Shown here piece by piece: positions 1-64,000 of a stretch of 64,000 nt of DNA (position 1 is its first letter; each line of letters opens with the position of its first letter). Position numbers and translations under genes: made by a program. The DNA lies in contig CM041199.1 in NCBI GenBank assembly GCA_023078555.1, positions 8,065,315 through 8,129,314 of the forward strand. Reading direction: 5' to 3'. This DNA is from Ulva prolifera. Its lineage: Eukaryota > Chlorophyta > Ulvophyceae > Ulvales > Ulvaceae. Under the pieces are notes generated by a model. That model saw nothing but the letters and a program-made list of their open reading frames with translations. It had not been told where the DNA came from and did no database searches.

Positions 1-1212
1 AAGGCTTATTTACACAGGCACTGATAATCGCACCAGGGCACACCAGACAGTCCTGCTCAGAATCCGCATGCTGTTCGTTGCAGCTCTGAATCGGCCACTG
101 CAGTGCTCAGGGCACCGCTGCCCGGTACGCTGTGTATCGCTTTGAAGTGTGTTTCTTGTTCACGCCGAGAGCTCTGTTGCTGCGATCTGCGCACGGTGGC
201 ACACCCGGTGCTGTTCGAGTAGGGAGTGTATGACTCGCTGCTTCGGCTGCAGCTCTGCCAGAAGCGACGAACAACAGCAGCGTGCCAAGATTGAGCAGTT
301 CTCAGCAGAGGGCCTTCGCGTGTGGACGCAGTCTTGACTTCTAGCGCTGGGCATCACGTCAAACGTAGCTCCCTGGATCCACTCGGCTCGACTCTGCCAG
401 TTAGCAGCTTACGCACGCAGGTCAAGTCCGGTAGGCATCAGGTGCACACTCAAATCTGATAAGCTTCTTGCGAAATCGAAAGGCAGTTGGATTTGAAGCC
501 GTCGCAAGGCTCGTCGCGCTCGGTTGCGCCACCACGGCAGGTTCGGATCCAATTTGCAAGGCTCATCATCATGTAGCGTATACACACTCAGTGCCGACAG
601 CCCATGACAACTCCACAAGGAACATTCAGCCTTTATCAGTTCGAACACAACACAGAAAGCTGCCTAGTTTTGCGCACTGGCATCAGTGCAGCAGCATGCG
701 CAGGGCAGGCTCTTGTTCCAGCTCTTGGCGTCGCCTTTGTCAGCCTCATTTCGACAAACCATCATGACGCAGTTCAGCGTGTGCAGTGGCCCAGGCTCAC
801 TTCGTGGCACAGCCGATCATAATATTGTATCCGCTTTACAGTTTCAGCAAAAGCGTGTGCGTGTTCGTGCGATCCAGCTGGGATCTAGAGTCTACCTGCA
901 GTAATAGGCATCAGCAACGCGCGATGGCACGATGTGCTTTTCAGTACGCAGCACTGTGAACTATGTGCACTACTGTACTATCCCGAATGTTCTCCCTGCG
1001 TTCGAACGCATGCATGCACCTGCCACAGCGGACGAGAGCATCCCGAGCCTGCAGCTCCCGCCCATTTGACATACATACCCCACCCGCCAAAGCACCCCCC
1101 CCCCCACATGCCGCAGCGAGTAACGATTGCTACTGCAAGTGCAGGCAGTATGGCAGTCCGGACATCTAACACCTGGGCCTACACCCGCAGCGCCGACCTG
1201 CACGCGCCGACC
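1..1212. other. Upstream region of NEG-1, no gene recognised
   Basis: I see no supported gene here; the short frames on both strands share no recognisable domain. Parts of the block recur upstream of NEG-2 and NEG-3. About 480-560 resembles about 6950-7030, including a shared CCACCACGGCAGGT stretch. About 985-1172 resembles about 7255-7545 and about 11095-11340, with the TGCATGCATG, GACGAGAGCA and GTCCGGACATCTA-like stretches in the same order. The NEG genes were therefore duplicated together with at least several hundred bases of upstream DNA, which probably includes the promoter. An 11-base C run lies at 1095-1105. Confidence 0.5.
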
Positions 1213-2636
1213 ATGCGTAGCACAATCGCTGCGCTGTCCATGCTGCTGCTCCGCAGCACACACAGCGCGGTTGGCGTTCACGCAGCGGCCGCCGTAGATG
1301 CCGCGTGGCACACAGGGGGACATAGCGCAAGCCTGGGCCATGCTTCCACGGGGCTGGCCGTGTCCGGGCGTTGGGAGTATGCGGAGGCGGACTTCATTGG
1401 GGAGGCGGAGCTGCCCGGCACATCTCTGCGGCACCTCCTGCATGGCTGCCACTTCAAGCGGTACGGCCTGCTCCCATGAAGGAGGGTAGTGGCGAGTGAA
1501 AGGTGTTCTGCTATTCGAGTGGCCTAGGGGTTGCGATCCAGCATGGCGCTGATGTTTGGAGGTTGCCAGATGTACATGCATGCCTGCCCTGGATGCACCA
1601 CTCCGTCAAGCCCGTTATGACATGGTAGAGCCCCCCCCCCCCCCCCCCCGCACGGCTACGGTGTGCCGCTGGGGCTAGCTTAAGTATTGATGCAGGCATG
1701 CGGTGGCTGAGCCATGAGAGAGGCACACTGTTGGAGTGTGTCGTGTCTACCCGCGCATGTCTGTGGATGTGCTCAGCCGGTATTGCCCCGGCATGTACAA
1801 CAGTGTGACGACGGGAGTGCAGGTGTGCCCACAGGTTGTTTGTGTGCCCGCGGTGCAAGTTCCCACGCAGCGGCAACTTTGGCCACTGCAAGAAGAACGG
1901 CCGGATCTTTCCTTGCCGTCGCAACATGAACAATGACGGAAATGAGGGCAACGAGGGCAATGAAGGAAATGAGGGTAACGAGGGCAACGAGGGCAATGAG
2001 GGTGCTGCAAGGACCCCTGAAGCCGCACCCGACTCGGCGTCTCCGGACGACAGCCCCGCCCCTGACGTCGCATCTCCGGACGACAGCCCCGCCCCTGACG
2101 TCGCATCTCCGGACGACAGCCCCGCCCCTGATGTCGGAAACGACGGCAATGAGGGGGATGAGGGGGATGAAGGCAATGAAGGGGACGAGGGGGATGAGGG
2201 GACTGAAGGGGATGAGGGCAATGAAGGTAATGAAGGTGACGAGGGAAATGAGGGGGACGAGGGCAATGAGGGAACCGAGGGAAATGAGGGCAACGAAGGG
2301 GATGAGGGGAATGAGGGGAATGAGGGTGACGAGGGTTTCTTTGCGAGGCTGCGCAGTAGAAACAACGAGGGTAATGAGGGTGACGAGGGGAACGAGGGGA
2401 ACGAGGGAGATGAGGGGGTCGAGGGGGACGAGGGCAACGAGGGCACTGAAGGGGACGAGGGGAATGAGGGCGACGAGGGCGATGAGGGGAACGAGGGGGA
2501 TGAGGGCAATGAAGGGGAAGAAGGAGATGAGGGGGACGAGGGGGATGTTGACTACAACGAGCAGGATTTTGACGAATTGAACGCGGATGACAATGCCGGC
2601 GTAAGTGTCGAGTATGAGAACGGCCTCGCCTATTGA
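1213..2636 (+). CDS. NEG-1: secreted Cys-module protein with long acidic (N/D)EG repeat tail
   Basis: Two exons, 1213-1460 and 1823-2636, give 353 aa; the GT-AG intron (GTACGG...GTGCAG) is phase 2. Exon 1 starts MRSTIAALSMLLLRSTHS, a signal peptide, then a linker and LRHLLHGC. The splice completes a six-Cys module: C-x4-C-x6-C-x2-C-x10-C-x8-C, including VCPRCKF and GHCKKNGRIFPC. From about residue 120 the protein is almost entirely NEG/DEG triplets, broken by three SPDDSPAPDVA units and a basic patch FFARLRSRNN. It ends in an acidic, Tyr-containing tail (DYNEQDFDEL, VEYENGLAY). Product: probably secreted, perhaps a calcium- or matrix-binding polyanion; this role is inference from composition. 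An in-frame ATG at 1150 is an alternative start, but 1213 puts the hydrophobic core at the N-terminus and matches NEG-2. The intron carries a 19-base C run. Confidence 0.75.
1631..1649 (+). repeat. Poly-C run inside the NEG-1 intron
   Basis: Nineteen consecutive C on the coding strand, between the NEG-1 donor at 1461 and acceptor at 1822. It is one of several intronic C runs in this window that all lie in the sense orientation. Confidence 0.9.
1929..2555 (+). repeat. Coding GAGGGNAAY/GAY hexamer-nonamer repeat (NEG/DEG)
   Basis: This is the DNA of the NEG-1 tail: imperfect tandem units of GAGGGCAAY or GAGGGGGAY coding E-G-N or E-G-D, interrupted by three near-identical 33-base units for SPDDSPAPDVA. 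Purines fill the sense strand almost without break. Related blocks occur in NEG-2 to NEG-6, and their lengths differ greatly between paralogues, as expected for a repeat that expands and contracts by slippage or unequal exchange. Confidence 0.85.
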
Positions 2637-4423
2637 GATGCGTATTGATATGGACTGCGTGTTGTCACTTGCCTAGCAATTACTAAAAGTAGTACTACAA
2701 CCATCAGCTATGACGATCTTGACTACAGAGTATTAGGAGCACCGAGCCTAGAAGCTAAACGACTACCACCTGTAAAATCTGGTAATTTTTTTTCATTTGC
2801 TTTCTCTAAAATGTTTCAAAATATATGTAAATATGACTACTCAGCGAGCAAGTGTATGGCCACCCAGCGACTCTTGGTCCGAACAGTGCGGCCACCAGTA
2901 GCTTTTGAGTTGTGCCGAGAGTCGGAATGCAAGGACAGGTTGCAGCTGATTTGCAATTGTTAACCAGCCAAATCGAGCACTACTGCGCATGGCCTGAGTG
3001 TCCGTGCTGTGCATATGTGTGCCAGTCACACCCAGATTGAGTCTTGTGTAGAGTAGCACACAGGCGCGGAGGCAGGTAGTGCCTAGGACAACATCGAGCA
3101 CCTCAAATCGTAGTCGGCGAACCAACATGACACACCCAAGCCACAGCCACTGGCAGCATTTCCGCGAGATCGAGAAGCGGCCGACACCGGCAGCAAGCAC
3201 AGAAGTAAAGCAGCCCCTGGCCCCGCACAAGCACAGCCAAGTGCCCCCACACTGACGCAGATGAACACTGTAACACACTCGACGTTTGAAAATTTGAATT
3301 TTAGTTAACGCACAGGTGCAGAGACACCCCGTGCACCAATCCGGGGAGAACACCCTTACCAGCAACACAGCAGACTCACCGCTGTGTAGCCCTCCCTGAC
3401 CGAAGCCTGCATCAAACTACACCAGAGCCGAGTTGGTCGTGGCACTATCACCACCGGCCATGCAGCCACCTCCCACGCCTTGCACTGAGCAGGATAATGC
3501 CAACAAGAGGTGGCACTGTTGCCTAGTGGGCTGAGATCTCGTGGTGCATCTCGCCGCGCAGGCTGACCGGCGGCGAGAGATTGCCAAACGAGGCTGTAAG
3601 TGTTGCTACTGGCTTGGCAACACTACCTTGGAGCGGCGGAATGGCAGCTCGGCGGACCTGGAAGCGACCGCACGGCAGAGTGTTGTGGAAGGATTGCACA
3701 AAGTGTTCTTGGGCAACAGCCGTATGCGTTTGCAGGCGGTTGGACCCTGCAGCCACGTCCGCAAGCTTAAGCTCGTTAAGGCTTGCAGATGCGGCGGCGA
3801 AGACTTGACCGTACAGTTCATCCGACGGTCGATCCAGGGTGAAGGTGCACGGGCAGTGACATACTTGCCGTGTTGGTGCTGGTCAGCTCAGGCGGCATCC
3901 TCTGCTCAGGCGCCATTGCGGACCGCAGCGCGCTGACTTTATTGCGGCGGCAACAGTGCTCCACAGCAAACTCAACCCACAGATAATTTTAAGGGAGTGG
4001 AGCCCCAGTTCATCGCCGCGACCAAAGAAAGGGCCTGTTGTATAACGATCCCTGTCGCTGAAGCGGGGCACCAGACGTTCCGCACCCCGCAGCATGTCAT
4101 GCATGGAAGACGTCAAGAAGTTCGGACAGGCTCGAGCTCGTGAGCGGGCCTGGGCCCCGGGAGCGCCGTGAGCCACGCTGATGCAACGGCCCCACACACA
4201 GTTGTGCAGTGTTGCTGCTATCAAGCGGGCTGCCTCCGCAATCTGAGCCAGGCAGCCGTCTGTGCACAGCCTCCTGTGCTCCAACATCGCAAAAGCTGCA
4301 CTGCAACGTGGTGCGCAAAGCGGAAGACCGCACTCAACATCCGATAGAGTCTGTAGCTGGTTGTGGCAGATGCAGGCAGCCCCGGCCTGCGGTATTTGCA
4401 GCGTCGACCCGCCCGAAAATATC
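2637..4423. other. Gap between NEG-1 and the NEG relic; no gene recognised
   Basis: 2640-2830 is AT-rich and probably the 3' flank of NEG-1. Open frames at 2841-3368 (minus) and 3541-3936 (plus, with a Cys-rich middle) have no domain I know and no clear splice context. About 4340-4423 matches the upstream module of the other plus-strand NEG genes (GCAGATGCAGGCAGCCCCG and neighbours). Confidence 0.4.
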
Positions 4424-4801
4424 ATGTGCAGCGCGCTCGTTGCGCTATGCATGCTGCTGCTCCACAGCACACGCAGCACAGTCAGCGTGCACACAGCAGC
4501 CGCGGCAGCTACCGAATGCGCATGGCCAGCAGGGTGGCACGGAGCAGGCATCGCCGAGAGTCCCATGAGGTGGGATGCATCTGGGCAGCGGGTGCATCCA
4601 GAGGCAATACATATAATAATGCCAACGGCTCGGTGCCCGGCTTAAGCCTCGAGGGCGAAGGGGAAAGCGAAAAGAAAGAGCAAAGAGGGCAGCGTGGGTA
4701 GCGAGGGTGACGAGGGCAACGAGGGGAAAGCGAGTGATCTGGGAGTTTCGAAAGCACCAGTGTCTCCAGATGGCAGCCTGGCCCCACAGGACAAAAAATA
4801 A
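4424..4801 (+). pseudogene. Relic of a plus-strand NEG gene
   Basis: At 4424 the frame reads MCSALVALCMLLLHSTRS, clearly paralogous to the NEG-2 signal peptide (MHSAIVALCMLVLHSTHS), and runs on to a WDASGQ stretch matching NEG-2 VDVSGQ, then stops. A second frame at about 4650-4801 reads [20 protein letters not shown] followed by APVSPDGSLAPQDKK and a stop, matching the post-Cys basic stretch, the repeat and the Pro/Asp unit of NEG-1 to NEG-3. The conserved L-L-x-G-C end, the intron and the Cys module are missing between them, so an internal deletion seems to have fused exon 1 to exon 2. It lies between NEG-1 and NEG-2 in the same orientation. Confidence 0.65.
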
Positions 4802-5049
4802 AAAGCACTCAGGGGATTTAAGTTGGTCAGGGGGGCGGCGGAAACAAGGGATTTGAAGGCGCCGGGCATGTACTCATGGTCTTCATATGTACGAGTCGGA
4901 TATCCTCAAGGTTTGCCTATTTCTGGAGTTGTGCAGAATATGAGCGTGACAGTCACGGTGGTCGTCCGGACGATCTTAGGATCCTGAGATGGCGTTTAAA
5001 TTTCCAGCTGCAGGCTGCCCGCCACACTGGAATCTGATCCGTCTCCATT

Positions 5050-5600
5050 GTGACACATGCAGGTCATTCATGGCCAAGGTGTCACCAGCATGATCACATA
5101 CCCTCCGTGGACATGCACAGTCGCCACCAAATGCAGTCACACAGCTTTTCGTCATGCTCCGCTAAGACTGCCGACAGCGCGGCGACCTGTTGTCGTCGTT
5201 GTCAGCCGGCTGCAACATGGCGACATTGCTTGCAAGCAATTAACACATGCCACCGCCATGTTGGACACTCTCATGGTACAGGTGGCAGGGTCCCTGTGTG
5301 TGACGCATTGCATCAATGAATGTTCATGCGCGCGTGGCGTACCCTTTTGGCGCGCGGCACCAGCGCAGGGGCTTCCGGACGACCACAGCGTCACGCGCTA
5401 GGCTGTATTCTAGTTTCGCGGCATCTGCGCCGCTGCCCGCCAAGATGGCCGCGCCTCTGGGCCCCGGCTCTCCATGTAGCCAGTGCTGCGGTCAGCGCGC
5501 GAGCATGCGGTCATCTGGCGCGGGTGCGTGCGCAGGCGGCGGCAAGCGCAAGGTGGTGTAGGGACAACCCCATGCAGTGCGCGTGGCTGCTACGATGCAG
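5050..5600. repeat. Segmental duplication partner of 15.69-16.49 kb
   Basis: The block resembles 15690-16490 along its length. The CATGGCCA-GGT-CACCAGCATG stretch at 5088 matches about 15700. CGGCGACCTGTTGTCG at 5180 matches about 15820. The run from about 5330 to 5600 matches the NEG-4 first exon and its upstream flank (AGGCTGTA-TCTAG, CTGCTGCCTGGCGTGTG). The copy carries a decayed exon 1 but no recognisable exon 2. Confidence 0.6.
5337..5577 (-). pseudogene. Relic first exon of a NEG-4-like gene
   Basis: Minus strand, starting MGLSLHHLALAAACARTRAR against MGLSLRLLTLAVASVAAAAA in NEG-4, but with an in-frame TGA directly after. The downstream part still aligns (DAAKLEYSLARD against DATELEYSLVGD; WCRAPK against GCHAPR) and keeps a GGTACG donor-like end. 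The L-L-H-G-C motif is degraded to LRWC. No Cys/acidic second exon was found below it on the minus strand, so I call it a dead copy. Confidence 0.6.
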
Positions 5601-5641
5601 CTGCTGCCTGGCGTGTGCCTCTTGTGCTGGGGTCTCTTGGC

Positions 5642-5705
5642 TTGCGGCCCTGAAGGCATGCCTTCAGGGCCGCAAACATGGGCCTATGCATAGGCCCATG
5701 TTTGC
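5642..5705. repeat. Two overlapping perfect 34-bp palindromes
   Basis: 5642-5675 is a perfect 34-bp palindrome (half-site TTGCGGCCCTGAAGGCA). 5672-5705 is a second perfect 34-bp palindrome (half-site GCAAACATGGGCCTATG). They share the four bases GCAA. There is no spacer, so each could extrude as a loopless cruciform. The tract sits just upstream of the relic exon and has no counterpart in the paralogous flank near 16.55 kb, which suggests it arrived after the duplication. Confidence 0.85.
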
Positions 5706-7579
5706 AAAGCACTGGCAGTCTTGAGTGCTCCACCTCCGAGACATGCAGGCGTGGGGGTGGGCTTGCATGTGTTACCTGGATGTGGGGCTTTGCCAGCAGC
5801 GCAGGTGCGCCAATCAGCTGGCTGACATGTACAGATCGTAGAGCGTCCCGTGCGCAGCTGTCCTATCTAGAGCACATGTGTGTACACACAAGATCAGTCC
5901 GTCGATGGATTCTGGACATGATCATGAGCTCAACTCCAGATGAAATCGCTCGATTCTGGCAGCTCGTGGCAGGTAGATAGACCGTGGCCGAGGCACATGT
6001 AAAAACATGTGTGCCCCATGCCAGTGGCCTGGTTTGAAGATGCTAGCATGTATCCACTAGCTGCGGCATGGCACATCGCAGCCATGCATGCGATACATGC
6101 ATCATCAATGCAGCACCTTTGATGTGCACGCACGTGCGAGGTAGCTTTAGTTTTCAAGACTGTCTATAGATATCTGAGGCAGACAGCACGGCGCGGCATG
6201 GAAGTTGTGCTGTAGTTGACCGTTCTGAACACAGAAATCACATATATGAGATCCTCGACTAGCGGTTCAGGTTCAGCAACGTGGCATGGCCAGGTGGCTG
6301 GATGGGTGGCTTTGACCCCAGCTTCATAGAGTCGGTACATCTCAAGACTGTAGCAACCATGAGTGCCATGAATCTAAACAGCCATGCTGTGTACCACTGG
6401 CAGCTACATGTCTTGCCACACAGCCTCATGTTGCGCAGACACACCTTCACGGCTGTGTGTGTCTGCCCACCATGTAGCAGGAGCTCCGCCCCAAAATATC
6501 TCGTATTATCTCGAGATATCGCAGATAGTCGCAGCACCGACTTCGCAGTCCTGCGAGTTCCCATCGACCATGCTGTGCGTGAACTGCGCTGCCAACTCCG
6601 TACCGGAAAGCCCTTCAACCATTCGCGTACGTTGGCAGGAGGACAAGCCGTGCGCACGGAGCTCACGGTGCAGAGCGGCGCTCGAGCCATGACTGCAGCA
6701 ACGCTAATAGGACAGTAGCACTGGAAATACTGCGACAGGCAACCCAGCGAAGGTGAAGACATGTATCTTATTACATGAGCCATATGATATCATCTATATA
6801 TGTTGCCGGGCAACAAGTACACGCATGAGGCAAGCAGCTCCAGTGCTTGAAGCCGCTGCCTTGCAGGTGCAGGTGGCGCACGTCGGTGTAGCGCAGTCGG
6901 CCTTTGCTGATCTCGCTAACTTGGAGATCCAAAGGCTGGCGCAAGTGCCGGGCGGATTCGGGATCGGTTCAAGGCAGGTCGCGCACGCGTACGGTTTCGC
7001 CACCACGGCAGGTCCGGTCCGGACCTCAGTTGCAAGCGCTAGCGTACCTTCCGATTGTGATTATTTAAACAAAAGAGCGCACCTTACGATCATTCGGGTG
7101 TTGCTGTACATATCTGCAGCCATTGACGCTTCTGCAAGATCTTCGTGTTGTACATGTGGTCGTTTGGTCCGTTTACTATCTCGGACCAGAGATATGCAGC
7201 TTGATCATGCGTCCACACCGCCGACGCTGTGCGCTCTGCATGCAATGCGAGGTTTCTTCGAGTCCAAACGTTCTCGCAGAATCCAGACGCATGCATGCGC
7301 ATGTCATCTCCGAGTCGGACGAGAGCAAGGCGCCGCCGGCGCCGCCGGAGCTGCAGACCCGACCCCACAGAGTTTCGTGCTGAGTAGACTCCACACTCAG
7401 CCCCAGATTGCCGAGACGCTCGCCAGCTCCTCCCGCTGTCACAAAGACGTCACAGCTGATCACACCGCAGTGTGCCATGGCGGCGATGGCAAGTGCTGTA
7501 GCTGTACACATACGTAGTGCAGGCAGCCGTCACCGTCCGGACCTCTAGCACCTGCAGCACTGGTCCCCGCACGTCCACC
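5706..7579. other. Gap before NEG-2; no gene recognised
   Basis: No frame here has a domain I can name. The stretch at about 6490-6530 contains palindromic TTATCTCGAGATAT-like sequence. About 6880-7579 is the duplicated upstream module shared with NEG-1 and NEG-3. Confidence 0.4.
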
Positions 7580-8631
7580 ATGCACAGCGCGATCGTCGCG
7601 CTCTGCATGCTGGTACTCCACAGCACACACAGCCCCGTCAGCGTTCACATAGCGGCCGCTACAGCTGCCGCACGGCACCAAGAGCGGCAAAGATCAACAA
7701 TCGGCGAGAGTTACACGGGGGTGGACGTATCCGGGCAATGTGAGAATACAGAGGCTTTGTATCTCGTTGGGGAGGCTGTGTTGCCTGGGACTCGGAGGTC
7801 CGGCCGGGACCTCATGCAGCGCCGCGTCTGCGCCTCCAAGAAGTACGGCCTGCCTCTCAGTTCAAGACTGTTGAATGCTTCGGCTTGTGCATTGACTTGC
7901 GTGGGCCACAGCTTGGAATGGCCTGTCCCGCATGGCACTGCGAGCCCGGTACCGCAGACGTGCATGCAGCCCGAGGCCTGTCCTGGACCCGGGAGCGAAC
8001 GGCCTCCAATGCTATTGCCAGTGCCGTGATGATATATGCATACATGTGCTGGCTGAAGATCATGCGGCACTCCATTGCAGTGTGTCACACCTGCTCCCGC
8101 GTAAACAGACCGGTAGGGGGCCCCCTTGGTAGTGTGGCCAGCATGTACGCGGCATTGGGACGGTGACGAGAGGGGATGTGCAGGTTTGTCAAGATGCTGC
8201 CCGTGTGCCCAATATGCAAGTTCAGGAGCAGCACCGCCAAGCGCGGCCGCTGCAGGAAAAATGGGCGGGTGTTCTTTTGCCGCCGCAAGCTTCCTCTTAA
8301 GAGGAAGGGCAGAGGGAAGCATGAGGGCAATGATGGCAACGAGGGCAACGAGGGCAATGGTGGCAACGAGGGTAATGATCATGAGGGCAACGAGGGCAAT
8401 GAGGGCAATGATGGCAATGAGGGCAACGATGGCAACAAGGGTAATGATCATGAGGGTAACGAGGGCAATGGGGGAGATGTATGCGCAACGATGTCTGCGG
8501 ACGGCGGCCCGGACCCTGACGGTGACCAAGACAGCACTTTGGGGGATGACGGGGACGGAGGAGACAAGGGCAACGAAGGGAATATTAATGCCAGTGGGGG
8601 CAGAAGAGCGAGGTCGCGCAGGAGGAACTAG
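7580..8631 (+). CDS. NEG-2: secreted Cys-module protein with (N/D)EG tail and basic C-terminus
   Basis: Exons 7580-7842 and 8184-8631 give 236 aa; GT-AG intron (GTACGG...GTGCAG), phase 2. The start MHSAIVALCMLVLHSTHS is a signal peptide. The usual R-x-L-L-x-G-C end has drifted to LMQRRVC. Exon 2 opens FVKMLPVCPICKFRSS and continues to RGRCRKNGRVFFC; the second Cys of the six-Cys module is Phe here, leaving five, so one disulfide must be lost or rearranged. A lysine/arginine stretch (RRKLPLKRKGRGK) separates the module from the repeats, which include GNDHEGNEG units with His. The C-terminus is basic, GGRRARSRRRN, like NEG-3. The paralogous comparison fixes both splice sites. Function unknown. 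Confidence 0.72.
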
Positions 8632-9739
8632 TCAGCTGAGGCCAGATGGCAATAACATGACAAGGGATTTGCAGGCAATGGTCCTGTGGTGTTCAGATTT
8701 GTGGCATACGCAGTGTCTGCACAATGTGTGAGGAACTGTATTGGGTCATTGCTGCCAGAGACAGATGCGTACAGATGAAGTTCTGGGTGCCACTGGCCCA
8801 GTGTGTGGCTGCCACAGCTGCAGCTTGACCGAGACGGGGTGCCCATAAAAGCCGTGCGTGCGACTGGCTGACAGCCAGAGTATTTACTCTTAGCGGCATT
8901 CACTCGTTGGAGAGCATGCCGCAGCAGCCCTGCGCTTGTCATGTATGCATGTAGGCGCACAAGGGGCCACACTGCCATACGTGATAGCGTTTCTTGATAA
9001 TTGGGACGATTCCAAGACGATGGCTGGTAACGTAGAGACGGGATAAAGAAATTGCACATTCCATCAGATCTAAAGGCATCAACGCCAAAGCACCACTCGC
9101 AGTGCAACACACCTGCCGTCGCCGGCCTGCACAAATTTGCCCTTAAGGCTCACTACAACAGCAGGGGCTGGACTCCCCCCTATCGGATGCGTTAGTGTCG
9201 GAAGCACGTGCACCGACGGGGGGACCGGCAGAGGCGCCACCACGCCACAGTGCATTGGCCCTTTCATGGCGTGGTGCGCCGTACATGGCCATGTCGCTGT
9301 GAACGACTGCATCTGAAACTACCACGCCTCATACTATGAGCGCCTGTATACGTAGCGTACGGAGGGTGCATCTGAACGTCTAGATTTCTGCAGGAAACGG
9401 GCGCGCTTGTTGTCCCAAATTTGCATATGATCTCCAGAGATGAATCCGCCTCTGTTGCAACACATCCATCCCCACGCCCGACCATGGCCAGAGGAGCCCC
9501 TCTGCGGCATAGCAACATAACAGCGACATCATTTTCCAGCCCGCCTGCTCCAAATTTAAAGCACGCCCAACGCGCAGTGATCATGGGCTCAGCGTCCGGG
9601 CGTCGGAGCCTGCAGCTGCTGAGGAGCTGGCCGCACGTGAGTCGCCGCACGGCGATTGGCGCTTGTGTGTGCATATGTACTGGCGGGAGTGGTTGCTGGT
9701 GTGTGCGGAGCTCCTCGAGGTATGGGTGGGCTTGTCTGT

Positions 9740-9826
9740 GTTGCGTGGTAGTGGTTGCGTGGGTGTGGTTGTGCCCTGCGCGCAGTGCTACCTGCCTCTC
9801 TGGCCTTTTCCTTGTAACCCGCAGCC
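9740..9826 (+). repeat. Dispersed repeat with LINE-like 3' end
   Basis: Reads GTTGCGTGGGTGTG, then GTGCTACCTGCC and ends TGGCCTTTTCCTTGTAA. It matches the reverse complement of about 17190-17345 over most of its length. The terminal T-CCTT-GTAA resembles the LINE 3' end in this window (CTCTGTCCTTTGTAA), so it may be the tail of a related LINE or a SINE using it. Confidence 0.4.
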
Positions 9827-10179
9827 ACCTTGCAGCATCGCACACACACCAGCGCTTCAGTCCAGCTGCAGCAGGGATGGGTCCTGCAGGGATCGCATCA
9901 TACCGATATATGATCTCCCTGCAGCATGCTCCGAGTCAGTATCTCAGAGATACTATCGTCAGCAGTGCTCACGTTCGAGCTGATTTTGTTACAGAAGATT
10001 CAGGTTGCACGAGCTCTGCCTCGCTCTACTGCGGCACAGCTTCGAAGAGTTCGCACCAGCCTCGCACTGCCGTTCACCAAGCTCCTGTGCACGGAATGGG
10101 CGGTTCGGGCCCCCGAGCATTCGCGTGCGCGAGCAGGCTGAAGCGCCGTGCGCATGGATATAAATATTTACAGACGAGT

Positions 10180-10876
10180 TGTTACAGAAGAGTGAGCAGT
10201 TTCGAAAATTGAATTCAGATCGACATACACAGCACGGCGTGCCACGTACGCGCGCGTCGTGTGACAAAAAAAAGCACGTACGCGTTGTATAAAAAATTAC
10301 AGAACAGTGAACGATATAAAGATATCTAGTTATATGGTGAAGCAGGCATCTGGTTTACTCGAAACTCTGAGAAGCAACAAGCTGTAGCTGAACCGCTGGT
10401 CACTGGAATTCCTTCGAAGGCGGCTTTGGTATAGCTGTTACAAAAGAGTGAACGGGCGGCTTTGGTATCATCTCAAGGCGAAGGTCGTGCACGGTTTCGT
10501 CACCACGGCGGGTACGCAACTGTTAATATTCACAAAAGAGTAAACGTGACAAGACACATACACAAACACCACGGCGGGTACGCAAATCATTTGCTGTGTT
10601 GGTCGGCCGTGGGTGTGGGGCTCTTGATTCGGATGAGATTTTTTTGCTGTGTTTGTCTGCATTCCGTTCACTCTTCGTTTGCAAACTCATGAGTTCACTC
10701 TTCTGTGCTCTCTTTTGTGTTTGTCTATGCCCTTGCACTCTTCTGTGACAACGATGGTCGCTGTCGGATCCATATATGTCCGGACATGCACACGTCACAC
10801 GTCACATATGTTGATGTTGATTCGGATGAGATTCGGTTTCAGTGTTTGTTTTCTCCCGCTCACTCTTTTGTAATTT
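10180..10876. repeat. Cluster of TTACAGAAGAGTGAAC motifs in both orientations
   Basis: A roughly 16-base motif, TTACA(G/A)AAGAGTGAAC, appears near 10182, 10297, 10438 and 10530. Its complement GTTCACTCTTCTGTAA appears near 10667, 10693, 10735 and 10857. The reverse copies are preceded by a longer shared unit beginning GATTCGGATGAGATT (10627 and 10820). The same unit recurs at about 21990-22045. This looks like nested ends of one or more small mobile elements. Confidence 0.5.
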
Positions 10877-11337
10877 GTGCGCATGCACTTGGCGCCATAT
10901 GCATCGATCGCACCTACTCGTGAGCAAGGCCTAACGGCGCCGCGGCAATGTCTGGATCCGGAAGATTAAACAGATATTGGATGCGGCGAATAGTACGTAG
11001 TGCATTCGCACAGACTCGTGCGCGTTGGACCCAAAGCTCGCACACCCAAGCACCAGCACCCGCGTCGACGCGCGATGTGCGCTTCTCGGCTGCAGCACAG
11101 TGAACTCTCGGCGACTTCGAAAATTCTCGCGCCTCTCGGTCGCATGCATGCATATGTCAGTGCGCATCATCGAGGAGAGCGAGGCGCAGCCCGAGCCTGC
11201 AGCTTCACGCCCAGCCCCAAAAGCGCGGCTGTGCAGAGGGCGATGTGATGGTTTTTGTCTGGTTGTTGGGGCAGCGAGCTAACGCTGAGATGTACCGGAT
11301 ATATGCACTGAGTCATATCAGTGCAAGCGCAGGAAGC

Positions 11338-12592
<1,255 letters not shown>

Positions 12593-12782
12593 GGTGACGG
12601 GGGTTGAACGAGATGAGGGTAGTGGCCTTGCAGCAGCTAGGCATGTAGCATGAGCGGAGCCTTGAGAAATGCCACAAGCTTGTTGATGCTCTGGGTGCAG
12701 TGAAACTTCCGAGTAGCTCTCCGCACAACTCGAGACGCATCCCGGCTGTACATACGAAACGCGCCTCAGTGCCTGTATGTCG
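12593..12782. other. 3' flank of NEG-3
   Basis: No gene seen. It separates NEG-3 from a LINE 3' fragment on the opposite strand. Confidence 0.4.
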
Positions 12783-13253
12783 TTACAAAGGACAGAGGCC
12801 GGGCATCGAGCCGTTTCTCGAAATCCACTCGCAAATCCGCTCACTCATTCATGGTACTAGGCCTGGCACGAGCGCGTACACAGCCCTGCCGGTGATTCCA
12901 GCCAAAGATTGAAGCCCCGCAAGGAGCACAATAGCATTCCCTTTGCACAACGCCACACTCAACCGGCGCACAGCATTCGTCACAACCAAACCACCGTTCA
13001 TAACACCACACCGAGACGCACCCTCCGCCAGTCGATTCATGTGATCCATAGCAGGCTGTCCCAAGCGACCATGCGTCTCACGCAACAACGGCACAAAGCT
13101 TTGTGCATCAGGGTCGTACAAACGATAAGCATCGCGTTTCTGCACGTCCCGCGTCACCGCAGCACCCTCGTCCTTCCGGGCCGCCCGGCCGCAACAGGTG
13201 TCTGTATGTCTGATGGTCACACTGGCACCTCTGAATTTGACTTCGTGATACAT
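12783..13253 (-). mobile_element. LINE 3' fragment, copy A
   Basis: Minus strand. The frame reads TRDVQKRDAYRLYDPDA, then FVPLLRETHGRLGQPAMDHM, then RRLSVALCKGN, ending before TTACAAAGGACAGAGGC (the 3' end read on the plus strand). This is the C-terminal segment found at the end of many LINE reverse-transcriptase ORFs. It is about 80% alike to copy C at 32.4-32.85 kb by eye. The RT domain is absent; it is 5' truncated like most LINE copies. The upstream limit near 13253 is approximate. Confidence 0.7.
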
Positions 13254-13832
13254 GCCGATCAGTGCTCTGCATGTGTTAATACATGTTCATGAATGTTTTG
13301 CTGCCACATCTGCAGCTTCGGAGACAATTGGCATGCCTGTAGCTATGCAATCAAACGTATAGAATCCGCGTGATTGTTGGTGACTTGAGGCGCTGCCGCA
13401 TCCAAGCCACATCCACCCCTGGATGGCAGGCCATTCAACCCCAGATGGCAGGCCCTGCAAGCTGCCGCAGCAACCCCGCACCTTCAAAATGAAGCGCGCC
13501 GGGGTTCACACTGGATTGATAGCTACAGGTGTCGTTGCAAGGACATGGCTTACACCGAAGTTGCGGGATCATAAACCCGCACAGCCGCACGCATCATCAA
13601 GCATACAGGAAAGAATGCCGAAGCACCGCTCGCACAACTGAGGACAACCCAAGTGCAAACACAGCACGCCTACAGGCGCCCAGCCTGGGCCAGACCGCCG
13701 TCCAACTGACACAAACTCTATCCCTTGGCCTACTATGAACTATTGCCACTCCAGTCACGCATGTCATGCATTTGCACGCTGACATACAGTAAAGCAAAGC
13801 ATGCCCGGGGGCCCTGCCACGCATGGTAGTAC

Positions 13833-13934
13833 CAGTGTTGGGTGGCTTTGCAGCATTTTTAGGGCTGCCACCCAAAAAACAGACCTGGATGTTCGGAATT
13901 GTTCTATGTGATCGGGCCCAATGACCCAACACTG
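13833..13934. mobile_element. 102-bp hAT-like MITE, copy 1
   Basis: Ends are CAGTGTTGGGT and ACCCAACACTG, an 11-bp terminal inverted repeat of the CAG...CTG type usual in hAT elements. The 102-bp body matches, in reverse complement, the element at 57366-57467, which has the same length. The flanking 8-mers GGTAGTAC and GTGGCTAC agree at only 4 of 8 positions, so this copy looks old or its duplication has decayed. Confidence 0.65.
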
Positions 13935-14321
13935 GTGGCTACCCCGGCGCCGTATGCGAGACCTCGCCCTGCTGGCGGTCCCCCCAGGCTGGTGACACCA
14001 GCGCCCAGCATGCAATATGCCTGTGGCTCCCACGCAACTGCCTATATATAGCATGTGCACCTGCCGGCGCAGGCCCACGCTGATCACAATCACTTGGACT
14101 CAGGCATGCCTGCAGGGCCCGCAGACGGAGGAGCCGACTCGGACTCGGCTTCGGAAGCAGTTGATGTCATATGGGGGACCGACAGCGGCGCCGCCACGCC
14201 ACAAACCACTGCGCCGTACATGGCGTGAATAAATACCCTGTGGCATTCTACATCTGCACAGACACCGGGCAACCACGCCTTGGTCTAAGGGCCACGGCCC
14301 CCTCCACTTGCCGCCGCATGA

Positions 14322-14340
14322 GGGGGGGGGGGGGGGGGGG
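14322..14340 (+). repeat. G run, 19 bases
   Basis: Nineteen G on the plus strand, C on the strand of NEG-4, whose stop lies about 240 bases away. Confidence 0.9.
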
Positions 14341-14578
14341 TGGCTGCAGGCTGCTTATGCAGATCTGTACGGACCATCTGGTGCTATCAGACGGCACATG
14401 TACGGTGGGGGGCAACAACCACATCGAACACCCTGCAATGTCGCCGATGGACGTGTTTGCAGCAGCGGTCCCGGTGGTTCACTGACAGGCACGGAGCAGC
14501 GGTCGCCGCGGCCACGAGATCGCTTCGCACCCTATAGCTACTCCCAACAGCCAAATCTTGCTTACGCACGTGCCCAGG

Positions 14579-16489
14579 CTATGCCAGTAGGCGACGCGAT
14601 GGGCTTGCATCTGCAGCAGCCTCCGGTATCTCACCTGCTGCGAGCGATGTCTGTTCGGCGTCAGCGCCGGCCGCCGCATCGTCATCCCCACCCCCACCCC
14701 CACCTGCAGCTTCTCCCCCTACCTCCTCCTCTTTCTCCTCCGTGGGTGGAGGAGGAGGAGCAGGGGCTGGTTGGGGCGGTTGCGGGGGCGGAGGGGGCGG
14801 AGGTGGATCCCCCTCGCCACTCGCCCCGACGCCGTCGGTGTAGTCACCCACCGCAGGCACGTCGAACTCAATCTCGTGTTCGTAGTCCACGACAATGTCT
14901 GGATCGTTCACGACGTGGAATCCGTCATACTCGCGGTCGTACGAGCCGGCGTCGCTGGCGGCCGTCCGCTCCTGCGCGAGCGCATATCCGCGCCCCGTAG
15001 GCAGCCCCACCTGTCGCTGCCGCCGCTTGGCGGCCGCGCCGCGCTGGTTGCGCCAGTTTGCCCCCGTCGCGCCGCCCTCGTTGCCTTCGTTCCCCTCGTC
15101 CCCCTCGTCCCCCTCGTCACCCTCGTTGCCCTCGTTACCTTCATTGCCCTCGTTACCGTCGACGCCGTCGTTGCCGCCGCGGCGGCAGTTGAAGAGCTTG
15201 GCGGACGCCTTGCAGTGGCCGACGGCGGTGGCGGCGACGAACGTGCACACCGGGCACCGCCTGCTGCACCTGCACGTGCACATGCTGTACAACTTGTGTA
15301 TCGAATCACCGCCACTGCATGCATGAGTACGTCACAGCGTCAACCACTTGCAGCGCACTGTGAATGTAGGCGAGGCTGGCACCAACGCGGTGTGTCCCAT
15401 GGCACAAGGACGCATCCCCACCTCCTGTTTTCAGAAGCAAATGATTTTGCAAATGTTGAATCTTCAACAGCCCCGGGACACACGAGCGCAGCCCGGCCAA
15501 GCCGCATGCAGCCGATATCGATGTTCTCTGATGATGCTGATCGTGCTGTCTACAATGCTTCTTCATTGCCAAGTGACCGTGCGTTCTACTGTCGAGATCT
15601 CTATAGGCGACGGGGGCCCTGGGTCTCCCAAGTTTCAGGCAGGCTACCTGCCCCTTCGTCTTTGAATCACAAGTTGTCCGTGTAACATATGCAAACCATG
15701 CATGGCCACGGTAGCGCCAGCATGGACACACAGCCAAAGTGCAGATCCAGGCAGCCGCTGATCATGAGCCGAAAGCCACCAGGGCTGACGGAAGTATCTC
15801 GAGACACGCTGCCGTGGCGACCTGCTGTCGGCCAGAACGTGGAGCAGCGATGTGTAGTCAGCACGCATGGCCACATGCATCTGCAATGCCGGAAGCTCTG
15901 ATGCTGTATCTGATAACGTCCCTCGCGGTGGTGTATTTATACGTGACTTCGCACTGACCAGGCATCGCAGCATCCATGAACTCGTGGCCAGGGTGCCGCC
16001 ACAGTCGCCGAACAGCAAGCCCGCACAAGAGCAACGTTGCCCTGGCGGTGATACCGGCCTCTCTCGCCTTGTCATTTCAACTCATGGGCAACATGCCCAC
16101 ACGGTGTATTCTCCGCAACAACGCACTTAAACGGTTTCAGGAAAAACCTCGAGGTTTCAGATCATATCAAAAGAAGAACCTCCTTCAATCTTGAGAGAAT
16201 TCAGAGAAAGATACATGAAGTCTCAGTGTTTGCAGAGGCTTATACGGTTTAGTGTACACAAACGTTCGTACCTTGGCGCGTGGCAGCCATGTAGAAGCGT
16301 CCGGAAGGTCGCGGAATCCCCCACTAGGCTGTACTCTAGCTCCGTGGCGTCTGTGCCGCTGCGCCCCGCGCCTCCAGGCCCTGGCTGCCCACGCAGCCCC
16401 TGCTCCGGTGAGCGCACAAGGACGGGCTGAGCTGCCGCTGCCGCGACGGAGGCGACGGCGAGTGTAAGAAGACGCAGTGACAGCCCCAT
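14579..16489 (-). CDS. NEG-4: secreted Cys-module protein with (N/D)EG and proline-rich tail
   Basis: Minus strand; exons 16489-16272 and 15269-14579 give 302 aa; GT-AG intron (GTACGA...GTGCAG), phase 2, about 1 kb. MGLSLRLLTLAVASVAAAAA is a good signal peptide. Exon 1 ends FRTLLHGCHAPR. The module is C-x4-C-x3-C-x2-C-x10-C-x8-C (CSRRCPVCTF, GHCKASAKLFNC), with the KKNG core replaced. A short DEG/NEG block follows, then a segment with VVNDPDIVVDYEHEIEFDV that matches the NEG-5 tail. After that come a polyproline run, an EEKEEE patch, a glycine/aspartate run and the end ASPSRRLLA. A relic of the same subtype lies at 5.3-5.6 kb. The tail beyond the Pro run is low complexity, and a further intron there cannot be excluded. 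Function unknown. Confidence 0.7.
15270..16271 (-). other. Intron of NEG-4
   Basis: The roughly 1-kb intron holds no recognised gene. Its part from about 15690 is shared with 5.05-5.3 kb, which shows that the intron was inside the duplicated segment. Confidence 0.55.
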
Positions 16490-19400
16490 GTGGTGGGTGC
16501 TGTGGTGCAGCCGCTGCCTGGCGTGTGCTGCGTGTGCTGCGTGTGCTGAGTATGCTGCGGTACAGCTGCTGCGTGGCAAGTGCTGCAGCTGCGGGTGCCG
16601 GGGTCCCGTGGCGCGCTCTCCTGCAGGCGTAGGCACATATTGGCACAGCAGGCTGGCGGGGCCCACATGATGAAGCCTTGCAGGTGGGTAGTGTCAAGAA
16701 TTGGTGGGGGTGCTGGGAGGGACGGGGGCGCGATGGGTGACGGGGTGACGGGGTCATGGGTCGGGGTGATGGCCCTGGCTCCAGAGTGGTATGTGTTACA
16801 GGGACCAAGCCGGAGTGGCCGGTAGCACCGCCAGGGCACCGAACAAGCACGCCAACTCCCCAAAGTGGTATGTGTGTTCAGCAGGGTATCAGTCGACTGG
16901 CCGCTGGTGGACACGCTGTCCACCTTGCCATGGCCAACAGTCATTCTCCGCAGGTTCTTCTGTGAGGTGCAGATGAAGAACAGGTGATTGTGCTTGCTGA
17001 AGGCTACTGCGTGCCATTGCTCATTCTGCAGCCCCCGACGATGGCTGCGGCACAAATAGAACAGTGGCCAAATTTAAAGGTCAATATCCATGGCCATCTC
17101 AACCACATGGCCAGGTTACCAGTCCTGACCTCAGCCCTGAAAAGATATCTGCGCATGCTAGATGACAGCTTTGGCAGGTGCACGCATGTGTTGCAAGGAC
17201 AAAGCAAGCAAGGCAGGTAGCACCGTGAGCAACAACCAGAGGAACCCACCCCACGCAACTAGCCACACGTAACAGCCACACTCAGCACACACCACACGTA
17301 ACAGCCACACGCAGCGCACACCAACAACACACCCACGCAACGGCAGCACCCGCGCCGGCCACAGCCACACAGCCACACAGCCACACACCCACACACCCTC
17401 CGGCTTTTTCCTTTGTAACACACACCCACACACCCACACAACCACATACATCCCCAAGCACACAGAAGCCACCCAGGTGCTACCGGCCCCTCCGGCTTTT
17501 TCCTTTGTAACACAGAAGCCGCCCAGGTGTACACATGTGCGGGGCTGCTGGCGACCACCAGCAGGACAGGGCATGGAACAGGCATGATGTGCACTGTCAG
17601 GCAATCAGGCAGACAGCAATTGGGTGTGTCAGTGATGTTATGGACGTCAGTGGTGTGACAGCAATCGAGCATGGCTGTCAGCTTTGTGATGGCTGGCCAG
17701 GTGTGACGGGGCAGACGACGAGCTGGGCACCCTCCATGTGACAGGCTGACACCAACAGACTCTCAGACACAACACCAGATGCAACAACACATGTGCAAAA
17801 CCACATCATGACAGGCAGCAAGCAGTGGTGTCCGATGATTGATGATTGTGACATGGTGCAATAGCTACCAGGCAAATGGATGGCATGGCCTTGAAAGCAG
17901 ACAGATTTCTGTTGACTGCCAGACTTGAATGGGCAGGTGGAAGGATGAGGTCACTCGAGTGACCTTGCAGCACTGTACCAAACAGCAGAATCGACCTTGC
18001 GCCATCTGACCTGGACTTGCAGAGATTGGCCTGCACCTGACAGATGCAGGCAGGGCACACTGGAGTGACTGAACTGATGACACGTACACCAATTCGTCAT
18101 ACATCCTGGATACTACTGAATTCTGCCCATCACCTAGTTAGCATTGGGCTGTGGTGTTTGGCTGGCTGCAGGGTTTGGCCTGTTGCTGCAAACCAAAAAA
18201 CGTACCTGCCTTGCATCTGATTTGCAACTCTGATTCCCATCAGATGTGTCAGGCAAGTTAATTCTGCGATCAATTTGCATGGCTGATAGTTTGTGCTCTG
18301 CCATACAAAGTCCTTGTAACCTAGTACTGAGACTGCAATTGATGGCCAGATGAGCCAGATGCTGAGCAGCCAAGGCCTAATGCATGAAAAGCAGATCTGC
18401 CCACAATGTACGCAGTGTCTGCTGCTCTACTCCTCTACTCGCGTGCGTGCATGATGAACGCACAGCACACGACCAACCTGCACTCGAGTTCAAGATTGCC
18501 TGACATCTGTGGGATCTGTTCACAGCTCTACATGAGATATCACTGTGGCAATCACTGTGGTGTGTCAGGCCAGTGATGAAAACACAGCTTTACATCTCGG
18601 TCCATACGTCGCTATCATCTTGTGGCTGTCACGGCTGTCGTATATTATATTATTATATTATATCTTGTTGCATTCACCCATGTTTTTGCCCTGTTGCATG
18701 TTGCTCCTGTGCTATCTGAGATTCACGTTGGATGATACCATATGCTGCATATGATATGCAGCATGCATGGAACATATATACACCCAAAACTCAAACAGGA
18801 GTCTGTGCTGTGCCTGTCATGTGTAATTACAAGGTCAAAGTTGGAGTGCTGTGCCTGTCATGTGTGAGGTCCAGTAGGGTTTCAGCCTCGCCCCTCCAGG
18901 CTGAAGAACCCTGCAGCACTCCTCTCCCCTGGGACCCTCTCCCCCTCTTCCTTTTGTCTGTGGCATATATTGACAGTTGTGCTGCCCACCAACAACAACT
19001 AGCTAGGACACCTGGTGCCAGGGTTTGGTTTGCAACAAAGTCTGGGGTGATTACTTACCACACCCTGTGTCCTCAGCATTGTGTACACAATGTCAAGTGA
19101 CATGCAAGTGGATGCCTGTGACCAGCTGTAGCTATAGCATACCTACTGCCGATTTATTGAAGCTGAAGTCATGGCAGGGCATGCCTCAGGCATGCTGCAA
19201 TCGAGTGGCAGATTCAGTAGTGGGATCTGCATTACAAGGACTGTGCGCATGCATGCACGGGCGCTGTACATGCGCCCGTGCACAAGCACCACCCCACCCC
19301 GACTGCCGCACTGCACAAGCACCACACCACCCCGACATCGCACTCCCACGTGCGCCGACACACCACCAACACACACCACCGACACACGCAGAAGTAGAGG

Positions 19401-19885
19401 GACCTGTGCACATGCATGCAGGGCATCGATATCTCCGGGAGCTCGAGGGGCAAGTGTAGCAAGTGTAGCCGTACATGTACATGCATGTAGATCTACGCGC
19501 CATCAAGGAACACGATCTGGCCCCCTCCCTGTCCCGGAATGGTAGCATATGCATTATGAAGTCAGTTGGCTGCACTGATATAACGCGGCGATGCTGGAAT
19601 TCTCAGCCGCGTCCAGTCCGAATACCCTCCATCTGTGGAGGTGCCCCCGCAGCCACAACCATGCATGCATGCTGCTGAAAAGTAGAGTAAACTGAAGTAG
19701 CATTTGCTGAGTCGTACTGTTGACAACTCCGGGAGTCCGGAAGCACAAGCTGATGTGGTGTCTGCGTAGCTGTAGGTCATGCCGCAGCCCAGGCTATCAT
19801 GATGATCATGCTCAGCGCAGGGCTCCCAGAGGCGGATGCGAGCATCTCCCAGAGGTGGAACATCTCCTCCGGGTGCACAGCATGC
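16490..19885. other. Gene-poor stretch with LINE-tail-like repeats
   Basis: No gene recognised. The motif GTGTTACA-GGA-AAGCCGGA-GGCCGGTAGCACC or its complement occurs near 16795, 17194, 17394 and 17484. 17220-17420 is rich in CCACACAC-type simple sequence. The rest (17.5-19.8 kb) is non-coding as far as I can see. Confidence 0.4.
16794..17515. repeat. Repeats ending in CTTTTTCCTTTGTAACAC
   Basis: Two plus-oriented ends (near 17394-17420 and 17484-17515) read TCCGGCTTTTTCCTTTGTAA. Two minus-oriented ends lie near 16794-16830 and 17190-17224. All begin or end next to a GGTGCTACC(T/G)GCC-like stretch. The ends resemble the LINE 3' end of copies A-D, so I read them as a second LINE/SINE subfamily. 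The family assignment is inference. Confidence 0.4.
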
Positions 19886-20010
19886 CGACCACGGACCACG
19901 GACCACGGACCACGGACCACGGACCACGGACCACGGACCACGGACCACGGACCGCGGACCACGGACCACGGACCACGGACCACGGACCACGGACCACGGA
20001 CCACGGACCA
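19886..20010. repeat. Heptamer tandem repeat (GACCACG)n
   Basis: About 17 head-to-tail copies of the 7-mer GACCACG with one variant (GACCGCG). Because 7 is not a multiple of 3, all three frames of a strand read the same peptide cycle (DHGPRTT forward, VVRGPWS reverse), which explains several spurious open frames. Confidence 0.95.
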
Positions 20011-22659
20011 GCCTGAGGGCCCGGGCCCCAACTCCATCTATGCGTGCGTCACGACGCAGAACAATCAAATCAATGCAGCAGGTCACCACCAGGCCGTGTT
20101 CGTTTGTGCATTGTACCAATACTGTGAGTCTGCCACAGCTAGAGCAGCAGCAGCAGCAGCTGCGGCCCCTTGTGGCAGCACAAATGACTGATCAACCCTT
20201 GTGCGCCATCGACTTAAGCTATAGCACGTGGCTGTGGGAGAGTCTTTGAGATGTCTGCAACATCGGAGCCGCAGCTCGTAGTAATGCCCGGCTTCAGCTT
20301 GCAAAGTGAGTCACACATCAGATGTCCAGCTCCACTGGCCCACGCACGCACACGCGCGAGCATACGTACTATACGCACGAGTAGATAACATCAGTATGCT
20401 TCGAATGAAGCCTTGCTCCGTGGCGCCCAGGCAGCTGGAAGTGCTCGTGAAACGCAGTCCAGAGGGACGTTGGTCCACGGCTCTCGAGAAGGGGGAGACG
20501 GACCTTCAGCTGGAGACCTCGAGGCGCGGTGTGTTTCTGCAGTGCAGCCGGCGAATAACACGCTGCCAGGTGCGACTGTACTGGTAGCAGTGGCGTGGCT
20601 CGGCTACGCAGTGCTGCTGTGCGGTCTCTCCCGTGCTCGTCTGACTCTGTCGCTGTCACACGTACTGATAGAGCCACGGCGGTTGGAGTCGCAACGCCTT
20701 GCCCTACCGCCCAAGACCGTGGAAAAGCAGTCTACACCCACTTAGAGCAGCTAAAATTGTGATGTACTGTGTGTGAGGGCGCCAGTCGTATTTGCGTCGC
20801 GTGCTGAGGAGCGTCGAGTCTATTGCGTGATGCAGGTACTGGAAGCTTAGGGAGAGATCTATCTCCACGCGTATACAGCTCACACCTTTTGTAGCGTATT
20901 TGAATTTCCCTTCACATCCTCAGGTTCTTGCAGATGAGGCGCATGGCCACGGTGGACGTCTGGCCGGTGGCAATGCTATATGCTCTTGCGTGTCTTAACG
21001 TGGCGATAGGGGGCTTGACTGTCAGCGGGCGCTGCCGCGGCCACGCAAGGAGCGCATGCTCATGCGCATGTACATCGTCGAACTCCGTAATACCCGCTTT
21101 TCGGCGCGAAGCATTGGTACGGCTGAAAGCAAACGCCATCACGTCATACGTGTGTTTTCAGGGGCAGCGCGTCAGAATTGAACGTTCAATACGTTAACGG
21201 GGTGGGCCCAGCCCGTTCAATTCGCTGGGTGCAGCTGGCGGAAGTGTATGGGGCCCCCATGGGGGAGTACGACGGGGCTTGTCAGCATGCCTGCGAACGG
21301 CATCATCACGCCTCATCGCATGATTATGATCAAGATGTGGCACCTGCGCCAGTAAGGTGCCATACGGTGAGAGGAGGCGCCGAACGTTACCGCAGAACGC
21401 AGGGCGAGATGCCATGCCGTGACACGGTGATCACATGATGTCGACACGTGACTCGTTGACGCGTCGACGGCCGGCTCCCCCAAGGTGCATGGCTACATGT
21501 ACAGATGTTGTGCAGATATCAACATCTGAGGCGTTCACTTTTCTGTAAATACATGTTAGGCCCTGGCAGATCACCAACACACACTGCAACGCATTGGCAT
21601 CACCAGCATCAACTGAAGAAGCAACCCACCGACGTTAGGTTACAAAGTATAAAACGGGATCCCCGGAGAGTTCGAAGACAAACACCAGAAAATAATCTCT
21701 TCACAGTCAACAGCCACATTGCACTGGCTACGGCTCCGGCAGTACCGGGTGACCCGGTCCGGGTCCTCCACACCCACAAACACGCACCCATGGCCAGGAG
21801 CCAGACTGTTGCACATTGCAAGCGAATGCACAGGGCAGACCATGGTGGTGGGTAGCTGGTGTTGGGTGGCTGGCTACCCAACATGCATGGGACTCGCAAT
21901 TCGCAGGCGCAGCATACACATGAACAGCATATGCCAAACACTGCGACCATTGCGATGTAGTACAAGTGTAGCTGTGCATGCGAATGCTGATTCGGAAGAG
22001 TCTCTTTTGCTGTGTGGCTATGCCCGTCCACTCTTCTGTAACACTTCCCTCAACCATGATCATGTGAAACGGTGGGTGCTATTGCACATGTGGAGCTATA
22101 GCGCGCTGTCTCCGGTCGACCGGGTATGTGTACCCGGACCTTGCGCGCCAGAATACGCATGCGAGATCACGTTGCGCACGCACCAAAAAAACTTGAAAAT
22201 CAGCCTCACGATGCTGACACTCCTGTCAGTTCCGGCTTCTGCGCTGGACGTTTCGGCCAGCGCGGGCGCCCTGCGCAACGTGAGCGTCCGGCACATATGC
22301 CGGAACAACACCGATCGAGCGCACACCACTAGCCACGTGGCGCTAATAAGCATTTCCTTCGGCAGTTTGCCGCCCACGATCGTGCACGACGCATCCAGCT
22401 GCTGTATATCCGAACCCTGTACCGCAACGAACTCCGTGGCGGATTTGAAGCTTGCCGCAGACCGCCCAGCAGATCTAGAGCACAGCCAAAGATGTCAGAG
22501 CACGCAGCAGACTCCTGGCCCGCCGGCGGACCCTTGGCGCGGCCGCACGCGGAGTCCAGGCGCCGGCCTGCAGACGTCGCGAACCGTGGCGGCGTGTTTT
22601 CCAGCCATGCACATGAACCGAGTGCTCTGCCGCACCCTTTCTTGCGCATGCTGACGCCT
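20011..22659. other. Gene-poor stretch
   Basis: No recognisable gene. About 21525-21560 and 21990-22045 carry the GTTCACTCTTCTGTAA motif clustered at 10.2-10.9 kb. Short frames around 22.1-22.5 kb on the minus strand look protein-like but match nothing I know. Confidence 0.4.
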
Positions 22660-22768
22660 GAAAGCGTTGTCCAGGCGCCTGGGCGGTGTCTGAGCTGCTC
22701 GCGTCTCCGGGTGGACGTGTGCATGCATGCGCAGATGGCCCGCGCGTGCACTGCAGACCCCCGTGCCT
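22660..22768. mobile_element. Solo terminus of the long-TIR transposon family
   Basis: Reads CCTGGGCGGTGTCTGAG, then GGTGGACGTGTGCATG and ends GCACTGCAGACCCCC. This matches the right end of the 1.88-kb element at 27598-29474 (GCCCTGGGCGATGTCTGAG ... GTGCAGACCCCC). I found no opposite terminus upstream, so it is an isolated end or a heavily decayed copy. Confidence 0.55.
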
Positions 22769-23763
22769 GATCATCACGCCAGCCAGCCTCGCCGGCCGCG
22801 CCCTCTCGTGTCGCGCAGGGCTGTGACCAGGGGTGCAGATACATGCATGCTGAAGGAGAAAGTCCGGTCCGCGACGCGATATCGCAACACATCGAGGTCA
22901 TGCATGATCATGCACATGCACATGTCGACGAGGCCGCATGGCAGACGTGTGGTCTCGGCCGTTCTCGGCCAAACGATCACTGTCGGGAGGCGCACTAACT
23001 ACTACCTAATCCAAGTGACCAACAACGCCCAATCGGTCAACTTTACGGTCGGACCTCACAGCAGCAAGCATCCGCGTACCTACGCGTAGTGAAACGGCCG
23101 CCGCAGCAGAGGGACGCCCTCGAAAGGTCGTACATCGCCACATCCGCAACCCTATATACATGTCGGGTAGGCATCAATGCATGTACTCACATGCAGGTGT
23201 ACCACATCTCACTGCGGCAGAGACTCGACTAGGACAACATGTTGCCATGGCCACGATATCTATCAAATAGATCTATTCGAGTTTATGAACTCTGATACTA
23301 ATCATGAACTCTGATACTAATCGTGATACTGCCACATCCCAGGCGGCTGCATGCATGCTGCCTCACGCACATGCATGTGCTGGTGTCCGACATCGTTTGG
23401 GAGGGGGGGGAGGCTGTAGGTTGTGCACCATGGTACAGCGCAGCTTTGAGGATGTTACTTGGCTGCTGCCGCGTGGCTGTGGCTCAATAATATACCACAG
23501 GGCCACTGGCGTAGCATGGCGTCATGCGCAGCCTGCAGCCTACATGTCCACTGATCACGGCAGGTGGCAGCATGCATGCCGCCCCATCCCTATGTAGCTA
23601 TAGGTAGCAGGCATTAGCTGTGTCAGCAACTTCCGCGTTCTCGTATCTCACGAAAGATCGTGTATGTGGCTGTTCCTGGCGTATGTGGCGCATTTTGCAC
23701 GGCTCTGGGCATGTCACCCGAGGTGAGTATGACGTAGCAGTACTGCTACTAGTGTTGCGTGCA
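22769..23763. other. Gap before the PP2A exon
   Basis: No gene recognised. 23404-23418 has a short G run. A GTGAGT donor-like site at about 23722 is followed after about 40 bases by the acceptor of the PP2A exon, so 23.6-23.72 kb could be the preceding exon, but its translation (ending GMSPE) is not diagnostic. Confidence 0.35.
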
Positions 23764-23986
23764 GGAGACCGCAGAGTCCCAGGAGCGGCATGCCCACACC
23801 GTCGTGTACAGGATGCTGTATATGCTGGACCGCATAGAGAACGGGGTGCTATGGCAATCCAGTGATATGGCCGCTGACTCTGGCCGACCTGAAGCGCGGC
23901 CGCCTCTCCTCGGCGATGTCTCAGTGGGACACAGAGGAAGACATCAACAAGGTCTTGCGATACTTTTCATACGAGCATTTTTACGT
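23764..23986 (+). pseudogene. PP2A B''-type regulatory subunit exon, interrupted
   Basis: After an acceptor-like GCGTGCAG the frame reads ETAESQERHAHTVVYRMLYM, then LDRIENG. In the next frame it continues [13 protein letters not shown], then [18 protein letters not shown], followed by GTGTAA, a plausible donor. This is the conserved stretch of protein phosphatase 2A B'' subunits, which read RY..TV..RIFY...R..G, then the L-R-x-S segment, then EE-DIN-Q/K-V and [19 protein letters not shown]'' subunits are EF-hand scaffolds that target PP2A. The two halves are in different frames because 25 extra bases lie at 23845-23869. The next conserved exon (YCKFWELD) was not found downstream. Either a dead gene fragment or a real gene with an assembly error; the former is more likely. 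Confidence 0.65.
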
Positions 23987-25258
23987 TGTGTAATGCAAGG
24001 TGCCGCCTCCAAACCACCGTGAATCTCCTGTGCCTATCGTGAGGGCCAGGCTGCCTGGCTCGTGTTCGGCGAGCTCCGGGCTGGCAGCAGTTCTGGTGGC
24101 ACATCTGCCAGTGCACGTGCCCCGCCTGACCCTTGCCTAGTGCTCTGAGCGATGCGCGCCATCCTGACCAGTTGGCATGATTCAGATCTGACTCTAGAGT
24201 CAGCTGCTTCTGGAGCGCCAAATCATACTGTCAGTGGGCGTGCCAGTCAACCAGTGTGGCTGTGGGGGTGCGATGGCTTACTGATGCAGTCATGTGCACG
24301 GGCCGGTAGTCTGCATCTGCATGGTATGATCGGTATGGTGGGGGGTGACTGATGCATCAGGATGCATCACTGGTGCCTGCAGTGCAGCCTGCCGCTCACA
24401 CATCCCCCACACTGCCCTTGTTACACCCTTACGCTCACCATCAACCAGAGCCCACCCGGCTGCAGCAACGTGATGTGGGGCGGGGGTGCACCGGACACAT
24501 ATGTATATGTATATGCATGTTGGCCCCGGCCTAGCTAGGGGACAACGGAGGCACACCCCAGACCCGGGCGGAAGCGCGCACGGAACGTTCCGTACGTCCA
24601 TCCGGCCAAGCAGATGAAACGTTTCCACGTGTGAACGGGTCCAGCGCAGCCCCCTACAGAGATTTTGTCTGGCGGGAAATCCTATTGCTCGCGCCGCTCG
24701 CCGTCGGGATGCAGCCAATCGTTTCCAGATGTGGTGGGACTTCAACGGGTTTGTATGGGGCAGACCCCTCAAAATTCAATAACTGTGTACAAATGCAATA
24801 TCTCTGTGGAGAAACTGTGGATGCTCTGCACTGGTGTGGTGGGGCATGCATGCGCCTCATGTGACGCCTCACTCAGGAATCTTTTCTGAGAAAGGAGCGT
24901 CTGGCAGCTACTGGTCAGAAGTCAGCTCCAAGCGCAGTCTTTCACAGCTTCCACTAAAGCTTATGGTGATGCCCACCGGCTGTCCCCAAGTTGAATTGCC
25001 CAGCCCTTGCCACAGCTGCCAGGATGCCGAAGCCGCGTCGGCCAACTTAGCTACATTAGCCTTACAGACTGCAGAGGGCTATAGCCACGCACATTCCAGA
25101 GAGCATGAGTCTGAGTCGGAAGCTGGCACAGTGATGCCTCTGCCAGGCGGGCCGAATGTACTCCTTACGCAGCGCTGAGGCTTTCTGCACGAAGGCTTTC
25201 TGCACCTCCCTCTAGCCCGATGCTGTATGCCAGCCATCCCCACATGCCTCCACGGCCC
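23987..25258. other. Downstream of the PP2A exon, no gene recognised
   Basis: I looked here for the following B'' exons and found none. About 24.5-24.85 kb has protein-like frames (for example FQMWWDFNGFVWG) that I cannot assign. Confidence 0.35.
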
Positions 25259-25750
25259 TCAGTCAGGCCTCACCCCTCGGCTAGCAGATGACAACAGGCA
25301 GCACGCAGTCGATCCACGGGCTGGGTGGAAGGTGGAGAGAACATTGTGGCATTCCGGTATTGCAGCCACTGGAATGCCATAGGCATTTGCAGCATCCATG
25401 CATGCCAGTGGCAGTGGCAGCTGGGCATTTGAGTGCCCAGGCACTGGCTGTGGTGCAAAGGTTACCAGTTGCATGCTCATGCTTGGGTTATCGTGGTACA
25501 GGGCATGTTGGTACGGCTGCCTGCTGCTTACGGCCCACCCATGTAGCAATCCAGCGGCCACATCACTGGATTGGCCATAGGGTTGCGCCATATCACTGGA
25601 TTGCGACAGCTGCGTCACTGATTTTGAACCTCTCAAATCGTGCTGGTGCTGGTGCCGGTGCTGTGACTGGTGTTGGTGCTGCTGGGATTGGATGCTGTGG
25701 CAGCTGCCTGGGAAGATTACAGCAGCAGGCATCAGCTTTGGACCACCCAT
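25259..25750 (-). CDS. Possible Gln/His-rich exon
   Basis: A 163-codon frame with unusual but non-random composition. It opens with a His/Gln stretch (HQHQSQHRHQHQHD), then a duplicated QSSD unit (SQSSDMAQPYGQSSDVA), then a mixed region with YHDNPSMSMQLVTFAPQPV. Such stretches are common in algal regulatory proteins. No domain is present and no splice partner was found, and another frame is also open over part of it. The duplicated unit comes from a repeated 20-mer, CAATCCAGTGATRTGGC, that also forms the insertion in the PP2A exon at 23845. Low confidence that it is translated. Confidence 0.25.
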   Translation of the reverse strand: MGGPKLMPAAVIFPGSCHSIQSQQHQHQSQHRHQHQHDLRGSKSVTQLSQSSDMAQPYGQSSDVAAGLLHGWAVSSRQPYQHALYHDNPSMSMQLVTFAPQPVPGHSNAQLPLPLACMDAANAYGIPVAAIPECHNVLSTFHPARGSTACCLLSSASRGVRPD

Positions 25751-27589
25751 GCTGTTTTGGGCAAGCAGAGGTCTGAGGGATTACAGGTGAAGGCTCTGAG
25801 GAGAAGAGGTTCCAGGACTGCGGGCAGAGAGGAGGCACCTGGCTGCTGGCAGAGGCTGCATCACTGAATGATAGCAGGAATCATGGCCATGTCCAACAGA
25901 CTGACCAATTCAGGCAAGGAAATGCAGTGGCCACTCACACGCAGCACACATGTACCGAAAGAAACAGACTGAAACAGACACGCGAAAATACAATACAGCC
26001 ACGAGGGCAGGCACTGGTGGCTGTGAGGGAGGTCTGTGTGAATTTGTAATAACGATCATGTTGCTACCTGCCAATTGACTGCAGGAGAGCTGGTGCAGTC
26101 AGAGTGACCACGGCAGCATAGGTTCTGGACTGACAAGGATGATGCCACAATTGGCATGAGGGGACAACAGAGGTAATTTCCGGAGAGATTCAGCAGAGAG
26201 ACTGTCAGCCCTGCCTCGAGTACGTGGACATATCTCGGCAAGACAACGGACTCAGAGTAGACAAGTAGACTCGTCCCCTGGTCAAAATTTAGCATGGTAG
26301 GCCTCCCGCTGCGATTTCCTGACACCACCGCATATGTAGGTTTCTGAGAGCATGGACTCACGCTGTCTCCATATGACAGCCTCAGGACGCCGGTGCGCAT
26401 TGCGTGATACCTTAATCACATTGAATTCGACACAGCACCAGATCTGACGCAATGCCTGTCCACATTGGTGTTCGTGGCGAAATATGTCGCGACGTTTCCG
26501 GTGAACGGTAGATCCAACGGACTGAAGCTGGTCACCCGTCCAGCGCGTGTGAAGCTCACTAATATGGTTGCTACTGGTGCGTGCTACCGATTGCGCTCGT
26601 TGCAATAGGCTGTGCTCGATAGTCAGGTGTACCATTGACCGTATTCCACGCAGGGCAGTGTGGCAGACAGGGCCAGGCTCATGCTCACCTTGCGTAACAT
26701 GCTCAGCTGACACTTACAGGAGCCTTTGTGAGGACTTTTCTCTCTTAGGCAACTATGCCATGGAGCGAGATGCCATTGACTCGTCCACCATGTGGTCTCC
26801 CGAGGCCTGATCTCTGCTTCGCTGACACTTCGGCTGCGTGATACCGCCGATGCGTGATGAATTGCTGTTGATAAAGTGTACAGGTCTGCGTGTGCGCAGG
26901 ATTCTGCCTTTCGTCCAGGCGCGATCGTGCGCCAGAACCCGCGATGGTTGCGAACCTGCGGTGCGCAGACCGTCTTGCTGTGAGAGCTCCGCCGCATGCA
27001 AAACACATGACCTTCCGTCGTAAGATTTGATCTATCAAAGCTCAGAGTTTTCAGCGCTGACAGGGAACAGTTGTGCCAGCATGAATCGCATGTCGATATA
27101 GCCAACAACCTGCAGTGATGCAATTTAGTATCATATCTCTCGCCGTATGCACAAGTCTGCGAGCATCGCGAGCTGTTTGAACTCTCCTCGAAAATGTCGA
27201 TGAGACAGTCCGGTAATTAGATATGCATACAGCGTGGCGAACCGGAGCGGGGACGGTGGCACTTTATCCACCTGCCCATAATGTTTGCCTCGGGCTACAG
27301 CTCTGCAGATGGTTTGCTGCATGTCTTCAACTTTGCCAGAGAACCGGAGGCCGCCCGCGCAGCCGACATCCACGATTATGCATGCAACCCATCACCACGT
27401 TGATGCAGCATGCAGGCATCCACAGAACCACATTTCGGATCCGGCGATGCCCGCCCGGTCCGCAATACTTCTTACACAGACATCTGCATAGCACGCAGGC
27501 GCCCCGATGCCACTGCACATGCTCCTCCCTAGCTTGGCCTGTAGGTGACCTCACTGCCCCACGACCTCACTGCCCCATGGCCCAGGAGG
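25751..27589. other. Gene-poor stretch
   Basis: Short protein-like frames occur near 26.4-26.6 kb (plus: LSTLVFVAKYVATFPVNG) but match nothing I know. No repeats with clear ends seen. Confidence 0.35.
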
Positions 27590-27597
27590 GCTGATGC

Positions 27598-29474
27598 AGG
27601 GGGGTCTGCACTCGGGCCATGCACACGTCCACCGGGAACGCGAGCAACTCAGACATCGCCCAGGGCCCTGGGCGGTGTCTATAGACTCACAGTAAGATAC
27701 TGAATGCACACAGGCGGTCCCTGGGCCTAATGTAGAAAAGTTCCCAGGGAAAGGCCTGTTTTCGGCCAAAATGCCGTTTTCGCCCATGGACGCGGATTTG
27801 GCGCCCAGCGCACGCCCAGTGAGCACAGTGGGTCGAGAACACCCGGAAAACACTGTCATATGTCTCGTAGATGTTCAGCGACCTGTCAACCGGTGTCGTG
27901 CGGGTATCTCCGGCCTGTATGTGATGCAGCCATGGAGAGCGGACACCACGCCGGCCTAGACCGGCTTAGCTACCACAGATTTTAATCATTGATTGAAATT
28001 AAGTAACAGGCGGCATTGCTGTCTGTTTCTGCCGGAACTTGCGTGCAGTTTCTTCACCTCGTGAGCTTGCAAACAACGCAACACAGCATTCTAATGGGCC
28101 ACAGCAGATACATACACATACCAGAAACACCAGCCTCACATCGCTCCAAATCAGTAATACACGTCGTTCGGGCAGTGGCGTTCTTCCGTCACAGAGACTG
28201 AAAGTACGCTGCCGTACACCGGCTCATCGAAGCCACGGCAAGAATGATCCCTGCGCGGTCTACAAATTACAGTCGACATGTTGTGGCATGATGAATATCT
28301 CATATCTTCTTCGTTTTGAAGGGCACGGAGGTGCTGCGAATCTGGCTGTGACGGCCGCGACAGCATTTTCGTTCACGCAAAAAAAAAACAAACAGCACTG
28401 CCGACTACGCAATGAATTATCGCTGTTCAACCAGCACCACTTGACGTGAGTGATCCGTGGACAATCAGGATGTCTTCAGTGGGCGTGATGTAGCAGATCA
28501 CAGAGCCAAGCACACAAAGAGGCTGTGTGTGCAAGTCATTCTGGCTTTGCTACACCTCTGACGCAGTGCAGATTCCCATGACGGTGACGCAGAGCGCATG
28601 CTGAGTTCGTCTGGCGTACAAGTTTGTTGCATTGTTCTTCACAGAAGAATACAGTCAACTGCATCGGTTCTCTGTCTCTTGCACAATGCTACCAGGCAAT
28701 CAGCATACAACCTGACTGGCAGTCAGTGTGCCATCGACTGCAATACAGTCTAGATGCAACTACATGATACTATAATTTACGACAAACATGTCAGCTTTAT
28801 CAACCAGGCCAGCTGCATCCACATGGTGTTGATACAATGAGCTTCATCAACCGCCGTGTGATCAGCCTCGATCACAGTTGTCAGCATCATCAAAGGTATC
28901 CCAATTGTGCCATAATTTAAGCATTCATGCCTATTGGAGCCTGTTGTTTTATACTCATGCCATGTACTAGACAAGCCAGAATGCAATGGGGACAGAGCCG
29001 CTGGAGCATTCAACCACAGAGCGACAAGCCAACCCATCCCCAGGAGCGAACAACACTTGCATTGGTTCTTGATAGCGCTCTAATCGTGCAGAGTAGCTTC
29101 CCAACAGCCTACAGGTGACAGTACATGACCCCACAAGTCACAACGGCTAAGACGCCTGCCACAGCAATCGATGACATCAAAGTGAACGTCCAAACACTGA
29201 ATATATACATAATAAGGGCGTCATAGGCTCACTGGGCGTGCAATGGGCACGCACTGGGCGCTGTAGGCGCTCCGTGGGCGAAATGGGTCATTCTGCCCAG
29301 GCATGCATACGTTTTTCGACAAAAGGGCCGCTTTCGCCCAGTGACTCAAGACGACCGCCTGTGTGCATTCAGTATGTTATTGTGAGTCTGTAGACACCGC
29401 CCAGGGCCCTGGGCGATGTCTGAGGTACTCGCGTTCCCGGTGGACGTGTGCATGGCCCGAGTGCAGACCCCCCT
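27598..29474. mobile_element. 1.88-kb DNA transposon with long TIRs and 8-bp target duplication
   Basis: The left end AGGGGGGTCTGCACTCGGGC and the reverse complement of the right end are nearly identical for about 125 bases, then share scattered blocks to about 230 bases. The TIR contains a perfect palindromic core CGCCCAGGGCCCTGGGCG. Both flanks carry GCTGATGC (27590-27597 and 29475-29482), an exact 8-bp target site duplication. The 1.4-kb interior has no frame I recognise as a transposase, so it is probably non-autonomous. 8-bp duplications occur in hAT and some Mutator-like elements; superfamily unresolved. A solo end of the same family lies at 22.66 kb. Confidence 0.8.
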
Positions 29475-29496
29475 GCTGATGCATGCATATATGTAG

Positions 29497-29617
29497 TTAC
29501 AAAGGACAGAGGCCGGGCAGGAGCCGTTGCCAGGAATACACACGCAAATCCACTCACGCAGTCATGGCACTAGGCCGGGCACGAGCACGTACCACAGCTC
29601 GGCCGGTGATGCCAGCC
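29497..29617 (-). mobile_element. LINE 3' fragment, copy B
   Basis: The plus strand reads TTACAAAGGACAGAGGCCGG, then the complement of the last codons of the LINE ORF (ITGRAVVRARARPSAM, stop). Only the last 120 bases are present. It starts 14 bases after the right target duplication of the 1.88-kb transposon. Confidence 0.7.
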
Positions 29618-29877
29618 GGTGTATGGCCGGCCGGTGTATGCATATATGGATATGGATGCCTCGGGTCGAGACGTGTGCAACGCGGGCCACGTGTGCCGGC
29701 TCTACGCAGGGGTGGGGTCTTTTTGTGGTGATGCATTTCGGGGCACTGCTTCTGTCATGGGGTGTTGCGCAACACCGCAGCCATGAGGGAGTCGCTCGCC
29801 CGCGGACGATCATCGTGGGTGAGCTGAAGATTCAAACAGTAATAGACTCTCAAACTGGCTCATGAAGCTGTTCAGAC

Positions 29878-30461
29878 CAGGGCTCTACAGGCCGGTTTTT
29901 TCTGGTCGGGAAAACCGAAGCCATACCCCTTTTTTGGTCGGGCTGGCCCCGGCAAGTAGCCTGTTGGATGTCGGGTTGCCCGCCGACCTCCTCAGGTTCT
30001 GTCGGGGGTGTCAAAAACAATTTTCGGGTGATTTGCATTAGGATTTAGTATTAGCTTTCTGCAGCCAATTTCTTCGAACAACTGGCTTCGTTGCTGCCAT
30101 GGTCGGCTGATGCAGAAGTTTCGATCCTTGGCGTCAAGGATTCCGAACCGGTCGACCAATGAACCCGAACGGATGCAAGGTCATTTTCGCAATGCGCAAG
30201 CAGCAAGCAGCATTGTTGTGACTAAACTGGTGAATTCTCTTTCATTGCAATATGTATCCGGTGCCTTCAGGCCCGGGCCTGAAGGCCGACAAGCTGTCGG
30301 CGTTTGTCGGGGATCCCGAAATCACCATTGGCAGCCGGCGGGCACGCCCGCCGGCACCCCCCTGGCTTGCCGGGAAAACCGACGGCTCGCTTCGCTCACC
30401 GTCGGTCTTTTTGCCCTTTTTCATCTTTTTGTCGGGAAACCGATCGGGATGTAGAGCCCTG
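29878..30461. mobile_element. 584-bp non-autonomous hAT-like element
   Basis: Terminal inverted repeats CAGGGCTCTACA and TGTAGAGCCCTG are perfect for 12 bases, and the flanks carry an exact 8-bp duplication, GTTCAGAC, at 29870-29877 and 30462-30469. CAG...CTG ends plus 8-bp duplications are the hAT signature. Subterminal CGGTTTTCCCGAC-like blocks recur inverted at both ends. No transposase frame is inside, so it needs an outside transposase. The intact duplication implies a fairly recent insertion. Confidence 0.85.
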
Positions 30462-30469
30462 GTTCAGAC

Positions 30470-30951
30470 GGGCATGGAAGGTATTACATTCATTGGCACT
30501 TCGCACAGGATACGCATTGTGCTATGTGATGCTTGCGGCACACCTGCCTCTACAGCTCCAACTGGGTCCTTAAGGATACAGTTGTAACAAAGTGCACTCG
30601 TGCGAGGGCAGCGTTCTCGGGCAGGGGCAGAGGCTCGCAGGGGGGGAGGGGGGGGGGGGGGGCATCTTGGCTTGCGTGCCAGGGACTATAGCCGCCTCAA
30701 CCATCATGTGCGACAAGGACAATTAACCAGGAGGTTGGCGAGGCGGGCAGCACCGCAAAACCAGCAAGCAGTGCAAGAACACATCCACCAACCTGGTCCA
30801 TTGCACCCACGCCACATTCGCAACCAGCGTTCTTAAGCATCATGTGTATGCCCATGTGGGGTGCCGTCTGCGCGGAAGCTTGTGCCTGGGCTGGTACACT
30901 GGAGTGTGCTGGCTACATGCCAGTCGCATACATGGTGAGCCTGCACGGGAT
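30470..30951. other. Gap between hAT-like element and LINE copy C
   Basis: A G-rich run (30641-30662, 21 of 22 G) is the only notable feature. The open frame that enters the LINE begins at 30842, but its first 35 residues do not look like LINE protein. Confidence 0.45.
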
Positions 30952-32854
30952 CCATGCGGGATCCGTCGCGGCCACGCTCGGCATAACGCATGCCGCGGAG
31001 GGCACCGTCATCACCGGCACGCCCATCGGCACCCCGGCGATCGAGTCGGCACACGCGGAAGCGACGGCCGACAAGGTGTGCGCCACCATCGAGAAGATAA
31101 TGAGCTTGCCCCTGAAAGCGCAAGACCAGTTCTTGCTGCTCACGATGTCCTGCCAACGCCGTATGCTGCACTACGCCAGGGCAGTGCCGTGTGCGCACAT
31201 TTCCGATCACGTGCGCCGGACGGAGGCGTCTGTCCTGGCTGCGGTGAATGAAATCATGCGCGTCCCGCGGGGCGACCCTCGTGCGGCCGCACAAGCCGTC
31301 CTTCCAGCGCGCCTCGGAGGCCTGGGCGTCATGTTCACGCCGCTGGAGGTCGCGGACGGAGCGTACCTCGCTGCAGCTGCGGTGAGCCACAAGGCATTCG
31401 CCGGAGGCCCCGCGTGCATGCAGCCGTTCTGGGGGCCGCACGGGCAACACTTGCAGGAAACCTGGCAGGCCCTCAACGTCGCTCAGCAGCTCCATCCGGA
31501 GCTGCCCGGGCCGGCGAGCGGCGACACCATCGCCAAGGTGTTACCTGGTATGCAGCAGCGTATCACCAAGGTGGTTGCCCTGCGCCGCCGGGCGGCTCTG
31601 CTTGCCAGCCATGATGTCACCACGCTCGAGGGTGCATGCAACTTGGCAGGGCTTCGCAGCTGTGCTTGCCGTGCAGCCACCCTTTGGCTGAGCACCCTGC
31701 TGCTCTCCCAGGCGCTGCGCATGACTGACATTGAGTTCATGCTGAGCATCAGGTATCTCCTGGGTATGTCCCCAGCCCCTCCCAATGCAGTCGGCTCGCG
31801 CTGCGGATTTGGCACATTCATACAGCCGCATGATCTCGACCACGCGATGAATTGCACACACAATGCGGGACCTGGACTTCGCGCCACAATATCGTTGAAA
31901 AACAATGGCGCGAGATCGGGTCCCACGCATGTGTGGCATCCACGCACATCCCGCGCACAGCGCCGTTCGTCCGCGCGCGGCTCGCGGCCGCTCCGAGGCA
32001 GATCCAGGCTGGCCCGCCGTGTCCGCCCCCTGCTCCGCCCCGGCCCGCCTCCCACATTGCGGGCCCTTCGCGCGGGGCGACCTTGCCCGCGGAGCCGATG
32101 CCTGCAGCCCCGCCGCCGCCGCCGGTCGCGCGTGCGGACGCGGCGCCGGCACCTGCGACTGCTCCGGCCGCCGACGCCGATGCCGGACACAGCCCCCAGA
32201 TGGGGCGCCACGCGCCAGATGCAGCACAGGCTGCGGCCCTGGCGGCGGCAGCGGCGCCGGGTGGCCAGGATCGGGCCGGGCCTGGGGAGCAGGCCGCTGC
32301 CGCGCAGGCGACGGCGCTGGAGCGGGTGTTCAGGGCGGTGGCCCAGGAGAAACTGGGGGACGTCATGTTTATGCCGCCGAGTGACCCTTTGTGCATAGGA
32401 GATGTGTCGGTTGTGAACCCCTGTGCTGATTCCTATTGCGGCCGTGCGGCCCGAGAGGGCGGGGGTGCTGCGGAGACGCGGGACGTGCAGAAACGCACTT
32501 CTTATCGTTTGTACGACCCTGATGCGTATAGTTTTGTGCCGTTATCGCATGAGACGCATGGTCGCTTGGGACGGCCTGCCATGAATCACTTGAATCGGCT
32601 GGCGGAGGTTGCGTCTCGGTGTGGTAAGGTGAACCGTGCTTCGTTTGTGACGGATGCTCTGCGCCGGTTGAGTGTGGCGTTGTGCAAGGGGAATGCTCTT
32701 GTGCTCCGTGCGGGGCTTCAATCTTTGGCTGGCATCACCAGCCGGGCTGTGGTACGTGCTCGTACCCCGCCTAGTGCCATAACTGCGTGAGTGGATTTGC
32801 GTGTGTATTCCTTGCAACGGCGCCGGCTCGCTGCCCGGCCTCTGTCCTTTGTAA
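30952..32854 (+). mobile_element. LINE 3' part, copy C (longest)
   Basis: The frame holds the C-terminal part of a LINE reverse-transcriptase ORF. It starts within the TVITGTPIGTPA segment, then reads LPLKAQDQFLLLTMSCQRRM, RLGGLGVMFTPLE and the zinc-knuckle-like CGFGTF...HDLDHAMNC. It then shifts frame near 31880 into HNIVEKQWREIGSHA, a long Pro/Ala linker, RLYDPDAYSFVPLSHETHGR and a stop at 32788-32790. The 3' end is CTGTCCTTTGTAA. The catalytic RT core and any endonuclease are missing, so it is a 5'-truncated, dead copy. Three shorter copies (A, B, D) share the same 3' end. The clade cannot be named from this part. Confidence 0.8.
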
Positions 32855-33028
32855 ATACATGGTGAGCATGCACGTGTAAATGCAGCCCAATCAGGTGGCA
32901 ACGTTCATGCATAGTGTGCTGAGATGGCCTGGCTGGCCCAGGATTTGCATGGGGTACAGGGCTGTTCATGCATACCACAGGCACACCTGTATCTGCTTAA
33001 GTGTCTACCAGTGGCAGCCAGTGTGGTG

Positions 33029-33283
33029 CAGTGCTCTACAACCCGCCGGTTCTCCCGCTGAAATTGGCGTTTTTTTCCTGAAATGCCGCCAGGATTTGGA
33101 GAAACCGACGCTTCTTGCCGCTGAAACTGAGCCGTCAGAGCCAGTAAGACCTGGAGATGTCTCTGTTTATGCGAGATAGCGAGCGCATCCCGCTGGCAGC
33201 TGTCCCTTCGCGGTGTAGAACCGCTGTACTTGGAGCAAGTCCAGCGGGAGTACATCCGGAGAAAAGGGCCCTATAGAGCACTG
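33029..33283. mobile_element. 255-bp hAT-like element
   Basis: Ends are CAGTGCTCTACA and TATAGAGCACTG: 11 of 12 positions inverted, and close to the ends of the 584-bp element at 29878. Flanking 8-mers GTGTGGTG and ATGCGGTG agree at 6 of 8. No coding content. It looks like an older, smaller relative of the 584-bp family. Confidence 0.65.
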
Positions 33284-34991
33284 ATGCGGTGGCACAGTTG
33301 TGCATTTGCATGGGACTGAACCTCACAAATCCACGCTTGCAAGGAGCGCGAGGGCGTTAGGCGCTGCACCCGGCATCTGTCACCGCATGGGTCCAAACGC
33401 TGTGTGCTACTAGTGGACAGCTCACAGACTGCTCAGTCATAGTTCATACATGCACACTGGCTGCGACCGACTGCGTGGCGTGCTCCATCGATTCTCCGCT
33501 GAGGCAGCCCCCTCCCCAGGAAAGGCTCTCCCAGACCGGCTGCCGCGTACGCCGACGATACCGCTGGGGATGTCAGTCATCGTTCAAGGGGAGGGTACTT
33601 CACAATACTCCACATTATCCCAGAGGCTGCAAATGTGATTCATAGATAGATGGGAGGTCTCAAATCGCCAGCTACCGCACCGACGTCATGCCAGGCAGGC
33701 TGTTTCAGCCCGCCGCCGCGCACAGCACGTGTCGAGGGCTCAAGAATGCTTTCCAGGCCCGACGCAGTGCATGCACAACAAATCCAAGCTTGAACAGTGT
33801 AGGACCTGCGCTGCAGGGACCCAATACCACTGTAATTGTACGTGTGTCTGCCACTATGGTGTCAAGCTCTATAGAGTCAAGCAGCTCAATTCACTACGAG
33901 CACGGTGAGAGCATGCATGTGCTGCACAGCGCTGTGTAACATGACTGAGGCACCGGTTTCGTTCATGGACTTTACGCACGGACAGCAGTGCATGGGTGCG
34001 CTTTCTCACCCCAAGCGCAGGCGCATGCAGAATGGCAGCATTCTATTGTCACACCTACCCCGAGTTCCTGTGCGTGCACATTTTTAAACAGACACACTTG
34101 TTTCTAGCATTGTGAACGTGCTGTACACCCCCGCCAATAGGACTGGGTATGTGGGGCTGCAAGAGCAGGTACAAATTCTGATGTGCCCGGTCGGGATCTT
34201 GGTTGGGTGCGCTGGGCGGGCGGGGCGGCCGCCCGTGCGGGCATGCAGCCCACAACCCCGTGGCTTCCTCACGCATGCACCCACATACATGTGGTTCGAC
34301 TCCGATTTGTTGGGGATGTCATCTCGAGGTTTGTATGCGGAAGCAAACGCATGGGCACATGAGACCGTGGCTGAGGGCAGCTGTTAATCAGGGGGCGGCC
34401 ACTATGGTCACTATCACGCAACAGACCAAGGCGGGCAAAGGTGAAAAAAACATGGCCCCCACAATCTGAGTCAAGGGATGTCCCCGACTTGAGCTGTGAG
34501 TCTTACCTCCCTTTCGTGATTGTTCGCTGATCGCAGTAAATCCAATTCTTACATCTGAAGAGGCTAACATGAAAATTGTATTGCCCGGACGGCGTGTGCC
34601 ACAGCACATGAGGTATAGCCCCACATGGAAAAAATCACAATGCATGTCATGTGTGCAATGGCAGCTGTGGCACCTGCATGCACACCTACATGCACAGCTT
34701 GCAAAGGTTGGGAGCAACAATGCGAAACCCATCCTGCAGAGTTGCACAAGCATTCCGGAAGAGGCAATAGCACAATTACCTAGATGTCGAGCCGGTTGTG
34801 CGACAGGGTTACCACTGCGCGATACTCCAGGTGTCACACCAGCCGCAACACACAGCACACAACACACGCATGCTTTGCAACATCTATCAACATCTATCAA
34901 CAGCACGCGGCTCCAGACACAACTGCACACCCTAACCTCAAAAACTGTACCCTGACCTCAAAAACTGCTGTTTCGTTATGCGGCTGCATGC

Positions 34992-35058
<67 letters not shown>

Positions 35059-35751
35059 CAAACCCCTCACCTGTGTCGGCATCAGACATGCCAAAGTGGC
35101 GGAGAGTCCTCGGCTGCAATGTTATACCACATGCTATCCGCACAGCCCCCCGCTGAGGACACGTGATTGGCAAGTTTTCACTAGTGCCGCGTGTGCAGAA
35201 ACAGCTTGCCTTGCCTTGAGAAGACCCTGGCCACATATGGAAAACTCTCACACAGCTGCCGCGCATAGTACTCGGGCACAGTGGTGGCTTGAAGCCACCA
35301 CATTTTTTAGGGAGCCCGCCACACTCACTGCTAGTTCACACACCACCCGACTGCGCCACGCTCCTGGTTGTGTAATAGCCCCTATGAACCGACGAAAAGA
35401 GGGGAGGGAAGCCTGAGAGGAAACGACATGCACAGGCCAACGCCATGGCGCAGTTTCCCCTCATGCTGTCTATGCATGCCCTTCATGGGCAGCTTTCGGG
35501 ACCCTGGAGCAGAGTTTTCCTGCGACGGTGTGAGGTCCCACGCCGATGCACAAAACATCCGTCCATCTGGCAACGCACCAAGCTGCCGCATTGCTGGGCT
35601 GGGGCGGAGTGTCTGCAGGCCTGCCCGGACCGACGCGGCATGATGGCCAGGGTTCGCGCGCCGCTGCACAGCACGATGCCTCGCCGCAGCCGCATGCACT
35701 GGCGGCATTCAGCAGTCATGCTGCACGTATCGACGCGCAGCCCCGGGCCAC
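33284..35751. other. Gene-poor stretch with CA microsatellite
   Basis: No gene recognised. It contains a CA run at 34994-35057. Confidence 0.4.
34994..35057. repeat. (CA)32 microsatellite
   Basis: Pure CA dinucleotide run of 64 bases. Confidence 0.95.
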
Positions 35752-36888
35752 TCACTCCTCCTTCTCCTCCTCGTCCCGCTCCTCCTCAAACTCCTGCCGC
35801 GATACCGGTGTGACCAGGGGGGTGATGCTCTTCACGGACGCGTCCGCCCACGCGGTCGTCCCCGTCGCCGTCGCATTAGCGACAGAGGGTCCCTCCGGCC
35901 CGTCCGCCACCGCTCGAACAGGCACCGGGGCGGGCGTCGGCGCAGGGGCCGGGGCTGGCGCGGGCGTCAGGGACCCATCAGAGGGGGTCTCCTCGTCATC
36001 CTCCTCCTCCTCTCCCATGTCGTGATCCGCCTGGAATGCGTACTCGGCTTCGTAGTGCACCTCGATCGCGTCTGGGTCCTGCTCCACGGTGTACTCGTCG
36101 TAACTTTGGAAGAATGTTGGCTGGAAGGGTTCGGCGTTGGTGGCGAGGGCGGCGCTGCGCTGCCTCTTGTTAGCCACGCTTGCCTGGGCGGCCTGGCCCC
36201 CCTCGTTGCCCTCATCACCCTCATCACCCTCGTTCCCCTCATCGCCGTCGTTTTCCCGCACACACACAAAGAAGCGCTTGTTCTTCTTGCAGTGCCCGCG
36301 GTCAGAGCCTTGCGGGAACTTGCACCGGGGGCAGAATGGGATGCACCTGCGGCCCCAGCACGTGCGTCAGAGGCTGCATGCATGTCGGCACACGCGCACA
36401 TGGGGTCTACAATCGCCAAGGGAAGGCCAGCTGTGACACGGCCAAAGGGCGACCTGGCCATGGCAAATTGTCACTAGGTATCCCGTACTGGTCAGCCACA
36501 GCGGTGCATGTGATGCAACTCCGCTGAAGACAATTCATGAGCGCCCGTTCAGCAGGCAGTACAATCTCGACACCTCAGGGACTGACTCACATTGTGCTTG
36601 TGGCCACTTAGCATGCACTGGCTACATGTAATTGACATGCATGGAACTTTCAGTGCTTCGTTTTTTTTAAGCCTTGGGGGGGGGGGGGGGGGGGGCTCAC
36701 CCACTCCTGTGACATCCATGGAGTAGCTTGCGAGAGCTGCCTATCATGTCCAGGAATGCGCTGCCATCAGCAGCTGCACTTCGTGCAATCGAGGGCGCAG
36801 CTCTTGCCTCAACTGGCGCTACTGAAGTCGTGGCCAGGAGTGCCGTGGTGGCTAGGAGGGCGCGCTCCACAATATGAACGACTGCCAT
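35752..36888 (-). CDS. NEG-5: secreted Cys-module protein with short DEG block and acidic tail
   Basis: Minus strand; exons 36888-36701 and 36346-35752 give 260 aa. The intron is phase 2 with a consensus donor GTGAGC and acceptor CCGCAG. The start MAVVHIVERALLATTALLAT is a signal peptide. Exon 1 ends SSRKLLHGCHRSG. The module is C-x4-C-x3-C-x2-C-x10-C-x8-C (CIPFCPRCKF, GHCKKNKRFFVC). Only about ten DEG/NEG units follow. The tail is a conserved acidic, Tyr-rich segment (YDEYTVEQDPDAIEVHYEAE) that aligns with NEG-4, then EEEEDDEE, a Pro/Ala run and the end EFEEERDEEEKEE. A 20-base C run in the sense strand starts directly after the donor. Function unknown; an extracellular polyanion is likely from composition. 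Confidence 0.75.
36676..36695 (-). repeat. Poly-C run (sense) at the NEG-5 donor
   Basis: Twenty G on the plus strand, so C in the NEG-5 transcript. It begins right after the GTGAG donor at 36700-36696. Confidence 0.9.
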
Positions 36889-36895
36889 CTTACAG

Positions 36896-37085
36896 GTGTT
36901 GCTGTGGGCTGGGTTGCACTGGATTCCTCCTGATCACTCTCCTGCACATTCCAGTACTGCTGAGCGCTGGGAGCAAGCGGCTGATGTCAGTGATGCTGCT
37001 TGGGTACACCTGGCATGCCATTCTTCTGCTACATCAGTTGCAACTGCCTGAGGTAGCAGGTGGACTTCCCCTGAAGGCCCCGTGA
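36896..37085 (+). CDS. Possible terminal exon of a membrane protein
   Basis: After CTTACAG the frame reads CCCGLGCTGFLLITLLHIPV, then LLSAGSKRLMSVMLLGYTWH, then AILLLHQLQLPEVAGG and a stop. This gives two hydrophobic stretches joined by a short basic loop. There is no upstream exon I can join, and the acceptor sits only 8 bases past the NEG-5 start codon on the other strand, so the gene would have to overlap NEG-5. No family recognised. It may be chance. Confidence 0.2.
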
Positions 37086-40000
37086 GGTGCTAGCTCCCTC
37101 ACCTCTCATGCACAACAGCGCTGTGTGCTGTGTGCTATGTGCTGTGTGCAGAGCTGTGTGTTTACACAACAGAAGATGTCTGCAATTACACAGTCACGAG
37201 GACAGCTGAGGACAGCTGTGGCCGTGCAAAACTGTGCCTGAAGGTTCTGGTGGAGTTGGCTAATCTCTTGTAGTAAACAAGGAACCCCATTGTCATGCAT
37301 GGAATGTAGGAAAAGACACTGTGAACAAAGTCCACGTCACATGTGAAGTTCCAGGAAGGGATGAAGACCTATTATTGGGGACTTGCAGATGCAGTGCAGC
37401 AAGATTGGACATGATACATAGCACTTGTTGGTACATACTCCACAGGCACAATGACACTGGCAGAGTCAGGGCCCCTCAGTGTGTCACCATAGATCACTGT
37501 GAAAAGCAGGCACTGGACCCAGATCACAGCAAGCAGCTGAGGATCAGCACAGGACAGCTTCCAGTCAGATGACTGCTATGCCAATGTGAAGGTGATCTTG
37601 AATCAGCAGGGAGTGGCACACATCCCTGCTCCTGTGGTTGGCAGTCATCCATGGAATGCAATGCCAAACTCAGTCAGCCAGCAAACATATCTTTCAAATC
37701 ACAGCAGACAGATGTCCATTGGACACCTCGCAGCCACACAACTGTTCCATTGCAGTGGGGTGTGGTGTATGACTCATATGATCATGCTCTGTGTATCCTA
37801 CAGTGCCTGCAGACACGTGCCACTCTGTAGGTAAAGTGGATAGAAGAGTATAAATTTCATGCACAGTGCCACCTCGTGCCTGCACTGATGCAGGCAGGAG
37901 CTGTATCGGCAGTGGCCAAAGCGTTCAGCACCATTCCATTCGCAGCAGAACACTCTCTGCACCGATGGAATGAAAGACAGTTGATACTGCTCTCCGTTTG
38001 ACCGGAAAGATTGTGTTGGTGATGATGGATGTGCTGATTGGGATGGCTGTGTTCATCTACACTGTGTTCTTGACTTCTCATGGCAATGAGTTGATTGTAG
38101 CTGTTTGCATCAGCCGCAACTGCACAGGTGGCAACAGATGCATGCCACTGCTCGGCTTCAGGCAGATCTGCGACGCTATCATGGCCACCTGGGCATGGGA
38201 ATAAAGGCACTTGTCCTGCCTGTGGGGCCCAGAGACTGCACTGCTAGTTCCGGGAGTGAGCACACACAGAGCGGGCAGCAGCAGAACGACATATTCAGCA
38301 CTCGAATCGCATCGCTACTCTACGTGCTGATGATTGCTAAGTGGTGAGATGGTGTCTGCTGAAGCACGGTGTGACCCCACTGTGGTCTGTAAATCCCAGA
38401 GGCCATCAGGAGCTACACCGAAACCACAGCTGCTGCTATATGCTGCTAGACACACCCACCAGCGATTCTAAATGGTCCAAACCTAGCGCCCATGATGACT
38501 TGTTGTTGCAGCAACGATGCGGACTGTCCCAACTATGCACCAACGGCACTTGCAATGCTGCCGCGGTTTCACCGCGGCCCTGCTTTCCAGGGAATGGTGC
38601 AGCACCATACCATACCGTACAAGACACCACTGTAAGCAGTCTCTACGATGTTGTATCTGCAACAGTCGCTCCAGTGACCGGGTCACCGAGGCAATTCTGC
38701 TTTCCAGTAGCAACAAGGGGTCATTCAATACCCACGGCACGTCCTACGTTCCTTGTCCATGCACAAGACGATCAAAATTGACAGATAAATTTTGATTGAG
38801 ATCATCGTGTTTAATGGTGAAGCATGTGCTCATCAGACAGCGTCAGGACAAGTGAGGATACACGACGACGTGGGCTATATGAGGCTCGTGTGGCTGCATC
38901 GCACGGCAGAGTAAGATAGACAACAAACGTTTGCCTCGAGACGAAATGCATATTGTGTCCGAACCAAGCTCAGTCTGGCTTGGAGTCTGGTCAGCGAAGC
39001 ATGCACTGCAGTTGCGCGGAAGGAACACAGCATGGACCGTCCAGGTTCCAGCATGCTCGAGCTTGACATCAGCCGCGTTCGTGCGCACCGTTAATTCACC
39101 TCGAATCAAGCCATTTACTGGAAGACAGCAGATTCGGCAAGGTCCTGAGGATGAGCGACGGATTATCTACTATGAAGTCGCAGCTTGCCATGGCGAGGCA
39201 TTGACCAGTGTTCAGGCACACGTGCCGCCCCCCTTTCCAATCTGGTTCGGCTGGTCATGCTAGCCTGACTGCGCTGCTTTGTGCGATACACGGCAGGTGC
39301 GTGCCCTTGGCCAGTGCACCGAGGGGGCCCATGAGCTAAGCGCGACCACGCCGTGACGTCGTGCCGTTCTGGCACATCGAAGCAGGCAAAGGGTGGACCG
39401 AGACGGGTCAGCTACGCATCGGAGTCCACGATAGCAATTTAGATGAACAAAAGCTGATGCATGATGCGGTAACAGGGGCCAAAGTCCGTACCAGAGTTCT
39501 TGGGGTGTCGCGATGATGACTGTACGCTGGATGCGCCCTTTGGCTTCCTGCTGAACTGCGTTTATCACTGCTGCACTTTCACTATCTCTAGAAGTGTCCG
39601 TGTTTATAAATGTCAGCTGAGCAGAAAGTGTCGATCCTGCTCCTCGTAGCTGTAAGAAGTTGAGCGGTCTTACGTTTGCGATCCGAATTGACAAAGGCAC
39701 AAAGAGCCGCGAAAGTTCACCAATAAACTGTTTCACCCGACAGATGTTGAGACATTTGTATGTTGAATTTCGCCCTGTTGGTCCGAGCCATGTCCTGCAG
39801 AGCAATGTCCGCGCGTGAACTCGCGAAATATCGATGTGGAGGCCGCAGTATGCCTGCGCCATGTTTGTTCGATCGAGACAAGGCGGCGCCGAAATCGTTT
39901 TAAACTTGCCAAGTGGCTTGTGAAGTTCCATAGGGAGTTTTCTGTAGGGGCGGTAATTTGTTTGTCCTAGTCCAGGCGTAGTCACAGTCGAGCGTGCGGA

Positions 40001-40855
40001 CCACGTGCACTGGCAGCTTGCGTGGAATCAGTGATGTCGCACAATTGCAATGCAGACCATGAACATCTGATGATGTCGCGAGGCTTGACACGGTCATGTT
40101 TTTGCAGCGTCACATGCGGTGAACACCCCGACGCACTCTTGCTTCGTAAGTGAAGCCTGTGTCGTGTGGCACGACTCATGTCCGTGCACTAGCTGTCTGT
40201 GATTACCGACGCAAGTCCGATACACATGCATACAGGTGTACACAGCAGTGACTACTGGTGGTACCCGCGTGCACCCAGCACTGCATCGATGTCGCGTGAG
40301 GTCAACATCACATCAGAGAACTATAGCGTTGTTAATCATAGCAGTTTCGAAGCTGTGAGGCCTCTTGATGGCAGGTGGACTCGAAGCATTGCACCACACA
40401 TGTGCTGCAGCACCCGCGGCCCCGCTGCTGCCGCCGCGTGACCGGCACCGAAGCGCCACGAATTCACCACCGTCGCGATCGAACCATGCATGACGCCATC
40501 TCGGTGTCCTCGGAACTTCAGTACGGTGACAAATATGTGTCCTGAATGCACAAGTTCGTGACCGACACATCTTCCTGTTCACTTGTGCCAAAGTTCACTA
40601 TGGTGCACCAGGCCGCGGCGGCGCAGTTGGCGCACGTCGGTCCCCGCGCCCCGCCGGTGGGAGGTCGCGTCCCCGACACGTGTCAAGGAGGGCTAGCTTG
40701 TGTGTCTCGACATATTTACACATGTGCACTTTCAGGTGCGACGTAATTCCTATATCGCTAGTCCGCGCGGACTGCGCACATGTGGGATCCCTGCCAGCCT
40801 AGGTAGGGACGCACAGTGCGTACGCGTGAACCGGTGCCCATGCATGGCGGAGCTA

Positions 40856-40889
<34 letters not shown>

Positions 40890-41006
40890 CCCTCCCGCGC
40901 GAGGATCAGAATCTACAGGGCCTTCCATGCAGGGCCATTCACGCTGTCCGTGGCTTAGGAGGTCTGCCGAGCGCGTGTCTACACTTCATCCGGGGGTTGG
41001 CACGCT
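37086..41006. other. Gene-poor stretch
   Basis: A hydrophobic frame at about 37980-38204 (TGKIVLVMMDVLIGMAVFIY) could be a membrane exon but has no partner. Frames at 38.93-39.27 kb (plus) and 39.26-39.99 kb (minus) both contain LQLRG followed by a strand-like hydrophobic pattern; I cannot assign them. A 32-base G run lies at 40857-40888. No other gene recognised. Confidence 0.35.
40857..40888 (+). repeat. G run, 32 bases
   Basis: Thirty-two consecutive G on the plus strand. Glycine-run frames here are artefacts. Confidence 0.9.
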
Positions 41007-41015
41007 GTCGCGTCG

Positions 41016-42402
41016 CGACCTCCTTATCGAGACCCCCCGCGGATGGGTCACAGCGTCATGCTTCGTACTTGGCGAACCGAGCATGACGGTGTCTCCGTCG
41101 GGCCAACAGCGCGCAGGCAACAACCCCATGGGGGCGCCTTTGCCATGGCTGCAATCACAAGCAAGTAGTACGTTGCTCATAGCGGATGTGACGTTGCATA
41201 GTTGACAAAATGAAGGCTGTGTTGCCGTGCTATTTGCAGCGGCATGTGCTGTCTCATCTTCCAGGCTGCGTATGCTCTTCAACAGAGCTGTGAGATACTC
41301 TAGACACACTCAAGTATGATTGAATTATTGTCGGCCCAATGTTTAGCGAATAGCTGCGTACGAGCGGCAGTATCTCGATATAGTTGCGCTAGTGCTAACA
41401 GCAACGGTTGCCTTTCCTCAAGCCGGACAGCATCGGCAGATATACGACATCGAATTACGCCTTCATACATGTTATCCTTGCTGCATCACACGGGGCTTGT
41501 TGTATACCGATTGCCGCAGCCTGCGAGATACTCCAGCCGCGAGATTGTACATGCTTCATGTAACATGAGACCACATATACATGGCCTCTGAAACATCATG
41601 AACTTTGTTATCATTGCTGCTCTTTTAGTTGTTGATATCATGGGTGATGTCCGCTGGTGACCACGTCTTGTTCGAGGTACTTACACTTTGGGCAACAATG
41701 GCTCATGCCAACTATTCGCTGCAATAGCCGATGAGACTATGAAGTTGGCAAGCAAAATCTCTGCCATATCACGGCTGCATTAGCGCTTGCTGAGCTGCGT
41801 AGAAGCGAAAACAAGCCTTTGTCAAGCAATCAATCTTTGTCTTGCAGCCCACGCCGGCCAGAAAGTGCAACACAAGCATAGACGTAATGCTGCATGCCGC
41901 TTGGTTCAATGCCTCCAAAGATGAATCAAGCGAAAACGTAACAAGCAATCGTCTTGTGACGATAAGTTCAATGGATGGTAAGCATCGACTTTGACTACGC
42001 AAGGCTGCGTGGCTGCAATGTACATGTGCGACGGTCCCTGAAAAGCACACGCAACGCAGAAAATCATGCAAAGATAAGTAGCTGTCAAGATACCCCGAAC
42101 TGGTTACAGGATATCATTGTGTTTGAAAGCGGGCCGTTCCAGGCTGCAGGCTCCGCCGCTGAGGGCTCGGGGTTGCATTTGCTCGACCAATGCAGTCGCA
42201 CGGCGCTGAAAACACCCGGATAGCAGTACGGATCGTTTGCGTTGCGTGTGACTTTCATTGTTTCTGTAGCGCACATCCACGGCGCCAGAACACCGCGATG
42301 GCGAGTCGAAACTGCGCGCGAGGCCATGCCGTCATGCTCGGTTCGCCAAGTACGAAGGATGACGCCGTGACCCATCCGCGGGGGGTCTCGATAAGGAGGT
42401 CG
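41016..42402. mobile_element. 1.39-kb Mutator-like element with 74-bp TIRs and 9-bp target duplication
   Basis: 41016-41089 and the reverse complement of 42329-42402 are 74-base inverted repeats (start CGACCTCCTTATCGAGACCC) with two mismatches. Both flanks carry GTCGCGTCG (41007-41015 and 42403-42411), an exact 9-bp target duplication. Long TIRs with 9-bp duplications are typical of Mutator-like elements. The 1.24-kb interior includes a protein-like frame (PNWLQDIIVFESGPFQAAGS) but no transposase I can identify, so it is probably non-autonomous. The near-identical TIRs suggest fairly recent activity. The apparent peptide LLIETPRGWVTAS on both strands is just the TIR translated. Confidence 0.82.
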
Positions 42403-42411
42403 GTCGCGTCG

Positions 42412-45400
42412 CCGTGGTCCTGGACATCCCCATGCATGGAGAGGATGACTGCACGCCATGCTGCCATGATTTTCCATGGCTGTCATGATCCTGAGCGGCT
42501 TTGACAAGCCAGGCGTCTACACCCACCTGTGCACGTGCAGTCACATGTCGATCGCACAGTCACCTGTCGACCATTCTAGGCACCGCGTACAACTGCTGTT
42601 CAACGAAATGCATGAACCACATGTGACTGCGCACTGGATGATCTGGCTTGATCGCACGAACCGAGTATGGACGCACATCAGCCTCGATCGGCTAAATTTT
42701 GGGTTGGAGTCGATACCTCGAAAGATTCTGGCCGAATTTGTTGGTCGCGATCTCGGATGCCCATCGACAACGCAGCATACTGAGCCACCGCGGTGTTTGG
42801 CAGTGGCCGATCCTCGAAGATTTGATTGTTTGAGGTCACAGTCATTTCCACAAACCCCATCTGGCGTACACCATCTGGAACCAAACTGCTGACATTGCCC
42901 GCATCATGAGCACATGGCCCTCAGAACCCGTGCCTGAATTTCGCCCTGCTGGCAGTGCACTCCACGTGGGTGTCATGAGTTGATCAACTCTCAGTATGTA
43001 GTGTACTAGTACACTGGGGACATTGCATGGAGGACAGGATGCTGCACAGCTGCTGTGAGCTCTCGAGAGACCCCAGTGTAACATCTGAACATCCCACCAG
43101 CTGTTCGGCTGCATGCAAGCCACATGTGCATTGAAGTCACAGCGTGAAGTACTTGCAACTTGTTGAACGGTTAAAAAAAACCGGTTGTGTATCGAAATCC
43201 TTTGCTCCATCATGATGTTATGTGCACATATGTGACCACATGCATATGGAGCAAAGGATTTCGATGCACAACTTCAATAAGTTCTGTGAAAGACTAAATT
43301 TAGTCTCTTGCAACTTAAGCTTAAACTTGTATATACCCTAGATCTAGTGCAGGATCCATGTCAGCCTGAGTACCCTACAGGCCTGGACTTGTGTTGGTCT
43401 GCAGATCACATGCATACTATAGTATGTGACAACATGCAGCACAGGATGCCGCATGCGGCACCTGTACAGCAAAACTGTAATAATATATATCCAATATAAT
43501 CCCCCAAGCCCACCCCTCCACAAAGGTCCACTCTGCCAAAGTAGACCTATCGTTACCTTGACAGTGGAACTCACACTACAAGAAGCACTGCCCCGTGCGA
43601 GCCATTGGGGCAGAATTTTAATACACATTAACACATTAACACATTAATGGGCGCTTGGTGCTGATCAGAGTCCATTGAAGTCAGAGTCCCCACGTGGGCC
43701 AGTCACCGCCGGCCGGCAGCGCACCATATGCACAAAAGTGACAGTGCCTGCAGGCATGCCAGGCACAGTGCTACCGTAATGTGACAGACCGCCTAGCCTA
43801 TTGCATACGCTCAACCAGGGATAGCCTGCCATATGCATGACCAGCTGCAGGGGCTCATGACCAGGGGCTCACTGAAGCTTCGCAAGCTTATAATTCCAAG
43901 GGGCCACTGGCCGCGGCAGATCCGGCGGGTCCAGGGGCGGACGCAGCTGTCGCCATGCAGTGGCGTCCCAGATGCGTCTCGGCACTGGCCGTGGCTCTGG
44001 GGGCAGCTAGCGCTGCCGTCGACGGACGTCCCTTCAGGTTGAAATTGGACCCCCAGCACAATCACCAGAGGGCAGATTTGTCCGCGTGCTATTTGTCCGC
44101 ATGCAAACGATATCATATGTATTTCGTCCTATATATGTAGAAACAAAAAAGTACGATATATGCGGAAGCGCGGCGATATTGCAATGCGGCGCTGCAGTGT
44201 GCACCACATGGGGTGGGGTAATTGCAGACGGCACACTGGCAGAATCATGTGCACTCCGCCTGAGGTTCAAACTGCAAGCTTAAGCAGTGAATCGGGCCAG
44301 GGACCAGGGGCGGGGATTCTCTCATGCAATGGAGCTGTTCGAACACCAGTAACTCACACCACCCCATACAGATCTGTATGGGGTTATTGATATTAATATT
44401 GATAGGAATATTAACATTCCTGGCCCTGGCCCCGCATGAGGCAAACTCAGGATCTGCAGAGCCTGCACAAGCCTGAAGAAACTTCCTGACGCATGTCGTG
44501 AAGTCATTGAAGGTATTGCACCACATCATCCATCATCCATCTTGCAGCACCATGGCTGCAATGCTGAGACTGTGGCTGATTGCGGTGCCTGCTCAGCTGC
44601 GGACTTGCAGGGCTGGATTTGTGGCTGAGATGCAGGCTGACGTGGCGCACACATGTGTGATGCCTCTTACCTGCTTGTGATGATGCCTCCGTGCCAGCCT
44701 CATTCGACTACATGCAGGCGCACAATTGATAGATTAAGGGATTCAGGCGCCCGCTGGTGCTGAAGAGATTGTCCTCAAGGTCGCCGGCCGTGCTGGCCGT
44801 GCACGGCAGCATGCAATTGAAAGTGTACATGTGCGCGACGTCGGTACCGCGTGCTCACAACTCGAGTCTCGAGGAAGCAGTATACTTTATAAATGCACAT
44901 TCGAACGAGATCATGCACGTTTGCAAACCAGATGGGTGAAAGTGAGCTCTAACAGCCTTAAGGCCTCACATGCGCTGAAATGGATATGTGCAGCTTGTAC
45001 CTGAGCTCAGCTGAGGCCAACTGTGACGAGGACGTTAAAATTTTGGGCTTTGTCTCGGCTTCGACCGATTGAGGATTGATTTCCTCGAGATCCCCATGCA
45101 TGCGGACACACTCTGAGCAGGAGCACTGGATGCATCACATATGCAACCTGACCGGCACCACTCCCTCCCTTCCTCCCGTTCTGTGACTAGATTCAAGGTT
45201 ACTTCCCCAATCTTGCATGATCACCTATATAATCAGCTGAGCCAGCTTCAAGTTCAACTTGAAGCAACTTGAAGCAAGTTGCTTGCTTGCTTGAGCTGAA
45301 TTCAACTCAAGCTTAAGTATAAGTTATCTCAGACCCACTGCCCAGACCTCCTCAAGCTCACAAAGTGTATACTTTACAGGTCGGCAGCACGGGGCACACA

Positions 45401-45571
45401 GCTGCAACTGTGTTGTGAGAGGCGCAGGTGTCACAAAGACAAAGGTGTTGCCAAGTGGACAAGCGGGCGTTCGTCGGCCGAGGCAGCTGGCGCGCTGGCT
45501 GGGACAGCAGCAGCCTCGCACATGCTCAGACCCCGACCCTTGTACATTGTACCACATTGGGCAGGAGAGGT
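42412..45571. other. Gene-poor stretch
   Basis: No gene recognised. A frame at 43955-44140 (plus) starts with a signal-peptide-like stretch (CVSALAVALGAASAAVDG) but lacks any domain or splice partner. It holds the inverted repeat at 43185-43271 and short hairpins around 45245-45320 (CTTCAAGTTCAACTTGAAG). Confidence 0.35.
43185..43271. repeat. 26-bp inverted repeat with 35-base loop
   Basis: The left arm 43185-43210 (TTGTGTATCGAAATCCTTTG...) and right arm 43246-43271 are complementary at 25 of 26 positions. The loop is 35 bases. No flanking duplication was clear. It could be a small foldback element or a structured RNA. Confidence 0.75.

Positions 45572-45606
<35 letters not shown>
45572..45606 (+). 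repeat. G run, 35 bases
   Basis: Thirty-five consecutive G on the plus strand with no gene assigned around it. Confidence 0.9.
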
Positions 45607-45608
<2 letters not shown>

Positions 45609-48501
45609 TGTTTTTGATATGGACAATCGTCTAGCAGTGTGCTCGGTGTATCTGTCAACGCACGGGACAAGACAAAACATATTACAGGCGTGGCGTATTT
45701 GTCGCGTCGCGGCGGCGGCGAGGAGTACGCACGTGCGGTGCGGTGCATTGCTGGCTATGCATTGCTGGACAGGCAGTGTGTATGTCACGTACCCGCCCCT
45801 CAGGGTGTCCATGGGTGACTTTGGGTCACTGACTTGGTATGATTCACATCTGCCCGCAGGCACCCGGGCGTCTCAGAGGCGACGTGGACGTGCCGGATTT
45901 CATTTGTGCTTTCTTTTTCTTTTGTATGCAGGGCTCTGAGCCCAGCAATGTAAATCAGGCGTCAAATCTAGAGGCTGCTTCCGGAACACAGCATCCAGAT
46001 CTGCTGGGTGCACGTCACTCAGCATGGAAATCAGGAACAGCCTTCACCTGTGCTGGATTTACGCCGGTACCAAACCTAGCACATGGTGCATTCTGCCTGG
46101 GAGATGGAAGATGGATGCCATCACCGCTTCCGAGGCTCCCATTCCCCATTCCATCATTGCATGATGTGAAGTCCAGATGCTCCCATGAGAGGGCATGCAT
46201 GGGAAGCTGCACCCACACACAGACACACATGTGTGACGCTTCACACTGACACAAAAGAGTGTGACACAAAAAGACAAAGTCAGGGATACGGAAATTCTGG
46301 CTCTTTTGATTTGTCATGTGGGGGTGAACCCCAGGGCAAACCCTAGGTAAGGTGTGGACATTGTCAGTGCATCCCAGCTGTCCCTGAGCAATCAATAATC
46401 ACCTTCTACCTACGAAAATCTCCAGCTATGAGCACTTTCCAGCTATGGTAACGTGCCCATGCACCCTCATGCAATGGACCAAGAGCTTGGCTGTGAGTGG
46501 CTGTGGTGCACATCCTGGCTTGAACTCGAATGCACTCTGCATGAACAGCATGACCCTGCAGCATGCAAGCCAATTGCATCAGCCACACCACAACAGCATT
46601 CATCAGCTTCCCCGGGCTGCCTAGGCCTGCAGCTGGGCAGCTGACACAAGCCTGCACCAAGCGCATCTTCACCAAACAACAGATCATGCATGCCTGATCT
46701 GATGCTCCCTTGGAAACTCCGAAGTCCGCTCTACGGTCTGGGCCAGCTGGGGCATGCAGGCAGCCCCATGCCCCAGGTCGTAGAGCCATGTTCATACTCC
46801 CATGGCAAAACCACTGACCACCATGTTGCACCCTCAAGCATTGGCTGGTGATCAGTGATGAAACTTACAACTTTCCCTGCAGGACTGCAGCATTGCTGGG
46901 ATCCAGCATGCAGTTCCAGGTAGGTCAGCATGTTATGCACTGGAAGTTCACACTCTGCCATGAAACAATGCATGCATGCATGCATGCAGTCCTAGCAGGT
47001 GCCGCGTTTGAGCGATCTCTCGTGATGATATATCATGATATCTCTTTCTTTTTCCATGACATGGGGCTTGCACATGCATGATTCACATCCCTCGGCAGGG
47101 TGCTCACAGCTGATCTCCGCTGGCCATATTCTGACCCCGACAGGCCACAACCTGCACCCGGATTAATATGTATAAACTCGTCGAAAACAGATCTGTGGCC
47201 TGAGAGTGCTCCCCTGGACCAGACGTGTTCACACCTGCAGCTCTCAGAGAGGACATAGCGAACAAATCAGCATGAGCCATTGCACTTCACTGAATTCTTA
47301 ACTTAAGTGGCTTTGGACATCATCATGCATGTATACGGTGCATGCTTGAATTCACCAGAAGGGTCGCGATCGTGAGAACTCAAACTCACGGCTGTGCCCC
47401 ACCAGGAAGGCCCCATGCATGCTGGCTCCAGATCTGGAGAGGGTGTCCAGGGTGGCAGGTGTTCTAGAACTGTACAGTGATGGACCCATGGGGCTCAGAT
47501 CCGCTCATCAGATCTGTTCAGAATAATTTGAGGCGGGTCCTCTCAGCACATGCATGGCATATGTGGACCCATTAACTCGCGAGTTGTTAATGTCCGACAG
47601 GATATGGCTCAGTAAATTCAGATTTACTTTACTTTACAGCCGCGCTAGTGTGCATGCTTGGAGTTGACTGCTGTTTGCCTTGATGCACTGGCATTTTTCC
47701 CCATACATGCAGGACGTCCAACACTGCCAGTTTAGTCGGCGTATGCATGCATGCACAACGACAGAGGCCAGAACAATGGGGGCGAGTGGGACTCTGTTGC
47801 GGGACTCTGTTGCAGCGGCAGAAACCAAAGAATATTCGAGTTTGACCAACAGAACAAGGCAGGCTGAGCATAAGCATTGCAGGGTGAAGTACTTGACGTC
47901 AGGTACTAGCGCGGACAACCTGAGCAGGCGCAATGAAGTTGGTGACTGTCAAGCGTACTATAGATCACCATCCAGCATTGCGAGTAGGTGCAGCCACAGG
48001 CGTGCCGCGTTGCCGGGGAAGGGGGTGGGGTGGATTCCAGGGGCCCGCCAGGCTGCCCAGGGCTACTAGTAGGCCGGGCCGCCTCGGGTGCGGTGGTGTG
48101 GGTGGGTGTGCGTTTGTGGTGTGCGCATGCGTTTGTGCGCGCGGGCAGGTGTCCACGGATGTTGCCACACGTCGCGGTTTGGTACGCGAGTGCAGGCGAG
48201 CGCCCAGCACCGCTGAATTCAGTAGTTCCTAGTCGACCCATGCCAGGAATCACAGCCCAGAATATCCATTCTCTCCTTGTACCTTCAACAAGCCCGCCGC
48301 GCGCCACCGTGTGACACTGCATGAGCAGCGCCGCGACACAGCCACTCCCCTGGCTTACAAAAGAGCCGCTCCCCTATCTCTGAGATAGGCCTGCGTCTCG
48401 CATGGCAAGTCTGCAGCCATGGGACCGGACGCACTGGCCAGCCGTTGGCGTCGAGCCCATGCATATGGGCCTGATTGCGCACGCTTGCAACGTGTTACAT
48501 A

Positions 48502-48542
48502 TCTCTAATTAGAGACTAGGCGGCGTCTTTATAAAGACGCCG
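48502..48542. repeat. Adjacent perfect palindromes
   Basis: TCTCTAATTAGAGA (48502-48515, 14 bp) is followed by CGGCGTCTTTATAAAGACGCCG-type sequence (48521-48542, a perfect 22-bp palindrome with half-site CGGCGTCTTTA). The pairing of two palindromes recalls the tract at 5642. Confidence 0.8.
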
Positions 48543-50202
48543 GGGTGACCGGCCGCGGGCTCAACAGAATCGAATTGGTTCATTGCAGGCACGTTAACGT
48601 AGCGCCATCGAACGGTCGACATCGCCGCTTCGCCAGTGCCGTCATGCCCGAGGTCTCTGGAGTTCCGAAACGCATGCTGCAGCTGCGCGGAGCGGTCGCT
48701 CGAGTTGGCGGTGCGCGTATCGAACCTCCGGCGCGGGCGAGCTTCCCTGCCATGGGCGCGATCACTCGCGATCGCAGTGCCTGCGCGCATGGCACGTGCA
48801 CAGATTCACACCGAGATCAAGATCGCGCAGGCACGGGCGCCCGTGCCGTGACGGGCAGCTGAAGCGTCCTCGCCGCCAACCATTCGTTGTTGCAAGTGCC
48901 TAGGCTGTTGCTGGCGTAACAATTCGGAGATGTCCGACATTCCCCACGAGCGTCCATGTTCGATGGATCCCTGTACCGGGTGTCGATTCGTGCCATTTAT
49001 GCGCATGCATGTATAGTACGCGGCTGTGTTCTCCGGAGATCCGGCAGGCTTGATCTTGGACAATCTCCTCTGCACAACGTTACACCATGGTGTCTCGAGG
49101 TATGCGGGGCTCTGTGTATGCTAGCACTGCTAGTATCTATATGTTTTTTTTGAAGGACTGTATACGTATACATATACGTATACGTATAAATACGTAGCTG
49201 TAGCAGGATCTTTGCACTTGATCATCATCGCTACACCAGTCAGTGCATTAGCAATTGTCCGACATGTATGAACATTCAATGTTTGTGCTGGTCCTGGGGA
49301 TGTGAATGCAGCTAGCACATTGCATGTGTAAACCTCTTCGCGAAGTTTGTTGTTATATGTGTGCCACAGCTGCGTGCTGGTTTTGCTTCATTAATATTTG
49401 ACTTGAGCAGAAGTTTTAAATTCAAATTAAATTCAAATTTGCAGTCATTCAAGCCTGTCATTTACCCACTCTTACAATTAAATTACAGACCACATATGCT
49501 TGGAGCGCCAAGATTTTACTAGCACCTGGCCATGGTAAGCCTGACCAGCCTACTCATGGTCATGAATATTATTTAGCATGCAGACAGCATATGCTGTGCT
49601 GTTGACTGCTTGGCCTCGCAGGAGGCTCTCACCCAGATCAGACAAATGCTGCTGAGAACTGCAGGTGCTTGTGATCAAGAAACATTAGTGATTGTGACAC
49701 ATAGTTGCCAGCACACGTGTGTGTGCTCGTGAGCACCCAGTCAATGAAGTTCTGGGTCATGAACTGCAGCGAGCCTCTGCAGGTCTCTGCAGGTCTCATA
49801 TGAGGCTGCATCGAGCCTCTGCAGGTCTCATATGAGACCATCCTTATCGCCCCGGGGCCGTTGCAATCGATGGAATGTTAACAATTCCGAACCTGAATGT
49901 CTATATCGATTGAACAATTCCAAATTAATTAATGTCTACTTTTCGAAAGCTAGGCTCAAATATGCTGCCAGGCATTCTAACATGTGCATGTGCTCTAACT
50001 TGCATGAACACTGATCACTGAGATGGCATGATGCTTATCAACACAGGCACCTGCAGCTGATCATGAGAAGGCCTCCCCGTGGTTGCTTAACCATACCTGA
50101 CCTGCAGGTGACTGGCGCCATTGCAACGCATCTACAGCTGTAATACTATATATTGACTGTCACAGTATACGGTATCATATGATATGATCGTATGATACAG
50201 TC

Positions 50203-50205
<3 letters not shown>

Positions 50206-50278
<73 letters not shown>

Positions 50279-50299
50279 GTACTATGATATGATGAGTAC

Positions 50300-50344
<45 letters not shown>
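50206..50344. repeat. AT microsatellite pair
   Basis: Two AT runs (about 50206-50275 and 50302-50344) are separated by an AGTACTATGATATGATGAGT spacer. Confidence 0.9.
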
Positions 50345-50350
<6 letters not shown>

Positions 50351-51781
50351 CATCTGCGCCGATACTCATCTGGGCAAGAGGGCAAGAGGCGAATCACTTT
50401 CATAATCATGTAGCTAGCATAGGATGACTCTGTATCATTATTCAGCTATCACTTCCGCATTAGAGCTGCCAGAGAAGTTCTGCTAACGTCACAGGCAGTG
50501 CACATGCATGCACATGCATGCGGTGTATGTTGCAGGCTGTGATGTGGTGAATCCTAGGAATCTTCACACATGATGACCTCAAGTCTCTGCATGTGCCTAT
50601 AGGGACCAACACAGTGAATTTAACTAAATTGGCAAGAATTGTCTGCATGTTCGAGCCAGGAGCCAGCCAGCCAAGAGGCCAAATACACACATGCATGCCA
50701 TGGAGCAATCGTGTCCACGCCTTCTTTTGTGAGCACTGCCTTCCTCTGCCTTCCTCGGCACTCTCATCAATGGCGATTATGTTGCAACTTGGAGGTACCA
50801 TGTGCAAACATGCAGTCCAGACTAGTGCATTGTGCACTCTCGCGATACAGATTTTGGCTAACACAGGCTTGAGAAACAAACATCCAGAATCTAAATAAGA
50901 AAACTGCGCAGCTGTACGCTGGCTGGGAGCGAGTCGCCACGGCCGGATCTACAGCTGCACACCTAAACTCCAAACGCCCCGATTGCGATGGCGCTAGATA
51001 GAGGCTCTACCAAGATGCCGCAGCAACCAGCGCCACATCCCAGCTGAGGGAAGAGGAGAACAGCCTGCTAGTATCCAACTCCGCCGTAACAGTCCAGCTT
51101 TGAAAAAGTTGGAACCTGTGAGCGTGAGCAGGTCGGGTACCCGTGGGTACACGTGGCGTCCCATCCCAGCCAGAGCCGTCCAAGAAATACATGCATCGTC
51201 ATAATCGCAACCCGTGAGTGGGTTGTCATGAGACTGCAATCACCCCCCCCACCCGCAAACACCCCTCAGCCTCCGATGAGGGTGCCGATGAGCTATAGTC
51301 TAACTTCAAAGTACGCGCCAAGCATCTCCACGGCCGCACACGCGTCCCACCCTGGCACAAACCAGGGCCTGCAGATACTCTCGCCCCCGCAATCTCCACC
51401 GCCGCTTGCGTGCAACGGCCGCGTTGCGGCGCTCAGCAGCCCCGTTCAACAGCCACCCCACACCTGCTGCGCCCCGCGCACGGCTGAGTACCTCCTGCCT
51501 AGCACGCAGTGCAGCCACGCCGACGTAGAGCCCCCCAGCAAGCCACCTCCCATCCTGCACCCTTCCAGGTGCCGCTACCACTGGCCGCGGGCCAGCAAAG
51601 CACAAATGGGCACACAGAGCCACCCCCGTCTCTTGGGCACCCGCACAGAGATGAAGCTAGGCCTGAAGACGCGTACACCAAGCCGCCATTTGGCGAGGGT
51701 GAGTAGAGCTACCAGTGAAGGTGCCACACCGCCCCACTCCCGGGGCAAGTCGGCAGGGAGGCGGAGGCGCGCTGTTGGGGT

Positions 51782-53290
51782 CTACTTTGTGATCACCTTG
51801 GAGGAGGTGGTGGCCGTGGCGGTGCCGCTGGAGGTGCGGGTGGCGGCAGTGCTGCCACCAGGGGTGGTGGTGGTTGTCGTGGAGCTGCTGACAGAGTTAC
51901 CTTTCTTGCCCTTCGTCTTCACACTGGTCTTCCCTTTGGTCTTGATCGTCACGGTGTCCTTGCCCTCGTTGCCCTCATCACCCTCATTGCCCTCGTTGCC
52001 TTCGTTGCCCTCGTTGCCTTCGTTCCCCTCATTGCCTTCGTTGCCCTCATTGCCCTCATCTCCCTCGTCACCCTCGTTCCCCTCATTCCCCTCGTTCCCT
52101 TCGTTGCCCTCATCACCCTCATCGCCCTCATCACCCTCATCCCCCTCGTCGCCCTCGTCATCGATCTTGTCCTGGACAGAGATCTTGAAGCACTTGGCGG
52201 CGCCACCGTTCCTGCGGCACTGGCCTTCGGTCTTGCCCTTCGCCACCCGGCACCTCGGGCACTTGGGCAGGCACCTGCAGCCACCGTATACGTCAGGTGG
52301 CCATGTGATGTACATCATCTCAGGAGGAACAACGATACATACACAAGCACTGGGTCTGTGGTGCAGAGGCAGCAAAGATATGTGAGTCTGAGGCAGCAGA
52401 GGAGGCCTGCATTGCCAACAGGGTGCACATAGACCAGGCGTCACATGTGCCTAGGCCTCGCCACACCCTGTGGAGGAGCAGCGAGCCATATGTGATCATC
52501 AGCACTGACAACGTCAGGCACTGTCAGCTCTGACTTCTTTCGGGTAGAAGCTCCCGGGCCAACTTGTACCCGCGCTGATGGCACAGCATGCAGACACAGC
52601 CATACAGACGCAGACAACCTATATATAGCTATATAGCTAGGGTCCCCGGTTCGGTCTGCACAGTAACCCCGGATCTGAGATGCTACGTACGTGCATCACG
52701 CAGCATGAAGCAGTACCACGAAACACATGCATGCACAGCAGTATAGTATGCACACGCGCAGGACTACGATCATGCCTTTCCGATTCGAATATGATAGAGC
52801 GGAAGTCTCACAACTGATCTGCGCGACAGGACAGCGTGGGCTGCATGACGGCACCATGACGGCACCCGGCACGTGCGCACAAACGCAACAGCAACGGTGC
52901 TCCGCGGTGTTGCGATTGTGTGCACATGCCGCGCGCCGTGATGCAGAGCACGCTGACCTGTCGCAACAGCAACGGTGCTCCGCGGTGTTGTTGTACGGCA
53001 CGAGGCATAGGTTGTGCACAGGTGGTGCCGCACTGGATGCCCTTGCAGCCAGAGAGCAGCCGCCGGCTCAGCCCACCGAGGCCGCCGTCCGCCTCCACCT
53101 CTACAGCGTCCAGCTCACCGGTGACGATGCCGGGCACGACATCAAACGCCGAGGGCGCGCCGAGCGGCTCTGGCAGCAGGCTTGCGGCGGTGGCCCGGGG
53201 GGCGCTGAGGAGGAGCAGGCCTGCGGCGGCTCCGGCGGCGGCGCAGAGGGCCGACAGGAGGCTCGGGGCGCGGCTGGATGCGGGCATCAT
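51782..53290 (-). CDS. NEG-6: secreted Cys-module protein with DEG block and Ser/Thr-rich end
   Basis: Minus strand; exons 53290-53034 and 52274-51782 give 249 aa; GT-AG intron (GTGCGG...CTGCAG), phase 2, about 760 bp. The N-terminus MMPASSRAPSLLSALCAAAG plus the following Ala/Leu run is a signal peptide. The linker is acidic (GELDAVEVEADGG), and exon 1 ends LSRRLLSGCKGIQ. The module is C-x4-C-x3-C-x2-C-x10-C-x8-C (CLPKCPRCRV, GQCRRNGGAAKC). A DEG/NEG block follows, then a lysine patch (KGKTSVKTKGKKG) and a Ser/Thr-rich end (SVSSSTTTTTTPGG, TSSGTATATTSSKVITK) of the kind that is often O-glycosylated on secreted proteins. It is the most divergent member of the set yet keeps all six Cys and the intron position. 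Function unknown. Confidence 0.75.
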
Positions 53291-53874
53291 GACCTGCAGC
53301 ACGGCCGGCGCCGAGTGAGCTGCTTGTGAGTGGCTCGCCTCTGCGGTGGCTACGGGGGGCGCATGCATATGGCGCTGTGATGCTGCTTGCAATTGGTGAC
53401 GGGCTCAGCCGTGGCCGTCTGAGACTGCATGCAGATGCAGCCTTGGAAACGAATCCTGCGCATGTGAGGTAAGGAACTTACAATCGGTTGGCGATGAGGT
53501 CGGGGCCTGCGCAGCTGCAAACGTCTCGTGCATGTGGGCCGCGGGTGCTGCGTGGCCAGGCTGCCCCCGCCGCTGCACCGGCACATCCACGCATGCTCAA
53601 GATATCTAGTGAGGCCCTCCCAGAGGCTGCAGACTCTGGCAACGCTATGATATCTAGGCTGCAGGTGTCACTCAGGCTGCTGTCAATAGGCTACTGTCGA
53701 TCGAGCTAGACATTGTAGAAGTCTAGGCAAGAAAGGGCGAGTGTGGACACGAATCTGCTGCACTGGGTCACCCAGTACGTACACGTGTAGTGCATGTAGT
53801 GCATGTTGTGCATGCACTACCAGGTGTTGCCTTGGATGCTGATGCATCAGCATGCTGTGTATATATATATATGG
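53291..53874. other. Upstream of NEG-6
   Basis: Probably contains the NEG-6 promoter; no element recognised. Ends in a short AT run next to LINE copy D. Confidence 0.4.
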
Positions 53875-54214
53875 TTACAAAGGACAGAGGCCGGGCAGCG
53901 AGCCGTTGCCAGGAATACACACGCAAATCCACTCACACAGTCATGGCACTAGGCCGGGTACGAGCACGTGCCACAGCTCGGCCGGTGATGCCAGCCAAAG
54001 ATTGAAGCCCTGCACGGAACACAAGAGCATTCCCCTTGCACAACGCCACACTCAACCGGCGCAGAGCATTCGTCACAAACAAAGCACGGTTCACCTTACC
54101 ACACCGAGACGCAACCTCAACCTCAGGAGGCTCCGCCAGCCGATTCAAGTGATTCATGGCAGGCCGTCCCAAGCGACCATGCGTCTCATGCGATAACGGC
54201 ACAAAACTATACGC
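53875..54214 (-). mobile_element. LINE 3' fragment, copy D
   Basis: The minus frame reads AYSFVPLSHETHGRLGRPAM, then RRLSVALCKGN and ITGRAVARARTRPSAM, and stops; the 3' end is TTACAAAGGACAGAGGC read on the plus strand. It is close to copy C but carries an extra PPEVE, and it is cut off at 54214. A TATATATATATATGG run adjoins the 3' end, as expected for a LINE with a short simple-sequence tail. Confidence 0.75.
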
Positions 54215-57200
54215 TGTGTATGTGTGTGCATGTGTGTAGTGCCGCAGGGCACTGCCCTGCGCCCTGCCCTGCCGTGGTCGCGGCTCAGGTAGTTTTTAAC
54301 AACAGTCTGTGACTTGTGCCTGCAGTGAAATGGCGCTGCCATATGCCATCATGATGCGGTCAGCACAGCGGATGGCATCATGGAAAATGTATGAGGTCCG
54401 GAGCCAGCAGGCTGCAGACATGTCACCACGTGACACCCAAGGTTCGCGAACATTTGCGAACAACCCTCATACGACACGAATTGAAATACATGATACAATG
54501 CTTTTTGTGTGAGTATGTCCAAAGTTCTGCAGAGATGGTACTGCGCCCGCGCGGCACCAAGGCCGGATCGACCATCTGCGTCAGTGCACACGTCACGGTG
54601 TTCCCGGCCATCAAGATTGACAGGCTAAGGATCCGGATAATGCCGCTCGCAGCGGGGTGATGCGGGGGTGCATCGGCAGCCAGGCCTCGTCGACGAGGCG
54701 ATGTGAGCACATCGCGTGAGCAGGGGTTGCACTGTGACGCGGGTCGGTGACGCGGGCCGTGAAGTCCCAGCCGCGGTGATGGAGCAGGGTGGCCGGGATG
54801 GGCGAGGTACTGTGAACTTCAAGTTCACGTCACCTCGGCGATGTGACGCATTCGCAATCTTCATGATCAGCCGTGCCGTTGGAAACCCACAGGTGCCCGC
54901 AAAACATTTTGCTCACCATGAGATGGCGAAACGTACGTACGCGTCCACTACTAGCAATAATAACGACCACGCCTTGAGATTGAAGCCGTGGCCAGGCACA
55001 TGTACACATCGTCCCCCAGCCCGCGTGGGAATAGCTATTCCCACGCATGCGGCCACGTGCACGCTGGTGGTTGCAGGTCCATGCACATCTCTGATCATCT
55101 CGAGCCATTCGCACGATGTCTGCATCTGAGATATGGGCATGAGGTGGCAAGATGGTGGCGATTGCGGTTGACATCGAACAGCAGGCAGGGTGGTCGATCC
55201 ACGCGTACGGCTTCGAGTTCGCAGCGACGTATGTCGACGTCGGGATATCGATATCATATGGCCACGATTGCCGGACGTCAACGCGGCTGCGCATGTAGCA
55301 CATGATGTGTGCCAAGGACAAATCTGGAGATGCAGCACGATGCTGTGCGGTTGCATTCTGGCATCCCGTACCTGTTCAAGCGCCAGCAGCATGCTGCAAC
55401 ATGCAGAATTCTCGAATGATTTTCGAATGAGCTCAACACACTGTTTAGGGCAGTTGTACACATGTGGTGCGTGCCAGAGGCCGAGGCATGCCTCAGGCAT
55501 CGCGATCGCGATCGCACCTTTGACCTTTCTGTCCGAATGATGTGCTTGCACGCGTCTAGACAATCTGATGCGTTGCAGCAAACAGGCTAGTGCGCTGGGT
55601 TGTTGCTGTGACGATTGACGACGTTGAGTAGCGATAGCACTAACTATCTCAAGAGATAGTACGGTAGCGAATTAAACCTTGGTATCGGAAAAATACAAGC
55701 GAGATGATCTGCTTAGGACGATGCCCAACATGTTACAGGCGATCGTATTTATATGCACTGCGTGGGGCGTCTAGCCTGGCAAGGCCTTGACCATTGCGCT
55801 ACACCCACTCGGTGCATCATGCCGTTACCGATTTCAATGGAAACAGCATGTACGCGGACGATGCGTCGAAGGTACTCTCTCATTTTCACGCATCGAAGTT
55901 GCCACGACACAAGCTTACAATGAGGGTACTGACCAGATGCCGTGTTTTCTGCGCGGCGGTGTGCACAGGCTGACGATCGACAGGCACAAGGGCGCAGCTG
56001 CTAGTGCTTGCCGCCGCGGCTACGGATCGATGGCCATGTTCGCTCGTCCCCGGTAGCTAGAGACAATTGATACCGGCTACGATTCGTGAGAAGATGCGCT
56101 CAGCCGGCCGAATTATGGCGGACTTGTGCCAGAATTAATTCGCTTCGAAGCGATTGCACCGCGCGCGCGTGCATGCTCCCAACAGTCACAAACGAAGTTC
56201 ACCGGAGCACCCAGCACGATTGGGTTCCTTCTACGGGTGTAAGTGCGTGGCGTCAGGGGTCTGAGACATAGCTTTGAAGGGAACTAAAACGCATGGCGGT
56301 CACTGTTAAACAAGCGCCCGTACCTCACAGCAGCAGTGTATTGTGCAGCTAGCAGTGTTCTACAAAATTTCGCTTTGGATTAGGCTCTGCCAGCAGGCAA
56401 GCCAGTGGCCAGGCTACAAGTGCTTGAGAATCTCAGTCAGGCAAGCTTCTCAGTAGCAGCAAGCTTCAGACCATGTCCATCCAGATCACAGTCTCTGGAT
56501 CAGATGCCCAGGAAGCAGTGACTAACAGGCCAAGTTATATAAGTACATATGTAAGCATTTTCAGTTCAATTTGTTCATCTATCACTATCACGATCTCGAG
56601 ATATGTTCTATGAATCTATCACATGTTCGTGGTGCGCCTGGCCACCACACGCCCAGGCATCCTCAGGCAAGCCAGCTAAGGGGGACATGCACAACGTTGC
56701 AAAGGTCAAGCAGTCCAGACCACCTCATTCCCAACAACACTCCCTTCAGTGAACATCAAACCACAGAGAATTCACAGCACAGGTGCCAGCTGGCATGTGA
56801 TGTGCAGATGCAAATGGCCACTCATGCACACATGGCCCCAGAATCTGCCACAGCCTGACACCAGATTCGACTTCAGGGTCAAAGCTCCCCCTTGCAGTGC
56901 ATGAGCTGTGTGTGAAGTGATTGATAACGGCGAATCCATTATAATTTCCCTGCAGCTCTGTCCCAACATCCAAGGTCAGGCCTAGCAGCACTGCTTGGCA
57001 AACACACAGGAGCCACCTCCCAGAGAGTCCACTGCGCACTGCGCCATACCATTACAAAACCTCATCCTGCTTTGAAATTGGGCTGAGAATAACTTCATGC
57101 TGAGAGTGGTGAGCACTGCAGGGTGAGGCATGCATGGGCAACTTCTGGCAGGGCTGCCTGCTGCACCTCGCACCTCAGTAGCCAGGCACTCACAGTGGCA

Positions 57201-57365
57201 AGGAAAAAGTGCACCCAGGGCTGCATGGCAGCAACAACCAAGCATGCAGGATCAGTGACACACAATTTGATTTTTCTGTTCAAAACAGGGAACTTTGCCA
57301 ACTGCAGCCAGAAGTGCGCATGTCAGCTTTGCAGAGGGAGCCGCATGCAGCCTGCTGCATGAAGC
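54215..57365. other. Gene-poor stretch
   Basis: No gene recognised. Frames near 54.53-54.66 kb (plus) and 56.75-57.04 kb (minus, GTELQGNYNGFAVINHFTHS) look protein-like but unassigned. A hairpin ACTATCTC-AA-GAGATAGT lies near 55640. Confidence 0.35.
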
Positions 57366-57467
57366 CAGTGTTGTGTCATCAGGCCCAATCACATAGAACA
57401 ATTCCGAATATTCACATCTAATTTCGGGGTGACAGCCCTGGAAATGCTGCAAAGCGACGAAACACTG
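57366..57467. mobile_element. 102-bp hAT-like MITE, copy 2
   Basis: Ends CAGTGTTGTGT and CGAAACACTG. The body is the reverse complement of the copy at 13833, with the same 102-bp length. Flanks CATGAAGC (57358-57365) and CATGAGGC (57468-57475) agree at 7 of 8, a convincing 8-bp target duplication. No coding content of its own. Confidence 0.75.
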
Positions 57468-58081
57468 CATGAGGCATGGAGGTGTATTCTACAAAGACCA
57501 GATCGGAGAGGCGGGTAGCGAGTAGCAGGCATTGCAGAGCAACACGGCAAGAAACCCCCACAATCACACCCATGCTCCCAGACATAAAGGCCAGAAGGCA
57601 CATGCCGCATGGAAGGGAAGCGGTCACACAAGCCTGAGCAGGCACACACAGGTACACTGCATCTGACAGGAAGTAAAACCATGACGTTGACATCATGCTA
57701 GCATATTCTTGTGAATCCTGGCTGTTCCCTGGCTGGTCAACAATTCGCAATCCGTATGGTGTGAGGCAAACCAGGTGTCCAGGCCCACCTGGGAATGCAT
57801 GGGTGGATGCTCTGGAGCGAACCACAAATGTGCTGCACAATCAGGTGGACAGGGCCCTGAGTCAAGTGTAGAGGTCGGATCGCAAGCAAGCTGGCAAGCA
57901 GATGATGAAGACAGCATGGTCGATGACGAGAGCAGAGCATGATTACAACGCCACTTCTGCAGAGGCCCACGAGAGACTCACTTCGCTGAGTCATGCAGTG
58001 GCAGTTTCGGAACAGCTGCTGAGGCTCCGCTCGCCCAAGCAACATGGGCATCAGGAAGATAAGAATGGCAACCGGTAACAT
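57418..58081 (-). CDS. Possible two-exon secreted or membrane protein
   Basis: Minus strand; exons 58081-57982 and 57788-57418 would give 156 aa. Exon 1 starts MLPVAILIFLMPMLLGRAEP, a convincing signal peptide, and ends at a consensus donor GTGAGT. The acceptor TTCCCAG at 57789 restores the frame (phase 1). Exon 2 reads PGHLVCLTPYGLRIVDQPGN, then hydrophobic stretches (WFYFLSDAVYLCV, LLAFMSGSMGVIVGV). The last 17 residues and the stop lie in the MITE at 57366-57467, so either the MITE truncated the gene or the true end is spliced elsewhere (a GTAGAA donor is available before it). No family recognised. Confidence 0.35.
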
Positions 58082-58425
58082 GCGCTGAATAACTGAGGAC
58101 CCCCATTTCCATGGGTCGGGGACCACACATTCCCTACATAGTTTCTGGCTCTGGTGGCGTCAATGCCTAAAAACCACTGCGAAAGTAATTTTGACTGATT
58201 CAAATCCATCCTTGACTCACTTCATCTCACACCTGACGCACACATAATGTAGTAAAACACTGCTATCATGCGACCGCACCAGCTGCAGCAGGTGCACCAG
58301 CTCGGTGCACACCATCGACAACACAGGCACAGCGCAGCGCGGCAGCCATGCAAGCAGCAGCAGCGGATCAGTGGCACGGACCTGCCACAGGAACCTGAAA
58401 ATCCCCCCTGGCAACCCCTCTGGCA
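58082..58425. other. 3' flank of the transporter gene
   Basis: Follows the transporter stop on the minus strand; probably 3' untranslated sequence. Nothing else seen. Confidence 0.4.
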
Positions 58426-61101
58426 TCATCGCGGGGTGCCTCGAGGCGTCCCCCGCGGCGTGCCCCGCTGTGACCCATTCTCGCGCCCATACGCCGCCAG
58501 CAGCCCGACGCGCTCCCCGGCCTCCGCGCCGGCGCCGCCGCTGCTGCCGCCGTCGCTCGCGGCCGGGGAGGTCCCCCCCGACGCCTCGCTCGCCTGCCGC
58601 AGCGACGCCATCGACTCGACGCTCACGACCGCGTCACGCAGGAACGCCTGCATCAGCGGCGCCTCGACGTTCGCCACCGACTCGGGGATGCTCGACAGCC
58701 GCGAGGCCGTCGCGGCCGGTGTCGTCTCGGCGGCGGCCGCCGCCGCGGCGGCCCCCGCCGTGACGGCCGTGTTGACGTGCGTCTCACGGCGCAGCGCGAC
58801 AACGACGACAAAGGTGACGCCCCCCGCGGCAAACAGGCCGACCGCGGCCGCGACGGCGGCCGCAAGGACGCCGTCGAGAGGTGTGAACGCGTCCAGCGCG
58901 AGCCCCGCGCCGAACGTCGGGAACGCGACGAGTGCGGCCGCGAGGGCCTCCGGGCGCCAGCGGTCCGCCGCGAGCGCCTCGGACGGCTCAAAGCGCACGA
59001 CGCGGCAGCGGCGCATGAGCTGCAGCGCAGCATGCATGGAGATGCCGAGGAGCGCGACGCCGAGCGTGTAGAGCACAACGTGGCGCTGGCCGGTGATGAA
59101 GGGCAGCAGGATGACGGTCAGCAGGAGGGCGCTCGCGGGGAGGAGCATCAGCGCGAGCGCCCACGTCGGCAGCGGAACCCTGCGGGACTGCCGGCAGTCA
59201 GCACTGGTTCACTCGCCGAGGACGGCACCGCGGAATGTGCAAGTGGCGTTAAGGATCTGACACACTCAGCGCCGCCGATGTGCACGAGTATACACCGCGG
59301 CCAGAGCATGTTACCCAAGGGAAATCCCATAGGCGCTGCTGTTGCACATATCTGCGATGGTCAATGTGGTCGGCACGGTGCCGTCAGAGCCACCCTGGGC
59401 GGTGACAGATGCGGCCCGGGTTGCGACCCCGAACCGACAACACGGCCCATCGACAACAACGCTCAGCAGGCTGGCCATTCGTGACGAATGACAGTGACAT
59501 CGTGGTGCCGGCATCATATGTGTGAAGTGCGCTGCCGAAATGTTTTGTTCTTTTTCATAACATTGCGAGCACGAGCGAGAGCAGCAGCATTTCACAAGCA
59601 GAAGAGACGACCAGATGGCTGCGGACACCAGGCTGTAATCTGCTCATCTCATCTTTCACCTTGCTCGCAGCAGACTCACGGGGCCGCCCAGGGGGGGGGG
59701 GGGGGGTCGCACTTGAAGGGGCGCTTGAGGTCGGGATGCTTGACGCGGAGCCACACGAAGGCCGCAAACTCGAGCAGCTCGGCCATGCTGTACACCACGT
59801 TCAGCATCTCGACGATCTCGAGGAACGAGAACGCAAGCATGCCGAAGATGCCGAGGCTCGAGAGCAGGATGCCGATGGCCGGCGTGCCGAAGCGGCTGCG
59901 GCGCGCAAACGCCGCGGGCAGGTACCCGCGCTCCGACATCCCCAGAACCTGAACGCCCGGCGCGCAGTCAGCATGCCCGCATGAGGGAGCCGCAGATTTC
60001 GAGGAGTCAAACGCTTGCTTCGTGATATATATTATGTCGGCCCTCGCCGCCCCAAAAGGCGGGCCGGGGGCGTGCCCGCTAGCCACGAGGGGGGGAGGGC
60101 GTGCCTGGTAGCTGTCAGACGACATCTCAGCCTCAAACATGCCAACCTGCGACACCGCGGCGGCGGCAGTGACCGCGGCGGCAAGCAGCGGCCCGCCGAC
60201 CTTCTCCGCGACGCGGCCGTAGTATCCGACGCTCCAGTTGCTGTACACGTCGTCGGTGACGGCGACGCCGATGAGCAGCGGCAGCACGTACATCGCCACA
60301 ACCTACAGCACAGCCAGGGCAGTGTGAATATGCATGTACTGCATGCACTGTTATTGCATGCATGTGGACCACATTGCCACTCCCAGCCAAGGCGACAGCG
60401 GAGGCGTGGCTGTGCACAGACGTACGCGTGGGTATGTGGCCGCATCGACAGATGTGTTGCCCACCACCTGCAGAGGTGGCGCAGGCGTAGCGGTTTGGAG
60501 GTGTGGAGGCGAACAAGCATGCACCGCGGGCACAGCAGGTGGCGGTGGCGGGGGGCCTTTTCACGCGCATGTGCAAGGCGGCGGGCAATTCGACTCGAGC
60601 AACCACAGACCCGCTCACGTAGATCCGGTCTGCCCGTTGTATGGCAGAGAACCAAAGCAGACTACAAATTGCAGAAACCGAAAATACTCAATCCAGACGC
60701 ATGCACACTACCAAATCCGCTGCACGCCAAACCAGGGTCACAGCTCAGCGTCGCGCACCAGCTGCACGGCGAAGAAGAGCGCCCGCGGGAACAGCCGCGT
60801 CGGGTTCCGGACCTCCCCCGCGAGCGTGCTCACGCAGTCCCACGAGTTGAGGTTCCAGAACATGACGTTGAGGTAGTCGACCCAGCGTATGTCGCGCGCC
60901 GGCATCGTGCCGCCCCAACGCGACACGTCCATCTGCGGCACTGCGAGGACCGCGAGCGCGACGAACGGCAGCACGACGGCGACGACGATGACGGCGGAGG
61001 CGCGGCCGACGATGTCGAGGCCGCTGTAGTTGAGAGCCGTCATCACGAGCGCGATCGAGAGGGAGGCGAGCCTGTAGCAAGGCCGGGGGAGGGGTGAGAG
61101 T

Positions 61102-61141
<40 letters not shown>

Positions 61142-61279
61142 GAGAGGAGTAGGGCGTGATTATGAGCGGGCGCCAGGCTGTGGTGAGGCCGGGGGAGGGG
61201 CCAGCGGAGTGGAGTGTGTGAGGGAAAGAGGGCGCAATCGGGGGGACGCCTACCTGCCTGCGGAGAGGTCAAGGGTGGA

Positions 61280-61311
<32 letters not shown>

Positions 61312-63286
61312 CTGCGCTGTGATCATGTATGTGGGGGTTTGTTGGAACTGGGTCTGCGGTGCGTAAAAGTGTGGGGTGGAGGGGCCGAGATACATAGAAG
61401 CAGACCTGGAGCACGGCACTTGGTGAATTGGAGTGTAAGGGCAATATCTTCACCGAGCAGGCAGCAGTACAACGGCACAGGCTGTAGCTTGACAGGACGA
61501 TGCAGCAGGTCAATCATGATTGGACGTCACCGTCGCCTTCAAGACTGCAGGGTGGCTACACGACCACTAACGATGCAGCCTAGCCCTGGCATGCAACACG
61601 GTGGGACCCTGCCACGAGCTAAGTTGATGATAGTGAGGTGGTGAAAGGTGGTCACTTTGGTGACCCACCTCACGCCAAGACCGACCAAAACACGCCGCCG
61701 CCCGACTGAGTGACCTGGCACACAGCTGTCACCTCAGACGACATCGAGGTGCCTCATGAACAAGCTGGCCTGTCTCCGAGAACAGCGAGTTGTCCCGGAT
61801 AAGGCCGTGTTGGGCACAACATCATGCATGCAAGGCCCTGTTGGGCACAACGTCGATGCGTCCTCTTGCACGGTTGGCAGCATTTGGTGCCCGGAGACGA
61901 CATCAACTGCGCAGAGTGCAGGCCGGGGGCAAGGATCAGCCGTCATGCTTCATGGGTGACAGAGCAGAGGGTGGGACCATGGAGTTGGCCGCTCGTGACC
62001 CGTGCATGACTCGTGCAAGGAGTGCTTGGGGATGCAGTGGACATGCTTGGGGAGTGCTCGGGGATGCAGTGGACATGCTTGGGGAGTGCTTGGGGAGTGC
62101 TTGGGGATGCTTGGGGATGCTTGGGGATGCAGTGGACATGCCGACTGCACAACGCCATTTCGAGCTGTTGGATGTCCTGGGAGCTGCAGGTTCATGGACG
62201 AGGACACTATGGATTGACACCCCTGCCGCTGTGTGGCTCTACACAGTCATCAGCTGGAGTCACAGCTTGCGCCCACAAATGGTATCGGTGCGAGAGCTTT
62301 GGCTCGAATGGGCGGCTGTGCAGGCAGCACCGCGGTGTGGTGCACCGGGGGTTTGAGTTGCGAGGCAGCCACGTCATGCACGGGGAGCCTGTGCATCTGA
62401 TTCATTCGTGCGAGACCATGTGAACCGCAACAGCGTGCGCTGCTCGGCCACGCTGCTGATGGTTGCCGGGAGTGAGCTGAGTCATTTTGACATCCACTTG
62501 TTAAAGCACACATGGCTGGCAGAAGCGTGTGATCAAAGTGACCTGATGGACAGGGTCGCATGAATCTTGCCGACAGTAGGGAAAGCATGGAGGACGTGGC
62601 ATGATGCGGTAATGTTGGCAAGGTCATTGCGACCCTGATTTGTGTGTGGGCTGATACAGAGCACGTGCTGGCGTGATGGTGAACAATTCACGGGCACGAC
62701 TGGGACTGAAGAGGCATGCTTTGACATGGGAGCGCACTTTGAAGTCCAAGCCACTGTAAGCCCAGGCACAAAGATCTCCAGGTACTTCACAAACATGATC
62801 GGATACAAGGCGTTGTCAGTCACCCCGCTGACCCACGAAAACAGCCCCTCCAGAAATCCGAAGAATGGCCCAAATGCGGACTCTACCCACACCACATACC
62901 CCGAATTTTCCGGAAACGCTGTGGCGAGCTCGGCACAGATGAGCGCCTCAGGTATGCTCCATATGAAGGGCAGGAACACGAAACCCAGGATGGCCAGCAG
63001 CGGCCCTGCCGCCTTGACTGCATCCTGTAGACAAGCGGGCCATTGCATCGTAACATCAAAGGCAAACTATGATGGCCTTCTGACAGCTGCCGTACAGCGT
63101 TTTGAGGAGGATGCATAGGCGACTGAGCAGTGGATGCCATACCTCAGTCCCGAAAGGGCCTCCTGCCACCTCCAGGAAAATCAAGCTGATGAGACCGCAG
63201 AGTCCTAGGTGCTGCTTATGTGTCATATGCCGTGCAGAAGCTGCAGCAGAGTATTGGCTGCTCGTGCCGAGTAGTTGCCCGCTCAT
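58426..63286 (-). CDS. APC-superfamily amino acid/polyamine transporter (PUT/LAT-like)
   Basis: Minus strand. Exons seen: 63286-63143, 63024-62755, 61071-60759, 60302-60105, 59948-59713 and 59179-58426 (about 637 aa plus one missing short exon). Diagnostic stretches in order: [10 protein letters not shown] (TM1), [20 protein letters not shown] (TM2), [38 protein letters not shown] (TM6), [31 protein letters not shown] and [11 protein letters not shown]. These match plant polyamine uptake transporters, plasma- or endomembrane proton symporters of about 12 TM. Phases demand a short exon (length 3n+2) between 62754 and 61072; 61705-61686 is a weak candidate. The intron at 60104-59949 uses a GC donor. 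The C-terminus is extended by Ala-rich TM segments, a Gly/Ser linker and [12 protein letters not shown]. The start at 63286 is the first ATG; a closer Met also exists. Substrate not determined. Confidence 0.82.
59691..59706 (-). repeat. Poly-C run (sense) just after a transporter donor
   Basis: Sixteen G on the plus strand, C in the transcript, six bases past the GT of the donor at 59712. Confidence 0.85.
61104..61140 (-). repeat. Poly-C run (sense), 37 bases, transporter intron
   Basis: Thirty-seven G on the plus strand, ending about 30 bases before the acceptor of the TM5-7 exon; it may act as a very long pyrimidine tract. Confidence 0.9.
61281..61310 (-). repeat. Poly-C run (sense), 30 bases, transporter intron
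   Basis: Thirty G on the plus strand, in the same intron as the 37-base run. Confidence 0.9.
62019..62143. repeat. Minisatellite CTTGGGGATGCAGTGGACATG
   Basis: Imperfect tandem array of GCTTGGGGA(G)TG and GGATGCAGTGGACATG blocks inside a transporter intron. Open frames here on both strands are repeat artefacts. Confidence 0.75.
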
Positions 63287-64000
63287 GACGACTGCACAGT
63301 GATCTCCACTACTTCCAACACCTGTGTCGCCCCTGGAGCCACGATTTGCAACCACAGGAGCTAGTAGACGTCATCGAGTTTGTGTGCGCCTCTCGGGAGT
63401 TGCATCAATACAGCCTGGCCACGCCGGTTGCGTAGACATGGCCGCACGAGAAAACAGCTGGATTCGGTCCAACCTATACGTCACTGAGACTAAGCCTTGA
63501 TCAACTCAGAGAAATGCGGCATTAACGCATCGTTTACTGCTATCTCCGACTTTTCAGAAGCTGCTGCGAACGATGTGCTCGAGCCACGGACATGCATGCC
63601 CGCGATGCTCCCACGCAGAGTCGTGCGTCGGGCCAACTGAGTCTTTCAGCCATCAGTTGACGTCCTTTGACAACGACAGTCTACATTTGTGATCTGCCTT
63701 CTGGCAGAAATTTGGCTGTCTGTTTGTTGTGCCCAACACTTGTGGAACACTCGTGTCGCCCAGCACTCGTGAAACATTGAAACGAGGTCTCCAACGCAAA
63801 CACACCGGTAGGGAAGATACGCACTAATTTGACATACGGCATTACGCTCGAACTGCAAAAGGATGGCGGAAGAGGGCGATGTGCCGGTGTGACATATCGC
63901 CCGCTCCACTAAATGTTTCAGGATTATACTCTACAAGTTTCCAGGTTGACAGTTTTGGCAACGTATGACTCGAGATGTAGGTATGGAATGACGCAGAAAA
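63287..64000. other. Upstream of the transporter
   Basis: Likely holds the transporter's 5' leader and promoter; no other gene recognised up to the window end. Confidence 0.4.

Follow-up and report, generated by a model that had tools for sequence, protein, structure and literature searches.

What kind of protein is encoded by six similarly built genes that lie close together in a single stretch of the Ulva prolifera genome, in a genus whose matrix glycoproteins have been described, in one account, as 'essentially uncharacterized' (PMC8307928)? The first-pass annotation of this stretch (64,000 nucleotides, hereafter the window) proposed six genes and two relics with a common architecture, and we find the same: in each gene, R-x-L-L/M and a Cys module lie between a hydrophobic N-terminus and repeats of (N/D)EG. 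They make up one cluster of a larger Ulva family, and each of the six genes has two exons. The plastocyanin exons of the same genome agree with the source organism: over 45 and 49 residues they show no difference from 7PCY, the U. prolifera protein in PDB, and the next chain, 1IUZ, is less similar. The features are as follows, with C1 to C6 denoting the Cys residues of the module.

1213..1460, + strand: G1 exon 1; signal-peptide-like N-terminus, propeptide, RHLLHGCHFK, first Cys (C1)
1823..2636, + strand: G1 exon 2; C2-C6, 51 Gly-X-Y units in three runs, along with one Pro-rich insert and one basic/hydrophobic break, Tyr-acidic end, stop
4424..4725, + strand: relic 1; first-exon remnant of G1/G2 type (4424-4618; E 3e-11 against G2 exon 1) and short (N/D)EG remnant (4700-4725)
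5345..5569, - strand: relic 2; first-exon remnant of G4 type with in-frame stop (E 3e-11)
7580..7842, + strand: G2 exon 1; N-terminus, propeptide, RDLMQRRVC (C1)
8184..8631, + strand: G2 exon 2; C3-C6 (Phe at the C2 position), degenerate (N/D)EG repeat
11338..11648, + strand: G3 exon 1; N-terminus, propeptide, RHLLQRC (C1)
12172..12592, + strand: G3 exon 2; C2-C6, 19 Gly-X-Y units, basic end, stop
16272..16489, - strand: G4 exon 1; N-terminus, propeptide, RTLLHGC (C1)
14579..15269, - strand: G4 exon 2 (acceptor picked by hand, between TGCAG and GTGC); C2-C6, 12 Gly-X-Y units, Tyr-acidic block, Pro-rich segment, stop
36701..36888, - strand: G5 exon 1; N-terminus, propeptide, RKLLHGC (C1)
35752..36346, - strand: G5 exon 2; C2-C6, 6 Gly-X-Y units, Tyr-acidic block, Ala-Pro-rich segment, stop
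53034..53290, - strand: G6 exon 1; N-terminus, propeptide, RRLLSGC (C1); start at 53290 or 53287
51782..52274, - strand: G6 exon 2; C2-C6, 22 uninterrupted Gly-X-Y units, basic and Thr/Ser-rich end, stop

The predicted exon joins are consistent, with a phase-2 intron in all six window genes, and an intron of this phase lies between C1 and C2 in all 26 gene models that we built. The donor and acceptor consensus is partly built into these models, because the splice script gave higher scores to GTRCG-like donors and TGCAG acceptors. Signal peptides were assigned from hydropathy alone, by which the hydrophobic N-terminal stretch of G1 is weak. Across the genome we found about 40 apparently secreted relatives, many with an acidic Gly-X-Y tail. 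A pattern for exon 1 gave 39 genome matches, compared with five for a reversed-pattern control; 23 of the 39 have an exon-2 core downstream on the same strand, a count that combines 18 of the 30 loci that were cut out with five of the remaining nine, judged by coordinates. Head and tail are separable modules, each of them also found with other partners. One class of the family has a multi-exon domain after the head in place of the tail. L062, a nearly bare head with a basic end, stops 12 residues past that head, so the tail is not essential everywhere. L038 was considered as a second bare head and rejected, since it has a long tail.

All six Cys are kept in five of the six window genes, as had been noted before, the exception being G2, and they are present in 25 of the 26 gene models, where they are spaced C-x3-8-C-x3/5/6-C-x2-C-x10/11/15-C-x8/10/12-C. 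C1 and C2 are jointly missing from all four intronless relatives that retain C3-C6; these four may represent one event. Both L026, which lacks C2, and G2, which lacks C2 yet retains C1, argue against a strict C1-C2 pair. From R-x-L-L to C6 the net charge is +5 to +16 (median +10; 26 models), and 14 of the 26 models have no acidic residue in this interval. Database searches returned no significant match to the module: Pfam gave nothing significant for 22 exon-2 cores (best E 0.021, DUF6758) and no family at E up to 1 for four spliced heads, NCBIfam gave no family for one spliced head and two intronless relatives, and the best PDB match to the Cys module was a zinc finger at E 0.062. Judged by its sequence, the six-Cys cationic head is a previously undescribed module. 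The earlier remark that no named family was known with this combination is supported for the Cys module; the tail does have a name (Gly-X-Y, Pfam Collagen).

Two alternative readings turn on the head. The module could bind metal, as a zinc-ribbon or metallothionein-like fold, rather than being disulfide-bonded, given its C-P-x-C core and weak zinc-finger resemblance (the PDB match above, and Double zinc ribbon at 0.039 in one of 22 cores). These scores are not significant, however, the signal-peptide-like N-termini imply that the module goes to an oxidising compartment, and C-x2-C-x10/11-C-x8-C is not, to our knowledge, a usual zinc-site spacing; we consider metal binding the least probable of the readings weighed here. 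Alternatively, as the first-pass annotation had suggested, the genes could encode precursors of defence peptides, with the cationic head released outside the cell as an antimicrobial peptide and the acidic propeptide and tail neutralising it until processing, much as plant thionin precursors do. The strong positive charge, the nearly bare, basic-ended head of L062, and the tandem clusters and relics, which would suit turnover of defence genes, all agree with this proposal. By contrast, the tails are long, repetitive and strictly Gly-X-Y, beyond what neutralisation needs, and the class with a multi-exon domain has no such tail. Moreover, the non-synonymous proportion is below the synonymous one in 311 of 351 pairs, giving no sign of diversifying selection, albeit from few sites. 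We keep defence as a rival, possible but unlikely.

The R-x-L-L ahead of the head fits the motif of site-1 protease (S1P), which is reported as R-X-(L/I/V)-Z, with X neither Cys nor Pro and Z preferably Leu or Lys (PMC12419022). All 26 models fit this motif, Z being Leu in 25 of them and Met in the other. Leu-Leu is not independent evidence in most models apart from the intronless relatives, because it was part of the search pattern by which they were found; the Arg was not specified, and it stands four residues ahead of the predicted cut in 18 of 18 members, compared with three of 12 other loci matching the exon-1 pattern. One of these three, L040, is probably a member. R-x-L-L also occurs in all four intronless relatives, which were found through the core alone. 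The Ulva prolifera genome has an S1P gene (PF23001, 48.5 bits against a cut-off of 27), whose catalytic exon scores 371 bits to the S1P chains 8UWC/8UW8 and 94 to the next match, a subtilisin. This gene carries RQLL ahead of its catalytic exon, and mammalian S1P is reported to cleave itself at RRLL, among other sites (PMC8019017). After a cut at R-x-L-L, the mature protein would start with the Cys module.

The (N/D)EG repeats, also claimed earlier, are real: AAYGARGGNAAYGARGG matches the window 108 times with up to two mismatches, against 0.27 expected from shuffles. Where a triad begins with (N/D)E, Gly follows in 90 of 90 cases in the window and in 437 of 439 in 15 other Ulva loci (two of which, L004 and L006, are near copies), and all four Gly codons occur in the window triads despite the fixed Gly. 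Among 128 repeat units are 65 NEG, spelled in 14 ways, and 37 DEG, spelled in nine. Between neighbouring units we count 163 synonymous and 112 non-synonymous changes; the expected ratio is about 2.8 non-synonymous changes to each synonymous one, and the choice of units by their Gly biases the comparison in this direction. Since the spelling is varied and non-synonymous changes fall below expectation, the repeat is maintained at the protein level. Runs of Gly-X-Y comprise 8, 23 and 20 triplets in G1, 22 in G6, 13 and 6 in G3, 12 in G4 and 6 in G5; they are short or broken in G2, G4 and G5. Pfam Collagen (PF01391) exceeds its cut-off in G1 (77.6 bits), G3 (30.5 bits) and G6 (36.6 bits), and does not match G2, G4 or G5.

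Could these be true collagens of a new kind, with three chains in a Pro-free acidic triple helix that is stabilised by divalent cations and salt, and with an end domain formed by the Cys head? The periodicity speaks for it: every third residue is Gly in 527 of 529 Ulva triads, whereas a similar bacterial repeat has Gly there in just 2125 of 3225. So do the Pfam matches and the collagen genes listed as animal-like in Ulva genome work, 28 in Ulva mutabilis and four in U. compressa (PMC9266709). Nevertheless, artificial (NEG)15 and (DEG)15 strings also pass the Pfam cut-off, such that a match shows the pattern and not the fold. Bacterial collagens are described as keeping Pro at X or having many polar and mixed charged residues (PMC8968730, PMC3368898), whereas the window tails have neither the Pro/Hyp-rich X and Y positions on which known collagens depend nor the mixed charges that can stand in for them: one of the 128 units contains Pro, acidic and basic residues are not paired, and the runs of G4 and G5 are short. 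A triple helix is unproven because the tail is almost Pro-free and acidic, and we regard true collagen as more doubtful than a defensive role.

We propose instead, with about an even chance of being right, that the products of the six genes are secreted, modular proteins of the extracellular matrix (cell wall), processed by S1P, with a cationic head and an acidic, cation-binding tail. The proposal builds on direct observations of gene structure, family, Gly periodicity, charge split, motif and protease gene. The signal peptide would take the protein into the secretory pathway, where Ulva S1P would cut after R-x-L-L and remove the remainder of the first 56-98 residues, which comprise signal peptide and propeptide. 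The mature chain would then begin at the Cys module, with H-G-C in most members. Disulfides, putatively C1 with C2 and a separate C3-C6 core, would then form a compact cationic head. The tail, with Asn/Asp at X and Glu at Y, would form an extended, negatively charged chain able to bind the Ca2+/Mg2+ of sea water, and it may also self-associate. If the head binds ulvan, a sulfated, uronic-acid polysaccharide, and the tail binds divalent cations or other chains, then the protein would link and hydrate the wall; both kinds of binding are proposed from charge, and a place in the wall is presumed. Of the roles suggested in the first-pass annotation, a cation-binding extracellular matrix is still the strongest; scale or mineral scaffolding has the acidity as its sole support. 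Some members have further segments typical of matrix proteins: Pro-rich ones in G4, G5, L038 and L039, and repeated N-G-T/N-A-T in L039. As for the long Pro-rich or Ala-Pro glycomodules of hydroxyproline-rich glycoproteins and AGPs, G4 and G5 have them, G1 has a Pro-Asp insert, and G2, G3 and G6 have neither. Alternatively, the family could consist of signalling or regulatory wall glycoproteins, such as the high-molecular-weight sporulation inhibitor of Ulva, for which we know of no gene. A cell-wall glycoprotein of this type has been described in U. mutabilis and U. linza (PMC4347444), but nothing in our sequences points to it and some 40 members with varied tails look structural, making such a role very improbable.

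Ulva is a model for green-algal multicellularity and morphogenesis, and on the matrix reading the family members are good candidates for structural proteins of its cell wall, with a processing site and a protease predicted for an algal matrix. The 'collagens' reported from Ulva probably stem from tails like these, because Pfam calls the tail Collagen in three of the six window genes; genes of the window type are probably part of those counts. The reported collagens would then be, in concrete terms, polyanions with strict Gly-X-Y periodicity and almost no Pro, in many cases attached to a new Cys head. Short synthetic peptides would allow a direct test of whether Ulva has collagen.

Known systems share parts of this design. 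Like PF01391 collagens, the Ulva tails have Gly at every third residue, and they come from the genus in which collagens were reported, but they are nearly Pro-free and acidic and accompany a new Cys head and an S1P-type propeptide. As in S1P substrates (for example SPRING, with RNLL), R-x-L-L ends a presumed luminal propeptide, here in 25 of 26 models; plant RALF precursors are likewise S1P substrates, with R-x-L-L/R-x-x-L sites. The Ulva proteins, whose cleavage is predicted, are neither membrane transcription factors nor short peptide hormones. Hydroxyproline-rich wall proteins (extensins, AGPs, pherophorins), of which AGPs are reported from Ulva (PMC10762512), resemble the family in being secreted-looking and in the Pro-rich segments of four members, whereas the family is defined by Cys head and Gly-X-Y tail, several members having no Pro-rich segment. 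Plant thionin precursors consist of a signal peptide, a basic Cys-rich peptide and an acidic segment, an order also seen here; the Ulva Cys spacing is different, the tail is longer and repetitive, an R-x-L-L propeptide precedes the head, and Pfam found no thionin among the 22 exon-2 cores and four spliced heads. Lastly, repeat proteins of Rhodobacteraceae radical-SAM/C39 operons, presumably exported, have almost the same tripeptide, (N/D)E(G/x), in open frames of about 490-1030 residues, six loci having a double-Gly leader; they lack a Cys head, their third residue is only 66% Gly, and we see no evidence of common descent with the Ulva repeats. Rhodobacteraceae include Ulva's morphogenetic partners. 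A broader idea, improbable and more so than true collagen by itself, is that Ulva has its own collagen, a nearly Pro-free acidic Gly-X-Y fibre matured by S1P, with sea-water cations replacing hydroxyproline and a new disulfide head, and that radical-SAM peptide operons of Rhodobacteraceae give rise to an exported (N/D)E(G/x) polymer resembling it, through chemical convergence or mimicry of the host matrix.

The first-pass annotation had described six genes and two relics in the window as sharing one architecture, with a signal peptide, an R-x-L-L motif, a Cys module (hereafter the head) and a long (N/D)EG repeat (the tail). This architecture is present at all six places (G1-G3 on the forward strand, G4-G6 on the reverse strand), and the two relics proved to be real:
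4424-4618, forward strand: relic of a family gene
5569-5345, reverse strand: relic of a family gene, with a stop

The window covers positions 8065315-8129314 of contig C4. A splice search yielded 26 models, six in the window and 20 elsewhere in the Ulva genome (44 contigs), and all 26 have a phase-2 intron at the same place. The intron falls between the first and second Cys: a hydrophobic N-terminus (weak in G1 by hydropathy), a propeptide and R-x-L-L precede the first Cys in exon 1, and the second Cys opens exon 2, which also encodes the remainder of the head and the tail. As picked by the script, whose scoring favoured both, donors read GTRCG in 19 models and acceptors TGCAG in 23; the acceptors of G4, L059 and L013 were set by hand (TGCAG or TAG before GTG), leaving the phase unchanged. 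A bacterial or viral origin of the DNA is ruled out by the 88.9 Mb genome, the introns and a chloroplast-type plastocyanin. Two plastocyanin exons, located by a Pfam search, match PDB chain 7PCY, from Enteromorpha (now Ulva) prolifera, at every one of 45 and 49 residues and are less similar to 1IUZ, from Ulva pertusa; the host is therefore a sea lettuce. The G3 intron also carries a perfect (AT)77 repeat (11796-11949), and a (GACCACG)18 array lies at 19887-20010 of the window.

The spliced head reads R-x-L-L-H-G-C-x3-8-C-x3/5/6-C-[PNKS]-x-C-x10/11/15-C-x8/10/12-C, with all six Cys (C1-C6) in 25 of the 26 models; G2 lacks the second. The suggestion that this module belongs to no named family was upheld, since searches of Pfam, NCBIfam and PDB matched it to no known domain, and a literature search covering titles and the starts of abstracts, mostly open-access, found no description of a family joining this head to this tail. 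From R-x-L-L to C6 the net charge is +5 to +16 (median +10), and 14 of the 26 models have no acidic residue in this stretch. Four relatives with intronless heads (L023, L027, L068 and L069), which may derive from a single event, retain R-x-L-L-H-G and C3-C6 but have neither C1 nor C2. This joint absence in the predicted proteins suggests that C1 is disulfide-paired with C2, although G2 has C1 without C2, and L026 also lacks C2, which speaks against a strict rule.

The family extends well beyond the window. A short DNA pattern for L-L-H-G-C in exon 1 occurs at 39 places in the genome, compared with five for a reversed control, and the exon-2 part of the head (the core) follows downstream on the same strand at 23 of the 39, comprising 18 of the 30 loci that we cut out and five of the nine others, judged by coordinates. 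The remaining 12 of the 30 were dropped for having no usable core within the locus; one of these, L040, looks like a family member with its second exon at another place, and the other 11 look like chance matches or are beyond judging. A search with a consensus head returned 41 places at E <=10 and 39 at E <=1, and missed at least three members (G6, L038 and L055). Taken together, the two counts suggest a family of about 40 predicted genes, some perhaps defective. Members cluster on contigs C1 (5.93-6.23 Mb), C2 (4.26-4.97 Mb), C4 (the window and, just upstream, L022) and C10. Among viral sequences in IMG/VR, 17 pattern matches yielded no confirmed relative.

R-x-L-L is present in all of the models except G2, which has R-D-L-M. 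Since Leu-Leu was built into the search for most models, it is the Arg that provides a fair test: all 18 of 18 members have it at the fourth residue ahead of the predicted cut, versus three of the 12 other loci with the exon-1 pattern, and one of those three is L040, probably itself a member. R-x-L-L is also found in all four intronless relatives, which were identified by the core alone. RxL processing is known as a diatom-type maturation; we rejected it here because Leu also follows, so that the motif of site-1 protease (S1P) fits better. The described S1P motif is R-X-(L/I/V)-Z, cut after Z, where Leu or Lys is preferred (PMC12419022), and self-cleavage of the mammalian enzyme is described at sites that include RRLL (PMC8019017). 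The Ulva genome has an S1P gene, with a PF23001 match over the cut-off; its catalytic exon scores 371 bits with a solved S1P compared with 94 with the next subtilisin, and the exon before it encodes an RQLL of its own. We predict that S1P would cut after R-x-L-L, leaving the Cys head as the mature N-terminus.

The head is joined to an (N/D)EG tail in all six window genes and in L013, L016, L024/L044, L025, L038, L039, L041, L042, L043 and L064. Other partners occur. In a class on contig C2, an acidic, Tyr-rich linker is followed by an extra domain (L049, L050, L052-L057 and L059) or is all that is seen (L058), and the intronless L027 and L068 have a second Cys region. A beta-helix-like reading of the multi-exon domain of the contig C2 class (L031-L033), made by eye, was backed by neither Pfam nor PDB, and we do not claim it. 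In L041, L042 and L016, the sequence switches back and forth between acidic (N/D)EG blocks and blocks rich in Lys, Arg and Gly, such as KKGRKGGKKK, possibly forming a self-associating polyampholyte. A short Tyr-acidic block (approximately V-x-Y-E...Y/F), loosely aligned among ten hand-picked members (G1, G4, G5, L013, L039, L041-L044 and L064), follows the repeat; its Tyr residues may be cross-linked or sulfated.

(N/D)EG repeats also occur without a head in the stretches read, together with a Cys/Ala-rich domain in L004, L005, L006, L008, L073 and L076, and in L003 and L079. Those with the Cys/Ala-rich domain after the repeat resemble a second secreted family, found at C3:1.50-1.68 Mb (22 matches to the Pfam Collagen model, of which L073 was read), at C3:1.43 Mb (L076) and on C1 (L004-L006 and L008). 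Before the repeats, L073 has R-D-L-L and L076 has R-G-L-L, so more than one matrix family may make use of this R-x-L-L motif. The L004-type gene is present in equal or nearly equal copies at C1:3.6-19 kb and at C1:1255-1277 kb, which suggests either that the segment was recently duplicated or that the assembly contains a repeat.

Read as G-(N/D)-E, the tail has Gly at every third residue. In consecutive (N/D)E triads, counted in units not chosen for Gly, the third residue is Gly in 90 of 90 cases in the window; across 15 further Ulva loci, which include two near copies, it is Gly in 437 of 439. The window repeats use all four Gly codons. The synonymous spelling of the units varies around a constant tripeptide, which rules out a non-coding minisatellite. 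Neighbouring units differ by 163 synonymous and 112 non-synonymous changes, the latter about a quarter of the neutral share, a comparison favoured by the choice of units by Gly. Among 27 head sequences, 311 of the 351 pairs have a non-synonymous proportion lower than the synonymous one, a weak comparison, since it covers some 30 codons and the synonymous sites are often saturated; in the closest pair, L041/L042, the two proportions hardly differ.

The repeat runs are almost purely acidic, opposite in charge to the head. Ulvan, a sulfated polymer containing uronic acids, is described as abundant in Ulva walls and as forming weak gels with boric acid and divalent cations (PMC8307928). The simplest mechanism is that the cationic head would bind ulvan while the acidic, Gly-spaced tail would collect Ca2+ and Mg2+. 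The main rival, a thionin-like defence precursor, we consider unlikely; it is kept alive by L062, whose open frame stops 12 residues past C6, making it the only nearly bare head, whereas L038, read over a longer stretch, continues in frame into a long (N/D)EG tail and so is not a second.

A scan of prokaryotes recovered 22 loci (L081-L102) that match within the repeat, and no Cys head was seen in them as far as they were read. Seventeen (11 records or species) are from genera that we take to belong to Rhodobacteraceae, and one is from Mesorhizobium; 16 of these 18 have open frames of 487-1030 residues, some ended by the locus edge, rich in (N/D)E(G/x) triads. The third position is Gly in 2125 of 3225 triads over 17 loci, a count that omits L083, L086, L098 and L100 (weak or non-alphaproteobacterial) and L081. 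Double-Gly leaders were noted in L085, L087, L090, L095, L101 and L102. The features are:
L085, L087-L097, L099, L101-L103: giant (N/D)E(G/x) triad-repeat proteins, Rhodobacteraceae and Mesorhizobium
L103, 2525-10660, and L104: radical-SAM/SPASM maturase and C39 operon

In three of six bacterial genomes (G001 and G003 by sequence, G002 by coordinates), the repeat gene is flanked by a radical-SAM gene on one side and a C39-peptidase ABC transporter gene on the other; G004 and G005 gave no C39 match, and that in G006 is far from the repeat gene. In G001, the radical-SAM protein falls below the cut-off of a RiPP maturase model, with 475.5 bits against 525. The operon resembles an export system of the RiPP type that handles a very long, repetitive substrate. 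A Roseobacter partner is reported to shape the growth of U. mutabilis (PMC4347444). We consider convergence more likely than exchange as the source of the likeness between the Ulva and bacterial repeats.

The Pfam Collagen model matches above its cut-off in G1 (77.6 bits), G3 (30.5) and G6 (36.6), with no match in G2, G4 or G5. It has at least 125 matches across the genome, not all of them (N/D)EG; among seven such loci read, L074, L077 and L078 hold other Gly-X-Y repeats or doubtful frames. The U. compressa genome paper gives four collagen genes for that species and cites a reported 28 for U. mutabilis (PMC9266709), and we infer that repeats of the (N/D)EG kind underlie them. Known collagens free of Hyp are described as keeping Pro at X or mixing charges (PMC8968730, PMC3368898). 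Only one of 128 repeat units contains Pro, and pure (NEG)15 and (DEG)15 strings also exceed the Pfam cut-off. The tail, for which a triple helix is one possible structure, thus matches collagen in its Gly-X-Y pattern but differs from it in composition.
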